DNA of 64,000 nt from Thiocapsa bogorovii (GTDB taxonomy: Bacteria > Pseudomonadota > Gammaproteobacteria > Chromatiales > Chromatiaceae): NCBI RefSeq assembly GCF_021228795.1, contig NZ_CP089309.1:1364001-1428000 (forward strand), given 5' to 3'. Under the pieces are notes generated by a model, which had not been told where the DNA came from, made no database searches, and was given only the letters and a program-made list of their open reading frames with translations. Each line of letters begins with the position of its first letter. Within the stretch, counting starts at the first letter, position 1. The translations under genes and the position numbers were made by a program. Of the stretch, positions 1 through 64,000 are shown piece after piece.

Positions 1-143
1 CGCGATGGTCCGCCGCTTCGTGCGAGACCATGACGGCGACCTGCTCCTCGCCAACCAGACATCGCCGCATCAGACATCCGATGGCGCCATTGTCACCCTG
101 CGACTACCGTACAGACCTGCCGACACATCCGGAGCCCCGCGTT

Positions 144-151
<8 letters not shown>
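1..151 (+). CDS. sensor histidine kinase, C-terminal end (partial)
   Basis: The frame open from the left edge ends with TGA at 149-151. It encodes about 49 residues ending a HATPase_c domain: the stretch GAIVTLRLPY is the usual last beta strand of a bacterial sensor kinase. Only this tail is in the window, so sensor type and kinase motifs cannot be judged. The stop overlaps the ATG of the following response regulator by 8 bases. This indicates a translationally coupled two-component operon in which this kinase phosphorylates the sigma-54 regulator next to it. Confidence 0.7.
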
Positions 152-1544
<1,393 letters not shown>

Positions 1545-1758
1545 GTCTCGACTCATTCTCGATCACTATCGGCAGCGTCGCGCGCGCTGATCAGAGCGGT
1601 TGCCGAGCGCATTCTGCAGATGGACGTCCTCAGACGAGGCCAGCCTGAGCCCGCCGACCGGTAACGAGCCGCGCGGCAGATGCAGTGACTGATCCCCCTT
1701 TCTAGTCCAACCAGTCAATGACGATCAACGCTTCGCAGGCCCTCGTGCGCGGCAGCTT
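1545..1758. other. intergenic, no gene seen
   Basis: No open frame with coding character and no clear terminator. The stretch separates the two-component operon from the repeated leader that precedes hdeA. Confidence 0.4.
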
Positions 1759-1919
1759 GGTGCCTGATCACCAGGTCAACCGGTCTGCCCGGGGAATATG
1801 AGCCATCCGCCATCGATTGGTCCCATCCCTGCGCCGCCAAACCGAGCGGCGACAAAGCGGTGACAGAACATCGAGAATCGGCATGGTCGATGCGTGACGA
1901 CAATTAGGGCGCGCCATCA
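1759..1919 (+). repeat. leader repeat module A, copy 1 (upstream of hdeA)
   Basis: This stretch is recognisably the same sequence as 5325-5474. Shared blocks include ATATGAGCC, GCCATCGATTGG, AATCGGCATG and ACGACAAT in the same order and orientation, with an 11-base gap in copy 2. By eye identity is roughly three quarters. Copy 1 lies 80-240 bases upstream of hdeA and copy 2 a similar distance upstream of the DUF3096 gene. A shared regulatory leader or promoter region is therefore likely, rather than a coding duplication. Confidence 0.65.
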
Positions 1920-1936
1920 AGAAGACGCAGCTCCAG

Positions 1937-1997
1937 GTCGACTCATCAACCGGCGGGTCGGCTGCACTCTCTCAATCTGAAATGCAAGGAGATGACG
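1937..1997 (+). repeat. leader repeat module B, copy 1 (contains hdeA RBS)
   Basis: It runs from GTCGACTCATCAAC to the base before the hdeA start. It matches 5744-5808 (GTCGACTCGTCAAC, then GGTCG, CTGCAC, CTGAAATGC and AGGAGA in the same order). It includes the Shine-Dalgarno AAGGAG at 1986-1991. Together with module A this forms a duplicated 5' region. Confidence 0.6.
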
Positions 1998-2297
1998 ATG
2001 AACCCTAAGCTCACCATGACCCTCATGACGGCGACCCTGCTCTCGGCGGCCATGGTCACCCCGGTCTTGGCGGCGACCCACAAGTCGGGCGAGATGACCT
2101 GCGAGGACTTCTTGGCGCTCGACGATGTCGTGCAACCAAAAGTGGTCTACTGGTCTGCGGGCCTAAACGATGAAGGCGACCCGGTGGACGCCGTCATCGA
2201 TATCGATGCGACGGACCAGCTCGTGCCAGTGCTCGTGACTGAATGCAAGGAGACCCCCAAGGTCTCCTTCTGGGACAAGATCAAAGAGCACTTTTAA
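1998..2297 (+). CDS. hdeA: HdeA-type periplasmic acid-stress chaperone
   Basis: A 99-residue secreted protein. A signal peptide covers residues 1 to about 26, ending VLAAT. The mature part begins MTCEDFLALDDVVQPKVVYW, characteristic of the HdeA family. The two family cysteines (MTCEDF and VTECKE) are both present and would form the conserved disulfide. Known HdeA proteins unfold at low pH and hold periplasmic clients. ATG 1998 is preferred over 1992 because AAGGAG at 1986-1991 lies six bases upstream of it. The gene is preceded by a duplicated leader also found before the DUF3096 gene. An hdeD-like gene lies at 30642, so acid or envelope stress is a theme of the region. Confidence 0.85.
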   Translation: MNPKLTMTLMTATLLSAAMVTPVLAATHKSGEMTCEDFLALDDVVQPKVVYWSAGLNDEGDPVDAVIDIDATDQLVPVLVTECKETPKVSFWDKIKEHF

Positions 2298-2354
2298 GCT
2301 GGTGATCCCTTCATGACGGAAGCATCGGGACCCCTGAGTTGCGCCTAACGGTCC

Positions 2355-2388
2355 TGCGTCTGGCGCCGCGGGTTTGGCGCCAGACGCA
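2355..2388 (+). terminator. GC-rich hairpin downstream of hdeA
   Basis: Perfect 13-base inverted repeat TGCGTCTGGCGCC / GGCGCCAGACGCA with an eight-base loop, starting 58 bases after the hdeA stop. No T tract follows, so it is a strong hairpin but not a textbook intrinsic terminator. Confidence 0.5.
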
Positions 2389-2451
2389 TACAGGAGTGCT
2401 CTCCCGCTGTGGCGATCGCGGTCTTTCGGCGGCTATCTGCCGCCTGAAGCG

Positions 2452-2823
2452 GCGCGCCGCGCACCTGGTGCTGTTGACTCCTCTACTGCTTTTCATCGGT
2501 CGAGGCTGGGCCGACCAGCCCGCGCCCGTCGCCGATCAGGAGGACGCGCTGAGTCGGCTGGATCAGATCGGCCAGACCCCCCCCGGCGCGGCACCGTGTC
2601 CGACGCCCGGCTTGCCGCGTTCAGCGATGAGGTCTCCGCCGATCAACGTCAGGCGCAGGACTGCATCAGCGCGCAGACGACAAAACGGCGGCCATTGCCG
2701 AGCATCTCCAGGCCCCGAAACCGGCGGTCGATGGGGAGTCCGCGCAGGCGACCGAGGCCCGCGCTCAACTCGCGCGGCAGCAGACTCAGGCCAAGGCTTT
2801 GCTCTCGGACTGCCGGCTCATTC
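2452..2823 (+). pseudogene. degraded MscS-family (DUF3772-like) N-terminal fragment
   Basis: A frame starting around 2452 gives a hydrophobic signal-like segment, then DQEDALSRLDQIGQT. Homology-like coding continues in other frames: ARLAAFSDEVSADQRQAQD, then after a shift near 2683 KTAAIAEHL and ARAQLARQQTQAKALLSDC. The Ala/Gln/Asp-rich helical pattern resembles the DUF3772 periplasmic region that precedes MscS channels. At least two frameshifts are needed and the channel domain is missing. It runs into the 3' end of the convergent ftsH-like gene. Family assignment is tentative; the broken-frame character is clearer. Confidence 0.4.
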
Positions 2824-5164
2824 AGATGTCACCATCCGTCCGGACGAGCGCATCGACGACCCTTTTCTGATCTCGCATGCGGACGCCGGCGAAGAAGCCG
2901 AGCGCAGCTGCCCGAAGGTCGCCGGCGCGATCCTCCACTGGTTTCTGCCCAGCGTCGCACGCGCGGCCGTCGGGGTGGTCGGCTTGCGGTAGATTTGCCA
3001 TCTGGATGCTGCACCGTCGCTGGTTGGCGGACACCCCGACATCGGGCGCGGCGCGCGGCCCCAGCAGCTGGACGAGCTCATCCCCGCCGACCGTCTCACG
3101 CTCCAGCAGAGCTTGCGCGAGGCCATCCAGCCGGTCGCGCGCGGAGGACACGCGCTCGAGGACCGCCGCGTGGCTCTCCGACAGGAGACGGTCGACCTCT
3201 GCATCGATGCGCCGGGCCGTCTCCTCGCTGTAGGGACGGCCTTGGCCCAGCTCATAGACCAAAAAGCGATCCTCGCTTGATGACTCATAGGCCGCGAGGC
3301 CGAGGTCGCTCATGCCCCAGGCCGTGACCATGCGGCGCGCCAGTCGCGTGGCCTGCACCAGGTCGTTTTCGGCACCAGTGGTGACGTCATCGAAAACGGT
3401 CTCCTCCGCGCCGCGTCCGCCGAGCATCACCTGCAGCCGGGCTTGCAGATACTTACGCGAGAGGTTGTAGCGGTCGTCCTCCGGGCGCTGAGCGGTGACG
3501 CCCAGCGCCATGCCGTGCGGGACGATGGTGACCTTGTGGACCGGATCGGCCGCGGGCGTGAGCCAGGCGATCAGCGCATGACCGCTCTCGTGGTAGGCGA
3601 CGACCCGGCGGGACTCCGCATCCAGCGTTAGTGGCAAGGCTTCGCCGAGCACGATGCGGTCGAGTGCCGTCTCGAAGTCTTGGCGCTCCACCTTGGCGTG
3701 TCTGTCGCGGGCCGCGACCAGCGCCGCCTCGTTGCAGAGGTTAGCCAACTGGGCACCGCTCATGCCCATGGTGATGGCGGCGAAGGTATCGAGGTCGACG
3801 TCTTGCGCCAGCGCGAGCTCCCGCGCGTGGATGCCGAGGATCGCCCGGCGCCCGTTGCGGTCCGGCAGACCCACGACCACCTCGCGGTCGAAGCGTCCGG
3901 GTCGGCGCAGTGCGGGGTCGAGCACATCCGGACGGTTGGTTGCAGCCAGGACGATGACGCTCATCCGCGCGTCGAAACCATCCATCTCGACCAACAGCTG
4001 ATTCAGCGTCTGCTCGCGCTCGTCGTTCACCATGCCGAGTCCGGCACCGCGGCGACGACCGATGGCATCCAACTCGTCGACGAAGAGAATGGCGGGCGCC
4101 GCGGCCTTGACCTCCTGAAACATGTTGCGCACTCGGCTGGCCCCGACGCCAACGAACATCTCGACGAACTCTGAGCCGCTGATGGAGAAGAAGGGCACCT
4201 GCGCCTCGCCCGCGACGGCCCGCGCCAGCAGCGTCTTGCCGGTCCCGGGCGGACCTGTCAGCAGCACGCCGCGCGGGGTGCGGGCGCCAAGTGCGCGGTA
4301 GCGCTCAGGCGACTTAAGGATGGAGACGATCTCCTGGAGCTGCCCCTTGGCAGCGTCGACGCCGGCCACGTCCGCGAAGGTCACCGCCGGGGTCTCATCG
4401 CGAACAAAGCGCCTTGCCTGCGACCTACCGGCGCCGAAGATGCTCTGCTGCTGTTGCATGGCACGGCGCCCCATCCACCAGAAGAAGCCGACCAGCAGGG
4501 CCGTCGGCAGCAGACTGCCGATGATACTCGCCGTGAAGGGCTCGGAGTTGGGGACCGCGGCGATGGCCACGTGATGCGCTTCCAGCGTGCTCAGGAGTTC
4601 TGGGTCGCCGACAGAGCTGGGGAAGACCGTGGCGAACTCCGAGACCTGGACCTGCTGACTGGCCGCCGTCTTGGCCGGTGCCGGCGGCTTGGTGGCGGTC
4701 TCCTTGCCGGGGGTGCTGGTGGTCTTGCTCGGCAGTGTCTGGGCGCCGTCGCTCGACGCCTGGATCAGCACGCCAGAGCTGCGGTTCCAAACCCGTGGTG
4801 CCTTGAGCTGACCCGCGATCTCGCTGCCCTGGATGCTGACCTGCGGCACATTGTTCTGCTGCACCTGCTCAATGAAGGTGCTGTAGGGGATCTTGGCAAC
4901 GGTCGGAGCGCCATTGAAAAGGAAGGGCAGCGTATTCCAGACCAGCAGCAGCGCCAGCATCATCCACCAAAACGCTGTTGCGCCGGACGGAGGCTTGCGT
5001 TCCGGTCCGGTCGTCAATCCGCCCGCCGGGGACGGCAGTGTCTGCGAGCTGCGGCGACGGATGGGATTGAGCCGCCACCACGCAACCGTGTCGAGCGCGG
5101 CTGAACCGAACACCCAAGGTACCCAGACTGGATCAGCTGTCGACAAAGCTTCAGTTGTCATCAT
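2822..5164 (-). CDS. ftsH: FtsH-family ATP-dependent zinc metalloprotease with C-terminal extension
   Basis: A 780-residue membrane AAA+ protease. It has a first membrane segment after a 60-residue N-terminal tail, a periplasmic region, and a second membrane segment ending near the QQQQ stretch. The AAA domain carries Walker A GPPGTGKT (about 303) and Walker [10 protein letters not shown] (about 358). The zinc site HESGH is near 523. All catalytic motifs are intact. ATG 5164 follows GAGG with six-base spacing. Ordinary FtsH proteins end around the LLGP found near residue 703. Here translation continues about 75 residues of low-complexity sequence antisense to the decayed MscS fragment, so the original stop may be lost. 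It is divergent from the DUF3096 gene and probably a stress-dedicated paralogue rather than the housekeeping copy. Confidence 0.88.
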
Positions 5165-5324
5165 CCATTTCCTCTGGATCGCCCGCTTGCGAGTCGAGCA
5201 GCGAGATTCGTGCCGTGCCCCCCAGGGTCGGCGACGACGGAACCTCTCAAAGTGTGTGCTCCCTGATAGGCCTAAGACTCCACTGGGCCTGCCGCGGTGC
5301 AGTGGTCGTCGTGCGCGCCCCCCT

Positions 5325-5474
5325 GGTGCCATATCACCACATCCACCGGGCTGACTGGGGCATATGAGCCAGCCGCCATCGATTGGCGCCAGCCCTGCAC
5401 AGCCAAACCAACCGGCCACAGGACATCGTCAATCGGCATGCTCGATGCTTAACGACAATCAGGGCCAGACCATC
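5325..5474 (+). repeat. leader repeat module A, copy 2
   Basis: Second copy of the 1759-1919 module, in the divergent region between ftsH and the DUF3096 gene. Conserved blocks: ATATGAGCC, GCCATCGATTGG, AATCGGCATG, CGACAATCAGGGC. Compared with copy 1 it lacks about eleven bases in the middle. Confidence 0.65.
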
Positions 5475-5568
5475 GTCAGGCAGCAACCCCGATCAAGAGC
5501 ACCACGATTGTCGCCACTCATCCCAGCTTCGCCGTCCTCTTCCCATCCGATACATGGAGACATGCACC

Positions 5569-5709
5569 ATGAGCCTCATGCTGGTTTCGCCGCTCGTCGC
5601 CTTACTCTCGGGCATTGCGATCCTGATCTGGCCGCGACTGCTCAACTACATCGTCGCCTTCTATCTGATCCTGTTCGGCGCACTGGGGCTCTTGGTGCAG
5701 CTGCAGTAG
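5569..5709 (+). CDS. DUF3096 small membrane protein
   Basis: A 46-residue, almost wholly hydrophobic peptide with two membrane helices separated by a short PRLLNY turn (IWPRLLNYIVAFYLILFGAL). This is the signature of the DUF3096 family, whose function is unknown. ATG 5569 has GGAG at 5556-5559, nine bases upstream; the longer frame from 5383 has no coding character. It shares its upstream leader with hdeA, suggesting co-regulation under stress. It lies between ftsH (divergent) and a dead glycogen phosphorylase. Confidence 0.75.
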   Translation: MSLMLVSPLVALLSGIAILIWPRLLNYIVAFYLILFGALGLLVQLQ

Positions 5710-5743
5710 TCGCAAGCCACTGAAGCAGAGCGCGAGGCCCCGC

Positions 5744-5830
5744 GTCGACTCGTCAACCCATGGGTCGTCTGCACGGTTTTGCACTGAAATGCTAGGAGAA
5801 ACATGACGAAATGCTAGGAGAAACATGACG
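5744..5830 (+). repeat. leader repeat module B, copy 2, with tandem 22-bp duplication
   Basis: Positions 5744-5808 match the hdeA proximal leader at 1937-1997. Its last 22 bases, including the Shine-Dalgarno-like TAGGAGAAAC and an ATG, are repeated perfectly in tandem (5787-5808 and 5809-5830). The second copy starts an eight-codon frame whose stop overlaps the ATG at 5848. Confidence 0.65.
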
Positions 5831-5847
5831 ACGAAGCCGGAGAGACC

Positions 5848-6228
5848 ATGAACGAGCAGACATCCATGGGCCACCCGAAACAGGCGCTCTTGTCCGCGGA
5901 CATCGAGGGATTCGATGCCCTCTCCGAGCTGGCCCTGGACATGCGCTCGACCTGGAATCATGCCACCGACCAGCTGTGACGGCGGCTCGACCCGGTGCTC
6001 TGGGATCGGACCCGGAATCCCTAGGTCGTCTTGCAGTCGGTCTCGCGCGATAGGCTCCAGGCCGTGCTCGCCGAGCCCGCGTTCAGCGAGCGCATCGACG
6101 CCCTGGTCCAGGCCAGGCACGATGAGGCGCAGGCACCCGGCTGGTTTCAGCAGGCGCACCCGGACGCACCGCTCGGCTGTGTCGCCTACTTCAGCATGGA
6201 ATACATGTTGAGCGAGGCCCTGGAATAG
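5848..6228 (+). pseudogene. glycogen (alpha-glucan) phosphorylase, N-terminal remnant with two nonsense codons
   Basis: One continuous reading frame gives an N-terminus typical of the alpha-glucan phosphorylase family: LALDMRSTWNHATDQL, RRLDPVLWDRTRNP, VVLQSVSRDRLQAVLAEPAF, WFQQAHPDAPLGCVAYFSME. It is interrupted by TGA at 5977-5979 and TAG at 6022-6024. Both fall where the family has tryptophan (LW-RRL and PW-VVLQ), so each is a single G-to-A change from TGG. The frame ends at TAG after SEALE, before any catalytic region. The rest of an enzyme of about 800 residues is gone, so it cannot be functional. An intact enzyme elsewhere in the genome cannot be excluded. Confidence 0.8.
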
Positions 6229-6243
6229 AGAGCGGAGGGCACG

Positions 6244-6513
6244 ATGAGCAATGAACAGGCGGCACCCGAGACGAAAGGTGTCACGGTCGCGCAACTTTCA
6301 ACGCTTGAACTCGGCCCTGAGAACGAAGGCATGGAAGGGCGCGAGCTTCGCATGCGGATGGTGACCATCGATCCCGGAGGCGTCTTCGGCCCCATTCACG
6401 ACCATAAAGACCGACCCGGCATGGTCTACAACCTGCGATGGACCATCACTGACCATCGCAATGGAGTCGCTACGGACTATGGGCCGGGAGTGGGCTGGCC
6501 CGAGGGTCAGAAC
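6244..6513 (+). pseudogene. cupin-domain protein, 3' truncated
   Basis: The start is well formed (GGAGGG at 6234-6239, ATG 6244). The first 90 residues read as a small cupin protein: MVTIDPGGVFGPIHDHKDRP, then VYNLRWTITDHRNGVATDYG, with the metal-binding His-x-His of cupin motif 1. After GVGWPEGQN the match stops. The open frame then merely runs antisense through the Fic gene to 7389. The second cupin motif, with the third histidine, is missing, so this is a truncated gene. The breakpoint lies about 95 bases from the end of fic. Confidence 0.65.
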
Positions 6514-6606
6514 GTCATGGACCAGATTGGCAGCACGATCGGATCAGGACCGAAACAGCAGAAGCCGCACAGGGCGACAGATTCGATATGCACAGGATTC
6601 CTTCCG

Positions 6607-7788
6607 TCAAGCGGCAGTGGAGATCGGGTCGGTACCCTCGCTCAGGATTGCGAGATACCCCCGGTAACTGAAGACGCGGCCCCGTTTTCGGCCGGTGACC
6701 TCCTCGACAATGCCGAACCGTCCCAGATCGGCCAGCGCCGCATTGACCGTGGGGGTCGAGAGCCCCGTGTGTTGGACGAGTTGGTTGGCCGTCAGATAGG
6801 GATGCTGCTGAAACAAATCGTGGATACGCAGCGCCGAGCCCGCCCGTTCGCTCTGGGCCGTGATGCGTTCGCGGTCTTCCTTGAACAGGTCGATGATCCG
6901 TGTGGCCGCGTCGAACGCCTGATTGGCGGTATCCGCGACGCCCGTGAGGAAGAAATCGAGCCAGGCTTCCCACGCGCCATGCTCGCGCACCTCCTGAAGC
7001 AGGCGGTAATAATCGGCGCGATGGGTTTTGAGGTAAAGGCTCAGATAGAGCAACGGCTTGCGCAGCACCCCGTTGCCGCAGAGATAGAGCGTGACCAGCA
7101 AACGGCCGATTCTTCCATTGCCGTCCAGAAACGGATGAATGGTCTCGAACTGAACATGCAGCAGGCCGGCCTTGATCAGGGCAGGCAGACGCGTGCCTTC
7201 CTCGTGCATGAAGCGCTCAAGCGCATCGAGACAGCCATCCATCTCGGTCGGCGGTGTCGGTACGAAAAGCGCGTTGCCCGGACGTGTGCCGCCGATCCAG
7301 TTCTGCGAACGGCGAAACTCGCCGGGGTTCTTCGTACCGCCACGCCCGCTTTGCAGCAGCCGCGCGTGTACCTCGCGGATCAGACGTAATGACAGGGGCA
7401 GCTCTTCCATCCGCTCCAATCCATAGAGCATGGCATCGACGTAGTTGGAGACTTCGCGAATGTCGTCGATAGGCTGGCCGGCTTGCGCCTCGGTCTCGAA
7501 GCGGAGCAAGTCCGAGAGAGTCGATTGAGTGCCTTCGATCTGGGACGAGAGGACGGCTTCCTTCCTCACATACATATAGAGGAAAAGTTCTTGGCGCGGG
7601 AGCAACATGGTGATGCCGTCCAGACGCCCCAGGGCGCGTTCGGCCAAACTCAGCCGTTCCAGCAAAGCAAGCACGTCGATCGGCGGCTCCGGCGGCAAGG
7701 ACGGCGGCACGAAGGCGCGAACCATCTCGCCTGCAACAGGCGTTTCGACAAAGCGGCCTAGCCGGAGAGTGGGCGCGGGTTCGGTCAT
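6607..7788 (-). CDS. Fic family protein (putative AMP-transferase) with winged-helix domain
   Basis: 393 residues. An N-terminal Fic_N region carries the inhibitory-helix motif SSQIEGT at about 79-85. The Fic core has the complete catalytic loop HPFLDGNGRIGR near 217. A C-terminal winged-helix segment (TANQLVQHTGLSTPTVNAAL) covers about 330-380. The architecture is the self-inhibited class with an N-terminal Glu that blocks ATP gamma-phosphate. Known relatives AMPylate target proteins; targets here are unknown. The gene stands alone, antisense to the surrounding dead genes, and is fully intact, unlike its neighbours. Upstream bases 7790-7860 are relatively AT-rich and may hold its promoter. 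Confidence 0.85.
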   Translation of the reverse strand: MTEPAPTLRLGRFVETPVAGEMVRAFVPPSLPPEPPIDVLALLERLSLAERALGRLDGITMLLPRQELFLYMYVRKEAVLSSQIEGTQSTLSDLLRFETEAQAGQPIDDIREVSNYVDAMLYGLERMEELPLSLRLIREVHARLLQSGRGGTKNPGEFRRSQNWIGGTRPGNALFVPTPPTEMDGCLDALERFMHEEGTRLPALIKAGLLHVQFETIHPFLDGNGRIGRLLVTLYLCGNGVLRKPLLYLSLYLKTHRADYYRLLQEVREHGAWEAWLDFFLTGVADTANQAFDAATRIIDLFKEDRERITAQSERAGSALRIHDLFQQHPYLTANQLVQHTGLSTPTVNAALADLGRFGIVEEVTGRKRGRVFSYRGYLAILSEGTDPISTAA

Positions 7789-7897
7789 GCTCTGAACATG
7801 ATGTCACGACACTATTTAAGCAATGGCCTCTTGGCTTAAATAAGACATGAGCTAAGGTAGGCGCTCTTAACTACACGCAACCGCCTCGACGCTAGGC

Positions 7898-8023
7898 GGC
7901 GAGGTCTTCTCCGAGCATTGGCAGGGCCCTGGGTTCGTCGTTTGCAACGCCATGGACCCCGAGGGCAACGTCTTCCAGGTGCCAGAGTGTCAAGGGGTTA
8001 GATCTCGTATTGCTGCACCGTAG
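7898..8023 (+). pseudogene. VOC-superfamily (glyoxalase-like) C-terminal fragment
   Basis: An isolated 41-codon frame reads GEVFSEHWQGPGFVVCNAMD followed by PEGNVFQVPE. This resembles the last strands of vicinal-oxygen-chelate proteins, where DPEGN carries the metal-ligand Glu. No start codon or N-terminal part is present. It ends at TAG 8021-8023. I read it as a 5'-deleted remnant. Confidence 0.45.
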
Positions 8024-8135
8024 CGAGGTGCTAGCGGTGCGGCTCGCTGACATCGACTCATTGATGGCGGCTGGGTCCAAGCACCAAGGGCTTGGGGACT
8101 ACGAACCAACGGGCGTTTGCCCGGATCGCGGCCGA

Positions 8136-8164
8136 TTGAAATTTTCTATTTATATTCAGATATT
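8136..8164 (+). promoter_or_regulatory. sigma-70-like promoter upstream of the EmrA-like gene
   Basis: TTGAAA (8136-8141), 17-base spacer, GATATT (8159-8164), inside the most AT-rich stretch of the window (8135-8220). It lies about 75 bases upstream of the GTG at 8240. Confidence 0.45.
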
Positions 8165-8239
8165 TAAAAGGATAGCCTGCTTTTTGCATATAGCTGGTTC
8201 CAGCAAAGCCATTGACATCAGAATAAGGAGACCGCGGCG

Positions 8240-9238
8240 GTGAAATTGCGCCACGTACTCATCGGCATTCCGGTCATCGCCGCTGTCGCCGCCGGCGGCT
8301 GGTGGTACTAGCGATATTCCAGTGTCCATCCATCGACCTCCGATGCCTATCTCGGCCGTCACGTGGTTCACATCGCGGCCCAGGTGAGCGGCCCGATCCA
8401 GTCGGTGCTTGTTCATAACAACCAGGCGGTCAAGAGCGGCGATCTGATGCTGACCGTCGACCCGGCGCCTTTCCAGCTTGCGGTGGACCGGGCAGAGGCA
8501 CAGCTGCAGCAGGCCAAGGAGGATTTGGCCGCCGCAAACGCGCGCGTCGACGCAGCGCAGGCGCAGGTCGCATCCGCCCAGGCCAATGCCGACCAGGCCG
8601 AGCGCCACGCGGACCGGATCGAAACGCTGGTCGCGAAGGGCTCGGCGTCGAAAGACCTGGGCGACAGCGCGCAACAGGACAGGCTCGATGCCCGGGCGGC
8701 CCTGAACAGCGCCGTGGCGGAACTGGTTGCCGCAAAGGCCGCGCGTGGCGCCGTCGGCGACGACAACGCGACGATCAAGGCGGCGACGGTCGCGCTGGGG
8801 CAGGCGCAGCTCGACTTGAAGCACACCCGCATTGTCGCGCCCGCCGACGGCATCGTCGGCAACTTCGACCTCCGCCCCGGCAGCTACCTCACTGCCGGCA
8901 ATCCCATGTTCGCGCTGGTGGAGAGCAAAGACCCTTGGGTCGACGCCAACTTCAAGGAGACTGACCTAACCCGTATTCGGCCGGGACAGCCGGCGAGCAT
9001 CTCGGTGGACCTATTGCCGGGCAGGAGCTTCAAGGGCCTCGTGGAAGGGCTGAGCCCGGCCTCCGGGGCCGCCTTCTCGCTGCTGCCGCCGGAGAACGCG
9101 ACCGGTAACTGGGTCAAGGTGACCCAGCGCTTCGCGGTGCGCATCCGCGTCCTCGACCCGCTGCCGGAGCTGCGCGTCGGCGCCAGCGCCGAGGTCCGCG
9201 TCGACACCAGCCTCGACAGCGGCGTCGACCAGCACTAG
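8240..9238 (+). pseudogene. EmrA/HlyD-type efflux adaptor with amber codon near the N-terminus
   Basis: AAGGAG (8225-8230) precedes GTG 8240. From there the frame gives a membrane anchor VLIGIPVIAAVAAGGWWY, then TAG at 8309-8311, then continues uninterrupted to 9238. The rest is an intact adaptor: barrel-sandwich half motif VHIAAQVSGPIQSVLVHNNQ, a coiled-coil hairpin of Ala/Gln repeats, DGIVGNFDLRPGSY, and a beta-barrel. The amber sits at a position often occupied by aromatic residues (WYW-RYSS). Initiation at GTG 8363 would give a 291-residue form without the membrane anchor. So the gene is functionally dead unless amber is suppressed or the base is a sequencing error. It partners the MFS pump 20 bases downstream. 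Confidence 0.7.
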
Positions 9239-9257
9239 CCGATCGTGAGACAGGGTC

Positions 9258-10793
9258 ATGACAGAACCCAACAGCGAAGCCGCGCCCGCGAACCGCGTCC
9301 TGACTATCGCCAGCGTGATGCTGACCACGGTCATGGCCATCATGGATATGACTATCGTCAACGTCACGCTGCCGCACATGATGGGCGCACTGGGCGCAAC
9401 CGCGGACCAGGTCACCTGGGTGCTGACCGCCTATATCGTCGCCGAGGCGGTAACCATCCCGCTCACGGGCTGGCTGGCGGGTCGCTTCGGGCGCCGCCGG
9501 GTCATGTTGTTCGGCATCGCCGGCTTCGTGCTCGCGTCGGGCGCCTGCGGCCTGAGCGAATCCCTGTCGCAGATGGTGATCTTCCGGCTGCTCCAGGGGA
9601 TCGCGGGCGCACCGCTCATCCCGCTCTCTCAGGGCGTGCTGGTGGGGCTGTTTCCGGCCGAGCAGCGCGGCAAGGGCATGGCCATCTGGGGCATCGGCGT
9701 CATGCTCGGGACCATCCTCGGGCCCACCGTCGGCGGCATCGTCACCGAGCACCTGACCTGGCACTGGGTGTTCTACATCAATCTGCCGGTGGGCCTGCTC
9801 AATTTCGCGATGGTGGCGCGCAGCATCCGCGAGACCCCGCGCCGCGAGACCGGTACCGACTGGCTTGGGGCACTCTTGATGATCCTCGGCATCGGCAGCC
9901 TGCAGACCCTGCTCGACCGCGGTAACCAAGAGGGTTGGTGGGATTCGGACCTCATCGTGCTGCTGACCATCACGGCGGTGGTCGGTTTGATACTGTTCGT
10001 CTGGCGCGGGCTGGTCGCGGAGCGTCCGATCGTGGACCTGCGTCTGTTCCGCGACCGTAATCTCGCGCTGGCCTCGCTCCTGATGCTGGTATTCGGGCTC
10101 GCGCTGTTCGGCACCATCGCCATTCAGCCGCTGCTCATGGAGCGGCTGCTCGGCTACCCGGTTGAGACCACCGGTCTGGTCATGGCACCACGCGGGTTCG
10201 GTGCGGCCCTCGGCATGCTGGTCATCGCCCGCCTCGCGGGCCGGATCGACTCGCGCTGGATCATCGCCAGCGGAATGATCATTGCCGGAACCGCCACCTG
10301 GATCATGTCCTGGTACAACCTAGACATCAGTCCCGGCTGGCTGATCTGGCCCGGGGTCATGCAAGGTGTCGGCATGGGGTCCGTCTTCGTCACGCTCTCG
10401 ACGCTGGCCTATGCCACGCTGCCGGCGTCGGCGACCGACGCCGGCGCCGGACTGTACAACTTGGCGCGCAGCATCGGCAGCTCCATCGGTGTCTCCGTCG
10501 CCGCGACCTGGTACACCCGGTTCGGCCAGATCGATTGGAACCGCCTCGGCGGCGACATCAATCCCTTCAATCCCGCCCTGCAGCATTGGCTCAAGGTGCA
10601 AGGGCTGACCCTGAACGATCCCATAGCGGCCGCACTGCTGACCCATGAGCTCAGCCGCCAGTCCGCGATGCTCGCCTTCACGCAGGTGTTCGACCTGATC
10701 GCGCTCAGCTTCGTGTTCATGGCGCCGCTATTGTTGCTGTTGAAGCCGAGCGGCAGGCGTTCTGGCGCGAATCATGACCAACAAGTGACATGA
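9258..10793 (+). CDS. DHA2-family MFS multidrug efflux pump (EmrB-like)
   Basis: 511 residues with about 14 membrane segments. The start is VLTIASVMLTTVMAIMDMTI with the DHA2 signature TIVNVTLPHMMGAL. It has motif A LAGRFGRRR, and motif C-like GIGVMLGTILGPTVGG. Length and topology match EmrB. It exports hydrophobic drugs by proton antiport together with an HlyD adaptor and an outer-membrane channel. Here the adaptor gene immediately upstream carries a nonsense codon and no TolC-like gene is adjacent, so the system may be crippled or use another adaptor. The frame itself shows no lesion. Confidence 0.87.
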   Translation: MTEPNSEAAPANRVLTIASVMLTTVMAIMDMTIVNVTLPHMMGALGATADQVTWVLTAYIVAEAVTIPLTGWLAGRFGRRRVMLFGIAGFVLASGACGLSESLSQMVIFRLLQGIAGAPLIPLSQGVLVGLFPAEQRGKGMAIWGIGVMLGTILGPTVGGIVTEHLTWHWVFYINLPVGLLNFAMVARSIRETPRRETGTDWLGALLMILGIGSLQTLLDRGNQEGWWDSDLIVLLTITAVVGLILFVWRGLVAERPIVDLRLFRDRNLALASLLMLVFGLALFGTIAIQPLLMERLLGYPVETTGLVMAPRGFGAALGMLVIARLAGRIDSRWIIASGMIIAGTATWIMSWYNLDISPGWLIWPGVMQGVGMGSVFVTLSTLAYATLPASATDAGAGLYNLARSIGSSIGVSVAATWYTRFGQIDWNRLGGDINPFNPALQHWLKVQGLTLNDPIAAALLTHELSRQSAMLAFTQVFDLIALSFVFMAPLLLLLKPSGRRSGANHDQQVT

Positions 10794-10908
10794 GTTTCCG
10801 CGGCCGGTTCGGGTAGGTCGATGCCGGCCCTCTTCCCCTCCCGACTCAGGATGCAAGCCATGTCTCGATCCGACAGGATCGACAGTCCCCGACCCCTTCG
10901 CCAGCATC

Positions 10909-12050
10909 ATGCTCGAGTTGGCGCTGCTGCTGACCATGGTCGTCATCGCCCGCTGGCTGACCAGTCGAACACGGCAGCCGGCGGTGCTCGGCGAGCTGCT
11001 GATCGGCGTGCTGGTGGGCAATCTCGGCTACTGGCTTGGGCTGCCGTTCTTCCAGTTCGTCATGAGCTACGGCGCGGCCAGTCCGGTGTTCGATCAGGTC
11101 TGGCAGAGCGGCGTCTCGGTCCCACAGGCAGCGGCGCAGGTGTTCACGCCGGAGCAGCTGGCCCCGGGGGCCAAGGGCAGCAGGTGCTGCAACTGCTGAG
11201 CGGCGACCACGCCCCAGCCAACGTGAACACCGGCATGAGCCTGTGGCTGTTCTCGAGTCTGGGTATCATCCTGCTGCTGTTTAAGGTCGGCTTGAAGACC
11301 GGCGCGCGCCAGTTGCGCCAGCTCGGTTCCGATGCTGCGCGGGTCGCGATCGCCGGGGCGCTGGGGACCGTGTCGCTCGCGCTGCTGGTGATCTGGCTGC
11401 TGCCGGTGGATCTGTCCGCCTCGGAACGCTTCTTCGTCGCCGCGACCATCGGCGCGACGAGTATTGGCGTTGTGACCCGAATGCTGGACGACATCAACAA
11501 GTCCGATACACCCGAGGGGCGGCTGATCCTCGGCGCCTGCGTACTCAACGACGTGATCGGGCTGCTCCTGCTGGCTCTGGCGATCGAGCTGGTGGTCAAG
11601 GGCCATCTGGACCTACCCTCAATCGCCTGGCTCCTCGCTTCCAGTACCCTCTTTATCGGCGCCATCGTGCTGTTCGGAGACCGCATCGGCGGTCCGCTGG
11701 CACGCCAACTGAATCGCATCGACCCCGCCGAGGTGCGCTTCCTCGCGCCGCTCGCCTTCGCCTTCCTGCTTGGCTGGCTGGGCAAGTTGCCGTCGGCCTT
11801 GGCGGCGGGACGGGGCCTGGACCGCCCCACGGTCGCGGTCGGGATGCTGCCGCGCGGCGAGGTCGCGCTCATCTTTGTCGGCGTCGGGCGCACGCTCGAT
11901 ATCATCGACGACCAGCTCTTTGCCGCCCTGGTTGCCGTCATCATCCTGCTGGCCTTCGGCTCCGCGCTGGCGCTGAAGTGGGTCTTTCCACCCAGGTCGC
12001 CGGGCGTCGAAGCCTTGCTAGGACGGTTGAGCCGGCGGCTGGCGCGTTAA
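10909..12050 (+). pseudogene. CPA2-type cation:proton antiporter (KefB-like), frameshifted and internally deleted
   Basis: The N-terminal part (10909 to about 11175) reads LELALLLTMVVIARWLTSRT, QPAVLGELLIGVLVGNLGYW. Then a GGG run at 11175-11177 appears one G short, moving homology to the next frame: GQQVLQLL, NTGMSLWLFSSLGIILLLFK, VGLKTG. It goes on to RGLDRPTVAVGMLPRGEVAL. In intact relatives about 90 residues lie between the segment here ending FAFLLGWLG and the part beginning KLPSALAAGRGL, so an internal deletion is also likely. The two lesions make function improbable. Related antiporters move K+ or Na+ against H+; the intact K+ permease kup lies next, convergent. Confidence 0.65.
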
Positions 12051-12224
12051 GGCGATTGCAGTCACTTAGCGGGTCGGCGGCGCCATGAGTTCCGGTCCCA
12101 CGGGGTCGGTCACATGCTTCGCCCGCTGGCTGTCCATGCGGTCTTGGCCAAACCGGGCGGATCGCACTCGTCACCGAGAATATCCACGCCCAGGCGATAC
12201 ATGACCAGCAGAACGCCCCGCCCG

Positions 12225-14120
12225 CTAAAGTTCGTAATGGACACCGATCTCGATGAGCTGCTCTGGCGGCGCATCGAGCAGGAACCCGGGGCTCGGGGTG
12301 TTGCGCTGCATGAAGCCATACAGCCTTGCCCGCCAGCGGATGAGCGGGCGGATGTTGGCGGTGCCGATACGGGCTCGGCTCAAGAAGAGACTGGGATGCT
12401 CGGCTGACGGCGGATAGGCGGTCTGCGACAGCAGGTCCAGGATGGTGTCGAATCGCGGTCTCTCCATGTATCCGAGACGCAGCACGGCGGCAAAAAAACC
12501 AGAGCCGAGGCGCTCGACCTCCAGCTTGTTCTCCAGCCGCACGCGCGGGGCGTCCTCGATTTCGACCCGCAGGACATAGGTCTCATGATGCAAAATCTGG
12601 TTATGGCGGAAATTGTGCAACAGGCTTTGCGGAACGGAGCAGGCCGTGTGGGTCAGGAAGATGGCGCTGCCGGGCGTGCGCGCGGCGGATTGAACCGCCT
12701 CGCTCGCCACGAAGTCCTTCAGCAACGGCGCTGCCCGCTGTTGCCCCTCGCGCAGCCTGTCCTGCCCCCATCGCCAGGTGAGCATGATCAAGAGCATGCA
12801 TCCGCTGATGACGACGATGACTTGGGCGCCAGAGAGTAGCTTGGTCGCCAGTGCCACCAGAAAGGCCAAATCGACGCCCAAGAACAGGAGACCCAAGGCG
12901 AAGATCGTGAGCCAGCCGCGCTGCTTGACGCGGCGCTGAAACGTCAGGAAGAGCAAGGAGGTCATGAGCGTGACCCCACCGATCGCAAGACCATAGGCAT
13001 TGGCTAGACCGTCCGCAGAACGGAATCCAAGCACCAGCAGGAGGGTACCGGTCATCAATAGCCAGTTGATGGAACCGATGTAAACCTGACCCGCTTGGCG
13101 CGCTGAGGTGTGTCTGACGCGCAGTTGCGGATAGTAATCCAAGTCGCTGAGTTGCCGAAAAAGCGAGAACAGACCACTGATGATTGCCTGGGCAGCGATG
13201 ACCGTGGCCAGGGTCGCGATGCCGATCAATCCGATCACCCAGTAGTCTCCCGACACCAGCCCGAAGCCTGACACCAGCCCGAAGAACGCATTGCCCGGAT
13301 GCTCGGGCGCGCTCAGCAACAGGGCACCCTGCCCCAGATAGTTCAGCATCAACGCCGGCCAGACCAGAAACAGCCAGCTCATTTGGATCGGGCGTCGGCC
13401 GAAATGGCCCAAATCGGCATAGAGCGCCTCTGAGCCCGTCACCACCAGAAACACCGTGCCGAGCGTCAGGAACCCGGTCCAGCCGTTGTCGCGGAAAAAC
13501 CAGAAGGCATAGCGCGGGTCGACTGCTGCAAGAACGCCCGGCATCTCTTGGATCCAGGCGAGCCCAGTGCCGGCAAGGAGGAGGAACCAGACGAGCATCA
13601 CGGGGCCGAAGAGCTTGCCGACCCGCGCCGTGCCGCGGTGCTGGATGGCGAACAAAGCGACCAGCACCAGCACCGTCAGCTCCGGCACCACCTCGGTCAG
13701 CTCCGGTGCCACCAGTTCCAACCCCTGAATCGCGCTCAGTACGGAGATGGCCGGAGTCAAGAGGCCATCGCCGATCAACATGGCACTCGCCACAACCCCC
13801 AGCAGCAGCACCAGCGACCGCGCACGCTTGCGGCTGCGGCGGCGCAGCAGCGTCGCGAGTGCGATGACGCCGCCGTCTCCATCGTTGTCCGCGGACAACA
13901 CAAAGAGCATGTACTTGACCCCGACGACCAGCACCAACGACCAGAAGATCAGCGACAACGCGCCGAGCACATTGACAACGTCAATCGGCAGCCCGGCCCG
14001 CCCGAAGAGAATGTTCATGGTGTAGATCGGACTTGTGCCGATGTCACCATAGACCACGCCCAGCGCAGCGATCAGCAGTGACGCCTTGAGTGGGCGTGAA
14101 GGGGAATCAGCTATAGACAT
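12225..14120 (-). CDS. kup: Kup-family low-affinity potassium uptake permease
   Basis: 631 residues, the normal Kup length. The N-terminal signature LIAALGVVYGDIGTSPIYTM is present. About 12 membrane segments extend to residue 450 and a hydrophilic C-terminal domain ends IEIGVHYEL. GDGLLTPAISVLSA is the conserved second-loop motif. It imports K+ driven by the proton gradient, useful under acid or osmotic stress. A small in-frame direct repeat in the protein (LVSGFG-LVSG, near 13262) is the only oddity. It converges with the dead antiporter and is divergent from the membrane protein at 14648. Confidence 0.93.
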   Translation of the reverse strand: MSIADSPSRPLKASLLIAALGVVYGDIGTSPIYTMNILFGRAGLPIDVVNVLGALSLIFWSLVLVVGVKYMLFVLSADNDGDGGVIALATLLRRRSRKRARSLVLLLGVVASAMLIGDGLLTPAISVLSAIQGLELVAPELTEVVPELTVLVLVALFAIQHRGTARVGKLFGPVMLVWFLLLAGTGLAWIQEMPGVLAAVDPRYAFWFFRDNGWTGFLTLGTVFLVVTGSEALYADLGHFGRRPIQMSWLFLVWPALMLNYLGQGALLLSAPEHPGNAFFGLVSGFGLVSGDYWVIGLIGIATLATVIAAQAIISGLFSLFRQLSDLDYYPQLRVRHTSARQAGQVYIGSINWLLMTGTLLLVLGFRSADGLANAYGLAIGGVTLMTSLLFLTFQRRVKQRGWLTIFALGLLFLGVDLAFLVALATKLLSGAQVIVVISGCMLLIMLTWRWGQDRLREGQQRAAPLLKDFVASEAVQSAARTPGSAIFLTHTACSVPQSLLHNFRHNQILHHETYVLRVEIEDAPRVRLENKLEVERLGSGFFAAVLRLGYMERPRFDTILDLLSQTAYPPSAEHPSLFLSRARIGTANIRPLIRWRARLYGFMQRNTPSPGFLLDAPPEQLIEIGVHYEL

Positions 14121-14647
14121 GAGTGACCCGAACGACGCTCGACCCTCGCGGAGAGATCACCCGATCGCGCTGCAGATCATCGGCAGACTGCAGAATCATC
14201 GGCACGTTGCCGCTTCTCGCTTAAGCAGGACAGCGGAATCCAACATCAACTGATCATCGAGTGTATCCATCGTGGCTGCTCCTGCCACCTGAATGTCGAT
14301 CGCAGAGCTCTCAAGATTCGCGCCAGAACAGTGAGACCCAGTCGCCACCGGTCTCCGCGCAAGCGATAGGCACCGCTGGGCATTGTCCTGGTTCATGTGG
14401 ACCAAGGCCGCTGCGTCCTGTCCACCAACGCGGGGCTGCCGCGGTGCAGGTCAGGCGCGCAAGCGGCCGCCGGCCTAGGTTTCAGGGTCTCGGAGCCCCT
14501 AGCAAGCGACTTGGCAAGCTTGATGCGAAGTGAGGGACAGAGCATCGGCGACGGGGCAAGCGGCCCCGGATTCACCCCGGATTCACCCCGAATGCTCACA
14601 GTGATGCCGACGAGGCATTGATACTCGCTAAACCGGAGGTCAAGTTC
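14121..14647. other. 527-bp divergent intergenic region
   Basis: Contains no frame I would call a gene; a 69-codon minus-strand frame (14196-14405) has no family resemblance. Visible structure: near-direct repeat ATCATCGGCA (around 14178 and 14196) and a tandem GGATTCACCCC pair near 14570. It must carry the promoters of kup and of the gene at 14648. Confidence 0.4.
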
Positions 14648-15244
14648 ATGTCCAACGCAATGACACACAGCGGAGGCGGCCATCTCCTTCCGCGGCCGGA
14701 GAGCCGCTTCGCCAGGGCGGCACTGGCCAGCCTGCCTTACGTCGCTCTCTACGCGATCGCAGTCATACTGATCGCGATGACGGACCACAACCCCGCGTCC
14801 GCGCAAGGCGCGTGGAACTACTACATCCCCTTGATGGGTATCGTTTCCGCCATGAGCGGCTGGAGCCGGCACGCGGGTGACGAATGGAAGACCCGTTTGC
14901 GGTATCTCGCGCGGCAAGTCGTCCATTGGGGCGCGCTGCTCCTCGTGGTTCGTTTGCTGTTCCTGTCCGATGTTCAGCACTTCCTTCGGGCGGAGGACGA
15001 CGGCTTCGTCATCATTTATCTGTTCGGACTGGCCAGCATCCTGGCCGGCGCCTATTTGGACTGGAAGATGGCCCTGTTCGGACTCTTCCTGATCTTCAGC
15101 GGTGTCTTCATCGCCTTTCTCGACGACAACGCCCTGCTGCTCGCCGTCGGCGGCACCGCCCTGATCGCCTTGCTCGTGACCGCAATCGCCTGGATCAGGT
15201 ATTACCAGAACAGCGAACCTCCGCGAGCAAGAATGCAAGGATGA
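14648..15244 (+). CDS. hypothetical membrane protein
   Basis: 198 residues, start supported by GGAGGT at 14635-14640 seven bases upstream. About five hydrophobic segments are visible: LPYVALYAIAVILIAM; YYIPLMGIVSAM; VVHWGALLLVVRLLFL; VIIYLFGLASILAG with WKMALFGLFLIFSG; and LLAVGGTALIALLVTAIAWI. I do not recognise a family. It is an inner-membrane protein of unknown role. A GC hairpin follows 30 bases after the stop. Confidence 0.7.
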   Translation: MSNAMTHSGGGHLLPRPESRFARAALASLPYVALYAIAVILIAMTDHNPASAQGAWNYYIPLMGIVSAMSGWSRHAGDEWKTRLRYLARQVVHWGALLLVVRLLFLSDVQHFLRAEDDGFVIIYLFGLASILAGAYLDWKMALFGLFLIFSGVFIAFLDDNALLLAVGGTALIALLVTAIAWIRYYQNSEPPRARMQG

Positions 15245-15276
15245 GAAGCCGATGAGAATGTGGAGCCGGGGGGCAG

Positions 15277-15294
15277 CCGGGCGGTTCCGCCCGG
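15277..15294 (+). terminator. short perfect GC hairpin
   Basis: CCGGGCGG-TT-CCGCCCGG, located 33 bases after the stop at 15244 and overlapping the truncated methyltransferase remnant. It is followed by TTTT at 15308-15311, too distant for a classic terminator. Confidence 0.35.
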
Positions 15295-15750
15295 GTGCCG
15301 GCGGCAATTTTGACGGTTGACTCGGAAAGTGCGGGGTTCGATGTATCCCGCGGCGTCGAGGTGACGGGCCGCACGGGCGAGGAGCTGCGAGTGCTCGTGG
15401 GCGACGACTTCGACCTCACTCTCGTCCATCTCGAGGGCGTCGGTGCCGTCTTCGACCGCGCCTCGCTGATCGCCCTCCCACCGCCGATGCGCCGGGCGTA
15501 CGCCGAGCACTTCAAAGCCATCGTGCCCGCGACCGCGAAGAGCTTCCTGATCACGCTCGAGTATGATCAGAACGAGATGTCCGGCCCGCCCTTTTCGGTC
15601 GGCCGCGACGAGATCCAAACCCGTTTCGGGGACCACTACGGCATTGAACAACTGGCGAGTTTCGACGTGATCGACGAGTCGCCCGGTTTTCGCCGACGCG
15701 GCCTCACCGCGCTCGCCGAGCACGTGTGGAGCTTGGAGCCGCACCCCTGA
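15295..15750 (+). pseudogene. thiopurine S-methyltransferase (Tpm) remnant lacking the N-terminus
   Basis: The 151-codon frame matches the C-terminal two thirds of bacterial Tpm: VLVGDDFDL, AVFDRASLIALPPPMRRAYA, LITLEYDQNEMSGPPFSVGR. Family members are about 220 residues; here the first 70, including most of the SAM-binding glycine loop, are absent. The only start is a GTG without a Shine-Dalgarno inside the GC hairpin. A 5' deletion is the simplest explanation. A shortened but expressed protein is possible, though it could not bind SAM normally. Confidence 0.65.
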
Positions 15751-15957
15751 GACGCCGCGGTCAACTGCCGGATCCAGGCTCAACGGCTGGCCTGATCCCG
15801 GCTCACCGGCGAACGGTGGCGATTCCTGTCGTGCGTACCATACTTGGCGTAAGGCACGCCATGGGTCGAAGCGAGGTCGGCGCACACGGTCCGACACAGA
15901 AGGCTTCCATCACCCATCGAGCAGGCATTCGAAGACCAACGCGCAGGAGATCCGACG

Positions 15958-18510
15958 ATGAGCCAATTCGGCACCTTCGAAGGAGAGGTTGTCGTGCAGT
16001 GGTTGACCCACGGCGGCGATGACCGGGACATGAAGCTGTTGGAGGAGTTTGCCTTTATCGATTCGAACGGAAAACGCTGGGTCGCCCCCAAGGGAAGCGT
16101 CGTCAACGGGGCCTCTATACCCTCGGCCCTCTGGAATACGGTCGGGCCGCCGTTCGTCGGGGATTACCGTCGCGCGACCGTGATCCACGATGTGGGTTGT
16201 GACCAGAAGACAGCGCCTCACGAAGAGGTCCACCGTACCTTCTACTTCGCCATGCGCGCCGACGGTGTCGGTTGGCTGAAGGCGAACACGATGTACCAAG
16301 CGGTGAAGCAGTTCGGGCCAAAGTGGAATCTCAATACCGGGGCAGTCTCGCAGCGCCGATCGCCAAGCGAGGCCGAGATGGCGTCATTTCTCGACGCGGC
16401 GAGGCAAGCCGCCGAGGAAATCGGCGAAGAAGGCGGTTTGGAGGCGGTCGAGAGACGCATCAACGAGATTCTCCGTTCGCCGGCGGGACCGAAATCCTCG
16501 CCCGAACCCATCACGAAGGCCGTTCCATCCGGACAGCCCACACTCAATAAGCTGACGCCCCTCGAGAAGCCATCCCCCGGCTCGAAGAAGGACGCCGTCA
16601 CCGAAATCGCCCTGTTTGCCTCAGCGCCCGACGCGACGAGGCGGCAGCTCGCCGGGACGGTCGAGCTCAGGAGCTTCCGAGCAACCACGCACGCCTTATC
16701 GAAAGCCGATCGGCTGCGTTTGGTCGAGCAAGCCTTGGTGCTCATCGAGCAAAACTACGTGCACTTGCCGATGAAAGAGGCGATGCATGCGGTGGATCCG
16801 ATCCAACGCCTACGGCTGCTGCGCCTGCGACTCGAGCAGACCGCGGAAGATGGGCTCGAGGACGCGGCCCGCTTCCATCATGAGCTCGCGTCGGTGTTTA
16901 TATCTCTGCGCGACCTGCACACCAACTACCTCCTTCCGGATCCGATCGCGAACAAGGTCGCGTTCGTCCCCTTCATGCTCGAGGATTTTTTCGAAGAGGG
17001 AACAGCGAGCGGAGGGCGTCGTTTCCTCGTCACGCGTGTCTTCGATGGATTCCGGGAGCCGCCTTTCGGACCCGGCGTCGAGGTCCTGCGCTGGAACGGC
17101 ATTCCTATCGAACGGGCCGTCGAGATCAACGGGGAGCGCTTTGCCGGCAGCAACCTGGAGGCGCGACGCGCCCGCGGTATCGAGACCTTGACCGTCCGTC
17201 CCTTGGTCCAATCGCTGCCGCCCGACGAGGACTTCGTGCTCGTCGAGTACAAGGCCCACGACGGCCGCCTGCAGGAGCTGCGGGTCCCCTGGTTCGTGTT
17301 CGAGCCGGACATCAGCCGGACGGCCGGTCTCGGAGAGGTTTCACCGGAGGCGGCCGCGCAACAAGGCATCGACATCGAGCAGACCTTGGTTCGTCTCGCA
17401 CGCAAGATCCTGTTTGCTCCGCAGGTCGTCGTCGCCGAGGGCAAGATGGCGCGGCGTAAAGCACCGGCGCGCGGACAGGGATTGACCACCATGATGCCCG
17501 GGGTGGTCGAGGCACGGACAGTCCCGACCGACGCCGGGGAGATCGGCTATGTGCGGATCTGGACCTTCAGCGTAGAGGATGCCGACGCATTCGTGGCCGA
17601 GTTCATCCGTCTGGTCGCACAATTGCCGCAAGACGGGCTGGTGATCGATGTCCGCGGCAACGGCGGCGGGCTGATCCTTGCCGGCGAGCAACTGCTTCAG
17701 ATCCTGACCCCGCAAAGTATCGAGCCGACCCTGTTTAAGCTCCGAAACACGCCGCTGAACGTGCGCCTGGCCGAACGCCTGGAGTTTTTGAAACCTTGGC
17801 GCAAGTCGATGCGGCAAGCGCTGATGACCGGGGCGACCTATTCCGCCGGCCTTCCGATCACCGATCGTAAGGCCGCCAACAGGATCGGCCAGCGGTACCA
17901 CGGACCCGTCGTGCTGATCACGGACGCCCTCTGTTACAGCACCACCGATATCTTTGCCGCCGGCTTCCGAGACCATGGGATCGGGCCCATCCTGGGCGTG
18001 GACGGCAACATGGGTGCAGGCGGTGCCAATGTGTGGGGGCACGACCTCCTGCGGCAGCTGTTGCCGGGCACCGATTCGCCCTATCGACCGCTGCCGGGGA
18101 ATGCCGCGATGCGGGTCGCCATTCGGCGGACCATCCGTATCGGGCAGAGCGCCGGAACCGTGCTGGAAGACCTCGGGGTGGTTCCGGATCAAATCCACCA
18201 CATGACCCGCGACGACCTGTTCGAGGGGAACTCGGATCTGATCGCGGCCGCCGCAGACCTGCTCGCCGGTCTGCCGAAGCGCCGACTCGACATCCGCTTC
18301 GGCCCGGAAACGGAACAGGGACGAGAGGTCATCGCAGACTGTCTCGGGATCGACCGGCTCGATGCCGACATCGACACGCGGCCAAACGGATCGATCGATG
18401 TCGTTGACGGGGAGAACGCGTTCGCAATGCCGGCGACGGGGACCCGGTTTTTGGATTTTCGGGGATTCTCCGCGGGAGGCCTCGTGGCGTCGCGTCGGGT
18501 TTTTCTCTAA
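15958..18510 (+). CDS. DUF1353 domain fused to S41-type peptidase
   Basis: 850 residues with no signal peptide, preceded by AGGAGA (15943-15948). Residues 1-125 form a DUF1353 domain (VAPKGSVVNGASIPSALWN, GDYRRATVIHDVGCD, HRTFYFAMRADGV), a family otherwise usual in phages. A charged linker follows. From about 240 an S41-like region begins: helical prodomain, PDZ-like segment (FGPGVEVLRWNG) and the peptidase core LVIDVRGNGGG. ITDALCYSTTDIFAAGF places a candidate nucleophile Ser near residue 661. The Lys that follows in Prc/CtpA enzymes is not obvious (ILGVDGNMGAGG), so it may be tricorn-like or inactive. The fusion is unusual. Neighbours give no hint of substrate. Confidence 0.75.
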   Translation: MSQFGTFEGEVVVQWLTHGGDDRDMKLLEEFAFIDSNGKRWVAPKGSVVNGASIPSALWNTVGPPFVGDYRRATVIHDVGCDQKTAPHEEVHRTFYFAMRADGVGWLKANTMYQAVKQFGPKWNLNTGAVSQRRSPSEAEMASFLDAARQAAEEIGEEGGLEAVERRINEILRSPAGPKSSPEPITKAVPSGQPTLNKLTPLEKPSPGSKKDAVTEIALFASAPDATRRQLAGTVELRSFRATTHALSKADRLRLVEQALVLIEQNYVHLPMKEAMHAVDPIQRLRLLRLRLEQTAEDGLEDAARFHHELASVFISLRDLHTNYLLPDPIANKVAFVPFMLEDFFEEGTASGGRRFLVTRVFDGFREPPFGPGVEVLRWNGIPIERAVEINGERFAGSNLEARRARGIETLTVRPLVQSLPPDEDFVLVEYKAHDGRLQELRVPWFVFEPDISRTAGLGEVSPEAAAQQGIDIEQTLVRLARKILFAPQVVVAEGKMARRKAPARGQGLTTMMPGVVEARTVPTDAGEIGYVRIWTFSVEDADAFVAEFIRLVAQLPQDGLVIDVRGNGGGLILAGEQLLQILTPQSIEPTLFKLRNTPLNVRLAERLEFLKPWRKSMRQALMTGATYSAGLPITDRKAANRIGQRYHGPVVLITDALCYSTTDIFAAGFRDHGIGPILGVDGNMGAGGANVWGHDLLRQLLPGTDSPYRPLPGNAAMRVAIRRTIRIGQSAGTVLEDLGVVPDQIHHMTRDDLFEGNSDLIAAAADLLAGLPKRRLDIRFGPETEQGREVIADCLGIDRLDADIDTRPNGSIDVVDGENAFAMPATGTRFLDFRGFSAGGLVASRRVFL

Positions 18511-18558
18511 CCGGGTTCACACGGAGGGGCCTCAACCGGCGCAATGCGAGCGGACGCC

Positions 18559-18592
18559 AGGATCGACCCCAGGATCGACCCCAGGATCGACC
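18559..18592 (+). repeat. 12-bp tandem repeat, nearly three units
   Basis: AGGATCGACCCC at 18559-18570 and 18571-18582, then ten matching bases to 18592. A second tandem, CGGCCCTTTG twice, follows near 18612. It lies in the 260-base gap between the S41 fusion and the MBL gene; no gene is seen in that gap. Confidence 0.6.
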
Positions 18593-18777
18593 ATGGACCG
18601 GCCCGAGAGCGATTCGGCCCTTTGCGGCCCTTTGCAGAAAGGGTCCGACCCCGGAGCCTGGGGACCGGGATCGCGCTCGCAGCCTTGCCGCAAGGTGGAA
18701 CGGCATCGGGCTCGTGATGCTCCCTGATCGCTGCTACGGTATAAAGCTGTTTTGATTCACCGTGAGGATGCGTGCCC

Positions 18778-19761
18778 ATGCCGTTCGATCGAATCCCACA
18801 CCGGTCCTCGTGGCCGGTCGCCTTGCTGTCCTCTCTACTGCTCGCCCTAGCCTTTCCCGTCCAGGCCGAGCGTGGCCCGGACTTGCCGGACTACCCGGCG
18901 GACCAGGTCGCGCCCGGTCTTTATGTAATTCACGGACCGGTAGACTACCCCACCCCCGAGAATCAGGGGTTCATGAACAACCCGGCCTTTTTGGTCACCG
19001 AGACCGGCGTGATCGTCGTGGATCCCGGATCAAGCGTTCAGACCGGGGAGATGGTCCTGCGTCAGATCCGCAAGGTGACCGACAAGCCGCTCCTGGCGGT
19101 GCTGAACACGCACGTCCACGGAGACCATTGGTTGGGCAATCAGGCGATGCTGGCCGCGGCCCCGCAGGTACCGATCTACGGACATCCCGAGATGCTGAAG
19201 CTGATTGCCCAAGGAGCCGGCGAAGAATGGGTACAGCGTATGATGAGCGCGACCGAGGGCGCCACCGAAGGGACGGTTGCCAAGGGCCCGACGCAAGCGC
19301 TCGAGGGCGGCGAGACCCTGTCGATCGGGGGGTTCACCTTCAAGTCCCATTATTACCCGCACGTGCACAGCACCTCGGATCTGATGTTCGAGATCCCGGA
19401 GCTCGAGGTTCTCTTCCTGGGCGACAACGCCTGCAACGGGCGCATCGTACGGATGGACGACGGCTCCTTTATCGGCAGCATCAATGCCCTGGATGGCGTC
19501 AAGGAATCGGTTAAGGCGAGCGTTCTGATTCCGGGGCACGGTCAAACCGGCGGTTGGGAGATCGTCGACGACTACCGCGACTATCTGGCCGGCGTCTATG
19601 ACGGGGTCGCCGCTTTGTACGAGAGCGGCGGCAGCGACTTCGAGATGCGTCCGATCATCGCGGAGCAGCTTGTTCGATTCAAGGACTGGCAAGGCTTCGA
19701 GGAGGAATTGGGCAAGCACGTCTCGCTCGCCTATCTGGAGGTTGAAGCGGACGCCTTCTGA
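18778..19761 (+). CDS. periplasmic MBL-fold metallo-hydrolase
   Basis: 327 residues with a signal peptide (SLLLALAFPVQAE). The metallo-beta-lactamase fold has the zinc motif THVHGDHW near 115, the later His in HYYPHVHSTSD, the bridging Asp in LFLGDN, and IPGHG. The layout resembles the secreted SoxH-like/quinoprotein-associated hydrolases, whose substrates are mostly unknown. ATG 18778 is used; GTG 18772 is an alternative, with GAGG at 18764-18767 upstream of both. The ABC permease starts 55 bases downstream on the same strand, so the two may be co-transcribed. Confidence 0.8.
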   Translation: MPFDRIPHRSSWPVALLSSLLLALAFPVQAERGPDLPDYPADQVAPGLYVIHGPVDYPTPENQGFMNNPAFLVTETGVIVVDPGSSVQTGEMVLRQIRKVTDKPLLAVLNTHVHGDHWLGNQAMLAAAPQVPIYGHPEMLKLIAQGAGEEWVQRMMSATEGATEGTVAKGPTQALEGGETLSIGGFTFKSHYYPHVHSTSDLMFEIPELEVLFLGDNACNGRIVRMDDGSFIGSINALDGVKESVKASVLIPGHGQTGGWEIVDDYRDYLAGVYDGVAALYESGGSDFEMRPIIAEQLVRFKDWQGFEEELGKHVSLAYLEVEADAF

Positions 19762-19816
19762 GCGTTTCGGGGACCTTCCGACCGGGTCCCCGACGGCGTG
19801 CCGCCGAGGTCGACCG

Positions 19817-22180
19817 ATGCGAGCACTGCACACCAAGCTACTGCGCGATCTCTTCGACCTCAAGGGACAGGTTGCGGCCATCGCCGTGGTGATCGCCGCG
19901 GGCGTGATGGTGCTGATCCTGTCCGTGACCACGCTCGACGCGCTGCGTCTGTCGCAATCGCGATTCTATGACGGTCATCATTTCGCACATGTCTTTGCCG
20001 ACCTCAAACGCGCGCCTGAGGGTCTCGCGGCGCGTCTGCGCGAGATCCCCGGCGTCAACCAGGTCGAGACGCGGGTTCAGGCTCCGGTGCGCCTCGAGGT
20101 TGCGGGTTTCGACGAGCCGATCCGCGGTCTGCTGCTCTCGATTCCGGACGGCCGCCAGCCGGGGTTGAACCGGCTGTACCTGCGCGAGGGCGCACTCCCC
20201 GAGCCGGACCGTTCCGACCAGGTGGTGCTGAGCGAGCCTTTCGCCGAGGCGCAGGGCCTGCGGGCCGGCGATCGGTTGGAGGCGATCATCAACGGCCGGC
20301 TCCAAAGCCTGACCGTCAGCGGCGTGGCGCTGTCCCCCGAGTTCATCTATCAGGTGGGGCCGGCGGACATCTTGCCGGACTACAAGCGGTTTGCGGTCCT
20401 CTGGATGAACCGCCGAGCACTCGCCCACGCGATGGACATGGACGGGGCCTTCAACAGTGTCTTGCTCTCGCTCCAGGCCGGAGGCGACGAGGAGACCGTC
20501 ATCGAGGCACTGGACCTGTACCTGGCCCGCTACGGCGGCATCGGGGCCATGGGCCGCGAGGATCAGATCTCGCATCGCTTCCTGTCCGAAGAGATCGACC
20601 AGCTCCGCGTGATGGCCATCGTCCTTCCCGCCATCTTCCTCTCGGTCGCGGCCTTCCTGCTGAATCTGCTGATGGGGCGGATCATCCAAACCCAACGCCA
20701 GCAGATCGCGATCCTCAAGGCGTTCGGCTACCGCAACCGGGACATTGCCGCGCATTTCGGGTTGCTGACCGGAGCGATCGTGGTCTTGGGATCGGCGCTG
20801 GGCATCGCGCTCGGGGCCTGGGCTGCCGAGGGGATGGCCGGCCTCTACGCCGAATACTACCGTTTCCCGGAGACGAGCTTCCGACTCGAGCCGCGCATCG
20901 TTGCTCTGGCTCTGCTGGTGTCTGCGGGTGCCGCCGCATTGGGCACGGTCCGCGCCGTGAGCCGCGCGGTCGCGATGCCGCCCGCCGAGGCGATGCGTCC
21001 GCCCGCGCCCCGGCGCTTTCACGCCTCCTGGCTCGAGCGCTCCGCACTCGGTCGGCGACTGGACCAGCCGACCCGGATCATCCTGCGCAACCTCCTGCGC
21101 CACCGCGCCAAGGCGCTGCTCTCGATGATGGGAATCGGGCTGTCCGGTGGACTCCTGCTGCTCGGGAGCTATCAGTTCGGTGCGGTCGACCACCTGCTCG
21201 ATATCCAATATCGGCTGGTGATGAACATGGATCTCCATCTGAGCTTCACCGACCCGACACCCGAACGATCGCTGGCCGAGCTGCGGACCCTGCCCGGCGT
21301 GGCCTATGTGGAGGGCTATCGCAGCGTGCCCGTGCGTTTGATCAACGGGACCCGAGACTACCGCACCAGTATTCAAGGCCTGGAGCGCGAGCCGCATCTG
21401 CGGGGCTTACTCGACGCCGAAGGGCGCCCGTTCCGACTCCCCCCCGAGGGTCTCCTGATGACCCGCTTCCTGGCGGAAGACCTCGGTCTCGCGCCCGGCG
21501 ACGCGCTGCAGGTCGAGATCATGGAGGGCCACCGTCGGACCGTCCGGGTCCCGCTCGCCGGAATCGTCGACGAGCCGATCGGCGTCAGTGCCTACATGGA
21601 GCGGCGCGCCTTGAACCGTCTGATGGGCGAAGGCCCCGCCCTCTCCGGTGCCTGGCTGATCACCGACGCCGCGCTGCACGACCGGCTCTTCGAGCGACTT
21701 TGGGAAGTGCCCCGCGTGGCCGGGATCGGCGTGATTGCGGATGCGGAGCGACAGTTCCGCGACTATATCGACGACACTGTGCTGGTGACGATGAGCATCC
21801 TGCTTGTGATGGCCGGCTCCATCACCTTCGCCGTGGTCTACAGCAACGCGCGTATCGCCTTCTCGGAGCGCTCGCGCGAGCTGGCCACGCTCCGGGTCCT
21901 CGGCTTCAGCCGAGCGGAGGTGAGCTGGATCCTCATCGGCGAGATCGCAGTCCTGACCCTATTGGCGATCCCGCTCGGCTGGCTAATCGGCACCGGGTTC
22001 GCCGCGCTGCTCAGCTCGGCCATGGAGATGGACATGTTCCGGGTGCCCTTCATCATCAGCCCGCAGACCTATGCCTTCTCCGCCTCCGGGGTGCTGCTGG
22101 CCTCGCTGTTGTCGGTGCTCGCGATCACCCGACTGTTGGGACGGCTGGATATGATCGCGGCGTTGAAGACCATCGAGTAA
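19817..22180 (+). CDS. FtsX/MacB-type ABC transporter permease (two FtsX domains)
   Basis: 787 residues. Membrane anchor 1 is at VAAIAVVIAAGVMVLILSV, followed by a large periplasmic domain, then an FtsX block of three helices with IQTQRQQIAILKAFGYRNRD. A second copy of the same arrangement ends with ERSRELATLRVLGFSRAEV and three helices. This duplicated layout is typical of lipoprotein or lipid-handling ABC exporters. ATG 19817 is chosen; the longer frame from 19598 overlaps the MBL gene. The usual companions are an ATPase and an HlyD adaptor. The adaptor is at 23155 but no ATPase gene is in the window, and an antisense pair of small genes separates the two. Confidence 0.85.
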   Translation: MRALHTKLLRDLFDLKGQVAAIAVVIAAGVMVLILSVTTLDALRLSQSRFYDGHHFAHVFADLKRAPEGLAARLREIPGVNQVETRVQAPVRLEVAGFDEPIRGLLLSIPDGRQPGLNRLYLREGALPEPDRSDQVVLSEPFAEAQGLRAGDRLEAIINGRLQSLTVSGVALSPEFIYQVGPADILPDYKRFAVLWMNRRALAHAMDMDGAFNSVLLSLQAGGDEETVIEALDLYLARYGGIGAMGREDQISHRFLSEEIDQLRVMAIVLPAIFLSVAAFLLNLLMGRIIQTQRQQIAILKAFGYRNRDIAAHFGLLTGAIVVLGSALGIALGAWAAEGMAGLYAEYYRFPETSFRLEPRIVALALLVSAGAAALGTVRAVSRAVAMPPAEAMRPPAPRRFHASWLERSALGRRLDQPTRIILRNLLRHRAKALLSMMGIGLSGGLLLLGSYQFGAVDHLLDIQYRLVMNMDLHLSFTDPTPERSLAELRTLPGVAYVEGYRSVPVRLINGTRDYRTSIQGLEREPHLRGLLDAEGRPFRLPPEGLLMTRFLAEDLGLAPGDALQVEIMEGHRRTVRVPLAGIVDEPIGVSAYMERRALNRLMGEGPALSGAWLITDAALHDRLFERLWEVPRVAGIGVIADAERQFRDYIDDTVLVTMSILLVMAGSITFAVVYSNARIAFSERSRELATLRVLGFSRAEVSWILIGEIAVLTLLAIPLGWLIGTGFAALLSSAMEMDMFRVPFIISPQTYAFSASGVLLASLLSVLAITRLLGRLDMIAALKTIE

Positions 22181-22183
22181 AGC

Positions 22184-22267
22184 TAAACCGCGTCCGGAGT
22201 GACCTTGGTCGGTTTGTGACGTGGTCAACCTCGGTGCCGCTCAAGAGGCTGGCGGTGACGCGGTTTA
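22184..22267. repeat. palindromic intergenic element, copy a
   Basis: Ends are TAAACCGCGTC (22184-22194) and GACGCGGTTTA (22257-22267), a perfect 11-base inverted repeat 84 bases across, starting three bases after the permease stop. It belongs to a family with copies at 37603, 37711, 47474, 50379 and 62373. It may act as a terminator or be a REP/MITE-like element. Confidence 0.75.
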
Positions 22268-22396
22268 GGATAAAACATTCGGGTCAATGGCTACGCACGC
22301 TTTGGCGTTTGGATTGTGCTGACGGTAGGAGGCGCAACCTGCGCCGATGGGTGGTTGTGCCTCGCACGGCTTGGTACAACGGCTTCCGGAATTCAC

Positions 22397-22762
22397 CTAG
22401 GCCGCATCTGCCGGCGTCTCCAGGAGCACATCGAGATGGATGGCGGCGAATGGACAAAGGACCTTACCGTCGCGGGTCTGCTCCACCAGACCCAGCTCGG
22501 CTAGCTTGGCCAAGTCTTCGTGGAGGGGTTCAAGGTCGCTCCCGGTCCGCCTCGCCAGTTCCTGCTCCGCGAGGGTTCCGGCACCCAGCAACGCTTGCAG
22601 CAGCGCCCAACGCCGCGCGGTCAGCCACTCGAAGAAGCCCTCAAACGATTCGAAATTGAGCCGCTCGCCTTGGTAGTCAACCGCCTGTGCGGCCCGCCCC
22701 GCGGCGCGCAGAGCGGAGCGCCAATCCGGTGAAACCGTGATCGTCAGAGTGCGTTTCGCCAT
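22397..22762 (-). CDS. HTH transcriptional regulator/antitoxin-like protein (HVO_A0114 type)
   Basis: 121 residues: a short beta start TLTITVSPDW, then a winged helix-turn-helix (WALLQALLGAGTLAEQELAR, GLVEQTRDGKVLCPFAAIHL). This is the type of small regulator regularly paired with DUF6516 proteins in toxin-antitoxin-like modules. Its start overlaps the 3' end of the DUF6516 gene by 19 bases, so the two are one operon. It probably represses the operon and may neutralise its partner; both points are inference from the family pairing. Confidence 0.7.
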   Translation of the reverse strand: MAKRTLTITVSPDWRSALRAAGRAAQAVDYQGERLNFESFEGFFEWLTARRWALLQALLGAGTLAEQELARRTGSDLEPLHEDLAKLAELGLVEQTRDGKVLCPFAAIHLDVLLETPADAA

Positions 22763-23031
22763 CGCTCGACCTCCGCAATGAAATCCGTGATCAACCGATC
22801 CACGTCGGTGAAGGTATATGGCCGCTCGATTCCCGAAAGGTGAAAATGATCGCCCTTGCCGCGCTCGTTGTCGAAACCGACGATGCGCTGACCCTTAACA
22901 ACGAACACCAGTCGATACTTGTAAGGATGGAGGCACGGCGGCACGGGCCGCGGCAATCGCCAAACCACTAACTCGATGATCCCGCCTTCCGATGTAACAT
23001 CTTTGAAGCGAGTCATCAGCTCGGCGTGCAT
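22744..23031 (-). CDS. DUF6516 family protein (putative toxin)
   Basis: About 95 residues with the family pattern IIELVVWRLPRPVP, YKYRLVFVVKGQRIVGFDNE, RGKGDHFH and YTFTDVDRLITDF. DUF6516 proteins occur beside HTH partners in putative toxin-antitoxin loci, with no established activity. ATG 23031 fits the family start; a TTG at 23067 would add 12 residues. No strong Shine-Dalgarno is seen. The pair sits antisense between an ABC permease and its likely adaptor. Confidence 0.7.
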   Translation of the reverse strand: MHAELMTRFKDVTSEGGIIELVVWRLPRPVPPCLHPYKYRLVFVVKGQRIVGFDNERGKGDHFHLSGIERPYTFTDVDRLITDFIAEVERWRNAL

Positions 23032-23154
23032 ATCAGTTCGGTGGCTTGCCGGAGTCAAGAGGATCAAGGGTCCAATCGACGTGACGGGTCTGCCCGTCGA
23101 TCGAACAAGTGTAGACCGAGCCGGAGTGATTGGACATCGCGCAATGAGATCTCC

Positions 23155-24363
23155 ATGTCCTTGAGTAAGCGACTGATCACCGGATTCATCGCCCTAACCA
23201 TCTTGGGCTTGCTGGCGCTCGCCCTGATGCCGTCTCCCGTGCCGGTCAGCGCGACCTTGGTTCGGCAGGACGTCTTCGTCGAGTCGGTTGAGGACGAGGG
23301 CCGCACACGCCTGCGCGATGTCTATACCGTCTCTGCACCGATCAGCGGCTATCTGCGCCGTGTGGAGCTCGAGCCCGGGGACCAGGTTGCCGCCGATCAG
23401 GTGCTGTTCGAGTTGGAGCCCCTGCCCGCGCCGGCACTGGACCCGCGCTCGCGCGGTCAGGCCCGGGAAGCGCTCGCCGCAGCACAAGCCCATCTGGAGG
23501 AGGCCGAGGCAAACCTGGCAGCCAGACGGACCGAATCCGAGCTGGCGCGCACCGAATACGACCGCAGCGAGACACTGCACCGGCGCCAGCTCATCTCGTC
23601 CGAGGAGCGGGGCCGACGGCTCGCGCAGCGCGACGCAGCCGCAGCGGCCGAGCAGGCAGCGCGACATGCCGTCGAAGTCGCTCAGTTCGAGCTCGAATCC
23701 GCCCGCGCCCTCGTGGAGATCGCCGACGGCAAGCGCTCGCCCGGCGACTACCCGGTCCTGGGTGTCCGCTCCCCGATCGACGGGGTCGTGACCCGACGGC
23801 ATCGCTGCTGCGAGGGGCCGATCGAATCCGGCGAGGCGGTCCTGGAGCTCGGCGACCTGGATGCACTGGAGGTCCAGGTCGACCTGCTGTCGGTGGACGC
23901 CGTGCGCGTGCGCCCGGGAATGCGTGTGATCCTGGAACGCTGGGGCGGGGAGGATGCACTCGAGGGACGGGTGCGGCTCGTGGAGCCCGCCGGGTTCGAG
24001 AAGATCTCCGCCTTGGGCGTGGAAGAGCAACGGGTGCCGGTCTGGGTCGAGATCGTCACACCGCGCGATCGATGGCGGCATCTCGGGGACGGCTATCGGG
24101 TCGAGGCACGCTTCATCCTCTGGGAGGGCGACGACGTGGTTCAAATCCCGACGAGCGCGCTGTTTCGGTACCGGGACCGCTGGGCGGTCTTCGTTGCCGA
24201 TCAGGGTCGGGCGCGCCTGCGATTGGTCGAGGTCGGGCGGCGCAGCGGTCTTTGGACCCAGATCACCATGGGGCTTGAGCCGGACGACATCGTCGTCACC
24301 CATCCGGGCGATCGGGTGCACGATGGAGCACACATCGCGGCCGAGATCCGGCCATACGCGTAA
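23155..24363 (+). CDS. HlyD-family periplasmic adaptor of an ABC exporter
   Basis: 402 residues. An N-terminal anchor (LITGFIALTILGLLALALMP) is followed by a biotinyl-lipoyl-like half YTVSAPISGYLRRVELEPGD. A long Ala/Glu/Arg coiled-coil hairpin spans roughly residues 100-190. The second half-motif is VLGVRSPIDGVVTRRHRCCE, followed by a beta-barrel and a membrane-proximal domain ending AAEIRPYA. ATG 23155 is the only start adjacent to the anchor. It would link the FtsX-type permease at 19817 to the envelope. The usual co-encoded ATPase is absent and the DUF6516 module lies between permease and adaptor. Confidence 0.85.
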   Translation: MSLSKRLITGFIALTILGLLALALMPSPVPVSATLVRQDVFVESVEDEGRTRLRDVYTVSAPISGYLRRVELEPGDQVAADQVLFELEPLPAPALDPRSRGQAREALAAAQAHLEEAEANLAARRTESELARTEYDRSETLHRRQLISSEERGRRLAQRDAAAAAEQAARHAVEVAQFELESARALVEIADGKRSPGDYPVLGVRSPIDGVVTRRHRCCEGPIESGEAVLELGDLDALEVQVDLLSVDAVRVRPGMRVILERWGGEDALEGRVRLVEPAGFEKISALGVEEQRVPVWVEIVTPRDRWRHLGDGYRVEARFILWEGDDVVQIPTSALFRYRDRWAVFVADQGRARLRLVEVGRRSGLWTQITMGLEPDDIVVTHPGDRVHDGAHIAAEIRPYA

Positions 24364-24407
24364 CGGCCACGCGCGCGAGGTCCTCTTTCATCGCACCAGC
24401 CGGTAGG

Positions 24408-24641
24408 GTGGACGAGGGCTTTGCCGCGGTCGGCACCAAGAATTTCGACAACCGCTCCTTCAGGCTGAACTTCGAGATCACCCTCGCCGTCGCGGACGGG
24501 CGCTTCGCGGCCGAGGTCGCAACCATGTTCGAGCGCGATTTCGCACAGTCGCAAGAAGTCGGCCCGCGGGCCTATGACGCCCTGCCGTTCCACCAAAAAG
24601 TCGGAGCAAAAGCCGCACGCCTGCTCGCGCCGATCTTGTAG
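24408..24641 (+). pseudogene. cardiolipin synthase (PLD family) C-terminal remnant
   Basis: 77 codons matching the end of a PLD-type synthase: FAAVGTKNFDNRSFRLNFEI, FAAEVATMFERDFAQSQEVG, ending ARLLAPIL. This is the segment just after the second HKD motif, whose HxK is already lost. The frame begins inside GTAGGGTGGACGAG, which resembles one arm of the hairpin at 39675. An intact homologue is at 57659-59098. Confidence 0.7.
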
Positions 24642-24816
24642 GTCGTGCCGGCGAAGGGACGCATCACTTGCGCCGAGAAAAGTGCCGAAGATGTTCGCCG
24701 GAAGCGAGCGCGAGGGGCCGCCGGGCTCTTCGCAACAGGCCGACGACGCAGACCTCAACGCCGGGTAAGTTTTCTGAAATAAACCGAACGGCGCCTGATC
24801 CATGCCGGGGGGCGCG
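24642..24816. other. intergenic, no gene seen
   Basis: 175 bases between two gene remnants, with no coding character. Confidence 0.35.
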
Positions 24817-25003
24817 TGAACCTTGATGTGGTCCTGGTGCTGGCCCTGTTGGTCGGCGCGATCCTGATGTTCGGCCTCGGTCGCCCTCGGGCCGATAACG
24901 TGGGTCTCCTGGTGATGATCGCGGTGCCCTTCACCGGGGGTTCGTCGTCGTTGTGACGACGATGTCGGTTGCACTGGTGCCTTGGCTGTTTCCGTTTTAC
25001 TGA
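24817..25003 (+). pseudogene. SLC13-type permease reduced to its two ends
   Basis: GTG 24817 begins VNLDVVLVLALLVGAILMFG, GRPRADNVGLLVMIAVPFTG, the N-terminus of a dicarboxylate/sulfate permease. Near 24940 the frame jumps, and FVVVVTTMSVALVPWLFPFY with TGA 25001-25003 is the C-terminus of the same kind of protein. Some 400-550 codons in between are missing. A full-length homologue of the broader family is at 60414. Confidence 0.55.
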
Positions 25004-25019
25004 GCGGCGCCCCCGTGCC

Positions 25020-25343
25020 TCAGTTGGAGTTGGGAAGTGGTCTATCGTCCAAGGCCAGTTCGTCGAGCGGCAGTCGTCGATGGCCTTCAACCACGGTAAG
25101 AACGGCAACGTCGTCGCCTTGCACGCGATAGACGATTCTGTAATTTCCCTCGACCAGTTCCCTGAAATCACTGCCGGGGAGCTCGGGCGGGGTGCGCCCC
25201 AAGCCGGGGTGATCCGCAAGGGCTTGGGACCGATCGATCAATCTGTCGATAAACCGCTCAGCGGTAGCCGGATCATCCCTCGCGATGTACTCCTCGATCT
25301 CTGCGAGCCGCTCAAATGCCTGATCGGTCCAGAGGACCTTCAA
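25020..25343 (-). CDS. ParE/RelE-superfamily toxin
   Basis: 107 residues with the typical fold order: KVLWTDQAFERLAEIEEYIA, then helix 2 with ATAERFIDRLID, LADHPGLGRTPPELPG, and the basic C-terminal strands RELVEGNYRIVYRV. Overlaps the stop of the antitoxin gene by four bases (ATGA), so translation is coupled. Family members inhibit gyrase or cleave mRNA on ribosomes; which applies here cannot be told from sequence alone. No truncation is seen. Confidence 0.82.
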   Translation of the reverse strand: MKVLWTDQAFERLAEIEEYIARDDPATAERFIDRLIDRSQALADHPGLGRTPPELPGSDFRELVEGNYRIVYRVQGDDVAVLTVVEGHRRLPLDELALDDRPLPNSN

Positions 25344-25642
25344 GCGACGGAGCGTCCTGCACGCCGCTCCGCGAGGCGCTCGCGAAGGGTTGCAGTGTCC
25401 ATGACCCGCCCGGCATCGGCGTCTCCGGCCCCGGCAAGCAGGGATTCGAAAAACCGCTCCTGATCACACATTCGATCGTATTCCGCCGGCGACAGGACGA
25501 CGCCCGCGGCCCGACCGTTCTGCGTAATGACGAGTGGACCGGCGCCGTCGACAAGTCGCTTCAGATGACGCGATATCTGAGTCTTGAACTCGCCGACAGG
25601 CACAATGCTTTCGGAAACCGAGATTGGTTGCATGACCATCAT
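25340..25642 (-). CDS. Phd/YefM-family antitoxin
   Basis: 100 residues. The N-terminal DNA-binding part reads VPVGEFKTQISRHLKRLV and GPLVITQNGRAAGVVLSPAE, the Phd/YefM signature. The acidic/Arg-rich C-terminus would wrap the toxin. It precedes the ParE-like gene with a four-base overlap. It should autorepress the operon, as is known for the family. Alternative ATGs at 25639 and 25633 would shorten it slightly. Confidence 0.82.
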   Translation of the reverse strand: MMVMQPISVSESIVPVGEFKTQISRHLKRLVDGAGPLVITQNGRAAGVVLSPAEYDRMCDQERFFESLLAGAGDADAGRVMDTATLRERLAERRAGRSVA

Positions 25643-25702
25643 TCCGTCTTGGATTAAGGCCTGAATTTAGGGCGGCACATCCTTTCTGTCAAAGGGCTCC
25701 TT

Positions 25703-26650
25703 CTAGACCACTCCCTCGATTGCCGCAGCCTCCTTACGCCGGTGGGCCACCAACGCGGCGACGGCGCAGGAGGCGAGGCGGCTCTGGACCGAGTCGGCAC
25801 GACTGGTGAGCGTGATGGGTACGCGTGCGCCGAGGACGATGCCGGCGGAGTCGGCGTTCATCAGGAAGGCGAGGCTCTTGGCGAGCAGATTGCCGGCTTC
25901 CAGATCGGGTACGACCAGGATATCGGCTTGTCCGGCAACGGGACCTCCGATCCCTTTGATCCTTGCCGCCTCCGGGCTGATGGCGTTGTCGAGCGCGAGC
26001 GGTCCGTCGAGGACGCCGCCGGTAATCTGACCGCGGTCGGCCATCTTACACAGTGCCGCCGCCTCTACGGTCGACTGAAGTTTGGGGTTGACCTTCTCCA
26101 TCGCCGACAGGATCGCCACCCTCGGGGTCTCGATCCCCAAGGCGAGCGCGAGATCGATCGCGTTCTGCACGATGTCGACCTTCTCCTCCAGGGTCGGGAA
26201 GATGTTGATCGCCGCGTCCGTGATGAAGAGGACGTTCGTGTGACCGGGCACGTCCATGATGAAGCAATGACTCAGACGCCGCGCGGTGCGTAGACCCGTA
26301 TCGCGTTTCACCACCGGGCCGAGCAGCTCGTCCGTACTGAGCGAGCCCTTCATCAGCATCTCGGCGCGGCCCTCGCGTACCAAGGTGACGGCCTTCTCGG
26401 CGGATGCGTGACTGTGCTCTGCGTCGACGATCTCGTAGGGCGAGAGGTCGATCCCAGCGTCCAACGCGGCGGCGAGGATCTTCTTGCGAGGTCCGACCAA
26501 GATCGGCGTGATGATGCCGGCCTTCGCGGCATCGACGGCCCCGCCCAAAGCCGCGGCGTTGCATGGATGGACGACCGCGGTCGGGGCCGCTGGAATGGTT
26601 GCGACGGCGGCAATCAGACGCTGAAAGTTGGTGTGCGTTGCGGTGTTCAT
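25703..26650 (-). CDS. phosphate acetyl/butyryltransferase family protein
   Basis: 315 residues of the PTA_PTB fold: FQRLIAAVATIPAAPTAVVH, AEMLMKGSLSTDELLGPVVK, RLSHCFIMDVPGHTNVLFIT, and KINP-like AMEKVNPKLQSTVEAAAL. It lacks the N-terminal MaoC/enoyl-CoA hydratase domain of the bifunctional form. It converts acyl-CoA plus phosphate to acyl-phosphate and CoA. No acetate kinase lies nearby. The CoA-disulfide reductase remnant is immediately upstream on the same strand, and both would draw on the CoA pool, so an operon is plausible. Confidence 0.82.
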   Translation of the reverse strand: MNTATHTNFQRLIAAVATIPAAPTAVVHPCNAAALGGAVDAAKAGIITPILVGPRKKILAAALDAGIDLSPYEIVDAEHSHASAEKAVTLVREGRAEMLMKGSLSTDELLGPVVKRDTGLRTARRLSHCFIMDVPGHTNVLFITDAAINIFPTLEEKVDIVQNAIDLALALGIETPRVAILSAMEKVNPKLQSTVEAAALCKMADRGQITGGVLDGPLALDNAISPEAARIKGIGGPVAGQADILVVPDLEAGNLLAKSLAFLMNADSAGIVLGARVPITLTSRADSVQSRLASCAVAALVAHRRKEAAAIEGVV

Positions 26651-26750
26651 GAAGCCGAGCCCCTTGGACTTGAATCAGCAGGCGGAGGTTGGGCGATGCA
26701 AGCAAGCCCGATGCAGGCAATCTCGGAGCCGACCGACGCTGGTCGCCTGT

Positions 26751-27777
26751 TCAGTCGAGCGCCTTGCTCAACTGCGAAGCGGCAATCAACAAGGGCGACC
26801 AGGAGGGACCAAACGGCGGCGCGTAGGCCAGGTCCAGGTCATAGATCTGCTCGGCCTTCATGCCGGCGTGGATCGCCGCCGCGGCCGTGTCGATCTTGTG
26901 CGCCGCCGCCTCGGGGCCGACCATGCAGCACCCGAGCAGCTTGCGGGTCTTGCGATCGCCGAGCAGCCGGACCGAGAGCTTGCCGCCGCCGGGATAGTAA
27001 CCGGCACGGGTCGAGCCGACGATCTCGGCGGTCACTGTATCGAACCCGGCCGCGTCGGCCTCCTCGCGCGACAGCCCGGTGCGTGCGACCTCGAGCCCGA
27101 AGAACTTGAACACGGCCGTACCGAGCACCGGAGGCGCCGGACGTTGGTAACCGAAGACGTTGTCGCCCGCGAGCTTGCCTGCGCGATTGGCGCGCAGCGC
27201 GAGCGGAAACCAGACCGACTCCCCGGTGATGGCGTGGATCGCGTCGGCGCAGTCGCCGGCCGCGTAGATGTGCTCATCGGAGGTTCGCAGGTACGCGTCC
27301 ACGGCGATCGCCCCGGCGGCCCCGAGCGCCAACCCAGCCGCAGCGGCCAACTCGGACTCGGGTCGAACGCCTGTCGCGACCAGCAACAGATCGGCCTCGA
27401 GCCTCGCCTCGGAGGTCTCGACGGCGATGCCCGAGCCCGTTCGCTCAATTGCCTCGACCCGCGTGCCCGGCAGCATCTCGACCCCGTGCGCCCTCGGCGT
27501 TGCGTCCGCCGACCTCGCGGCGGCCCGGATCGATCTTCAGGATCTCATGGCCGAGACGCTCGTCGATATTGCGCTCCTCGCGGAAACGCTGCGCGGAGAT
27601 GACGAGCAGATCGTCCATGTCCGTGTCCGGGGGAAGCTTGTAGGGCAGACCGCAAGCACCGTAGGAGACGTCCTGCGTCTTCTCCGGAACCACGATTTCG
27701 GCGTCGGGACGTGTCCTTCTGGCTTGACTCGCCGCGCTCATCCCCGCGGCCACGCCGCCGATGATCACCACTCTCAT
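26751..27777 (-). pseudogene. CoA-disulfide reductase-like flavoprotein, internally deleted
   Basis: ATG 27777 starts RVVIIGGVAAGMSAASQARR, with VSYGACGLPYKL carrying the active-site Cys. After about 95 residues (IDPGRREV) homology stops and resumes in another frame at GTRVEAIERTGSGIAVET. It then continues intact to the C-terminus (DAYLRTSDEHIYAAGDCADA, LDLAYAPPFGPSW). Roughly 115 residues covering the NAD(P)H Rossmann region are gone and the frame is shifted. The enzyme cannot be active. A complete paralogue with an added rhodanese domain lies divergently at 28058. Confidence 0.78.
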
Positions 27778-28057
27778 ACTCGCTCCTCGCGCTGGATTCC
27801 TTCTGGTTGGTTGCCGCGTCGATGGTAGCCACGGGGTGGGCGACCGACAAGGTCACGGGGTCTCCGTGAAGATCGGGATCGGTCGCCGGCCGACGCGAAG
27901 CCACGCTCGCAAGGGGCAGGACACCGCACGCGGACGCGCGGCCGCCGAGACACGGCGCTGGGAAGGGGTTTCCGGTAAGATCCCGCCATCGACATCGACA
28001 TGATGTCCCCTTGAATAAATGGGCTTTTCGCCTGAATCGCGATAGGAGAACGCAGCA

Positions 28058-29800
28058 GTGCCGACCACGAGACAGGCCCACGACTCACCGAAAATCCTGA
28101 TCGTCGGAGGTGTGGCGGGCGGCGCATCGGCGGCCGCGCGGGCTCGCCGCGTCAACGAGCATGCCCGGATCATCATGTTCGAGCGCGACCCCTATGTGTC
28201 CTTCGCCAACTGTGGCCTCCCCTATTTCATCGGCGGCGAGATCAGCGATCGCGCCCAGCTCTTGGTCGCGACGCCGGAGCTGTTTCGCGATCGCTTTCTG
28301 ATCGACGCGCGCATCCGGCATGAGGTGATCGCCATCCATCGCGCGACCAAGAGGGTGCTGGTGAAGAATCTCGACACCGGCGAGCAATACGGGGAGGACT
28401 ACAACAAACTCATCCTCTCTCCCGGTGCCGCGCCGATCGTGCCGTCGATCCCGGGGGCAACTGCGCAAGGCGTCTTCAGCCTGCGCAATCTCGGGGACAT
28501 GGATCGGATCATCGCGGGAATGACGCACGCGAAGGAGGCCGTCGTGGTCGGTGCAGGCTACATCGGTCTGGAAGTCGCGGAACAGTTCGTCCATCGGGGG
28601 CTGAAGGTCACGGTCGTCGAGCTGCAGGACCAGGTCATGCCGTTCTTCGATCGCGAGATCGCCGAGCCGCTCCACCGCGAGAGCGAACGCAACGGCGTCA
28701 GACTCGAGCTGGGCCGCGGTGTCGCCGCGATCGAGGACACCGATGGGGCCGTGACCGGTGTCACCCTCGTCGACGGGACACGCTTGCCGGCGGACCTGGT
28801 CCTGATGAGTATCGGCGTACGACCCAACGTAGGGCTCGCGGCAGATGCCGGCCTGAGCATCGGGGCCGGCGGCGGCATAGCGACGGACGCCTACATGCGC
28901 ACCTCCGACCCGGACATCTACGCCGTCGGGGATGCCGCCGAATATGCCTTCGGTCCGACCGGGGAGCGCATGCGTGTCCCGCTGGCCGGCATCGCGAATC
29001 GCACCGGTCGGCTGGCCGGAGAGCATGCCGCGACGGGTGCCTCACGCCCGGCTCCCGCGGCTTGGGGCACCTCGGTCGTGCGCGTCTTTGGCTACGCCGC
29101 CGGGATCGCGGGTCTGTCGCTGCGGGCCGCAGGGCAGGCGGGATTCGACGCACGCGCGGTACACATCGTCTCCTACCATCACGCGAGCTACTATCCGGGC
29201 GCGGCACCGATCGGGATCAAGCTGGTCTACGAGACGGGCACGGGACGCGTGCTCGGTGCGCAGGTCGTCGGTGCCGCGGGCGTGGACAAGCGGCTCGACG
29301 TGGTCGCGACCCTGATCCATTTTAAAGGCACGATCGACGATCTCGGGGCGCTTGATCTCGCCTACGCACCGCCCTTCGGCGCGGCCAAGGACCCGCTGCA
29401 CATGGCGGCCTTCGTCGCGCAGAACGATCTCGACGGGCTCGCTCCGCTGATCCAGCCGGACGCGGATCTCTCCGCTTTCCAGGTCGTGGATGTCCGCGAG
29501 GCGGCGGAGCTCGAGGAGCTTCCGCTCTGCGATGTGCCCCACGCCAAACACATCCGACTCGACGATCTGCGCGACCGCCTCGGCGAGCTCGACGCTGCCC
29601 GACCTACGGTGGTCTCCTGCCGCGGCGGACAGCGCGCCTACGCGGCAGTACGCATCCTGGCGCAGCACGGTTTCGCGGAGGTCTACAACCTCTCGGGCGC
29701 GGCGGCCATGCGGGACTTTGCGCTGAACCGCCGCTCCGGTGCCGAGCCCGCAACGCATGTCGACCTGCCGCGTCCCGAGCACTTGGTCGACCAGGTCTGA
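28058..29800 (+). CDS. CoA-disulfide reductase with C-terminal rhodanese domain
   Basis: 580 residues, GTG start with AGGAGA eight bases upstream. Order: FAD-binding ILIVGGVAGGASAAARARRV, active-site Cys52 in SFANCGLPYF, NAD(P)H site EAVVVGAGYIGLEVAEQF, second FAD motif DIYAVGDAAE, dimerisation domain to about 460, and a rhodanese domain with Cys521 in VVSCRGGQRAY. This is the CoADR-Rhd architecture. Such enzymes reduce CoA disulfide or CoA-persulfide/polysulfide with NAD(P)H, the rhodanese supplying persulfide sulfur. This would fit a sulfur-metabolising host. Bases 27778-28057 upstream must contain its promoter. Confidence 0.9.
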   Translation: MPTTRQAHDSPKILIVGGVAGGASAAARARRVNEHARIIMFERDPYVSFANCGLPYFIGGEISDRAQLLVATPELFRDRFLIDARIRHEVIAIHRATKRVLVKNLDTGEQYGEDYNKLILSPGAAPIVPSIPGATAQGVFSLRNLGDMDRIIAGMTHAKEAVVVGAGYIGLEVAEQFVHRGLKVTVVELQDQVMPFFDREIAEPLHRESERNGVRLELGRGVAAIEDTDGAVTGVTLVDGTRLPADLVLMSIGVRPNVGLAADAGLSIGAGGGIATDAYMRTSDPDIYAVGDAAEYAFGPTGERMRVPLAGIANRTGRLAGEHAATGASRPAPAAWGTSVVRVFGYAAGIAGLSLRAAGQAGFDARAVHIVSYHHASYYPGAAPIGIKLVYETGTGRVLGAQVVGAAGVDKRLDVVATLIHFKGTIDDLGALDLAYAPPFGAAKDPLHMAAFVAQNDLDGLAPLIQPDADLSAFQVVDVREAAELEELPLCDVPHAKHIRLDDLRDRLGELDAARPTVVSCRGGQRAYAAVRILAQHGFAEVYNLSGAAAMRDFALNRRSGAEPATHVDLPRPEHLVDQV

Positions 29801-30002
29801 CCGGCCGAGCTTGCTGGACAGCCAGGCGCCGACGGCGACACTGCGTTGCGCGGTCCGGGAGCGACGGCATGAACGGGGGGCGCCTGGAGCGATCGCGGGA
29901 GCGCTCGGGATCCGGCCTCCGGCAGCCCGCCTCCAGCGGCGTCGATCTCAAGCCGGTGGCCGAGGGCAGGCGACCGCAAGCGCGGCACATCCCGAGCGGC
30001 CC
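29801..30002. other. intergenic, no gene seen
   Basis: About 200 bases between the convergent flavoprotein and universal stress protein genes; no clear terminator found. Confidence 0.35.
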
Positions 30003-30440
30003 TCAGCTCACCACCGTCACCGGCCGCTGTGCAGTGCGGATCACCGCATCCGAAACGCTGCCGATAATCAGTTTCTGCATCTTGCCGAGCCCTCGACGGC
30101 CCATCACGATCAAGGCATCGGTGGCCTCCGCCGCCGCGACGATCGCCTCGCGCGGCTCGCCCCAGACACTCTTCTCCTCGATCGTCAGATCATCGGCATT
30201 GCCGATCGCTGCCCGCGCCTTCGCAAAGGCGATGTTGGCCGCTTCGTGACTGATCGTGTCGATCTCCGTGCGCGGGAGATGCGCCATGCCCATCAGCTCG
30301 TTGCTGGTCGGGGAGAACACGTGCAGAAGCTGAATCGGGGAGTCCGTGGCACGTGCCAGGTCGGCGGCGAACACGGCAGCGCGCGCGGCACCCTCCGAAC
30401 CATCCACCGGGACGATGATGATGTTGTAGTGTGAAACCAT
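30003..30440 (-). CDS. universal stress protein (UspA family)
   Basis: 145 residues. Start NIIIVPVDGSEGAARAAVFA is the standard UspA first strand with the Asp; the C-terminal ATP-binding signature ALIVMGRRGLGKMQKLIIGS (G-2x-G-9x-G-S type) is complete. ATG 30440 is chosen, with GGAG about ten bases upstream; the longer frame to 30500 lacks homology. Cytoplasmic ATP-binding stress protein, divergent from hdeD, so the two probably share the 200-base promoter region. Confidence 0.88.
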   Translation of the reverse strand: MVSHYNIIIVPVDGSEGAARAAVFAADLARATDSPIQLLHVFSPTSNELMGMAHLPRTEIDTISHEAANIAFAKARAAIGNADDLTIEEKSVWGEPREAIVAAAEATDALIVMGRRGLGKMQKLIIGSVSDAVIRTAQRPVTVVS

Positions 30441-30641
30441 GCAGTTTGATCTCCGTTGAGCATCCGAACCGAGGGGTCCGAACGCATCGCACTCGGACAA
30501 GACCTCATCACGTCGTCATAGGCTATCCGCCCAGGTCGGCGTATCCTGTCGCGGCGGCTCCGCGCCCACGGTCATGGACCGGAGACCGTTTGCGAATCCG
30601 ACACTGCCCAAAAGGCTAAGTGCCATTATAGGAGAACAAGC

Positions 30642-31223
30642 ATGGCGAACGACCAGAATACGCCCGTCTCGCAGCACCCCGTGTTCGGCGATCTGAGCCG
30701 CAATTGGGGCTGGCTTCTCGCATTCGGTGTCCTCTCCATCATCCTCGGCACCGTGGGGATGGGGATGACCTTCGGACTCACCCTCGTCAGCGTCGTCTTC
30801 TTCGGGGCACTGTTGATCGTTGGGGGGACCTTTCAGCTCATCGACGCCTTCAAGTGTCAAGGCTGGAAAGGTGCACTCTGGCACATTTTGATCGCACTTC
30901 TCTACATCGCCGGCGGGTTGCTGATCGTCGTCGACCCCGTGCTCGCCTCCGAAACCCTCACCCTTGCGCTCGCCGCCGTGCTGATCGCCGTCGGCCTGTC
31001 CCGCGTCATCATGGCCTTTCAGCATCGGGGACAGAGTGGCTGGGGCTGGCTGGTACTGGCGGGCCTCATCTCGATTGCCCTCGGCGCCATGATCATCGCC
31101 AAGTGGCCGATGTCCGGCATGTGGGTCATCGGCCTCTTCGTCGCCATCGAGCTGATTTTCAACGGCTGGGCCTATCTCTTCGTCGCGCTCGCCGCGCGTC
31201 GTGCAGGCAAGCTCTCGGCCTAG
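30642..31223 (+). CDS. hdeD: HdeD-family (DUF308) membrane protein
   Basis: 193 residues with six membrane helices in three DUF308 hairpins: WGWLLAFGVLSIILGTVGMG, LVSVVFFGALLIVGGTFQLI, ALWHILIALLYIAGGLLIVV, GWLVLAGLISIALGAMIIAK, WVIGLFVAIELIFNGWAYLF. GGAGAA lies seven bases before the ATG. HdeD supports acid resistance at high cell density in Escherichia coli by an unclear mechanism. Grouped with the UspA gene and, 28 kb away, hdeA. Confidence 0.87.
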   Translation: MANDQNTPVSQHPVFGDLSRNWGWLLAFGVLSIILGTVGMGMTFGLTLVSVVFFGALLIVGGTFQLIDAFKCQGWKGALWHILIALLYIAGGLLIVVDPVLASETLTLALAAVLIAVGLSRVIMAFQHRGQSGWGWLVLAGLISIALGAMIIAKWPMSGMWVIGLFVAIELIFNGWAYLFVALAARRAGKLSA

Positions 31224-31229
31224 TGCCCT

Positions 31230-31261
31230 AGGTTGGGCCGAGCGATAGCGAGGCCCAACCT
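31230..31261. terminator. bidirectional hairpin between hdeD and the FUSC gene
   Basis: Perfect 10-base stem AGGTTGGGCC / GGCCCAACCT with a 12-base loop, placed six bases after the hdeD stop and before the convergent FUSC stop. No T tract. The form also fits a REP-type palindrome. Confidence 0.6.
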
Positions 31262-31342
31262 GCGCCAATCACAACCATCCGCAGAACAAGGGACCGAAGC
31301 GATTCGAGTCGGATCTCCGTCAGCGGCATCGCGCGCCGCCGA

Positions 31343-33568
31343 TTAAAAGCGGGGCACCCGCCAGGCCTCCCAGTCGATCGCATCCAGCGCCCCGGCCAAC
31401 GTCCGCAATCCTCGTGCAACCCCGATATAGTGACCCGCGATCCCGAGGATATAGACGGCGCCCGGCGGCGGATCGCCGCCCCGGCGCAGGGCGTCGACCC
31501 GCGCGACCTCCGACAAGGCGACGTCCCGATTGGCATCGAGCGCGTCGAGACTGACGGGCTTACGCGGTTGGCCGAGTTTGCGCAGGAGCTCGCGCAGGGT
31601 GACCTGGAACGCCTCCCGCCAGTGCCGACCGAAGTCCGTCCGGGGGCAGTTGTGTTCTCGGTCGGCACCGCATTCCTCGTGCCACCGGGCACGCGCCCGC
31701 TGGAGCGCACCCAGGCGGATCAACAGCGTCTCCAAGGCCTCCAAGAGCGCATCGATCCGCTCCCGGTCGTTGGTCGGCGCATGGGCCGCGTAGGCCATCG
31801 GGACAATCTCCGCCAGTGACTGAAGCTCGGCGCGCAGGCGCTGCTCGTAGCGCGCCAGTGTCTCGGCGAAGTCGGGGCGATTGCGATCGGCCAGGTCGCC
31901 GAGGGCGCGGTCGAGCGTCGCGAGCAGATCCTTCAGCGTCCGGCGCAGATGCTCTTGAGGCGACCTGCCCCCGAAGACGCCGAGCAGCGCGATGCCGACG
32001 ATGAAGCCGGTCAGGATACTGAGCGCCAGTCCAACATAGCCGGCGGCGCTGTAGGTTTGAGTCGGCTCGAGCTGGACCATCAGGATCGCCATCAGAGCGA
32101 CGCCCAAGAAGAAGAGATTGTGCGGCTGCGGCAAGGCGTGGAAGAAATAGAGGATCGGGTAGTAGAAGACGAAGAGCACGAGCGAGAGGGCGAGAAAGCC
32201 GTCCAACTGCGGAATGACCGCAAAATAGACGGGCGCCGTCAGGAGGGCTCCCGCCACCCCGCCGATCGCGAGGCGGCGCGCCCGCCGGTGAACGGGGACA
32301 TTCGCCAAGGTCTCGACGCCGATGACCACGACCACCATGGTCACCCCGATGACGCCGAACGGCGGCCATTGCAGCTCGATCCACAGCAAGGCCATCAACC
32401 AGAAACCGGCGGCGGCGATCAAGGCGTTGGGCAGGGCGCGAGCCATCCGCTCCCCGAGCGGCGGGCGGATCTCCACGGCCAGCGCGGAGGCCGGCAGCGA
32501 GCGCCCGGCGCTCAGGGCGACGCCCGCATCCGCAAGGCCTTCGACACGCATGATCAATCCCTTCAAGGCAAAGGCGGTCGCGTGCAGCACGGCACTCTCG
32601 GCGACGGCCTGCGCCTCATGACCGGGATCCGCGGTCAGACGACCGAGGCACTGCCGAGCAGCGTCAAGGGCATGTGCCGGAGGCGGCCCGGCGAAGGTGC
32701 CGGTATCCCTCTCGATCCCCTCGACGGCGGCCGCAAGATCGAGAAGCGCGCGACCCAAGACCATCCGGTGCGGTGCACTCAGAAAGGCCCGCTCCCCCTC
32801 GGCGGCCAAGCGCAGGTTCTCGCCGAAGGCCATCAGCGAGCCCAGCACGGCGGCGAGCCCGTCGATCTGCGCCTCGTAGGTGCGTCGCAAGCGCCGGAAG
32901 CCGCCGCTGTCGAGCGCCGCGGCGGCGAGGATCTCGCGCAGCTGCACGGGCGCACCGCGCAGCGTCTTCGGCGGCTGCGGCAGGCGCCCGTCCGCGCCGG
33001 CGGACACCGCCTCGCCGAGCCGACGCATCTGCTCGACGAGCCCTGCGAGCGCATCGCGATAGGCACGGTCATAGATGGCACCGCCGGTACGCGGCCAGAG
33101 CAGTCCGTTGATCACCAGCACGACCAAGATGCCGACCAGCGCCTCGGTGCTGCGCGAGACCGCCTTGGCAAACGCCATGCTCGGCTCCAGCGACGCTTCC
33201 CCGGCGATGATCACTGCGGTGACGGCAAGCATGAACCAGGCATAACCGTAGCGGCTGTTGCGGATCATGTAGATCGACACCGCCACCACCAGGGACAGCG
33301 CGCCGATCAAGGCCCAGCGGTCCTGGATCAGGAACGCCAGGAGCATCAGCACGAGCAGCGCTCCGGCCAAGGTACCGAGCACGCGCATCAGCCCTTTTTG
33401 CAGGGATGCGCCGAGATACGGTGTCTGCAGGAACAAGACGGCGATCGGCGCGAGGAAGGGATCCGGCAGTTGCTGCCAGAGCACGATACCCCAGGCGAGG
33501 ATGACGCCGAGTGTGGTCTTCAGCGCATTGAGCGCAGCGGCGGGGTTCCAGGTGCGCGCGATCGGCAT
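31343..33568 (-). CDS. FUSC/aromatic acid exporter family membrane protein (AaeB-like)
   Basis: 741 residues. The start ARTWNPAAALNALKTTLGVI leads into five or six helices. A cytoplasmic helical domain is followed by a second helical bundle (LPNALIAAAGFWLMALLWIE, FGVIGVTMVVVVIGVETLAN) and a long hydrophilic C-terminus. This two-bundle layout is that of FUSC proteins such as AaeB and YccS. ATG 33568 is used; the extension to 33766 overlaps the upstream gene in a non-coding frame. It is the last gene of a DUF1656-HlyD-FUSC operon, probably exporting aromatic or hydroxylated acids. Confidence 0.86.
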   Translation of the reverse strand: MPIARTWNPAAALNALKTTLGVILAWGIVLWQQLPDPFLAPIAVLFLQTPYLGASLQKGLMRVLGTLAGALLVLMLLAFLIQDRWALIGALSLVVAVSIYMIRNSRYGYAWFMLAVTAVIIAGEASLEPSMAFAKAVSRSTEALVGILVVLVINGLLWPRTGGAIYDRAYRDALAGLVEQMRRLGEAVSAGADGRLPQPPKTLRGAPVQLREILAAAALDSGGFRRLRRTYEAQIDGLAAVLGSLMAFGENLRLAAEGERAFLSAPHRMVLGRALLDLAAAVEGIERDTGTFAGPPPAHALDAARQCLGRLTADPGHEAQAVAESAVLHATAFALKGLIMRVEGLADAGVALSAGRSLPASALAVEIRPPLGERMARALPNALIAAAGFWLMALLWIELQWPPFGVIGVTMVVVVIGVETLANVPVHRRARRLAIGGVAGALLTAPVYFAVIPQLDGFLALSLVLFVFYYPILYFFHALPQPHNLFFLGVALMAILMVQLEPTQTYSAAGYVGLALSILTGFIVGIALLGVFGGRSPQEHLRRTLKDLLATLDRALGDLADRNRPDFAETLARYEQRLRAELQSLAEIVPMAYAAHAPTNDRERIDALLEALETLLIRLGALQRARARWHEECGADREHNCPRTDFGRHWREAFQVTLRELLRKLGQPRKPVSLDALDANRDVALSEVARVDALRRGGDPPPGAVYILGIAGHYIGVARGLRTLAGALDAIDWEAWRVPRF

Positions 33569-33612
33569 GGTGGGCGACGTCCTCCGTGGACAGGCGTGCG
33601 CCGCTCGCCCCG

Positions 33613-34533
33613 TCAGTCGGCGTCGAGGACGGCGCCGGGCGCGTCCCCGATCGCGTCGCTCGGATTGACGGCGACGCTCGCGGTCAAACCCGCGCGCAGC
33701 ACGATGCCGTCCGGAGGCGCGTCGAGACGAATCCGAACCGGAATCCGCTGAGCAAGACGGATCCATTCGAACATGGGCTCGACCTGTGCCAGATCGCCCG
33801 GACCGGGCGCCGAGTAACGGCGCTCGATCCCGAACGCGATGCCCTCGACACGACCGTCCAGCGGTCGGTCCGGATAGCCCATCAGCGTTACCGCGGCCGG
33901 GTCACCGATGTGGATGTTGGGCAGATCCGTCTCCTTGAAATAGGCTTCGACGCGGAAGGAGTCCGCGACGACGAGCGCCACTTGGGGCACACCGGCGTCC
34001 GCGTAGGTGCCTTCCCCGAGTTGCAGATTCGTGACATAGCCGTCGACAGGCGTCGTCACGCGCGTGTCGTCGAGGTGCATCCGCGCAGTCGTCAAGGCGA
34101 TCTCGGCCGCCAGGACCGCGGCGTCCTTTGCCGCCGCATGTGCCTGCCCGGTACCCTCGTCCTGTGCGGAGGGAGCGCCGCCCGACAGCGACTCCGCACC
34201 TTGCCCGGTCTCCGCCGCCTCGGCGCGGCGCAAGGCGAGGTCGGCCTCGGCCTGCGCCAACGCCTGTCGATAGGGCAGCGGATCAAGCTCGAATAGTAGC
34301 TCACCCGTTGCAACCCGCTGATTATCGACGACATGAAGGACGGTCACCTGACCGCCCACCCAGGGCGCCACATGCACCACGTCCGCCAAAACCTGCCCGT
34401 CGCGGGTCCAGGGATGCGCCTTGCCCTGCTGCCAGGCCCAGAAGGCCGCACCTCCGGCGATGCCGACCATCGATAGGGTCACCAGCACGCGCACGCTGTC
34501 CAGGAGCCATTGCTTGGCGTTCGCGTTGCTCAT
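33613..34533 (-). CDS. HlyD-family membrane fusion protein (AaeA-like)
   Basis: 306 residues. The N-terminal anchor is VLVTLSMVGIAGGAAFWAWQ. HPWTRDGQVLADVVHVAPWV is the typical AaeA/EmrA entry, followed by a hairpin, then VTTPVDGYVTNLQLGEGTYA and FKETDLPNIHIGDPAAVTLM. The gap to the FUSC gene is 44 bases, and 25 bases to the DUF1656 gene. It bridges the inner-membrane FUSC component to an outer-membrane channel encoded elsewhere. An insertion rich in Gly/Ser/Gln lies in the coiled-coil, near residues 108-135. Confidence 0.86.
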   Translation of the reverse strand: MSNANAKQWLLDSVRVLVTLSMVGIAGGAAFWAWQQGKAHPWTRDGQVLADVVHVAPWVGGQVTVLHVVDNQRVATGELLFELDPLPYRQALAQAEADLALRRAEAAETGQGAESLSGGAPSAQDEGTGQAHAAAKDAAVLAAEIALTTARMHLDDTRVTTPVDGYVTNLQLGEGTYADAGVPQVALVVADSFRVEAYFKETDLPNIHIGDPAAVTLMGYPDRPLDGRVEGIAFGIERRYSAPGPGDLAQVEPMFEWIRLAQRIPVRIRLDAPPDGIVLRAGLTASVAVNPSDAIGDAPGAVLDAD

Positions 34534-34558
34534 CTGCCTCTGCCCGGATGGATGTCAG

Positions 34559-34780
34559 TCAGCCGAAAAACGACGGCACCACGATCGTGCCGACCAGAAC
34601 GGTGCAGGCGACGACCAGGGCGGCGAAAAACAGCGGCGGATGCCACACGAAGCGACTCAGCCCGGTGCGGTTGGCGAGCTCGGCCAGGGCGATCGCCAGA
34701 ACCAGACCGAGCAGCGCCGCCAGCAGCCAAGGCGGATAATAGACGCCATTCAGACTCAGCTCGACGGGAGCGGCGCTCAC
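34559..34780 (-). CDS. DUF1656 small membrane protein (AaeX-like)
   Basis: 73 residues with two helices (WLLAALLGLVLAIALAELAN, LFFAALVVACTVLVGTIVVP) and the family start VELSLNGVYYPP. GTG start at 34780. DUF1656 proteins precede HlyD-FUSC pairs as in aaeXAB; their role is unknown. First gene of the efflux operon. Confidence 0.85.
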   Translation of the reverse strand: MSAAPVELSLNGVYYPPWLLAALLGLVLAIALAELANRTGLSRFVWHPPLFFAALVVACTVLVGTIVVPSFFG

Positions 34781-34888
34781 GAGACCCTCGAGCGGTCAAC
34801 CTGCGGTGCTCGACGGCCGGTCTCGGGGAAACCATCAGGGGCGACGGATCCGCACCCCGTGACGATCCCGAACCCGGCACGCGACACC

Positions 34889-35677
34889 TTAGCGCGCCCA
34901 GCCCTGCGGCGGCGGATAACCGGTCGCCGGCGCCACGGAGCGTTCGTAGAGGGTCGGCGGATAGGCCCTGTAGGGACCGGGACCGTAGCCTGAAGGCACG
35001 CCGGGAGCCTGCCGACCCGCCGCGGGAGGCGCCTGGTATGGCGGATAGCCCGGCGCATATCCGGGAGCCGGCATGGGCATGTAGCCGGGCGGAACCGGCG
35101 GATAGCCCTGCGCCGGACCCGGCAGCTCCGCGACTGCTGCGGCGTCGGTCATCGGCTCATCCGCGGACGGGACCGACGGCTCGGGCGCAGCCGGGGCCGC
35201 GCCGTCCGCCTCGGTCGATGCATCTTCTGCCTCGAGCGGGTTCGCCGAGACGGCAACCCCTGCGGCGATCGGATCCAACGTCGGCTCCGTCGGCGACTCC
35301 GAGGTCGCCACGGCTTCGGTCGATCCCGCATCGGTTGCGGACACGTCGGTGACGACATCCTCGGCAGGCGACTCGGTCGGTGCGCTCGCTGGCGGGCCCC
35401 CTGCTGCATTGGCCGCGGCTTCGTCGGGCTCGACAGCCGGAGCTGCAACGACGGGCTCGGCGAGGGTCAAACGCCCGATCGGCGCGAGCCGGTCCGCCAC
35501 CAGCGGATCGACGGCCTGCGCCTGGTCCGGCGCAGGCGCGAAGTAAATGTCCACGAGGTAGACATAGAGTGATCCCGCCAGTGTCGCCACCACAACCGAG
35601 ACGACGAAAAGCCGCTCGTAGTTCAGAGACTTCAGTGTTTCGAGCAGCCCTTTGAGCCATTCAACGATCGCTTGCAT
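34889..35677 (-). CDS. hypothetical single-pass protein with Ala/Pro/Tyr-rich tail
   Basis: 262 residues from ATG 35677 (GAGG nine bases upstream). A short cytoplasmic amphipathic start is followed by one membrane helix (LFVVSVVVATLAGSLYVYLV). A 130-residue acidic Ala/Pro/Glu/Thr stretch follows, then a C-terminal third rich in PGY/YPP motifs. No cysteines, heme motifs or enzyme signature. The low-complexity extracytoplasmic part suggests a spacer or a wall/periplasm-spanning segment. It is divergent from the acetolactate synthase gene. Confidence 0.6.
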   Translation of the reverse strand: MQAIVEWLKGLLETLKSLNYERLFVVSVVVATLAGSLYVYLVDIYFAPAPDQAQAVDPLVADRLAPIGRLTLAEPVVAAPAVEPDEAAANAAGGPPASAPTESPAEDVVTDVSATDAGSTEAVATSESPTEPTLDPIAAGVAVSANPLEAEDASTEADGAAPAAPEPSVPSADEPMTDAAAVAELPGPAQGYPPVPPGYMPMPAPGYAPGYPPYQAPPAAGRQAPGVPSGYGPGPYRAYPPTLYERSVAPATGYPPPQGWAR

Positions 35678-35851
35678 GTACGGCATCCTCATCGCGATTC
35701 TTCATGTCCCGATACCCTGACCCACAGGGTGACCGGCCAGGCCCGGAGGATAACCGAAAGCCCCGCCCGGTTGGCGATCCATCCTGCCCTTTACGCCATG
35801 TGAGGGTATGATTACCGGCTTCTTAGACCCTGAGCCCTGGTCATTCGCCCT

Positions 35852-37597
35852 ATGAGCCATGCCGCCCGAACCGGAGCCGCCATCTTCTTCGATGTTCTGA
35901 CCGACCTCGGGGTCGAGTATCTGTTCGGCCACACGGGCGGCGCGGTCATCCCCCTGCACGTCGAGTTGAATCGACGGATGCGCCGCCGCGACCCGGCACC
36001 CAAGTTCATCCTCTGCCGTCAGGAAGGCGGCGCCGGACATGCCGCGGAGGGCTATGCGCGGACGAGCGGACGGGTCGGCGTGGCGATCGCCACCTCGGGA
36101 CCGGGCGCGACCAACCTGGCCACGCCCATCGCGGATGCGCACAAGGACTCGATCCCGACGCTCTTCATCACCGGCCAGGTGCCGAGTGCGGCGATCGGCA
36201 CCGATGCCTTCCAGGAGGTCGATACCGTCGGCTTCACGCGGCCGATCTCCAAGCACAACTATCTGGTCAAGGATGTCCGCGACCTGGAGTGGGTGCTGCG
36301 CGAGGCCTATGCGCTGGCAACCCGTGGCCGACCCGGACCGGTCGTGGTCGACATCTGCAAGGACGTGCAGCTGGCCGAAACGAGCCGAGATCCGAGCGGA
36401 CAGAATGCGCCCCGGATCCGTCATCGCGAGCCGATCGCATTCGACCCGGTGAAGGCCGACGCCATCCTAGCCGCACTCGCCGCCGCCGAACGCCCGGTCG
36501 TGAAGGCCGGCGGGGGGGTCATCCATGCCAACGCGGCAGCGGCGCTGCGCTCGTTCGCCGAGCGTTTCGCCGTCCCGGTCACAACCACCTTCAACGCCCT
36601 CGGTGCCCTCCCCTTCGAGCTGCCGCACAACCTCGGCATGCCGGGCATGCACGGGACCATCCCGGCCAACTATGCCCTGCGCGATGCCGACCTGATCCTC
36701 TCGCTCGGCGGACGGTTCGACGACCGGGTCGCGGTGAAGGGTTTCGCCACCGGCAAGCGCATTGCGCATGTCGACATCGACCCCTCCGAGATCGACAAGA
36801 CCATCGCGACCGATCTGCACCTGGTCGCGGAGCTCGGTGACTTCCTCGAGCACGCCTTGAGCACCGGACAGGCCGCCGACCATGCCGACTGGCTCGCCCG
36901 AATCGCGCAGTGGCGCGAGCAGATGCCCAAACCCTATGGCCGGTCCGACTACATCAAGCCGCAGGCCGTCGTCGAGATCATCTCCGAGCTGACGGCGGGC
37001 GACGCGACCCTGGTCACGGGTGTCGGCCAGCATCAGATGTGGTCGGCGCAGTATTATCGCTTCCGCCGGCCGCGCCAGTGGGTCAGCTCGGGCGGGCTCG
37101 GGACCATGGGCTTCGGCCTGCCGGCAGCGATCGGCGCCTGGTTCGCCGACCCAGCCCACCCGCTCGTCCTGATCGACGGCGACGGCAGTTTTCAGATGAA
37201 CATCCAGGAGCTCGGCACCCTGGTCGCCAACCGGATCCCGCTGAAGATCTTCGTCCTGAACAACAGCTTTCTCGGGATGGTCCGCCAGTGGGAGGACATG
37301 ATGGACGAGGGTCATCACTACGAGACCTGTCTCGCCCGCGACGCGAGCTGTGATCCGGACTGCATGGACCTGGATCAGACCTGTCGGCGTCAGATCCCGA
37401 ACCTGACCGGCCTCAAATACGTCTATCCGCGCCTTAAGACCCAGCGCATCAAGCATCCGAAGGATCTGCGCGAGGGCGTCGCCCAAGCGCTGGCCGAGCC
37501 CGGCCCGGTCCTGGTCGATGTCTGGGTCGACAAGGCCGAGAACGTCATCCCCATGGTACGCCCGGGTCATCGCCTCGACCAGATGATCGAGTCCTGA
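35852..37597 (+). CDS. ilvB: acetolactate synthase large subunit-type ThDP enzyme
   Basis: 581 residues, three ThDP-family domains. The N-terminal PYR domain contains catalytic Glu58 in CRQEGGAGHAAEGYAR and GVAIATSGPGATNLATPIAD. The central domain includes FDDRVAVKGF. The PP domain has the ThDP/Mg motif IDGDGSFQMNIQEL followed by NN and FLGMVRQWEDMM. This matches biosynthetic acetolactate synthase, condensing pyruvate to acetolactate for branched-chain amino acids. An insertion with three cysteines (around DASCDPDCMDLDQTCRRQ) is unusual. No small subunit gene (ilvN) is adjacent, so this may be a paralogue. Confidence 0.85.
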   Translation: MSHAARTGAAIFFDVLTDLGVEYLFGHTGGAVIPLHVELNRRMRRRDPAPKFILCRQEGGAGHAAEGYARTSGRVGVAIATSGPGATNLATPIADAHKDSIPTLFITGQVPSAAIGTDAFQEVDTVGFTRPISKHNYLVKDVRDLEWVLREAYALATRGRPGPVVVDICKDVQLAETSRDPSGQNAPRIRHREPIAFDPVKADAILAALAAAERPVVKAGGGVIHANAAAALRSFAERFAVPVTTTFNALGALPFELPHNLGMPGMHGTIPANYALRDADLILSLGGRFDDRVAVKGFATGKRIAHVDIDPSEIDKTIATDLHLVAELGDFLEHALSTGQAADHADWLARIAQWREQMPKPYGRSDYIKPQAVVEIISELTAGDATLVTGVGQHQMWSAQYYRFRRPRQWVSSGGLGTMGFGLPAAIGAWFADPAHPLVLIDGDGSFQMNIQELGTLVANRIPLKIFVLNNSFLGMVRQWEDMMDEGHHYETCLARDASCDPDCMDLDQTCRRQIPNLTGLKYVYPRLKTQRIKHPKDLREGVAQALAEPGPVLVDVWVDKAENVIPMVRPGHRLDQMIES

Positions 37598-37602
37598 GCC
37601 CG

Positions 37603-37687
37603 TAAACCGCGTCTAGAGTGAAATGCAGCATCGTTCACGTTGTGTCGAGATCAAGGATTTTTCCGACCTTTTCGGAGACGCGGTTTA
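37603..37687. repeat. palindromic intergenic element, copy b
   Basis: TAAACCGCGTC (37603-37613) and GACGCGGTTTA (37677-37687), perfect arms, 85 bases, six bases after the ilvB stop. The interior resembles copy d on the left side (GTGAAATGCA versus GTGACATGCA). Confidence 0.75.
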
Positions 37688-37710
37688 GAATTTAATTCTT
37701 TTGAATATTT

Positions 37711-37796
37711 TAAACCGTGCCGTCTCCAACAACCGTCGGAGCCGGCGCGGCCAAGCCCGTGCAAGCAACAACCCATACCGCATCGGGCGCGGTTTA
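37711..37796. repeat. palindromic intergenic element, copy e
   Basis: Second element in tandem with copy b: TAAACCGTGCC at 37711-37721 and GGCGCGGTTTA at 37786-37796, 86 bases, arms with one mismatch. It ends 24 bases before the Shine-Dalgarno of the WD40 gene. Confidence 0.65.
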
Positions 37797-37831
37797 GAAT
37801 CCATTCGCATCAGTCAATTAAGGAGAACCCG

Positions 37832-38884
37832 ATGCCTACCCCACACTGGCGCTCCGTGCCGCGCACGGCCGCAACGGACACCATCTACGGACTCGCCCTC
37901 AGCCCCGACGGCCAGCGCCTGGCCACCGCAAGCTGGGACAGCCTGGTCAAGATCTGGGACGTCGCCGCGGGACGCGTCGAGCACGTGCTGCAGGGTCACG
38001 ACGGGCGGGTCTACACCGTGCGCTTCCACCCGGACGGCCGCCGGGTCGCCTCGGGCGGGACGGACACGACGGTGCGTCTCTGGGACGCCGCCAGCGGTGC
38101 CGAGCTCTGGAACCAAAGCGGCCACAGCAGTCTGGTCTACAGCGTCGACTTCCAGCCCGGCGGCGCGCTGCTGGCCTCCGGGAGCGAAGACGGCACCATC
38201 TGCATCTGGAAATGCGCCGACGGTACCCTGGTGCGCACCATCGAGGGACATCCCCAATACGTGCAGGGCGTGGTCTTCTCGATCGACGGCACGCGCCTGG
38301 TTTCGGGCAGCCGCGACTGCACCATGGCGGTCTGGGACGTCGACTCGGGCGAGGAGCTGCTGCGCCTGGACGTCGTCAACAACGGTATCAACAGCACGCA
38401 GTTCAGCCCCGACGGCACCCGGCTCCTGCTGAGCAACGTCGACGGCTCGATCGGTCTGTGGGACCTCGAGAAGGGCGGGCTCATCATGGAGATGGAAGAG
38501 CACACCTATCCGGTCTGGAGCGCGGTCTTCAGCCCGGACGGCAAGATGATCGCCTCGGGCAGCGCGGACAAGACGATCGTTCTCTGGGACGCCGCCACCG
38601 GCGCGGAGATGACGCGCCTGACCGGACACGAGAAGGACGTCTACTGCGTCGCCTTCAGCCCCGACGGCAAGTGGCTCTACTCCGGCAGCGTCGACAAGCA
38701 CATCCGGGCTTGGAGCCTGGACAGCGCCGACCCGCGGTGGGAAAAGCTCAGCACCGCCTGGCAGACCGCGGAGGCTGAGGATGCGAAAGCCGCCGCCGAG
38801 GCAGCGCAAGCGCTGGCCGACCAAACACCCGCGAAGGCACCCGCAACGGGTCTCTTCGGACGACTGTTCGGCGGCAAGCGCTGA
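37832..38884 (+). CDS. WD40-repeat protein, single seven-bladed propeller
   Basis: 350 residues; AAGGAG at 37820-37825 fixes ATG 37832. Seven WD40 units are countable, each with a FSPDG-like turn and a WD or equivalent end: residues about 20-60, 61-103, 104-145, 146-188, 189-230, 231-273, 274-315. After the propeller come an Ala-rich helix (about 325-340) and a GLFGRLFGGKR tail. No signal peptide and no fused kinase or protease. It is a stand-alone cytoplasmic scaffold. It follows two palindromic repeats downstream of ilvB, so co-transcription with ilvB is doubtful. Confidence 0.85.
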   Translation: MPTPHWRSVPRTAATDTIYGLALSPDGQRLATASWDSLVKIWDVAAGRVEHVLQGHDGRVYTVRFHPDGRRVASGGTDTTVRLWDAASGAELWNQSGHSSLVYSVDFQPGGALLASGSEDGTICIWKCADGTLVRTIEGHPQYVQGVVFSIDGTRLVSGSRDCTMAVWDVDSGEELLRLDVVNNGINSTQFSPDGTRLLLSNVDGSIGLWDLEKGGLIMEMEEHTYPVWSAVFSPDGKMIASGSADKTIVLWDAATGAEMTRLTGHEKDVYCVAFSPDGKWLYSGSVDKHIRAWSLDSADPRWEKLSTAWQTAEAEDAKAAAEAAQALADQTPAKAPATGLFGRLFGGKR

Positions 38885-38977
38885 CGATGAGTGCCGCCTG
38901 TGCGATGCCGTGCAGATGATCCCTTCGGCGGCGTTGGGCGAGCGGGCCGTTCCAAGGCATCATTGCCCTTTCGCTCA

Positions 38978-39205
38978 GCCGCGGTTTAGCGATGGAAAGC
39001 GGTCGTGCAGGTTCAGGCGGGACCGACGCAGATAGGCAAAAAAATAGCCGGTTCCGAAATCGTCGACCGCCAGGAGAATGCCATGCTCGCGCAGACGCTC
39101 GAAGACGCCTGCCGCATCGCCCTCGCGCTCTATCGGAGCGCTCTCGATGACCTCGATCTTGAGCGCGAGCTGATCGGCCGGGAGACCGTTCTCCCGAAGC
39201 ACGCG
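38978..39205 (-). pseudogene. EAL-domain fragment (partial duplicate of the GGDEF/EAL gene)
   Basis: The frame gives RVLRENGLPADQLALKIEVI, DAAGVFERLREHGILLAVDD, FGTGY, then degenerates. It corresponds to the DDFGTGY region of the EAL domain in the gene at 41617-44926. The DNA of the two (about 38995-39205 and 41885-42085) is visibly alike at many contiguous blocks, for example TAGCCGGTTCCGAA and GTCGTCGACCGCCA. The fragment lacks all other EAL residues. Its end coincides with a solo arm of the palindromic element (38978-38986). It marks the far side of the dcm-vsr segment. Confidence 0.65.
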
Positions 39206-39228
39206 CGGCAAACTCCGAAAACCAGGAA

Positions 39229-39293
39229 CAGACCACGGTTTCGGGCCTATATCGGTCATCCGAGTTGGCATGAAAGCAGAAAACCGTGGTCTG
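39229..39293. repeat. REP-like palindrome
   Basis: Perfect 13-base arms CAGACCACGGTTT (39229-39241) and AAACCGTGGTCTG (39281-39293), spacer 39 bases, extended outward by imperfect CCAGG/CCCCAGG. It lies directly next to the EAL fragment. It looks like a REP element of the kind mobilised by Y1 (RAYT) transposases; none is in the window. Confidence 0.6.
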
Positions 39294-39674
39294 TCCCCAG
39301 GCCCCCACTCGACGGCAGACGCGACCTGGTCTCGCTGATGTTGGAACGGCTGGTTCGTGACTAGCGACCGCGTCCGCCGCGCGTCAATTTGCCGGATCGC
39401 GATGTCCGAGCGCCGCTCCGGGGGACCGATGATCAGGAAGCCCGTATCGCCGGCAACCCGGAAGCAGCGGTCATCCGGAACGCCCGTCGCTGGACTCATC
39501 ACGGACGCCGGATGCCCGATCAGGTGCTCCGCAACGTTCGCCCCAACCAACTGCAAACGCCACCGTCGAGTGTGCAAGGAATAGTCGGCCGACGCCATGG
39601 CTGGCATGAAGCGGCCGAACCGCTACCGCTTGGTTGACAAGCCCAGCGCAGTCCACCGGCGCCGGCGTGGGACT
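39294..39674. other. intergenic, no convincing gene
   Basis: A minus-strand frame upstream of the EAL fragment continues through here to 39607, with a Gly/Pro-rich product I cannot assign. It may be a decayed remnant. Confidence 0.3.
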
Positions 39675-39703
39675 GGGTGGACTTCGCTCTCGCTCGTCCA
39701 CCC
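39675..39703. repeat. hairpin repeat GGGTGGAC/GTCCACCC
   Basis: Eight-base perfect stem with a 13-base loop. A further copy of the arm (AGTCCACC) lies at about 39646. A similar arm, GTAGGGTGGACGAG, occurs at 24403, where the cardiolipin synthase remnant begins. Confidence 0.5.
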
Positions 39704-39813
39704 TCCGGGGCCGCAATGTGAAAAACGCGCCCGCGTCGAGTCGCGTCAGTGAGATCCCGGCGAGGTCGAATTAACCTGGCCCATCGATCAACTCCTTGAT
39801 GAGGATACAGCCT

Positions 39814-41049
39814 TCAGAAGCCGCTCGCGGAAGCGATGCCGTACGTAGGATCCACTTGAATCGACGGACCCTCTCGGGTCACATCCTCGCGGGTCAAGTG
39901 CGCACCCGGCAAAAGCGTCTCCACAAGCGTCGGCCGCCGGCCTGTTAAGATCCATTCACAGAGATGCGCGATCTGATGGGAGATCAGCGGCGGTACGGCG
40001 TCGCCGATATGCCGATAGAGGTTCGAGAGGGCCGCGTCGGCGAAGACGAAATCGTTCGGGAAGCCTTGCAGCATGGCCATCTCTCGAACGGAGCACAGGC
40101 GGTCTGCCTCCGGATGGGCATAGCGACCGTTGCCGACGTGTGCGCATTCCCGTTTGATGGTCTGCGCGGGCTTACCCCAGGCCATCCTGCCGTAGACGTC
40201 GGGATAGGAGCCGAACCGACGCTCCCGCGCGATCCGCTGCATGGCGGGTGTCAGAAGCTGCTCGCGGTCCGGTCGCGACAGCAGGTCCATCCATGAGCCG
40301 CCGTCGCGTGGCGTCGCCCTTAGACGGCGGATCACCTCCGGGGAGGCGAAGCCGGGATAGGTCTCGACCCCGCTCGACCGGGGATCGATCGCCGCGAAGG
40401 CCCGCCGGACCGTCAACGCGTCGGCGCGCACGCGCCAGCCTTCCCAGAGATCATCGAGCGTCCGCATGGCGAGCGGGCGCTTGACCGCGATGACGATGGC
40501 GCGCTCTCTGATCTGCGGCAGACCAAAACGGCTGAGCAGATGGGTTGCACCGGACACCGCGTAGCCAAGCTCGGTCAGATCCCGGCAAAGACCCTGATAG
40601 TGGTGCGAGAAGTTGCCCCGAATCAGCTCGCGGGCGTTCTCCATCACCAGGATGTCCACGTCGAGGACGGCGGCGAACTGTGCACAGCGGCGGACCAGGC
40701 TATTGCGCAGGTCGTCGCTCAGATGGTTGCTGGGATTGGCGCGGCTGAAGCCGGTGCAGGGCGGACAGGCCGACAGGACATTGACGCGGGTCGATGCATT
40801 CAGCCCCAGGCGCTCGGGAAGCTCGTCCGCGGTGACGCTCGAGAGGTCGATGGCGACAGGCGTAACGCCGATGTTCCGCGCGTAGGTGGCGTTGCACTGA
40901 AGTGCTCCTCCCCCACTGCTGGGTTTCCCCACCTCGGCGTCTGCCGCCGCGATGACCTGAAAGACCGGGTGGCGGTGGAAGCCGAAGCTCATTCCGCCGG
41001 CTCCGGAAAAGAGATCGACCAGGGTAAAGCAGGTCGTCGCTTGACTCAT
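39814..41049 (-). CDS. dcm: DNA (cytosine-5-)-methyltransferase
   Basis: 411 residues. Motif I is TLVDLFSGAGGMSFGF. Motif IV has the catalytic cysteine (SACPPCTGFSRANPS). Motif VI is ENARELI, a variant of ENV. Motif VIII is LPQIRERAIVIA; motif IX and target-recognition region follow from about 230, and motif X is GDAVPPLISHQIA. It adds a methyl group to C5 of cytosine at a site that cannot be read from sequence. ATG 41049 starts five bases after the vsr stop. No restriction endonuclease gene is nearby, so it is an orphan methyltransferase or the remains of a restriction system. Confidence 0.9.
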   Translation of the reverse strand: MSQATTCFTLVDLFSGAGGMSFGFHRHPVFQVIAAADAEVGKPSSGGGALQCNATYARNIGVTPVAIDLSSVTADELPERLGLNASTRVNVLSACPPCTGFSRANPSNHLSDDLRNSLVRRCAQFAAVLDVDILVMENARELIRGNFSHHYQGLCRDLTELGYAVSGATHLLSRFGLPQIRERAIVIAVKRPLAMRTLDDLWEGWRVRADALTVRRAFAAIDPRSSGVETYPGFASPEVIRRLRATPRDGGSWMDLLSRPDREQLLTPAMQRIARERRFGSYPDVYGRMAWGKPAQTIKRECAHVGNGRYAHPEADRLCSVREMAMLQGFPNDFVFADAALSNLYRHIGDAVPPLISHQIAHLCEWILTGRRPTLVETLLPGAHLTREDVTREGPSIQVDPTYGIASASGF

Positions 41050-41053
41050 GCAG

Positions 41054-41602
41054 TCACCCGTCTTGATCCACATCGCCTTTAAGTGTTTTTGGGCCGATCC
41101 GGTAGCGTCGCTTCTCTTCGGCGACTTGCAGTAACCGCCGAGGATCGAGTGTCCCGATATCGCATCCGCCATCCTCCGGCACGGCGGCTCCGTCGGTCAA
41201 TGCCGAAACCACGCGAAAGGCGACCGCAACAGGATCGCGGTACAGCTCGCACTCCCAGACCACGATGACCTTCCAACCCGAGGCCTCGAGCACGGCGACG
41301 GCCTCGGCGTCGCGCGCGACGTTGCGCTCGAGCTTCTCTTTCCAGAAGGCCGCGTTGGTGCGCGGCAAGGTCGCGCGCTTGCAGTCGGCATGGTGGTGCC
41401 AGAAGCAGCCGTGAACGAAGACGACGGCGCGATACTTGGGCAGGATCAGGTCCGGACGACCCGGAAGTCCGCCCCCGCCGAGGCGATACCGAAATCCGAG
41501 CCGGTGCAGTGCGGAGCGCAGGATCCATTCGGGCTTGGTGTCCTTGCCGACGACCCTGGCCATCAGCCGCGAACGCTGGTCAGGGGTGAGCTGATCCGTC
41601 AT
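41054..41602 (-). CDS. vsr: very short patch repair endonuclease Vsr
   Basis: 182 residues. The start MTDQLTPDQRSRLMARVVGK continues DTKPEWILRSALHRLGFRYR, GRPDLILPKYRAVVFVHGCF with the metal-binding Asp, and WHHHADC with catalytic/zinc His/Cys residues. It nicks 5' of T in T:G mismatches formed when 5-methylcytosine deaminates. It is fused in operon with the C5 methyltransferase, as expected. The start lies 14 bases downstream of the GGDEF/EAL stop on the same strand, so transcription may come through that gene. The C-terminus is longer than in E. coli Vsr (156 residues). Confidence 0.9.
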   Translation of the reverse strand: MTDQLTPDQRSRLMARVVGKDTKPEWILRSALHRLGFRYRLGGGGLPGRPDLILPKYRAVVFVHGCFWHHHADCKRATLPRTNAAFWKEKLERNVARDAEAVAVLEASGWKVIVVWECELYRDPVAVAFRVVSALTDGAAVPEDGGCDIGTLDPRRLLQVAEEKRRYRIGPKTLKGDVDQDG

Positions 41603-41616
41603 TGGACGCGCCGGTC

Positions 41617-44600
41617 TTAGGTTGCAACCCGAAGGACCAACGATCGCCCCTCGTCGCCGTGCAGCAACGCGGTGATGGCATCCGGCTCCAAGGGGCGACT
41701 CTTCAGATAGCCTTGGAAGAGATCGCACCCTTGGGTGCGCAAGATGTCGAGCTGGGCTTGGGTTTCGACCCCCTCGGCCAGGACCTTCAATCCGAGTGCG
41801 TGCCCCATAGCGATGATGGCATCGACAATGGTGCGGGCGTCCGGCTGTTGGTCGATCTCGTCGATGAAACGCTTGTCGATCTTGAGCAGGTCCAGATGGA
41901 ACCGACGCAGATACGCAAAAGATGAATAGCCGGTTCCGAAGTCGTCGACCGCCATGCGGATGCCCTGCTCGCGCAGCCGGTCGAGGACACCTGCGGTGTC
42001 GTTCTCGCGTTCCATCAGCGCGCTTTCCGTGAGCTCCAGCTCGAGCTGCTCGGCCGGGAAACCTGTCTGCGTCAATACGCGAGCAACGGCCTCGGCGATG
42101 TCGCCTTGGCGCAATTGATGTGCGGAGAGGTTGACCGCGACGACCAAGGGGTCGATGCCGGCCCGCATCCACCTGACGCCTTGACGACAAGCCTCGTGCA
42201 ACACCCACTCGCCGAGCGCTCCGATCAGGCCCGTCTCTTCGGCGAGCGGGATGAACTCGCCCGGCGGGATCAAACCGCGCTCGGGATCGCGCCAGCGCAC
42301 CAGGGCCTCGACACCGACGATGCGTCCCGTGGCGATCTCGACCTGCGGTTGATAATGCGCGACCAGTTGGCCCTCGGCCAATGCGCCGCGCAGTCGCCGT
42401 TCGGTCTCCACGCGCAGCCGCGCGCTGCGCGTCAGATCCTCGGTGTAGAAATCGAAACGATTGCGACCGCCCGCCTTCGCCCGATAGAGGGCGGCATCGG
42501 CTTGGCGCAGCATCTCCCCGGCATCCTCAGTTTGTCCGTCGAAGACGCTGATCCCGATGCTGGCGCCGATACGCACCTCGCTGCCTACGGACAGACTGGC
42601 GGTCTCGTTCAACGCCGCGATCAGGCGTTCGGCGACACGGGCGGCATCCTGCGGATCGACGATATCTTCGAGGAGGACCGCAAACTCGTCCCCGCCGAGG
42701 CGGGCCAAGGTGTCGGCGGAAACCAGACACCCGCCGAGGCGCCGCGCCGTCTGTCGGAGCAGGTCATCCCCGGCAGGATGACCGAAGCTGTCGTTGATGT
42801 CCTTGAAGCGATCGAGATCCAGCAGCAACAACGCCAGGAGCTGGCCTTCCCGGGCCGCGACCTCGATTGCGTGGCCGAGGCGTGAGACGAGCAGGAGACG
42901 ATTGGGCAGCTCGGTCAGAGGATCGTGATGGACCAGAAACTCCAACCGCGACTCCGACTCCTTGATCCGCGACAGGTCCGAGAAGGCGCCGACATAGTGG
43001 ACGACCTGCCCCGCGTCGTCCCGGACCGCGCTGATGTTGAGCAACACCGGGTAGAACTCGCCGCTCTTGCGCCGATTCCACAGCTCGCCCTGCCAGTGGC
43101 CGGTTGTATCGATCTGTCGCCACAGGGCGTCGAAGAAGGCGGCGTCGTGGCGGTCCGATCGAAGGAAACCCGGTGTCTGTCCGACCGCCTCGTCTTCGCG
43201 ATAGCCGGTCAGCTCGACGAACGCCTGGTTGACCTGAAGGATGCGCCTTTCGCGATCCGTCACTACGACACCCTCGCGCGTGTTCTCGAACAGCGCCGCG
43301 GCGAGCCGGAGTCGCTCTTCCTGGCGCTTGCGCTCGCTGATGTCGTCGACGGTCGCGACGAAATAGTCGATGGCCCCGTCCTCGTGCCGCACGGCGCGGA
43401 CATCGATCTCGGCCTGGACCATCCGCCCGTCTTTGCGCACGAAGCGCTTTTCCATTGCGTAACCGTCCGACTGCCCGGCCACCACCCGCTCGAACGCCGC
43501 CAGATCTTTCTCCAGATCCGGCGGATAGGTCAACGCGACCCATGTCATCTCGGCCAACTCCTCGCGCGAGTAACCGAGGATCTCGCACAGCCGGTCATTG
43601 AAGCGAGTCCATTGCTTGGTCTTCGGGGAAGTAATCGCCATGCCCACAAAGGGGAGCTCGTAGAACTTCATCAACAGCCGGTCCTTCTCGGCGGCCTGAG
43701 CCGCCATCTCAAGGAGATGGGCGCGCTGCTGCAGACGCCTGGATAGCCCCCCGACGATACCGACGACCACAAGCGCGAAGAAGGCAATCAGGCTGACCCA
43801 AAAGACCAAGACCTTCAGAGGCGCCATCACCTCCGCACGGTCGACCTTGGCGATCAGACGCCAATCGGTCCCGACGATCTGACGGTACACGGCCAGCACG
43901 GGTACACCTCGATAATCGACGCCCGGGACCCGTCCGGAGATTGCAGTCCGGGCAAGTGCGTCGGTCGCCGGAAGCAGCGTCGAGAGCGATTCCCGATGAC
44001 TCAGCGGCATCCAGTCCGCATGTCTGGCGGTGGTCAGAAACACGGCCGAATCGCCGACGCGCTCGACCAATAGGGTCTCGCCGCTCGGACTGGACGTCGG
44101 CCAGAGTCGGAAGAGCGGGAAGAAAAAGCCGGCGGGATCCGTATGCATCACGACGGTCGCGACCGTTCGTCGTATTCCGCCCTCGGTGACGGAGAGCGGC
44201 ACTGCCCAATCCAGGTGGTAGGCGCCGTCTTCGCCACGGTGGAGACTGCCGTGCACCGTCCTTCCCTCGGCGTGGGCACGAGCGATCAGGGCCGGGAGCG
44301 CATCATGAGGGGCATAGTTCTCGCCGACGGTCAGAACTTGTCGTAAATCCGGATCGAAAACCAGGACCCCCTCGTAGCCGCGCGCAGCCGCCAGCGCGCC
44401 GAGTCGGCCCGAGATGTCCCGGGCCAGTACCGGATCCGCATCGGGCTCGCGCAGCAGGGTGTCGAGACGCCGCACGAAGGCGGCGTCGGCCGCAAGCAGT
44501 CTCCCGTCGGCCTCGCGAACGGCCGTCCATTGTTCCAGTTGATCGGCCTTGAGCGCGGCGATCGCGGCCAGGTTCTCGTAAGCATCATGCTCGAGTTGCG

Positions 44601-44926
44601 GACCGTGGATCAGGACAATGCCGAAGCTGAGCAAGGGGACGAGGCAGGTCAGGCCCAGAAAAACCAGCAGTAGGCGGCCGGGCTTGACCGGCTCTTCGGC
44701 CGCTTCCGGCAACCGGTCGATGAGGCGATGCAGGAGCATGTAGAGAAGGCCGGCCGTCACGGGCCACGAACAGCCAACCCTTGAACATGCTCAGCCACAG
44801 CAGCGCAGCGGAGTTGCCCGCACCCCGCGACAACAGCCAATCCGAGACGGCGATCCAGACCAGTGAAAAGCCGAGATAAAGAAGGGTGATGCGAAGGGCG
44901 GGCGACCCTCGAAAAAGGTGCTTCAT
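41617..44926 (-). CDS. membrane c-di-GMP enzyme: Cache-PAS-PAS-GGDEF-EAL, with apparent frameshift near the N-terminus
   Basis: The true start appears to be ATG 44926 (GAGG six bases upstream), encoding a membrane helix LRITLLYLGFSLVWIAVSDW and FKGWLFVA. At the GGG run 44761-44763 the frame shifts; removing one base joins it to TAGLLYMLLHRLIDRLPEAA. From there it is uninterrupted for 1047 residues: second helix, periplasmic Cache-like sensor, third helix (VFWVSLIAFFALVVVGIVGG), two PAS domains, GGDEF with intact GGDEF, and EAL with EALVRW and DDFGTGYSSF. It likely makes and breaks c-di-GMP. The ORF open from GTG 44760 alone would lack the first helix. A sequencing error is as likely as a real lesion. 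Confidence 0.82.
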
Positions 44927-45292
44927 CGGTTTCCTCGGTTCACGGCCGCCCTGTTGCGGGCCGTCGTGTGCATCGCGTCCTGCTCCGACGGGCCGAGCGT
45001 TCTGCGCAAAGAGCCCCGAAGCAAGCATTGCAGAGACGAATGCTGTCACTTGACAAAATTCATCAGGTTAAGCTTGCCGCGTTGAAGCAAGAACACCATC
45101 TTATCGTAACTACAGGAGGTCCGCGGGGTACACCGGGGACCCTACTGCCAACCCCCTCAGATCGAGGCGTCCCGGTCGACGCCCGGCGCTTGAATCGTAC
45201 CGATGGCGAGCGCGGAAGAATGGCCGCTTAGGTTCGCAGAATCCCCAACACCACTGAGACGGCCCTCTCGAAACGAGGGATGGAGACCGACA
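44927..45292. other. divergent intergenic region upstream of glcB
   Basis: 366 bases. TTGACA at 45050-45055 is a good -35, but no convincing -10 follows at 16-18 bases. The small hairpin CTTGC...GCAAG (45073-45091) is visible. No gene seen. Confidence 0.35.
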
Positions 45293-47476
45293 ATGCATGA
45301 GAATAGGCTGGAACGCGTGAACGTGGGCGGCCTGAAGGTCGCTCAAGCCCTCTACGACCTGGTCGAGCGAGACGTGCTCGCGGGTACCGGGATCAACCCA
45401 AATCACCTCTGGGGCGCCTTCGGCTCGATGGTGCGTGAGCTTGCACCGCGTCACCGTGAACTGTTGAATCGACGCGACGCCTTACAGGCGCGCATCGATG
45501 CCTGGCATCTGGAGCATCGTGGCCAGACGTTGGACCCAGGCGCGTATCGCGCCTTCTTGTCGGACATCGGCTACCTCGTCCCGGAAGGCCCGGACTTCGG
45601 CGTCACGACGGCGAACGTCGATCCGGAGATCGCCGAGATCGCGGGTCCTCAGCTCGTGGTGCCCGTGAACAACGCACGTTACGCCCTCAACGCTGCGAAC
45701 GCGCGCTGGGGCAGCCTTTACGATGCGCTCTACGGAACGGATGTGATCCCGGACACCGACGGGCTGGAGCGCGGCCCGAGCTACAACCCCAAACGCGGCG
45801 CCGAGGTCATCGCCCGCGCCGCCGCATTCCTTGACGAGGCCGCACCGTTGAACCGCGGCTCACACGGGGAGTCCTGCGGCTACCGGATCGAGGACGGCAA
45901 GCTGGTCGTCTGCCTGCCGGACAACAGCCAGACGATGCTGGCGGAACCCGGCCAGTTCGTCGGATACCGCGGCACCCCGGAGAAGCCGGATGCCGTCCTG
46001 CTGGTCAACCATGGCCTACATGTCGAGATCCGGATCGATCGCGAGCACCAGGTCGGTCGCGACAGCCCCGCGGGCGTGGCCGACCTGTTGCTGGAGTCCG
46101 CCATGACCAGCATCCAGGATTGTGAGGACTCGGTCGCCGCGGTCGACACCGAGGACAAGGTCGAGGTCTACCGCAACTGGCTCGGGCTGATGAAGGGCAC
46201 CCTCACCGCGCGCTTCCAGAAGGGCGGCAAACCCGTCGATCGCGCCTTGGACGAAGATCGGGTCTACCGCAACCCGGTCGGCGGCACCCTCGTGCTCCCC
46301 GGTCGTGCGCTCATGCTGGTCCGCAACGTCGGCCATCTGATGACCACCGATGCCGTGCTCGATGCCGACGGAAACGAGACCCCGGAGGGCATGCTCGACG
46401 CCCTGGTCACGGTGGCCTGCGCCCTGCACGACATCCATCCGAGCTTCGGCGCGCGTCGCAACTCGCGCACCGGCAGCGTCTACATCGTCAAGCCCAAGAT
46501 GCACGGACCCGAGGAGGTTCAGCTTGCGGTCGACATCTTTGCGGGGGTCGAGGATGCGCTCGGGCTCGCCCGCAATACGATCAAGATCGGCATCATGGAC
46601 GAGGAGCGCCGCACGACCCTTAACCTGAAGGAGTGCATTCGGGTCGCATCCGAGCGGGTCATCTTCATCAACACCGGCTTCTTGGACCGCACCGGCGACG
46701 AGATCCACACCGACATGGAGGCCGGCGCGGTGCTGCGCAAAGGCGACATGAAAACCGCGCCTTGGCTGCTCGCCTACGAAAACTGGAACGTCGATGTCGG
46801 TCTCGCTTGCGGTCTGCGCGGCCACGCCCAGATCGGCAAGGGCATGTGGACCATGCCCGACGAGATGCGCGCCATGGTCGAGACCAAGTCCGGTCATCCC
46901 AAGGCAGGTGCCAATTGCGCCTGGGTACCCTCCCCGACCGCCGCGACCCTGCATTCGATGCACTACCACCAGGTCGATGTGGCCGCCGTCCAAGTCGAGT
47001 TGGCCGCGGGTGGACCACGGGCCAGTCTGGACACCATCCTGCAGATCCCGCTCGACCCGGCGTGCGCCTGGAGTGCGGAGGAGATCCAGCAAGAGCTCGA
47101 CAACAACTGTCAGGGCATCCTCGGCTACGTGGTGCGCTGGGTCGATCAGGGTGTCGGCTGCTCGAAGGTACCGGACATCAACAACATCGGCCTGATGGAG
47201 GACCGCGCGACACTGCGGATCTCAAGCCAGCATGTCGCCAATTGGCTGCATCACGGGATCGTATCGCGCGAGCAAGTGATGGAGACGCTCAAGCGAATGG
47301 CGGCGGTGGTCGACGCACAGAACGCCGATGATCCTGTCTATCGCCCGATGGCCCCCGGGTTCGACGGCATCGCCTTCGAGGCCGCGGCGGACTTGATCTT
47401 CAAAGGCCGCGAGGCGCCGAACGGCTATACAGAGCCGACCCTGCACGCGATGCGCAGACGCCTAAAAGGGCATTGA
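45293..47476 (+). CDS. glcB: malate synthase G
   Basis: 727 residues, the usual G-isoform length. Start [23 protein letters not shown] barrel with [39 protein letters not shown] with the catalytic Arg/Glu region; [20 protein letters not shown]; and the C-terminal [15 protein letters not shown] with the general base Asp nearby. It condenses glyoxylate with acetyl-CoA to malate. No isocitrate lyase gene is in the window. ATG 45293 follows GGAGACCGACA. The stop codon lies inside an arm of a palindromic repeat. Confidence 0.95.
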
Positions 47477-47601
47477 ACCGCGCCTCGGGGCGACATGCGC
47501 TGTCTCCCCGGGATCAGTGTCCCGCGCTGCCGCAGGCTTCTCGGCTCGCGCGGCTCAAGTGGCGAGGGATTTCGACCGCCTTGCGGTTCAGGTGCGGTTC
47601 A
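47474..47601. repeat. palindromic intergenic element, copy g
   Basis: TGAACCGCGCC (47474-47484) begins with the glcB stop codon itself. The opposite arm GGTGCGGTTCA is at 47591-47601, preceded by an extra arm-like CTTGCGGTTCA at 47580-47590. The left interior (CCTCGGGGCGACATGC) resembles copy d (CCTCGGTGACATGC). Confidence 0.6.
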
Positions 47602-47668
47602 GCATGGATGCTCTACTCTTGCGGCCATGACGGGTGTTCGTTGCCCGTCGTTTCGCTGGAGATCCTTT

Positions 47669-47974
47669 ATGAACATCAAACCCCTGGCGCTCTTGATCCT
47701 CTCCGCTGTCGGTATCGCGATCCTCGCCCTCGCGCCGGCGACCTCCCAGGCGCGGGAGTATTCCGAATGGGGAGGACGCGACGGTCGGGAATGGCGCTGC
47801 GATCGCGGCCGGCCATGTCAGCCCTACTCTCGCCGTTATCGCCACGAACGCGGCACCACGACCATCACGGCCCCGGAATACGGCGGCCATGCCATTCGCG
47901 GTTACGTTCCTCCTCGCTCTGTCATACTAAACCCGCCGGAGCGCGGGTACAGGAACGACCGAAACCCCAGATAG
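47669..47974 (+). CDS. hypothetical secreted basic protein
   Basis: 101 residues from ATG 47669 (GGAG at 47658-47661). Signal peptide LALLILSAVGIAILALAPAT ending SQA; the mature part is about 75 residues, rich in Arg, Tyr and Gly, with two cysteines (WRCDRGRPCQ) that could form a disulfide. No family recognised. Same strand and close to the PepSY gene, with an 91-base gap. Confidence 0.6.
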   Translation: MNIKPLALLILSAVGIAILALAPATSQAREYSEWGGRDGREWRCDRGRPCQPYSRRYRHERGTTTITAPEYGGHAIRGYVPPRSVILNPPERGYRNDRNPR

Positions 47975-48065
47975 TGCGCCGTGGCGCCGCGGATGCCTTC
48001 GGCCCCACTGGCCGTCTGTGCTAGATTGGCTCGCACCTGGAACGGATCCCCGAACCGAAAACACC

Positions 48066-48314
48066 ATGCGCCAGACCAGCCTCGTCCTCGCCGTCGTGCT
48101 CATCGTCGCCAGCGTCGCGGCGACCGGAACGGCTTGGGGCCGCAGCGATAAGTCGAGCCAAGGACACATGACCCCTTCCCAAGCGGAACAGGCGGCGCGG
48201 CGCCAGACCGGCGGTGGGCGCGTGCTCTCCGTAAAGGCGGCGGACGGCGGCTATCAGGTCAAGGTCCTGACCCCGTCCGGGGAGGTCAAATACGTCTTCG
48301 TATCCGGCCGCTGA
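48066..48314 (+). CDS. small secreted PepSY-domain protein
   Basis: 82 residues. Signal peptide LVLAVVLIVASVAATGTAWG, then one PepSY unit: MTPSQAEQAARRQTGGGRVL followed by YQVKVLTPSGEVKYVFV. PepSY proteins are thought to inhibit proteases or sense periplasmic conditions. It lies ten bases upstream of the response regulator, forming the usual PepSY-regulator-kinase operon, so it may modulate the kinase. Confidence 0.8.
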   Translation: MRQTSLVLAVVLIVASVAATGTAWGRSDKSSQGHMTPSQAEQAARRQTGGGRVLSVKAADGGYQVKVLTPSGEVKYVFVSGR

Positions 48315-48324
48315 GGGGGAGCAC

Positions 48325-49023
48325 ATGCATGTCCTGGTGATCGAGGACGAAGCGCAGCTGCGTCGCCAAATCATCGAGCGTCTCGGTCGCGAGGGCGCCA
48401 TCGCAGAGGGCACAGGCGAGGGTCGCGAAGGCTTGTACCTGGCGACCGAATACCCCTTCGATGCGGCCGTGATCGATCTCGGCCTTCCCGGGATGAACGG
48501 GTTGGAGATCATCCGCAACCTGCGCAACGCCGGCAGTCTCCTCCCGATCCTGATCCTGACCGCACGCGATCGCTGGCAGGACAAGGTCGAAGGTCTCGAG
48601 GCGGGGGCCGATGACTACCTCGCCAAGCCCTTTCAGACCGAGGAACTGTTGGCCCGACTGCGCGCCCTGATCCGCCGCGCCAACGGGGCGGCCTCTCGGG
48701 AGCTGCGCATCGGCCCGTTGCGCATGGATCTCGTCGCCCAGTCAGTCTGGATCCACGAGCGCCCGACCGAGCTGACCGCCTACGAATACCGCCTCTTGGA
48801 GCAACTGGCGAGCGCCCGCGGCGGTGTCCTGTCCAAGCAAGCCTTGGCGGATCGGCTCTATCCGCACGACGAGGATCGCGACAGCAACGTCATCGAGGTC
48901 CTCTTGGGCCGTCTGCGGCGCAAGCTCGACCCCGACGGCTCGCTCGCCCCGATCGAGACCTTGCGCGGTCGCGGTTACCGCTTGGCACTCGCAAGCGAGG
49001 ACAGGCGCCCGGGTTCTGCCTGA
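48325..49023 (+). CDS. OmpR-family response regulator (PhoP-like)
   Basis: 232 residues. Receiver domain MHVLVIEDEAQLRRQIIERL with phospho-acceptor Asp in AAVIDLGLPGMNG, Thr in LILTARD and Lys in YLAKPF. The C-terminal winged helix (LTAYEYRLLEQLASARGGVL, SNVIEVLLGRLRRKLD, LRGRGYRL) is complete. The stop TGA overlaps the kinase ATG (TGATG at 49021-49025). Resembles PhoP-type regulators responding to divalent cations or peptides, but the signal is not determinable here. Confidence 0.88.
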   Translation: MHVLVIEDEAQLRRQIIERLGREGAIAEGTGEGREGLYLATEYPFDAAVIDLGLPGMNGLEIIRNLRNAGSLLPILILTARDRWQDKVEGLEAGADDYLAKPFQTEELLARLRALIRRANGAASRELRIGPLRMDLVAQSVWIHERPTELTAYEYRLLEQLASARGGVLSKQALADRLYPHDEDRDSNVIEVLLGRLRRKLDPDGSLAPIETLRGRGYRLALASEDRRPGSA

Positions 49024-50360
49024 TGTCGCTGCGTGCACGCGTCGTCGCCTCCGCCGCCGCGGTGCTTGCGCTCTTCATCCTGCTCACCAGCATCGCCCTG
49101 GAACAGGCCTTCCGGGACACTGCCGAATCCTCGCGCGAGGAGCGTCTCCTCGCCCAGATCTTCCTGCTCATGGCCGCAGCCGAGGCGGGGAACGAGGGCC
49201 TAGTCTTTCCCGAGGCGCTCGCCGAGGCCCGGTTCAGCCTGCCGGGATCCGGTCTGTACGCCCGTGTCTTCGATGCCGACGACCGTCTGATTTGGGAGTC
49301 GGACTCCGCGATGGGCATCCCCGAACCCGGCCCGATGGCGCTCGTGCCCGGCGAGCGCCGTCTTGAATTCCGAACCGACAGCGACGGACGGGGCTACCTA
49401 GTGGAAGGCTTCGGCGTGTCCTGGGCTACCGGGGCGGTACCGCGCAACTATGTCTTCCTGGTCGCGGAAGACACGGTCGCCTTCGACGAAGAGGTCGGGC
49501 GTTTTCGTGCAAGCCTGGCGGTCTGGCTGGGGGCCATGGCCCTGCTCATGTTGGCGGCCCTGGTCTTGATCCTCGCTTGGGGACTCGCGCCGCTGCGACG
49601 GGTGAGCATGGAGGTGGCGGCCATCGAGTCCGGCGGTCAAGCCAAGATCCTGGGCACCTATCCGAGCGAGATCTGCGCCCTGACCGACAATCTGAACGGC
49701 TTGCTGGCCCATGAGCAGGCACGCCAGATGCGGCTCGACAACGCGCTCGGCGACCTCGCACACAGTCTGAAAACCCCGCTCGCCGTGATCAGAGGCGCCA
49801 TCGGCGATCTCGAGACGGGGAACGAGACGACCCTACTCATGGAGCAGCAACTGGCGCGGATGGACACCATCATCGCCCATCAACTGCAACGCGCCCGCAC
49901 CGGCGGGGGGCAGACCGCCATCCTGTCGCCGCCGCTGCAGATCGCGCGTGTCGCGGAGCGTCTGATCGGCTCGCTGAGCAAGGTCTACCGCGATAAAGGC
50001 GTCGCGGTCACGGTGGCAGTCCCGGAAGAGATCCAGATCAACGGCGCCGAGGGGGATCTCATGGAGATGCTCGGCAACCTCCTCGACAACGCCTTCAAGT
50101 GGTGCCGAAGCCAGGTGATCGTGCGAGCCGGCACGGAGAAGGGGACGCTGGTCATTGCGATCGAGGACGACGGGCCGGGCATCCCGCCGCGGGATGCAGA
50201 GCGCCTGCTCGCACGCGGGACGCGTGCGGACGAGGCGGTGCCGGGACACGGCATTGGTCTTGCCATGGCCCGCGAGATCTGCGAGGCGTATGGCGGTCGC
50301 CTCGGCGTCGAGGTGTCGGCACTCGGGGGTGCACGGGTCTGTCTGCTGATTCCGACGTGA
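49023..50360 (+). CDS. sensor histidine kinase (PhoQ-like)
   Basis: 445 residues. N-terminal helix VVASAAAVLALFILLTSIAL, a periplasmic sensor of about 130 residues, then a second helix LGAMALLMLAALVLILAWGL. HAMP-like linker, H box LGDLAHSLKTPLAVIRG with phospho-His, N box NLLDNAFKW, G1 VIAIEDDGPGIPP and G2 GHGIGLAMAREI. All kinase motifs are present. It is translationally coupled to the response regulator. The first periplasmic part is rich in Glu/Asp, a point in common with PhoQ sensors. Confidence 0.88.
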   Translation: MSLRARVVASAAAVLALFILLTSIALEQAFRDTAESSREERLLAQIFLLMAAAEAGNEGLVFPEALAEARFSLPGSGLYARVFDADDRLIWESDSAMGIPEPGPMALVPGERRLEFRTDSDGRGYLVEGFGVSWATGAVPRNYVFLVAEDTVAFDEEVGRFRASLAVWLGAMALLMLAALVLILAWGLAPLRRVSMEVAAIESGGQAKILGTYPSEICALTDNLNGLLAHEQARQMRLDNALGDLAHSLKTPLAVIRGAIGDLETGNETTLLMEQQLARMDTIIAHQLQRARTGGGQTAILSPPLQIARVAERLIGSLSKVYRDKGVAVTVAVPEEIQINGAEGDLMEMLGNLLDNAFKWCRSQVIVRAGTEKGTLVIAIEDDGPGIPPRDAERLLARGTRADEAVPGHGIGLAMAREICEAYGGRLGVEVSALGGARVCLLIPT

Positions 50361-50378
50361 ACGGATGTCTTGGAATCC

Positions 50379-50463
50379 TAAACCGCCTCAACTCAGGCAC
50401 GCGTGGCTTCGGCCGCAGCCGATCCGTTCCAAAAAAGACACCGACCGCTCCGGACGCGGTTTA
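50379..50463. repeat. palindromic intergenic element, copy c (overlaps galE stop)
   Basis: TAAACCGCCTC (50379-50389) and GACGCGGTTTA (50453-50463), one mismatch in eleven, 85 bases. The right arm contains the galE stop codon (50461-50463, read on the minus strand). It sits between convergent kinase and galE genes, where a two-way terminator would be useful. Confidence 0.72.
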
Positions 50464-51474
50464 GCCGCCGAACCCCTCCGGGTTCTCCGATTGCCAGCGC
50501 CAGGTATCGCGCACCATGTCGTCGATCCCGAGCTCGGCCTCCCAACCGAGCTCCGACTTCGCGAGTGCGGGATCGGCATAACAGGCGGCGATATCGCCCG
50601 GACGGCGCGCGACGATCTCGTAGGGCACGGGCCGACCGCTCGCGCGCTCGAAGGCCGCGACCATATCCAACACGCTGTAGCCGTGTCCGGTACCCAGGTT
50701 GTAGACCACGACGCCGGGCCCCTGCGCGAGTCGATGCAGGGCCGCAAGATGTCCGCGGGCCAAATCGACGACGTGGATGTAATCCCGCACGCCGGTGCCG
50801 TCCGGGGTGGGATAGTCGTCGCCGAAGACGCGCAGTCGCCGCAGCTTGCCGACCGCAACCTGCGCGACATAGGGCATCAGGTTGTTCGGAATGCCGTTGG
50901 GGTCCTCGCCGATGCGCCCGCTCGGGTGCGCGCCGACCGGATTGAAATAGCGCAGCAGCGCGATGTTCCAGGTTCCGTCCGAGACGTGAAGATCGCGCAG
51001 GATCTCCTCGATAAAGAGCTTGGAGCGGCCGTAGGGATTGGTCGCCGACAGCGGAAACCCCTCCCGGATCGGCACCGTCGCCGGATCCCCGTAAACCGTG
51101 GCCGAGGAGCTGAAGACGATGTTCTTCACCCCGGCCGCCGCCATCGCCTCACAGAGCGTAATGGTCCCGCCGACGTTGTTGTCGTAGTAGGCAAGCGGGA
51201 TCTCGACCGACTCCCCGACCGCCTTGAGTCCGGCAAAATGGACAACCGCATCGAAGGCGCCGTCCCGAAAGATCGCGTCGAGTGCCGCACGATCACGCAG
51301 GTCCGCCTTGAAGAAGATCGGCGTCCTGCCCGTGATCTCGCCGACCCGCCGCAGTGATTCCTCCTTGCTGTTGCAGAGGTTGTCGACCACCACGACGTCC
51401 ATTCCCGTGGCCAGCATCTCGAGGCAGGTATGGCTGCCGATGTACCCCGCCCCGCCAGTCACTAGCACGCGCAT
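50461..51474 (-). CDS. galE: UDP-glucose 4-epimerase
   Basis: 337 residues of the extended SDR family. NAD-binding [20 protein letters not shown]; Ser in [11 protein letters not shown]; catalytic YGRSK (YxxxK); [20 protein letters not shown], the GalE hallmark; [20 protein letters not shown]. It interconverts UDP-glucose and UDP-galactose for polysaccharide or LPS synthesis. Complete and ordinary in length. It stands alone on its strand, ending in a palindromic repeat. Confidence 0.94.
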
Positions 51475-52250
51475 CGTTTCACTCCGGTGTCTGTTGCTTC
51501 TCGTTCACTCCACTCGTCGGCCGGTCTCGGATACCGAAAGACGCGCCGACCCGCGGCGATCGAGTCGCGTCTCGCCGATCGTAGGTCGACACTCACATGG
51601 TTGTCCGGCGAAGGTCAAGCGCTGGGAGCAAAACGTCGTGAGCCCTCTTGCGCGAACCCCCCACATGCGGATCACCGATTCCCCCATGCCCTCATCAGAC
51701 GATGTTCACACCTCCGACCGCCCGCCTTTCAGGACCTCTCCCCCATCTTGCCGACCTCAGGAAACGCCCGAAAACGGAGGGATGCACGATCTCGGCCGCA
51801 CCACGAAGGTGCGCGAATGACCGATCCTTGTCCCGGATCAATGCGGCGGGCGTTCGGTTTGCGGTCGTGACCCCGGCTTGCCGCTCGTTGCCGATCGTCA
51901 CTCCGGCCCTAAGCTTCGCCGGAACTCATCGCCGAGCGGGGCCCCCGGGGGACGTTGACCTGCAGTCGACATCTTCCCACTGCCTGATAGTAGGCGGGTC
52001 GATTCCAACTCGAAGATGCCTCAGCCCGCGCGCGGCGGTTGTTTGATAAAGTCAGACCCCATCGTTTCGGCATCGACGGGGACGGCCCTGAAATCCCATA
52101 CATCAAACATGGAGATGCCATCAAACGATGAGCGCCCCACGTGGCGCCCTTTGTGCTTAACTCTCCCGCAGAACGTCGCCTTGCACGCGTCAAGCAACCG
52201 CGAGCGCCGTGCCCCGCGGCAAGCCCCGCCCAACATCGCAGGTCACCGAC
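51475..52250. other. 776-bp divergent intergenic region
   Basis: No supportable gene; short plus and minus frames have the biased composition of non-coding GC-rich DNA. Visible structure: a CCCCATCG...CGACGGGG palindrome near 52056 and a GGCGCC-flanked hairpin near 52130. It should carry promoters for galE and the large gene that starts at 52251. Confidence 0.4.
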
Positions 52251-55200
52251 ATGATCGATCCTATTCGCGAGCTTGGTCTCCACACAGGCGCGTCCGCCGA
52301 CCTTCCCGACGGCCCCTGCGCACCGCTCTCCGCCGACGACCGTCAGAAGCTGCATCTCTACATCAACTTCAAGCTGATCTCCTCCGGTCAGCCCTCCTGC
52401 GGCACGGCGGCAACGGAGGGCTTCATCGAGATCGCGCACGATCTGCTGTTGAGCTATCGAGAGAAAAACCGCCTCCTGTCGACGTACCACTGCCCGGTGG
52501 ATCGGCGGATCCAGGATTTCCTGGGGCGCTATTTCGAGGATCTGGAGCTGGACCGAATCCCGACCCTGCCCTTTCAATCCTTCATCCTGGACCGTCATGG
52601 ACTGGCCCGCGAGCTGTCCGTCCCCGTCGACAGCGAGATCTTCACCTCGGACATCATCTCGAGCTATCGCGTGGCGCAAGGCGTCCTGCACAACCCGGCG
52701 AGCGACCGGCGCACCACCGAGGGGTCTTTCCACGTCGCCGAGGGCGGGCTGCCCATCCCTGGCGACAAGAAGGCCGTGCCCAAGGCGGTCTTCGCGAAGA
52801 TGCTCGAGGCCGCGCTCGATCCGCCCGACGACCTGCTGACCATCCCCTTTACGGCGAACCACGCCGAACCGGCACGGATGTTCGTCTCGCTCCTGCTGCG
52901 CCCATTGGTCTGCCCCGAGGTCCCCGGATTCCAGCCCGAGAAGAACATGGAGATCCGCTTCTTCGCGCCGGGCAACCTGGTCTCCAACCTGGATTTCGTC
53001 GAGAGCATCTTCGGCAACGGCGGCAATCCCTATCTTGCGGATTTCGATGCCGCCTTGGACGTCGATCACTGGACCGGCCACACCGGCTGCGTGCTGCTTG
53101 CCCCGCACCTGACGCAACTCACCAAGCAGGCACTGGGACTGCCGCACCGTGACCACGCAACCGACCGCCAGCGCGCCGAGGGCATGTGCTGGAGCGATCC
53201 GGACGAACGCTACAACGACGGCAATGCCTTCAAGATCACCGCGCGGGACGACTCCGGGGTCATCGTCACCATCCTGGCGGACAACTATTTCGGCTACTGC
53301 AAAAAGGAGGTGAAGACTCAGATCAGCTTCGCCGCCAACCTCTTCGGCCTGGCCGAGGAGGAGCACTCGGGCGGCGCGCTCGCATTCCCGCGATTCAACC
53401 ACGGCGAGGAATTCGGCGTGGATCAGACCACGCGCGAGCCCGGCTATTCCTTTACCGATGTCGCCGAGCGCTATGGCGAGATCATGGACCTGCAGCCGGA
53501 GGGCTACGGGATCGACAAACGCTTCCCGCAAGTCGTCTACGTCCCGCAAAAACTGCGCATGGACCTTCTCGCCCAACGGATCACGTGGGATTACGACGGC
53601 GCGACACGGACCATCCGCCTGCAGCCGGGCAAGATCTACGTCCAGCCCAACGGCTACAAGATCGAGATGTACAAACACCCAGGCGCACCGTCCTGGCGTC
53701 TCATCGGCACCAAGGCGGAAGGAACCTTCTGTCACAAACCCTGCACCGTCTCGGGCGGCGGCAAGTCCGAGATCTCCAAATCGTTGGAGGACGCCGTCCT
53801 GTACGGCCCCATCTTCGTCGATGATCTGAATCAGGATCTGGACCGGGTGCAGGAGATCTTCGACCGCGATTACCGAGACCGCTTCCGTCCCGGCTTCGAA
53901 CATGAGGACCACGACGCGGGGCGCAAGCCATTGTCGCCGGAGCGTAGCCTGGGTTCGGTGATCAAGCTGCTGACCCCCTCGCCCAGTCATACGCACGAGT
54001 ACAACACCTGGCTCACGATGATCCCGCCGCGGTTGTTGGCCCTCACCTTCATGATCAAGCGCCTCTACCGTCCGAGCTGGGGCGAGGCGTGGCGCGACCG
54101 CTTCTCGGTCGACGAGGTCGACGGCGCACCGGGGCACGAGCTCAAGGCCTTCGGGCGGCGCATCGTGGCGACCTACCTGCGCGTCGGGTTCGATCCGGAC
54201 AGCAAGTGGCGGACCTTCAAGCTGCGTCAAGACTTCATCGCGGCCGAGAAGATCCAGATGGAAGACGACATTACCGCCTCGGTCGTGATACCGCCGGGTG
54301 CGGTCAGCGGCTGTCGAGCCGCGGCTCGCGAGGGCGAACACAGCCTCAAGCTCGCCCGCAACTGCGAGTACCGTCTGTTCCAGCGTCCGGACGACGCCAT
54401 CATTCCGGGCTTCGACAAGCAGACCGAGCTCGAGATGGCGCAGGACGGCAACTTCATGGCCAATTTCGAGCCTCTGCATGGACCGACGCTGGACGCGGTC
54501 ATCGGCGACGTTTTGACCCTCTCGACCTTCACCGCACCCATGCGCAAGCGTCTCGAGCAGGCGGCACGCGACGGCCTTGCCGTGGTCTCCTCGGCCCACC
54601 CGCGGCTGGTCGACGGCAAGCCGTCGAAGAATCCGCGCTATCTTCAGGTTCGCCCGGACTTGGTCAACCCGGTGCGCAGCTATGTCGCCGAGATGGGCGC
54701 GCGTCTGCATCGTAAGCTGCCCCTGGACATCCCGGTCTGTCACCCGGTCGACGCGGTCCTGACCGGACGGCGCAACAACCCGCCGGAGCCCGGCATCCGA
54801 GCGCTCGCAGTCTACAACCCGATCCACTACCAAGAGCTGCCCGAGCTCTTTATGGACTTCATCTGCTCGCTCACCGGAAAGTCACCCTCCACGACCGGCG
54901 CCGGCAGCGAAGGTGCACTGACCAAGGCGCCCTTTAATGCCGTGCGCCAGACCGTGGACCTCAACAACGCCTTGGTGTCCTTCATCCTCACCGGCTATGC
55001 CGGGTTCTCGAGTTCCGCCGGACATATCGGCCCGGACGTGAAGGTCTCGCACGACGTCTCACTGTTGATCCCGGAGATCTGGGCCCGTCTCACCGAGCAG
55101 GAGCGCGATCCGCAATACCTGATCGCAAACGACTATCTGGAGCCCCTTGAGGATTTCGAGTACCAGGGCCGCACCGTGCTGGCCAGCCGGCTCGGCTACC

Positions 55201-55778
55201 GCATCACCGAGCGATTTGTCGCCCACTTTTTGGGCAAGATCTTCGACAACCCGCGCGCCGTCTTCACCTCGGCCATCCTGCGCCCGGAATCGCAGAGCCT
55301 GGAGGTCTTCGTCGACGGCATCGAGAATATCTGCGAGGCCCAAGAACGTGTCGCCCGGCGCTATTTCGAGGACGGCAGCATCGCAGACGCCTGTCCGCCG
55401 CTCGCGGCCCTACTCCACATCATGGCAGAGGGCCACTATCAGGGGCGGAAGGTCCATGACCCGGTGATCCGCAAACTCTTTACCCGCGAGTCCCTGTTGA
55501 GCTCCGATTGGTATCGCGAACGTCTGCAGATCAAGCAACAGCGCGACATTCAACTCGCTCGGAGGATGGTGCTGACTGTGCAGCAGTTTATCGATCTGCG
55601 CCACTATGCCGACGAAGCGGACCGTCTGGATGCCGCGGCGCGCTTAGAGCGCGCCAAGGCCGATCTGGCTCGGGTGCAGGCGCCCGCCTACCTGGATGCC
55701 TTGGTCGGCACCATCGGTGCGGATCCACTTGGACCGGCTCGGGAGACCATGGTCGAGGCCGAGCGACAGGCCGCTTAG
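52251..55778 (+). CDS. large protein, candidate PPi-dependent phosphoenolpyruvate carboxykinase
   Basis: 1175 residues from ATG 52251 (AGG upstream; GTG 52209 would add 14). No signal peptide or membrane helix: a soluble cytoplasmic protein. Mid-protein, CTVSGGGKSEISKSL near residue 500 looks like a P-loop. IFVDDLNQDLDRVQEIF about 25 residues later resembles the metal-binding DD of PEP carboxykinase kinase-2. Other dense blocks are DHWTGHTGCVLLAPH, WSDPDERYNDGNAFKIT, SLTGKSPSTTGAGSEGALTK. Size and these motifs fit the roughly 1100-residue pyrophosphate-type PEPCK family (PEP + CO2 + Pi to oxaloacetate + PPi), known from Entamoeba and Propionibacterium. This is a resemblance from memory, not a search result. 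Malate synthase nearby supports a C4/C3 role only weakly. Confidence 0.5.
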   Translation: MIDPIRELGLHTGASADLPDGPCAPLSADDRQKLHLYINFKLISSGQPSCGTAATEGFIEIAHDLLLSYREKNRLLSTYHCPVDRRIQDFLGRYFEDLELDRIPTLPFQSFILDRHGLARELSVPVDSEIFTSDIISSYRVAQGVLHNPASDRRTTEGSFHVAEGGLPIPGDKKAVPKAVFAKMLEAALDPPDDLLTIPFTANHAEPARMFVSLLLRPLVCPEVPGFQPEKNMEIRFFAPGNLVSNLDFVESIFGNGGNPYLADFDAALDVDHWTGHTGCVLLAPHLTQLTKQALGLPHRDHATDRQRAEGMCWSDPDERYNDGNAFKITARDDSGVIVTILADNYFGYCKKEVKTQISFAANLFGLAEEEHSGGALAFPRFNHGEEFGVDQTTREPGYSFTDVAERYGEIMDLQPEGYGIDKRFPQVVYVPQKLRMDLLAQRITWDYDGATRTIRLQPGKIYVQPNGYKIEMYKHPGAPSWRLIGTKAEGTFCHKPCTVSGGGKSEISKSLEDAVLYGPIFVDDLNQDLDRVQEIFDRDYRDRFRPGFEHEDHDAGRKPLSPERSLGSVIKLLTPSPSHTHEYNTWLTMIPPRLLALTFMIKRLYRPSWGEAWRDRFSVDEVDGAPGHELKAFGRRIVATYLRVGFDPDSKWRTFKLRQDFIAAEKIQMEDDITASVVIPPGAVSGCRAAAREGEHSLKLARNCEYRLFQRPDDAIIPGFDKQTELEMAQDGNFMANFEPLHGPTLDAVIGDVLTLSTFTAPMRKRLEQAARDGLAVVSSAHPRLVDGKPSKNPRYLQVRPDLVNPVRSYVAEMGARLHRKLPLDIPVCHPVDAVLTGRRNNPPEPGIRALAVYNPIHYQELPELFMDFICSLTGKSPSTTGAGSEGALTKAPFNAVRQTVDLNNALVSFILTGYAGFSSSAGHIGPDVKVSHDVSLLIPEIWARLTEQERDPQYLIANDYLEPLEDFEYQGRTVLASRLGYRITERFVAHFLGKIFDNPRAVFTSAILRPESQSLEVFVDGIENICEAQERVARRYFEDGSIADACPPLAALLHIMAEGHYQGRKVHDPVIRKLFTRESLLSSDWYRERLQIKQQRDIQLARRMVLTVQQFIDLRHYADEADRLDAAARLERAKADLARVQAPAYLDALVGTIGADPLGPARETMVEAERQAA

Positions 55779-56758
55779 TGAGCGGGCATGCCTTCGGTTG
55801 CCGGGGACCGGACATCCCGAGCGGCGGGGTTCGAAGGCAGCCCGCGTCCGGAGCGCGTCGGAGCAAGACGCGCCGTTGAGGCTTGGAGGCCGCTATGGCG
55901 AACAGGCGTCAAACGGTCCTCCGGGGCAGGGCATTCAATCCGGCGAAATGCCCGCTTGTGCTTGGTGGACCCTTACGGGGACGCGCAGACCGGCCGGATA
56001 TCCGCGCAAGGAAGGCTTGAAGAAATTGGCAGAACAACGCGCCGAGAGAAGAGTGTTGCCACGATTGTCGTAACCCGTGTCGCTGTCGATTACGATGACG
56101 ACAACGGTTGGGTGCGGTGCTTGTTTCCGGCACGGTGCTCCGGGGTTATCTGGGGGAGCGCCCAAAGGACAGTAGACGCGACCACCACCGGGCGCGGACC
56201 GGGCTTCTCGGCGACCGCAAGACCCGGAGGGAGGCCGGACCCGTCGGAGGACTCGCGGCGCGCCGGCGTGGCGCATCGACGGACGTGCTGCACTCCAACG
56301 CACGCCTGACAACTCCATCGAAATCGAACGCATAGGTCGTTGCAGGTGTCGCCGGGGAATCCATCTCCGGCGTGCGGATCTCGGAGCGCTCCGGATCCGG
56401 CTTCGGCGCATGATGGCGGCCTTCGGGTATCACCACGGGCATCATCGTTAACGGCTCCCTCTCGGAATCGTCTATCGGGGTATTGTCTGTGGGCTCCGAA
56501 CCCGACACGAGCTGACTCATGGGTTTGGACTCCGGTTCCTTCGCGACCGACGGCGTGGAGAATTGGGCTTCGACGGTCATACAAGTGTACGGCCGTTAGA
56601 TGACCAAGATAGGTCATCATGGCCGATGAATCTGTGACATATGCACACCTGCTCGGAAGCCGCGCTCGACGACCCGACCGAAGAGCAGCCGAACCGACAC
56701 CCCGGACCGCCTTGTGTTAGCGTGCCGGGCATCAAATCACCATCCTGGAACCTTAAAG
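55779..56758. other. 980-bp gap; one doubtful minus-strand frame (56146-56580)
   Basis: Only one frame here has a non-shadow look: minus strand 56146-56580, 144 residues. Its first half is Ser/Pro/Glu-rich (SVAKEPESKPMSQLVSGSEP, EREPLTMMPVVIPEGRHHAP) and the tail is Arg-rich. It has no Shine-Dalgarno and no family match. Otherwise nothing is recognised. Confidence 0.3.
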
Positions 56759-57592
56759 ATGCAACACCTGACACCACAAGGCCAACAGATCGTCGACGAT
56801 ATCGCCCGGCGGCACGGATTCAGCCAAGATGCCGTAACGCACATGCTGGTCGCCGTGCTCAATGGCAATGGCGGCATGGCCCAATTCAGTCACCCGGAAT
56901 TCGGCGGCGCGGGCCAGTGGATGCAAGGCGGCATGCTGATGCTCGGCGACATGTTCAACTCTTCCCTTAAGGGTCGGGTCGATGCACTCTGCTACGAGCT
57001 CGCCAACCTGCTCGCGAGCCAGCCCGGTCTGCTTCAGAGCGGGAGCTTCCAGTCACAGAGCCAAGGCGGAGGATCCTTTCAGAACCAAACCAGCGGCGGC
57101 TCGCGCGGTCAATCCGATCTTTTCGTGCCGGACCCGGCCGATCACTGGTGGCCGCAAGCGCTCGGCGTACCGAGCGCGACCGGGAGCCAGAACAACGTCA
57201 AGTACGCCTATTTCGCCAACGCACGGCGTCTGGCCGTCAACACCGGCGGTGATGTCTGGGTGTACGATACACTGGACCATCAGATCGGCGGCTTCTCCCA
57301 GCAACAAGGCACGGGCGGCTCCATCAGCTTCGGCAGCCAATACGGCACCATCGATCTCGGACGCCTTCCCGTCGTCTCGCGCAACGGCCAACCCGTGGAG
57401 ACGCCCCTGCCGGCCTCGGCGTCGGATCATTCCGGGCAATATCGGCCCGCGCCAAGCCCGGCAGCGAGGGACGGGGCGAACGAGGGTGACATCTTCGCCG
57501 CCATCGAGCGTCTCGGCGATCTCAGGTCAAAGGGCATCCTCACGGACGATGAGTTCAATGCCAAGAAGGCCGAGCTGCTCGCACGCCTTTAA
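56759..57592 (+). CDS. SHOCT-domain protein with Gln/Gly/Ser-rich linker
   Basis: 277 residues. An N-terminal segment reads LTPQGQQIVDDIARRHGFSQ, DAVTHMLVAVLNGNGGMAQF, then a linker SGSFQSQSQGGGSFQNQTSG near 100. A central beta-rich part follows (YFANARRLAVNTGGDVWVYD). The C-terminal SHOCT motif IFAAIERLGDLRSKGILTDD, EFNAKKAELLARL is complete. SHOCT is a short oligomerisation or binding module. ATG 56759 is the start where homology-like coding begins; only a weak GGAA precedes it. No signal peptide. Function unknown; the neighbour downstream is convergent. Confidence 0.8.
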   Translation: MQHLTPQGQQIVDDIARRHGFSQDAVTHMLVAVLNGNGGMAQFSHPEFGGAGQWMQGGMLMLGDMFNSSLKGRVDALCYELANLLASQPGLLQSGSFQSQSQGGGSFQNQTSGGSRGQSDLFVPDPADHWWPQALGVPSATGSQNNVKYAYFANARRLAVNTGGDVWVYDTLDHQIGGFSQQQGTGGSISFGSQYGTIDLGRLPVVSRNGQPVETPLPASASDHSGQYRPAPSPAARDGANEGDIFAAIERLGDLRSKGILTDDEFNAKKAELLARL

Positions 57593-57658
57593 CTGAAGGC
57601 CGCAGGCTGGAGGCTGGGGGCTCAGCCTTCACCGACCCGGCCAACACCGCTCCGCCGA

Positions 57659-59098
57659 TCAAAGGTACGGCGAAAACAACCGCGCGAATCCGTCGCGCAG
57701 TTTTACCGGAATCGAGCGGCCGGCAAGGTCACCGAGCGTCAACTCCCGGCTCGCCGCGATCTTGGCGTCCACTAGCTCATGGAGCCGGCGCGACAGATCG
57801 CGATCATAGCATTCGAGGTTGTACTCGAAATTGAGCCGCAGGCTGCGTGCATCCCAATTCGCCGAGCCGAGAAACGACCAGATGTCGTCGATCAACATCA
57901 ATTTGGTGTGATCGAAGGGCGGCGGGGAGAGCAGGATGCGGCACCGCCCCTCCAGCAGCTGGTCGACTTGGGCTTGTGCGGCCCACTGCACGAGCTTCAG
58001 ATTGTTCTGCTCGGGCATCAGGATCTCGACCTCGACACCGCGCAAGGCCGTCACGTTGAGCGCGGCGATGAGGGTCTGATCGGGCAGGAAATAGGGCGTG
58101 ACGATCCGAACCCGCTCGCAGGCCGCGGTCAGCGCACCCAGGATCATGCGTCGGATCACGTCGAAATCCTCGTCGGGGCCGTCCGGCACCCCCCGCGCCA
58201 GGGTCGAACCGACGTGATCAGGCACCGGATACCAGGCATCCCCGCCCAGCCGCTCGCCAGTCGTGAAGGTCCAGTCCAGCGCGAAGGCCTCCACCAGAAA
58301 ACGCACCACCGGGCCTCGAACACGCAAATGTACGTCCTGGATCGGATGGCGCGGACAGGCTGCCGTCATGCATCCGACGCGAATATTCAGTCCGCCGGTG
58401 AAGCCGACGCGCCCGTCGGCCACCAGAATCTTGCGGTGGTTGCGCAAATTCAGGTATTGACTCTTTACCGGAAGCACGGAGGCCAGAAAGACCGCGCTCG
58501 GGATCCCGCGGCGACGCAAGACGCGCGGCATCGGCGGACGACTGTAACGCTGGCCGACACCATCGACCAAAACACGCACGGAAACCCCGCGGCGGTGCGC
58601 CCGCTCGAGCGCATCGGCAAAGAGTCCGCCGACGCTGTCGTTGTCGAAGATGTAGGTCGAGAATCCGATGGTCTCCTCGGCCTGATCGATCGCCTCCAGC
58701 ATTTGCGGATAGGCTTGGTCACCATCGATCAAAACATCGACCCGGTTACCGGCCTCCAGGGGCAAACGGGTCAGGGCGTCGCCCAGATGTCCGAGCCGGA
58801 CCAGGCGCGGATATTGGGCCTCCAAAACGCGATTCGCGCAACGCTGCCCGGCCAGCTCCGCGCGATCGCTGGCTTCCGAGGTTTGCGGACGGAGCCGATG
58901 GGCCTTGCGGGTGATGCGGTTGATCCCGAAGAGCCAGTAGAGCACGAGGCCGACCACGGGCGCCAACATGACAAGCCCCGCCCAACCGACCGTTGAAGGC
59001 ACATCGCGACGGCCGAGCAGCAGATGCGCCACGGTGGCGATCCGAGCAGCGAGCTCCAACCCCAAAAGTGCACCCATCCAGAGGGTCGGGTCATTCAT
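57659..59098 (-). CDS. cls: cardiolipin synthase (phospholipase D family)
   Basis: 479 residues. Two N-terminal membrane helices (PLDc_N: LWMGALLGLELAARIATVAH, VGWAGLVMLAPVVGLVLYWL). First HKD motif is HRKILVADGRVGFTGG, second is HTKLMLIDDIWSFLGSANWD, followed by DARSLRLNFEYNLECYD. Both active-site halves are intact. It transfers phosphatidyl between phosphatidylglycerol molecules to make cardiolipin. Lies alone on its strand; a remnant of a second cls gene is at 24408. Confidence 0.92.
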   Translation of the reverse strand: MNDPTLWMGALLGLELAARIATVAHLLLGRRDVPSTVGWAGLVMLAPVVGLVLYWLFGINRITRKAHRLRPQTSEASDRAELAGQRCANRVLEAQYPRLVRLGHLGDALTRLPLEAGNRVDVLIDGDQAYPQMLEAIDQAEETIGFSTYIFDNDSVGGLFADALERAHRRGVSVRVLVDGVGQRYSRPPMPRVLRRRGIPSAVFLASVLPVKSQYLNLRNHRKILVADGRVGFTGGLNIRVGCMTAACPRHPIQDVHLRVRGPVVRFLVEAFALDWTFTTGERLGGDAWYPVPDHVGSTLARGVPDGPDEDFDVIRRMILGALTAACERVRIVTPYFLPDQTLIAALNVTALRGVEVEILMPEQNNLKLVQWAAQAQVDQLLEGRCRILLSPPPFDHTKLMLIDDIWSFLGSANWDARSLRLNFEYNLECYDRDLSRRLHELVDAKIAASRELTLGDLAGRSIPVKLRDGFARLFSPYL

Positions 59099-59259
59099 CC
59101 GTAGGCATCAAGCAAGAGCCAGCTCCTTTCGGAGCCGCCGAAAGCGCCGAGGGATCGGCGCCGGTTCCCCGGGACAGCTTTCGATCTGCAAAAGCCGGAT
59201 TCCTGATTGACGTCCGTCACACCTGGTCCAAGCCGGCCGGTCACCGACCGCGCTCTCGC

Positions 59260-60033
59260 CTACCGGGCCGCCAAGGTCAGCTGATTCTGCTCGTCGTCGA
59301 TGGTGACACGGAATCGGCCGAGCAGGCTCATCCCCAAGAGCGCATTTCCCCCGAGACGCGTGTCGTCGATAAAGGCTGCGGAGACCCCTTCGACCCGCGT
59401 CCCCCCGAGCCACACGCCGCTCAAGGTGCCCAGCCGCGCATCCACGGTCCCGTTGGCGGTTTGCACGCTCTGCATCCGCAGATCGTTCGGGGAGATCCCG
59501 AGCGGGCCGATCAAGGAGGCCGGCAGGACCACATGATCCGAACCCGTGTCGATCAGCAACACCCGCTGGACGCGCTGGCCGTTCGGCCCCTCGATGCTTA
59601 GGTTCACGGTGTGCGAGGTTCCCTGCCGCTGTGTCGGCAAGACGATCGAGTCCCCGGGTTGGTCATCCTCGCCATCGGGCGAGGCGTCGGATGGAAAACC
59701 CGATCCTTGGTTTTCAATGATCAGCGGCGGTGCGACCACGGCAACCTTCTCGCCGAGAATGATGATTCGATCGACCCCGCCGTTCTCGGTCTGAACGAGC
59801 ACGTGGTCGAAACCATCCAGCAACAACCGAAGACGCGGCACCAGCTCGGCACCCTCGGCGCGACCCTCCATTTCCGCCGTTTGCTCGATGCCGCGCACCT
59901 CGAACCCGTGCTGGGCCATCAGCCGTTCCAGCTCCTCCTGGATATTCACCAGCGGCGCCGTGTCTGCGGTTCGAACCAGAGTGCCGCAGATCCAGCAGAG
60001 GCTGACCAGGACCCGACGAACAAGGTGCTTCAT
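59260..60033 (-). CDS. secreted retropepsin-like aspartic protease
   Basis: 257 residues with a signal-like N-terminus (LVRRVLVSLCWICGTLVRTA). The C-terminal 120 residues form a single retropepsin-type lobe: VQRVLLIDTGSDHVVLPASL with the catalytic DTG, VQTANGTVDARLGTLSGVWL, and GGNALLGMSLLGRFRVTIDD. This resembles the clan AA periplasmic aspartic proteases of proteobacteria, which act as dimers. The middle (about 110-135) is an acidic linker. Substrate unknown. It precedes cls on the same strand with a 161-base gap. Confidence 0.82.
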   Translation of the reverse strand: MKHLVRRVLVSLCWICGTLVRTADTAPLVNIQEELERLMAQHGFEVRGIEQTAEMEGRAEGAELVPRLRLLLDGFDHVLVQTENGGVDRIIILGEKVAVVAPPLIIENQGSGFPSDASPDGEDDQPGDSIVLPTQRQGTSHTVNLSIEGPNGQRVQRVLLIDTGSDHVVLPASLIGPLGISPNDLRMQSVQTANGTVDARLGTLSGVWLGGTRVEGVSAAFIDDTRLGGNALLGMSLLGRFRVTIDDEQNQLTLAAR

Positions 60034-60413
60034 GACTCCGGACTCCGGACGCGAACGGTGCGAGAGATGAACCTAAAGACTAGCAGTGCGCCGGGTCCAG
60101 AGCTACAGGCCGGATCCTCCCGACACCGAGGTCGGAGACACGGAAACGCACCCTCACAGGTCGTGCGCCACGGCAAGACCTCGAAGAAAACCGGGAAAAA
60201 CCGGATCCGTTTCATTATGATGACCGGTCTTTCGGTGGTCCTTGACGGGGCGGAGACAACAGCCCCTCACGCGTCGAGCCCGGACCGCATCATTATGAAC
60301 GAGACGTCGTCCCGCGACACGGCACGCCGAAACAACAGGTCCGATCGGCACTGCGTCAAAGGCTCGGCACCGAATCCGCTGCAAGGACCCGAACACACAG
60401 AGGACACTCAAGC
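60034..60413. other. 380-bp divergent intergenic region
   Basis: No gene. TTTCATTATGAT (60210-60221) and ATCATTATGAA (60290-60300) share the block TCATTATGA, spaced about 80 bases, a possible operator pair. It should contain promoters for the protease and the SLC13 permease. Confidence 0.4.
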
Positions 60414-62375
60414 ATGCTCGCCGCTTTTCGCGCCCTGACCAAGATCGATCTCGCCGCGGCCGTCTTCGCAGTCGTCGGGTTTTACCTCGCCGGAATCGTC
60501 CCGTCCGTGGAGATCGCTTGGGTCGTCGGATTTCTTCTCCTGACCATTTTTCTGTTCGCCTTCGAGGTGGTCACCGTCGATGTCGCCGCGATCAGCATCA
60601 TGGTCCTGCTCGGTCTGACCGGACTCTTTGCGCCCTTGATGGGACTCGAGCAGGGTTTGGTACCGGTCGAGCATCTGTTCGACGGCTTTGCGAGCAACGC
60701 CGTGATCTCCATCATCGCGGTCATGATCATCGGCGCCGGGCTCGACAAGACCGGGATCATGTCGGAGGTGGCGGGTTTCATTATGCGCATCGGTGGAAAA
60801 ACCGAGTCCCGCATTATCCCGCTGATCTCAGGAACGGTCGGAGGGATCTCGAGCTTCATGCAGAACGTCGGAGCCGCGGCACTCTTCCTGCCCGTGGTCA
60901 GCCGCATCTCGGCCCGCACGGGGTTGCCGATGTCGCGCCTTCTGATGCCGATGGGCTTCTGCGCCATCCTGGGCGGCACCATCACCATGGTCGGCTCCAG
61001 CCCGTTGATCCTGTTGAACGACCTGATCCTTACCTCGAACAAGGCGCTGCCGGCGGGCACCGCGCCGATGGAGACCTTCCAACTCTTCGACGTGACTCCG
61101 ATCGGGATCGCATTGCTCGTCGCCGGTATCCTCTATTTCGTTCTCGCCGGGCGTTTCGTCCTGCCCTCGCGCGCAAACGAGATGATCAAGGGCAGCGATA
61201 CCAGTACGTACCTCGCCGAGACCTACGGGCTGTCTTCCTTCGAGATCCGCGAAGTCAGACTCCGCCCGGGCAGCGCGCTGGTCGGCCTGAGTGTCGACGA
61301 GCTCGAGCAGACCTGGCGCGTGCGAGTCATCGCGGTCGAAAAGGGCGATGGCCTGCGCCTCGGGGCCGACGGGGTGGACCGCTCTCTCGGTATCGAGCCC
61401 GGCACCACGCTCGGCCTGCTCGGCACGGAGGAGAAGCTCGCGCGCTTTGCCGAGGATAACGCCGTTGACGTCAAAGCCGACCTCGAATTGTTCTCCGAGG
61501 CGATGTCGAACACCAAAGCGGGCATCGCAGAGATCGTCATTCCGCCCGGCTCCAGCCTGATCGGCAAGACCGCGCGCGACGTCTGGTTGCGCAAGACCTA
61601 TGGCTTGTCGCTGCTCGCCATCAATCGCGGCGGCACGCAGATCACCTTCAACACCGGCGGCGTGCGCAATACGCCGCTCCTCGCCGGCGATGCACTGGTC
61701 GTCCACACGACCTGGGCGGATCTCACACGCCTGACCAAGGACCGCAATTTCGTCGTGGTCACGACCGAGTATCCGCATGAGGAACTGCGTCCGCACAAGG
61801 TTCGCGCTGCTCTTGTCTTCTTCGTGATCACACTGGCCCTGGTGCTCTTCACCGATCTGCGCCTCTCGGTCGCATTGCTGACCGGGGCCATGGGTATGAT
61901 CCTGGCGGGCGTGCTCTCGATCGACGAGGCTTACGAAGCGGTCAGTTGGAAGACGGTCTTTCTGTTGGCCTCGCTCATTCCGCTCGGGCTCGCCGTAGAG
62001 GCCAGCGGCACCGCTGCATGGATCGCGCAGCAGACGCTCGCCGGGCTCGGGGACGTGCCCGTGTGGGTCATCCAGGCCGCGCTTGCGGTACTCGCCACCT
62101 TCTTCACGCTGGTGATGTCCAACGTCGGCGCGACAGTCTTGTTGGTGCCCCTGGCGGTCAACATGGCACTCGGTGTCGGCGCCAACCCTGCCGTGTTCGC
62201 CTTGACGGTCGCCATCGCCACGTCGAACTCCTTCTTGATTCCGACCCACCAGGTGAACGCGCTGCTGATGGGACCCGGGAATTACCATGTTGTCGATTTC
62301 ATGCGCGCCGGCGGGATCATGACGATCCTCTTTTTGGTGGTGGCGCTGACCATGCTTAATCTGGTCTTTGGCTGA
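60414..62375 (+). CDS. SLC13-family permease with two TrkA-C (RCK_C) domains
   Basis: 653 residues. Membrane halves flank a cytoplasmic middle. The N half contains SSFMQNVGAAALFLPVVSRI and ILGGTITMVGSSPLILLNDL, with the SNA-like NVG motif. The middle has two TrkA_C units (about 275-350 and 365-440: VRLRPGSALVGLSVDELEQT, IVIPPGSSLIGKTARDVWLR). The C half includes LVMSNVGATVLLVPLAVNMA and SNSFLIPTHQVNALLMGPGN. It takes up divalent anions such as sulfate, selenate or dicarboxylates with Na+; the TrkA_C pair is typical of the sulfate-type branch. The stop codon is the first three bases of a palindromic repeat. Confidence 0.88.
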   Translation: MLAAFRALTKIDLAAAVFAVVGFYLAGIVPSVEIAWVVGFLLLTIFLFAFEVVTVDVAAISIMVLLGLTGLFAPLMGLEQGLVPVEHLFDGFASNAVISIIAVMIIGAGLDKTGIMSEVAGFIMRIGGKTESRIIPLISGTVGGISSFMQNVGAAALFLPVVSRISARTGLPMSRLLMPMGFCAILGGTITMVGSSPLILLNDLILTSNKALPAGTAPMETFQLFDVTPIGIALLVAGILYFVLAGRFVLPSRANEMIKGSDTSTYLAETYGLSSFEIREVRLRPGSALVGLSVDELEQTWRVRVIAVEKGDGLRLGADGVDRSLGIEPGTTLGLLGTEEKLARFAEDNAVDVKADLELFSEAMSNTKAGIAEIVIPPGSSLIGKTARDVWLRKTYGLSLLAINRGGTQITFNTGGVRNTPLLAGDALVVHTTWADLTRLTKDRNFVVVTTEYPHEELRPHKVRAALVFFVITLALVLFTDLRLSVALLTGAMGMILAGVLSIDEAYEAVSWKTVFLLASLIPLGLAVEASGTAAWIAQQTLAGLGDVPVWVIQAALAVLATFFTLVMSNVGATVLLVPLAVNMALGVGANPAVFALTVAIATSNSFLIPTHQVNALLMGPGNYHVVDFMRAGGIMTILFLVVALTMLNLVFG

Positions 62376-62470
62376 ACCGCGTCCTCGGTGACATGCATTG
62401 TCGACGTCAAACGGGGCCTCGACCCAAACAACGAGGCCGGCGAGACGCGGTTCAGGATTTTTTTTATTCT
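62373..62470 (+). terminator. palindromic element copy d followed by a T tract
   Basis: TGAACCGCGTC (62373-62383), beginning with the permease stop codon, and GACGCGGTTCA (62444-62454), perfect arms. A T-rich run (TTTTTTTATTCTTTCTTT) follows directly. This copy therefore has the full layout of an intrinsic terminator, though with a large 60-base loop that can fold internally (GGCCTCG/CGAGGCC at 62415-62438). Confidence 0.65.
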
Positions 62471-62535
62471 TTCTTTCTAAAACAGCGTCGGCTGGGACGG
62501 GCTTGGAATCACGCGAGGGCGAGACCCGAATGAAG

Positions 62536-62563
62536 ACAGTGCATGTCGTGCGAGACGCGGTTC
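62536..62563. repeat. solo end of the palindromic element (copy h)
   Basis: ACAGTGCATGTCGTGCGAGACGCGGTT-type end in opposite orientation to the left end of copy d (ATGCATGTCACCGAGGACGCGGTT on its minus strand). It finishes eight bases before the AAA+ ATPase start, so it lies in that gene's 5' untranslated region. Confidence 0.55.
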
Positions 62564-62570
62564 TATAGGG

Positions 62571-63803
62571 ATGTCGCTGCTGCGCAAGACGCCGACCTGT
62601 CCGGTTCATGGCTGCGAGCTGGTGCTCTCCCACCACGGCAAGAAGAGCAATCTCGGGCATTACTTCATCGAGGTGATCGGGGCACCGCTCTTGTATTGCC
62701 CGCAGTGCTTGGAGAAGGGTCAAGACACATCCGTCGAGGTCGAGCCGGCGGCGTCCAACGCATTCTTGAAACGGCTGGTCCAGGCGCTCGAGGGCTCCGA
62801 ATTTCCAGGGCTCCTGAACAAGCCCAAGATCCGGGTCGATTTCAACCCGTCGAAGACGACCTTGGAGCATCCCTACACCCAAGGCGTCATGACCCATGCC
62901 GCTGCGATGGCACAACCCAGGGCTGCCGCGCAGTCTTCCGACGAGCCCGAAGAGACGCGCTTGGAGGGCATCGAGCCGGTGGAGCCACGCCACACGCTCG
63001 ATCAACTCATCCTCGATCAGGACACCTTGGAGCGCATCCGCGAGGCGACCAACGTGCTCGTCTCACAGGACCTGATCTACGTGACCTGGGGCCTGAGCTC
63101 GGTGGCCCGCACCGGGCGCAGGGTCGCGCTCAACTTCTACGGCCCGCCCGGGACCGGCAAGACCCTGGCCGCCGACGCCATCGCCGACCTGCTGGCGAAA
63201 AAGATCCTGCGCATCAGCTATGCCGAGCTCGAATCGAAATATGTCGGCGAGACACCCAAGAACATCAAGGCCGCCTTTGCAAAGGCGTCGGAGACGGGCG
63301 CCCTGCTCTTTTTCGACGAGGCCGACTCCATCCTCGGCAAGCGTCTAATCAACGTCTCCCAATCGGCCGACAACAGCATCAATGTCGCGCGCAGCACGAC
63401 CCTGATCGAACTCGACAACTTCGACGGCGCGGTCATCTTCGCCTCGAATCTGGTCGGGAATTACGACACCGCCTTCCTGCGGCGCATGCTCGCCCACGTC
63501 GAGTTCAGGCTCCCCGCCAGCGAGCAGCGCGAGAAGATCTGGCGCTGCCACATCCCGCCCCAATTGCCGGTTGCGGAGGACGTCGATTTCGAGAGTTTGG
63601 CGCTCTACTCCGAGGGTGCGGCGGGCGGCGACATCCAAAACGCTGTCCTGCTAGCGGCCTCTTACGCCTCGATGCGACAGGGGGCCGAGCAGGTGGTCAT
63701 GCTCGCCGACTTGAAACGCGCCATCGCCTTCCTCCTCGACGGCAAACGCAAGATCCTCGAGGGCGACGCCGGAACGGACACCGATCGGTTCGATTGGGGA
63801 TAG
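62571..63803 (+). CDS. AAA+ ATPase with N-terminal zinc-ribbon-like segment
   Basis: 410 residues. Residues 9-47 hold two Cys pairs (CPVHGCEL and CPQC) with a His nearby, a likely zinc ribbon. A spacer of about 90 residues follows. The single AAA+ core has Walker [17 protein letters not shown] near 190, ISYAELESKYVGETPKNIKA typical of the Vps4/Ycf46 group, Walker B ALLFFDEAD, sensor 1 VIFASNLVGNYD and an arginine-finger region FLRRMLAHVEFRLP. The C-terminal lid ends near residue 395. Substrate unknown; such ATPases remodel protein complexes. No partner gene downstream within the window. Confidence 0.82.
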   Translation: MSLLRKTPTCPVHGCELVLSHHGKKSNLGHYFIEVIGAPLLYCPQCLEKGQDTSVEVEPAASNAFLKRLVQALEGSEFPGLLNKPKIRVDFNPSKTTLEHPYTQGVMTHAAAMAQPRAAAQSSDEPEETRLEGIEPVEPRHTLDQLILDQDTLERIREATNVLVSQDLIYVTWGLSSVARTGRRVALNFYGPPGTGKTLAADAIADLLAKKILRISYAELESKYVGETPKNIKAAFAKASETGALLFFDEADSILGKRLINVSQSADNSINVARSTTLIELDNFDGAVIFASNLVGNYDTAFLRRMLAHVEFRLPASEQREKIWRCHIPPQLPVAEDVDFESLALYSEGAAGGDIQNAVLLAASYASMRQGAEQVVMLADLKRAIAFLLDGKRKILEGDAGTDTDRFDWG

Positions 63804-63833
63804 TACCTCGTTCCACCTTATTTTGCGTGCTCA

Positions 63834-63932
63834 GCGAGGCGAGAAGTGTTCAGCGGCTAGGCGCGCGAGTGAAGGAAGAGTGACCCTCTTTCAAGCTCGC
63901 GCAACAACGGCGCTGAACGCTTCTCGCCTCGC
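63834..63932. repeat. nested long inverted repeat after the AAA+ gene
   Basis: Outer arms of 22 bases (63834-63855 and 63911-63932) match at 21 positions: GCGAGGCGAGAAGTGTTCAG against CTGAACGCTTCTCGCCTCGC. Inside, GCGCGAG and CTCGCGC (63862-63868 and 63896-63902) form a second stem, with GGAAGAG/CTCTTTC inside that. It could be a terminator-like cruciform or a small mobile palindrome. Confidence 0.65.
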
Positions 63933-64000
63933 CCCTTCGGGAGCCCCCCAAAGGCGCCAGGGCAGCGTTACAGCCCTTGGAAATAGCACCGACTATTCCC

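Follow-up and report, generated by a model that had tools for sequence, protein, structure and literature searches.

Palindromic modules in the window and across the chromosome

The window, the 64-kb stretch of Thiocapsa bogorovii DNA that we analysed as a whole, carries five units built from one palindromic module. A single module of 84 bp (22184..22267, plus strand) starts 3 nt past the stop codon of the gene at 19817-22180, and a pair starts 5 nt past the stop codon of the gene at 35852-37597; this pair comprises a GTC-type module of 85 bp (37603..37687, plus strand), an AT-rich spacer of 23 bp (37688..37710) and a GCC-type module of 86 bp (37711..37796, minus strand). The other three units share their bases 1-3 with a stop codon, as an earlier note on this DNA had stated: the single 84-bp module at 47474..47557 (plus strand) with the TGA of the malate synthase G gene glcB (45293-47476), the single 85-bp module at 50379..50463 (minus strand) with the TAA of galE (50461-51474), and an 82-bp module at 62373..62454 (plus strand) with the TGA of a CitMHS/SLC13-type transporter gene (60414-62375). 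The last of these is, like that at 37603/37711, the first half of a pair, being followed by a T-rich spacer of 24 bp (62455..62478) and a degraded module of 86 bp (62479..62564, minus strand). The six elements of the earlier note and their arms are all present and five of the extents hold; the element placed at 47474-47601 had been given a later end and is the 84-bp module above. Of its two solo ends, that at 38978 (38978..38988) stays without a partner in our catalogue, and that at 62536 belongs to the degraded module, forming its outer arm.

The module is 84-86 bp long and consists of complementary 12-bp arms enclosing an interior of about 60 bp, the sequence of which is variable and the length nearly fixed, with a length peak at 84-86. 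The window contains nine occurrences of the motif RAACCGCGTC, where 0.67 would be expected; an occurrence at 9290 lies within a predicted gene and is part of no module. On the chromosome we counted 136 exact two-arm copies and none of a reversed control pattern, a genome-wide excess that bears out the proposed family, and extrapolation from a 22% sample gives about 490 copies. The left-end signature, which the earlier note had seen in a few copies, is general among oriented copies (positions 12-24, approximately C-R-G-N-G-C-G-N-N-A-T-G-C). The window has no match in Rfam at the gathering threshold.

The arms change slowly and together. Among 275 copies recovered by their interior alone, divergence per site is 2.7% in the arms and 23-26% in the interiors, and at prfB in six species the mean pairwise difference is 4.5% in the arms and 29.9% in the interior. 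Compensatory arm changes are many, with compensatory doubles at pairs 1, 2, 4, 5, 6 and 10 and no excess at pair 11 (1 observed, 1.8 expected); matched double changes occur in unrelated copies, and it is the arms of one and the same module that compensate each other, at pairs 2 and 10 and in the inner arms as well. In 49 orthologous module pairs, which include doubtful orthologues, 70 of 1078 arm sites had changed, and the arm changes comprise 13 matched doubles and 44 singles; for the interiors, 400 of 1698 sites had changed in those 27 pairs whose modules are equally long. At purL three of the five carriers retain the left end only, and at glcB three of seven have no recognisable full right arm; arm retention is therefore not universal.

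Pairing, insertion and distribution

About half of the modules stand in inverted pairs flanking an AT-rich spacer, and 119 of the 126 neighbouring modules less than 60 nt apart are oriented plus then minus. Three clean empty sites were found, all of them CTAA and all for pairs, so that pairs were inserted whole and the mobility suspected in the earlier note is supported. At these three sites TA stands at both ends of the unit, where it also belongs to the palindrome; TG...CA variants match from one side of the module to the other, for which a plain TA target duplication does not account. At L117/L205 a pair has been reduced to an exact single module, and in a genome of another genus two lone modules are 97.6% identical over 83 bp in dissimilar flanks. 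Paired modules are less divergent than single ones, with mean distances of 0.249 against 0.310 in cluster 57 and 0.298 against 0.319 in cluster 61. The closest copies within the T. bogorovii genome are 7% apart, and recent movement is therefore not seen there. Composite pairs show no replichore bias (11 against 8), and orthologous sites gave no convincing case of inverted interiors.

Within one bacterial family the distribution is patchy, ranging from 0 to 507 copies per genome; relatives of Thiocapsa among the purple sulfur bacteria have hundreds of modules, and none was found in 365 sampled genomes of other families. Among open-licence papers none was found on repetitive extragenic palindromic elements of purple sulfur bacteria, and a description elsewhere is possible.

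No mobilising gene was found among the loci examined. No module lies within 900 bp of any of the 14 Y1 genes of the genome (the nearest lies at least 992 bp away), and the same limits hold for the 27 Y1 loci examined among 86 matches in relatives; the Y1 gene in L022 carries short repeats of its own. The four DDE_3 genes of the genome likewise have no module within 900 bp and no parent element with module ends, and 2.27 Mb contained no lone outward-facing pair of module ends around a partner gene. We infer a mobilising enzyme that is encoded elsewhere and recognises the module ends.

Modules at stop codons

Bases 1-3 of the module are the stop codon of a gene in 37 of 76 units of this genome and in 87 of 178 units of its relatives, against about 15% among non-coding YTAR sites, which supports the enrichment at gene 3' ends that had been suggested; module ends make up 30 of the 167 TAA stops in the 22% of the genome that was sampled. 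Modules avoid divergent intergenic regions, where 5 of 76 lie although these regions make up 26.5% of the room.

The earlier proposal that the element supplies the stop codon is not upheld as a rule. Of eleven purL loci, the ten that were readable terminate at one common residue position; five have a module or a left-end remnant at the stop, and the five that are module-free use TAA (four) or TGA (one) at that codon. At the L147/L160 empty site TAA is already present without the insertion. The galE locus can be read either way: the stop codon is TGA and not TAA in the nine orthologues that have no module there, and a galE carrier that misses the first T of the module reads three codons further. 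A role in supplying stop codons is thus not established.

Relation to known elements and possible explanations

The modules resemble known bacterial mobile hairpin repeats, yet their anatomy fits no described family, as judged from the descriptions. In REPINs/BIMEs (PMC3116915), inverted doublets are likewise the moving unit, the conserved ends have a near-constant spacing, changes are compensatory and doublets are more alike than singlets. Two marks of that group, conserved ends in inverted doublets and doublets more conserved than singlets, are found in our family, and the third, a RAYT (Y1) gene flanked by repeats, is absent from the 14 own loci and from the 27 of 86 loci of relatives; moreover, each half is here an 84-bp palindrome with a non-folding 60-bp interior, and the end sequence differs. 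According to PMC3733652, GTAG/CGTC REPs also lie mostly between tandem and convergent genes and form head-to-head dimers, and GTAG ends are reported to provide the TAG stop of flanking ORFs; these REPs are hairpins of 20-40 bp, the loop being just a few bases long and the GTAG or CGTC tag unpaired, whereas the modules measure 84-86 bp and are paired through CGYC, with the CGTC letters, often CGCC, inside the arm. The recognition of folded DNA hairpins in TnpA-REP and IS200-IS605 systems (PMC8266576) would explain the compensation in the arms, but the modules lack the GTAG motif, a linked Y1 gene (among those examined) and a replichore bias. IS1272 is reported to replace existing palindromes (PMC5678879); such replacement was dropped for the modules since the clean empty sites show no sequence loss. 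A likeness to integron attC was also dropped, as the module ends do not match the attC consensus. RUP, Correia and ERIC are TA-target MITEs, that is, short inverted-repeat elements with many copies at TA sites. The modules are alike in being short, many-copy inverted repeats at TA and differ in being a modular pair of palindromes with no parent element found that has module ends.

We consider it likely that the modules are a non-autonomous, REPIN/MITE-like family of mobile DNA hairpins with a YTAR target. The enzyme encoded elsewhere would recognise the two complementary 12-bp ends, probably as folded DNA, and would place modules into YTAR targets, for the most part two at a time, inverted and with an AT-rich spacer between them; a deletion between repeated arms, or the decay of one half, may then turn a pair into an exact single. 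As AA follows the target TA, a module inserted into a stop codon TAA or TAG would leave TAA and an unaltered protein, and such harmless insertions, together with the loss of insertions in promoters and genes, are proposed as the reason for the stop-codon excess and the rarity between divergent genes. Counting against this reading are the absence of a mobilising gene near the Y1 and DDE_3 loci examined, the lack of replichore bias, the 7% between the closest own copies, the matched TG...CA variants, the TGA of the galE orthologues, the lack of excess compensation at pair 11 and the incomplete arms at purL and glcB.

If the composite pair is instead a DDE transposase-driven MITE with TA duplication, its terminal inverted repeats measure about 24 bp and the inner arms count only as subterminal copies. 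Such a MITE would suit the TA at both ends of the three clean empty sites and the signature shared by both outer ends of pairs; we regard it as possible but doubtful, given that compensation acts within each module down to the inner arms, that lone modules have moved too and that no module lies near the four genes of DDE_3, the sole DDE family examined. Arm complementarity may otherwise be a mutational by-product, replication template switching repairing one arm from the other with the pairing itself functionless. The matched double changes in unrelated copies and the equal numbers of G-U and A-C mismatches would fit such a DNA-level process, which leaves the slow change of the arms and the fixed length unexplained and which we hold to be improbable. 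Just as improbable in our judgement is a role as dispersed transcription terminators or mRNA 3'-end structures, retained because a hairpin at the stop with an AT-rich tail terminates or protects transcripts. This would account for the position right at or after stops, the avoidance of divergent regions, the prfB arms retained in six species and the spacers, 74 of 92 oriented ones containing TTTT, with the T-rich spacer coming after the GTC-type module in pairs. The stem, however, would close a loop of about 60 nt, which lacks the anatomy of an intrinsic terminator (a stable short-loop hairpin with an immediate T tract), and the interior shows no fold beyond shuffles (mean z -0.24, 150 sampled modules); G-U is not preferred over A-C on the transcript strand (25 against 24), of 54 singles only 11 have TTTT, and 12 AAAA, within 15 nt past the hairpin, and predicted terminators in the 13.6-kb region 37400-51000 equal those of shuffles (9 against 9.0). 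Single modules in tandem regions of our own sample have no sense bias (17 same, 14 opposite); an apparent bias (45 same, 9 opposite) was rejected as an artefact of a filter for modules at most 30 nt from a stop. The terminator function that the earlier note envisaged thus finds no positive support, and a terminator role is not established.

A broader combination, which we think rather unlikely, would be a mobile palindrome with a built-in ruler that sets its 12-bp ends at a distance of about 84 bp, eight helical turns. It would be moved by an enzyme that favours stops so that insertion is nearly costless, and the host would retain the hairpins at some genes (in six species at prfB) as 3'-end structures whose interior may change freely. 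The hundreds of copies, the empty sites and the many related genomes allow mobilisation, length constancy, stop preference and host use at gene ends all to be addressed in this family, and in these bacteria the ends of many genes lie within a repeat.

Copy number, anatomy and distribution of the module

Using a strict two-arm pattern, we recovered 136 matches on the 5,649,927-bp contig (the window being positions 1364001-1428000) and none with the reversed control, and the palindromic family claimed in the earlier note is therefore real; a looser arm pattern gave 241 matches in the same genome. The module catalogue covers 1.264 Mb, made up of the window and 60 spaced 20-kb stretches, and contains 110 modules, or about 490 by extrapolation to the whole genome. 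Their spread is uneven, with 12, 10 and 9 modules in single 20-kb stretches (L182, L205 and L197, at G000:C1 near 3.10, 5.26 and 4.51 Mb) and none in many others.

With 80-90 bp permitted, module lengths were 81 (1 module), 82 (4), 83 (6), 84 (35), 85 (40), 86 (19), 87 (3) and 89 bp (2). When only TRAACC and GGTTYA were demanded at lengths from 36 to 166, 71 pairs of ends fell at 82-87 bp versus 0.22 per length elsewhere; this length would correspond to eight helical turns per module. A pyrimidine precedes the left end in 108 of 110 modules and a purine follows the right end in 107, so that the arm is taken as 12 bp. Modules are directional: the left arm is followed by C-R-G-N-G-C-G-N-N-A-T-G-C and the right arm is preceded by G-G-A-G. 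The shared left-end signature proposed earlier thus holds across the catalogued copies. The addition of 295 modules from 120 loci of relatives brought the total to 405, of which two clusters cover 272 (GCC type, n=147; GTC type, n=125).

The strict pattern is present in 9 of 38 genomes including our own, every one within the genus, of which two members have no strict-pattern module and one a single copy. Of 146 genomes of the family, 21 carry the looser pattern, as do 10 of 61 genera; copy numbers run from 0 to 507, lone matches being possibly due to chance as the reversed control also gave one match in each of four genomes. At least 80 loci lie in named genomes, with Thiocapsa, Thiobaca, Thiocystis, Lamprocystis and a Chromatiaceae MAG among the matches listed. 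In the class-level sample of 369 genomes, 365 of them from other families, T. bogorovii alone was positive, and the viral contigs scanned gave no match. L245 (G005:C16:57793-57876), by the patterns used the sole module in the whole genome of one genus member, starts at a TGA resembling the end of the preceding reading frame, as a relic might.

Pairs, arms and interiors

Neighbours less than 60 nt apart are overwhelmingly + - (119, versus 2 + + and 5 - -), and 59 of the 110 modules of the own sample belong to groups of this kind. A GTC module is joined to a GCC module in 92 of 118 + - spacers; in the direction from GTC to GCC, these 92 consist of 49% T and 35% A and frequently take a 23-bp form, AAATTTTATATTTTTTAATATCT. 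Perfect 11-bp complementarity is equally common in paired (0.64) and single modules (0.65).

An interior-only search returned 275 full-length copies, 255 of them already catalogued. In the arms, 2.7% of sites deviate from the allowed consensus, leaving out absent arms (7 of 275 copies lack one), and in the interiors 23% and 26% deviate from the column consensus, a comparison with some bias left by the training of the interior models on arm-detected copies. Compensatory double changes (in brackets, expectations for any double change under independence) numbered 6 (0.6) at pair 1, 46 (7.1) at pair 2, 5 (0.2) at pair 4, 27 (2.8) at pair 5, 8 (0.5) at pair 6, 1 (0.0) at pair 7, 133 (53.0) at pair 10 and 1 (1.8) at pair 11, with zero at pairs 3, 8 and 9 (expected at most 0.2). 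Pair 10 mostly divides the two main clusters and its doubles therefore represent few events; those at pairs 4, 5 and 6 occur in 5, 22 and 7 different clusters. As A-C mismatches are as frequent as G-U (57 and 62; 24 and 25 on the transcript strand), the data favour arm pairing that acts at the DNA level. In one 84-bp module 3' of prfB, common to six species, the mean pairwise difference is 4.5% in the arms and 29.9% in the interior. Against a general upkeep of arms stand the incomplete right arms at glcB and the left-end-only remnants at purL.

Gene ends, stop codons and the terminator reading

Gene calls were made with a purpose-written script. Of 80 own units (single modules or pairs), 76 could be classified, two others being at edges and two overlapping predicted genes: 49 are tandem, 22 convergent and only 5 divergent, versus the 26.5% of room that divergent regions offer (p ~1e-5). 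For 37 of the 76 own units, and for 87 of 178 classifiable units of relatives (199 in total), the first three module bases are exactly the stop of a gene, compared with about 15% of non-coding YTAR sites, a set that includes the modules' own sites. The suggested enrichment at gene 3' ends is supported. Own stops shared with a module are TAA 30, TGA 7 and TAG 1, versus TGA 599, TAG 202 and TAA 167 among all stops.

The earlier note had raised the idea that the element supplies the stop codon. At purL, 10 of 11 loci were readable and all end the protein at the identical residue position, five with a module or left-end remnant (three retain the left end only) and five without, the latter with TAA (4) or TGA (1). 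Insertion into a pre-existing stop is thus well supported at this gene and at the L147 site, at which related loci differ by a pair. Given a TA target, we infer that the codon behind any in-frame TRA at the joint was a TAA or TAG before insertion, TGA cases excluded. At glcB, seven of 11 loci carry module sequence, with TAA (4), TGA (2) or TAG (1) in place and no recognisable full right arm in three; in the four loci without it, protein ends differ by at most a few residues. At galE, two of 11 loci have a module at the stop, one of which has lost the first T of the module so that the frame extends three codons into it, and the remaining nine end with TGA. After purL in L259, L261 and L265, the remaining left end is the stop codon and lies directly before the next reading frame.

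Terminator function, also raised there, received no positive support: module interiors fold no differently from shuffles, 13.6 kb scanned contained as many terminator-like sites as shuffles, the single modules examined have no sense bias, and T runs downstream of them are not more frequent than A runs.

Mobility and placement among known elements

Among the flank comparisons of all available units, six had a low gap; they cover five sites and all involve pairs. Three were clean empty sites (L042/L188; L099 versus L159 and L032; L147/L160), as the earlier note had asked for, each with CTAA without the unit and TA at both ends with it. Divergence was too high for an exact reading at L039 and L085, and likewise at L083/L180 and for the window pair versus a Thiocystis locus; at L117/L205, where a relative has a pair, our genome has an exact single module. 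Two lone modules in a genome of another genus are 97.6% identical across 83 bp with unlike flanks. The most similar own copies are still 7% apart, and recent activity is therefore not seen in T. bogorovii. An IS of about 1.74 kb (DDE_Tnp_1_4 transposase, ends TAGCCCG) occupies seven places in the own sample, one cut by the end of a stretch; its copy at L197 4867-6607 (G000:C1:4516867-4518607) sits exactly on the inner TA of a module within a pair.

No mobilising gene was found near modules among the Y1 and DDE_3 genes checked. A Y1 transposase gene at L022 1900-2170 adjoins its own short repeats of GTAGGTCGG/GTCGGGCTGAAGCCCGAC type, distinct from the module family. The module is probably a non-autonomous mobile hairpin, mobilised by an enzyme encoded elsewhere. 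The family behaves as a REPIN or MITE; the RAYT link of REPINs was not seen in the part of the Y1 loci checked, and by size and tag the family does not belong to the GTAG or CGTC REPs. Since GTAG REP ends have already been reported to be able to provide stop codons (PMC3733652), the coincidence of module and stop is not new in kind. What distinguishes the family is a module of almost constant length (84 bp) whose interior is free, its YTAR target and its palindrome-within-pair design.
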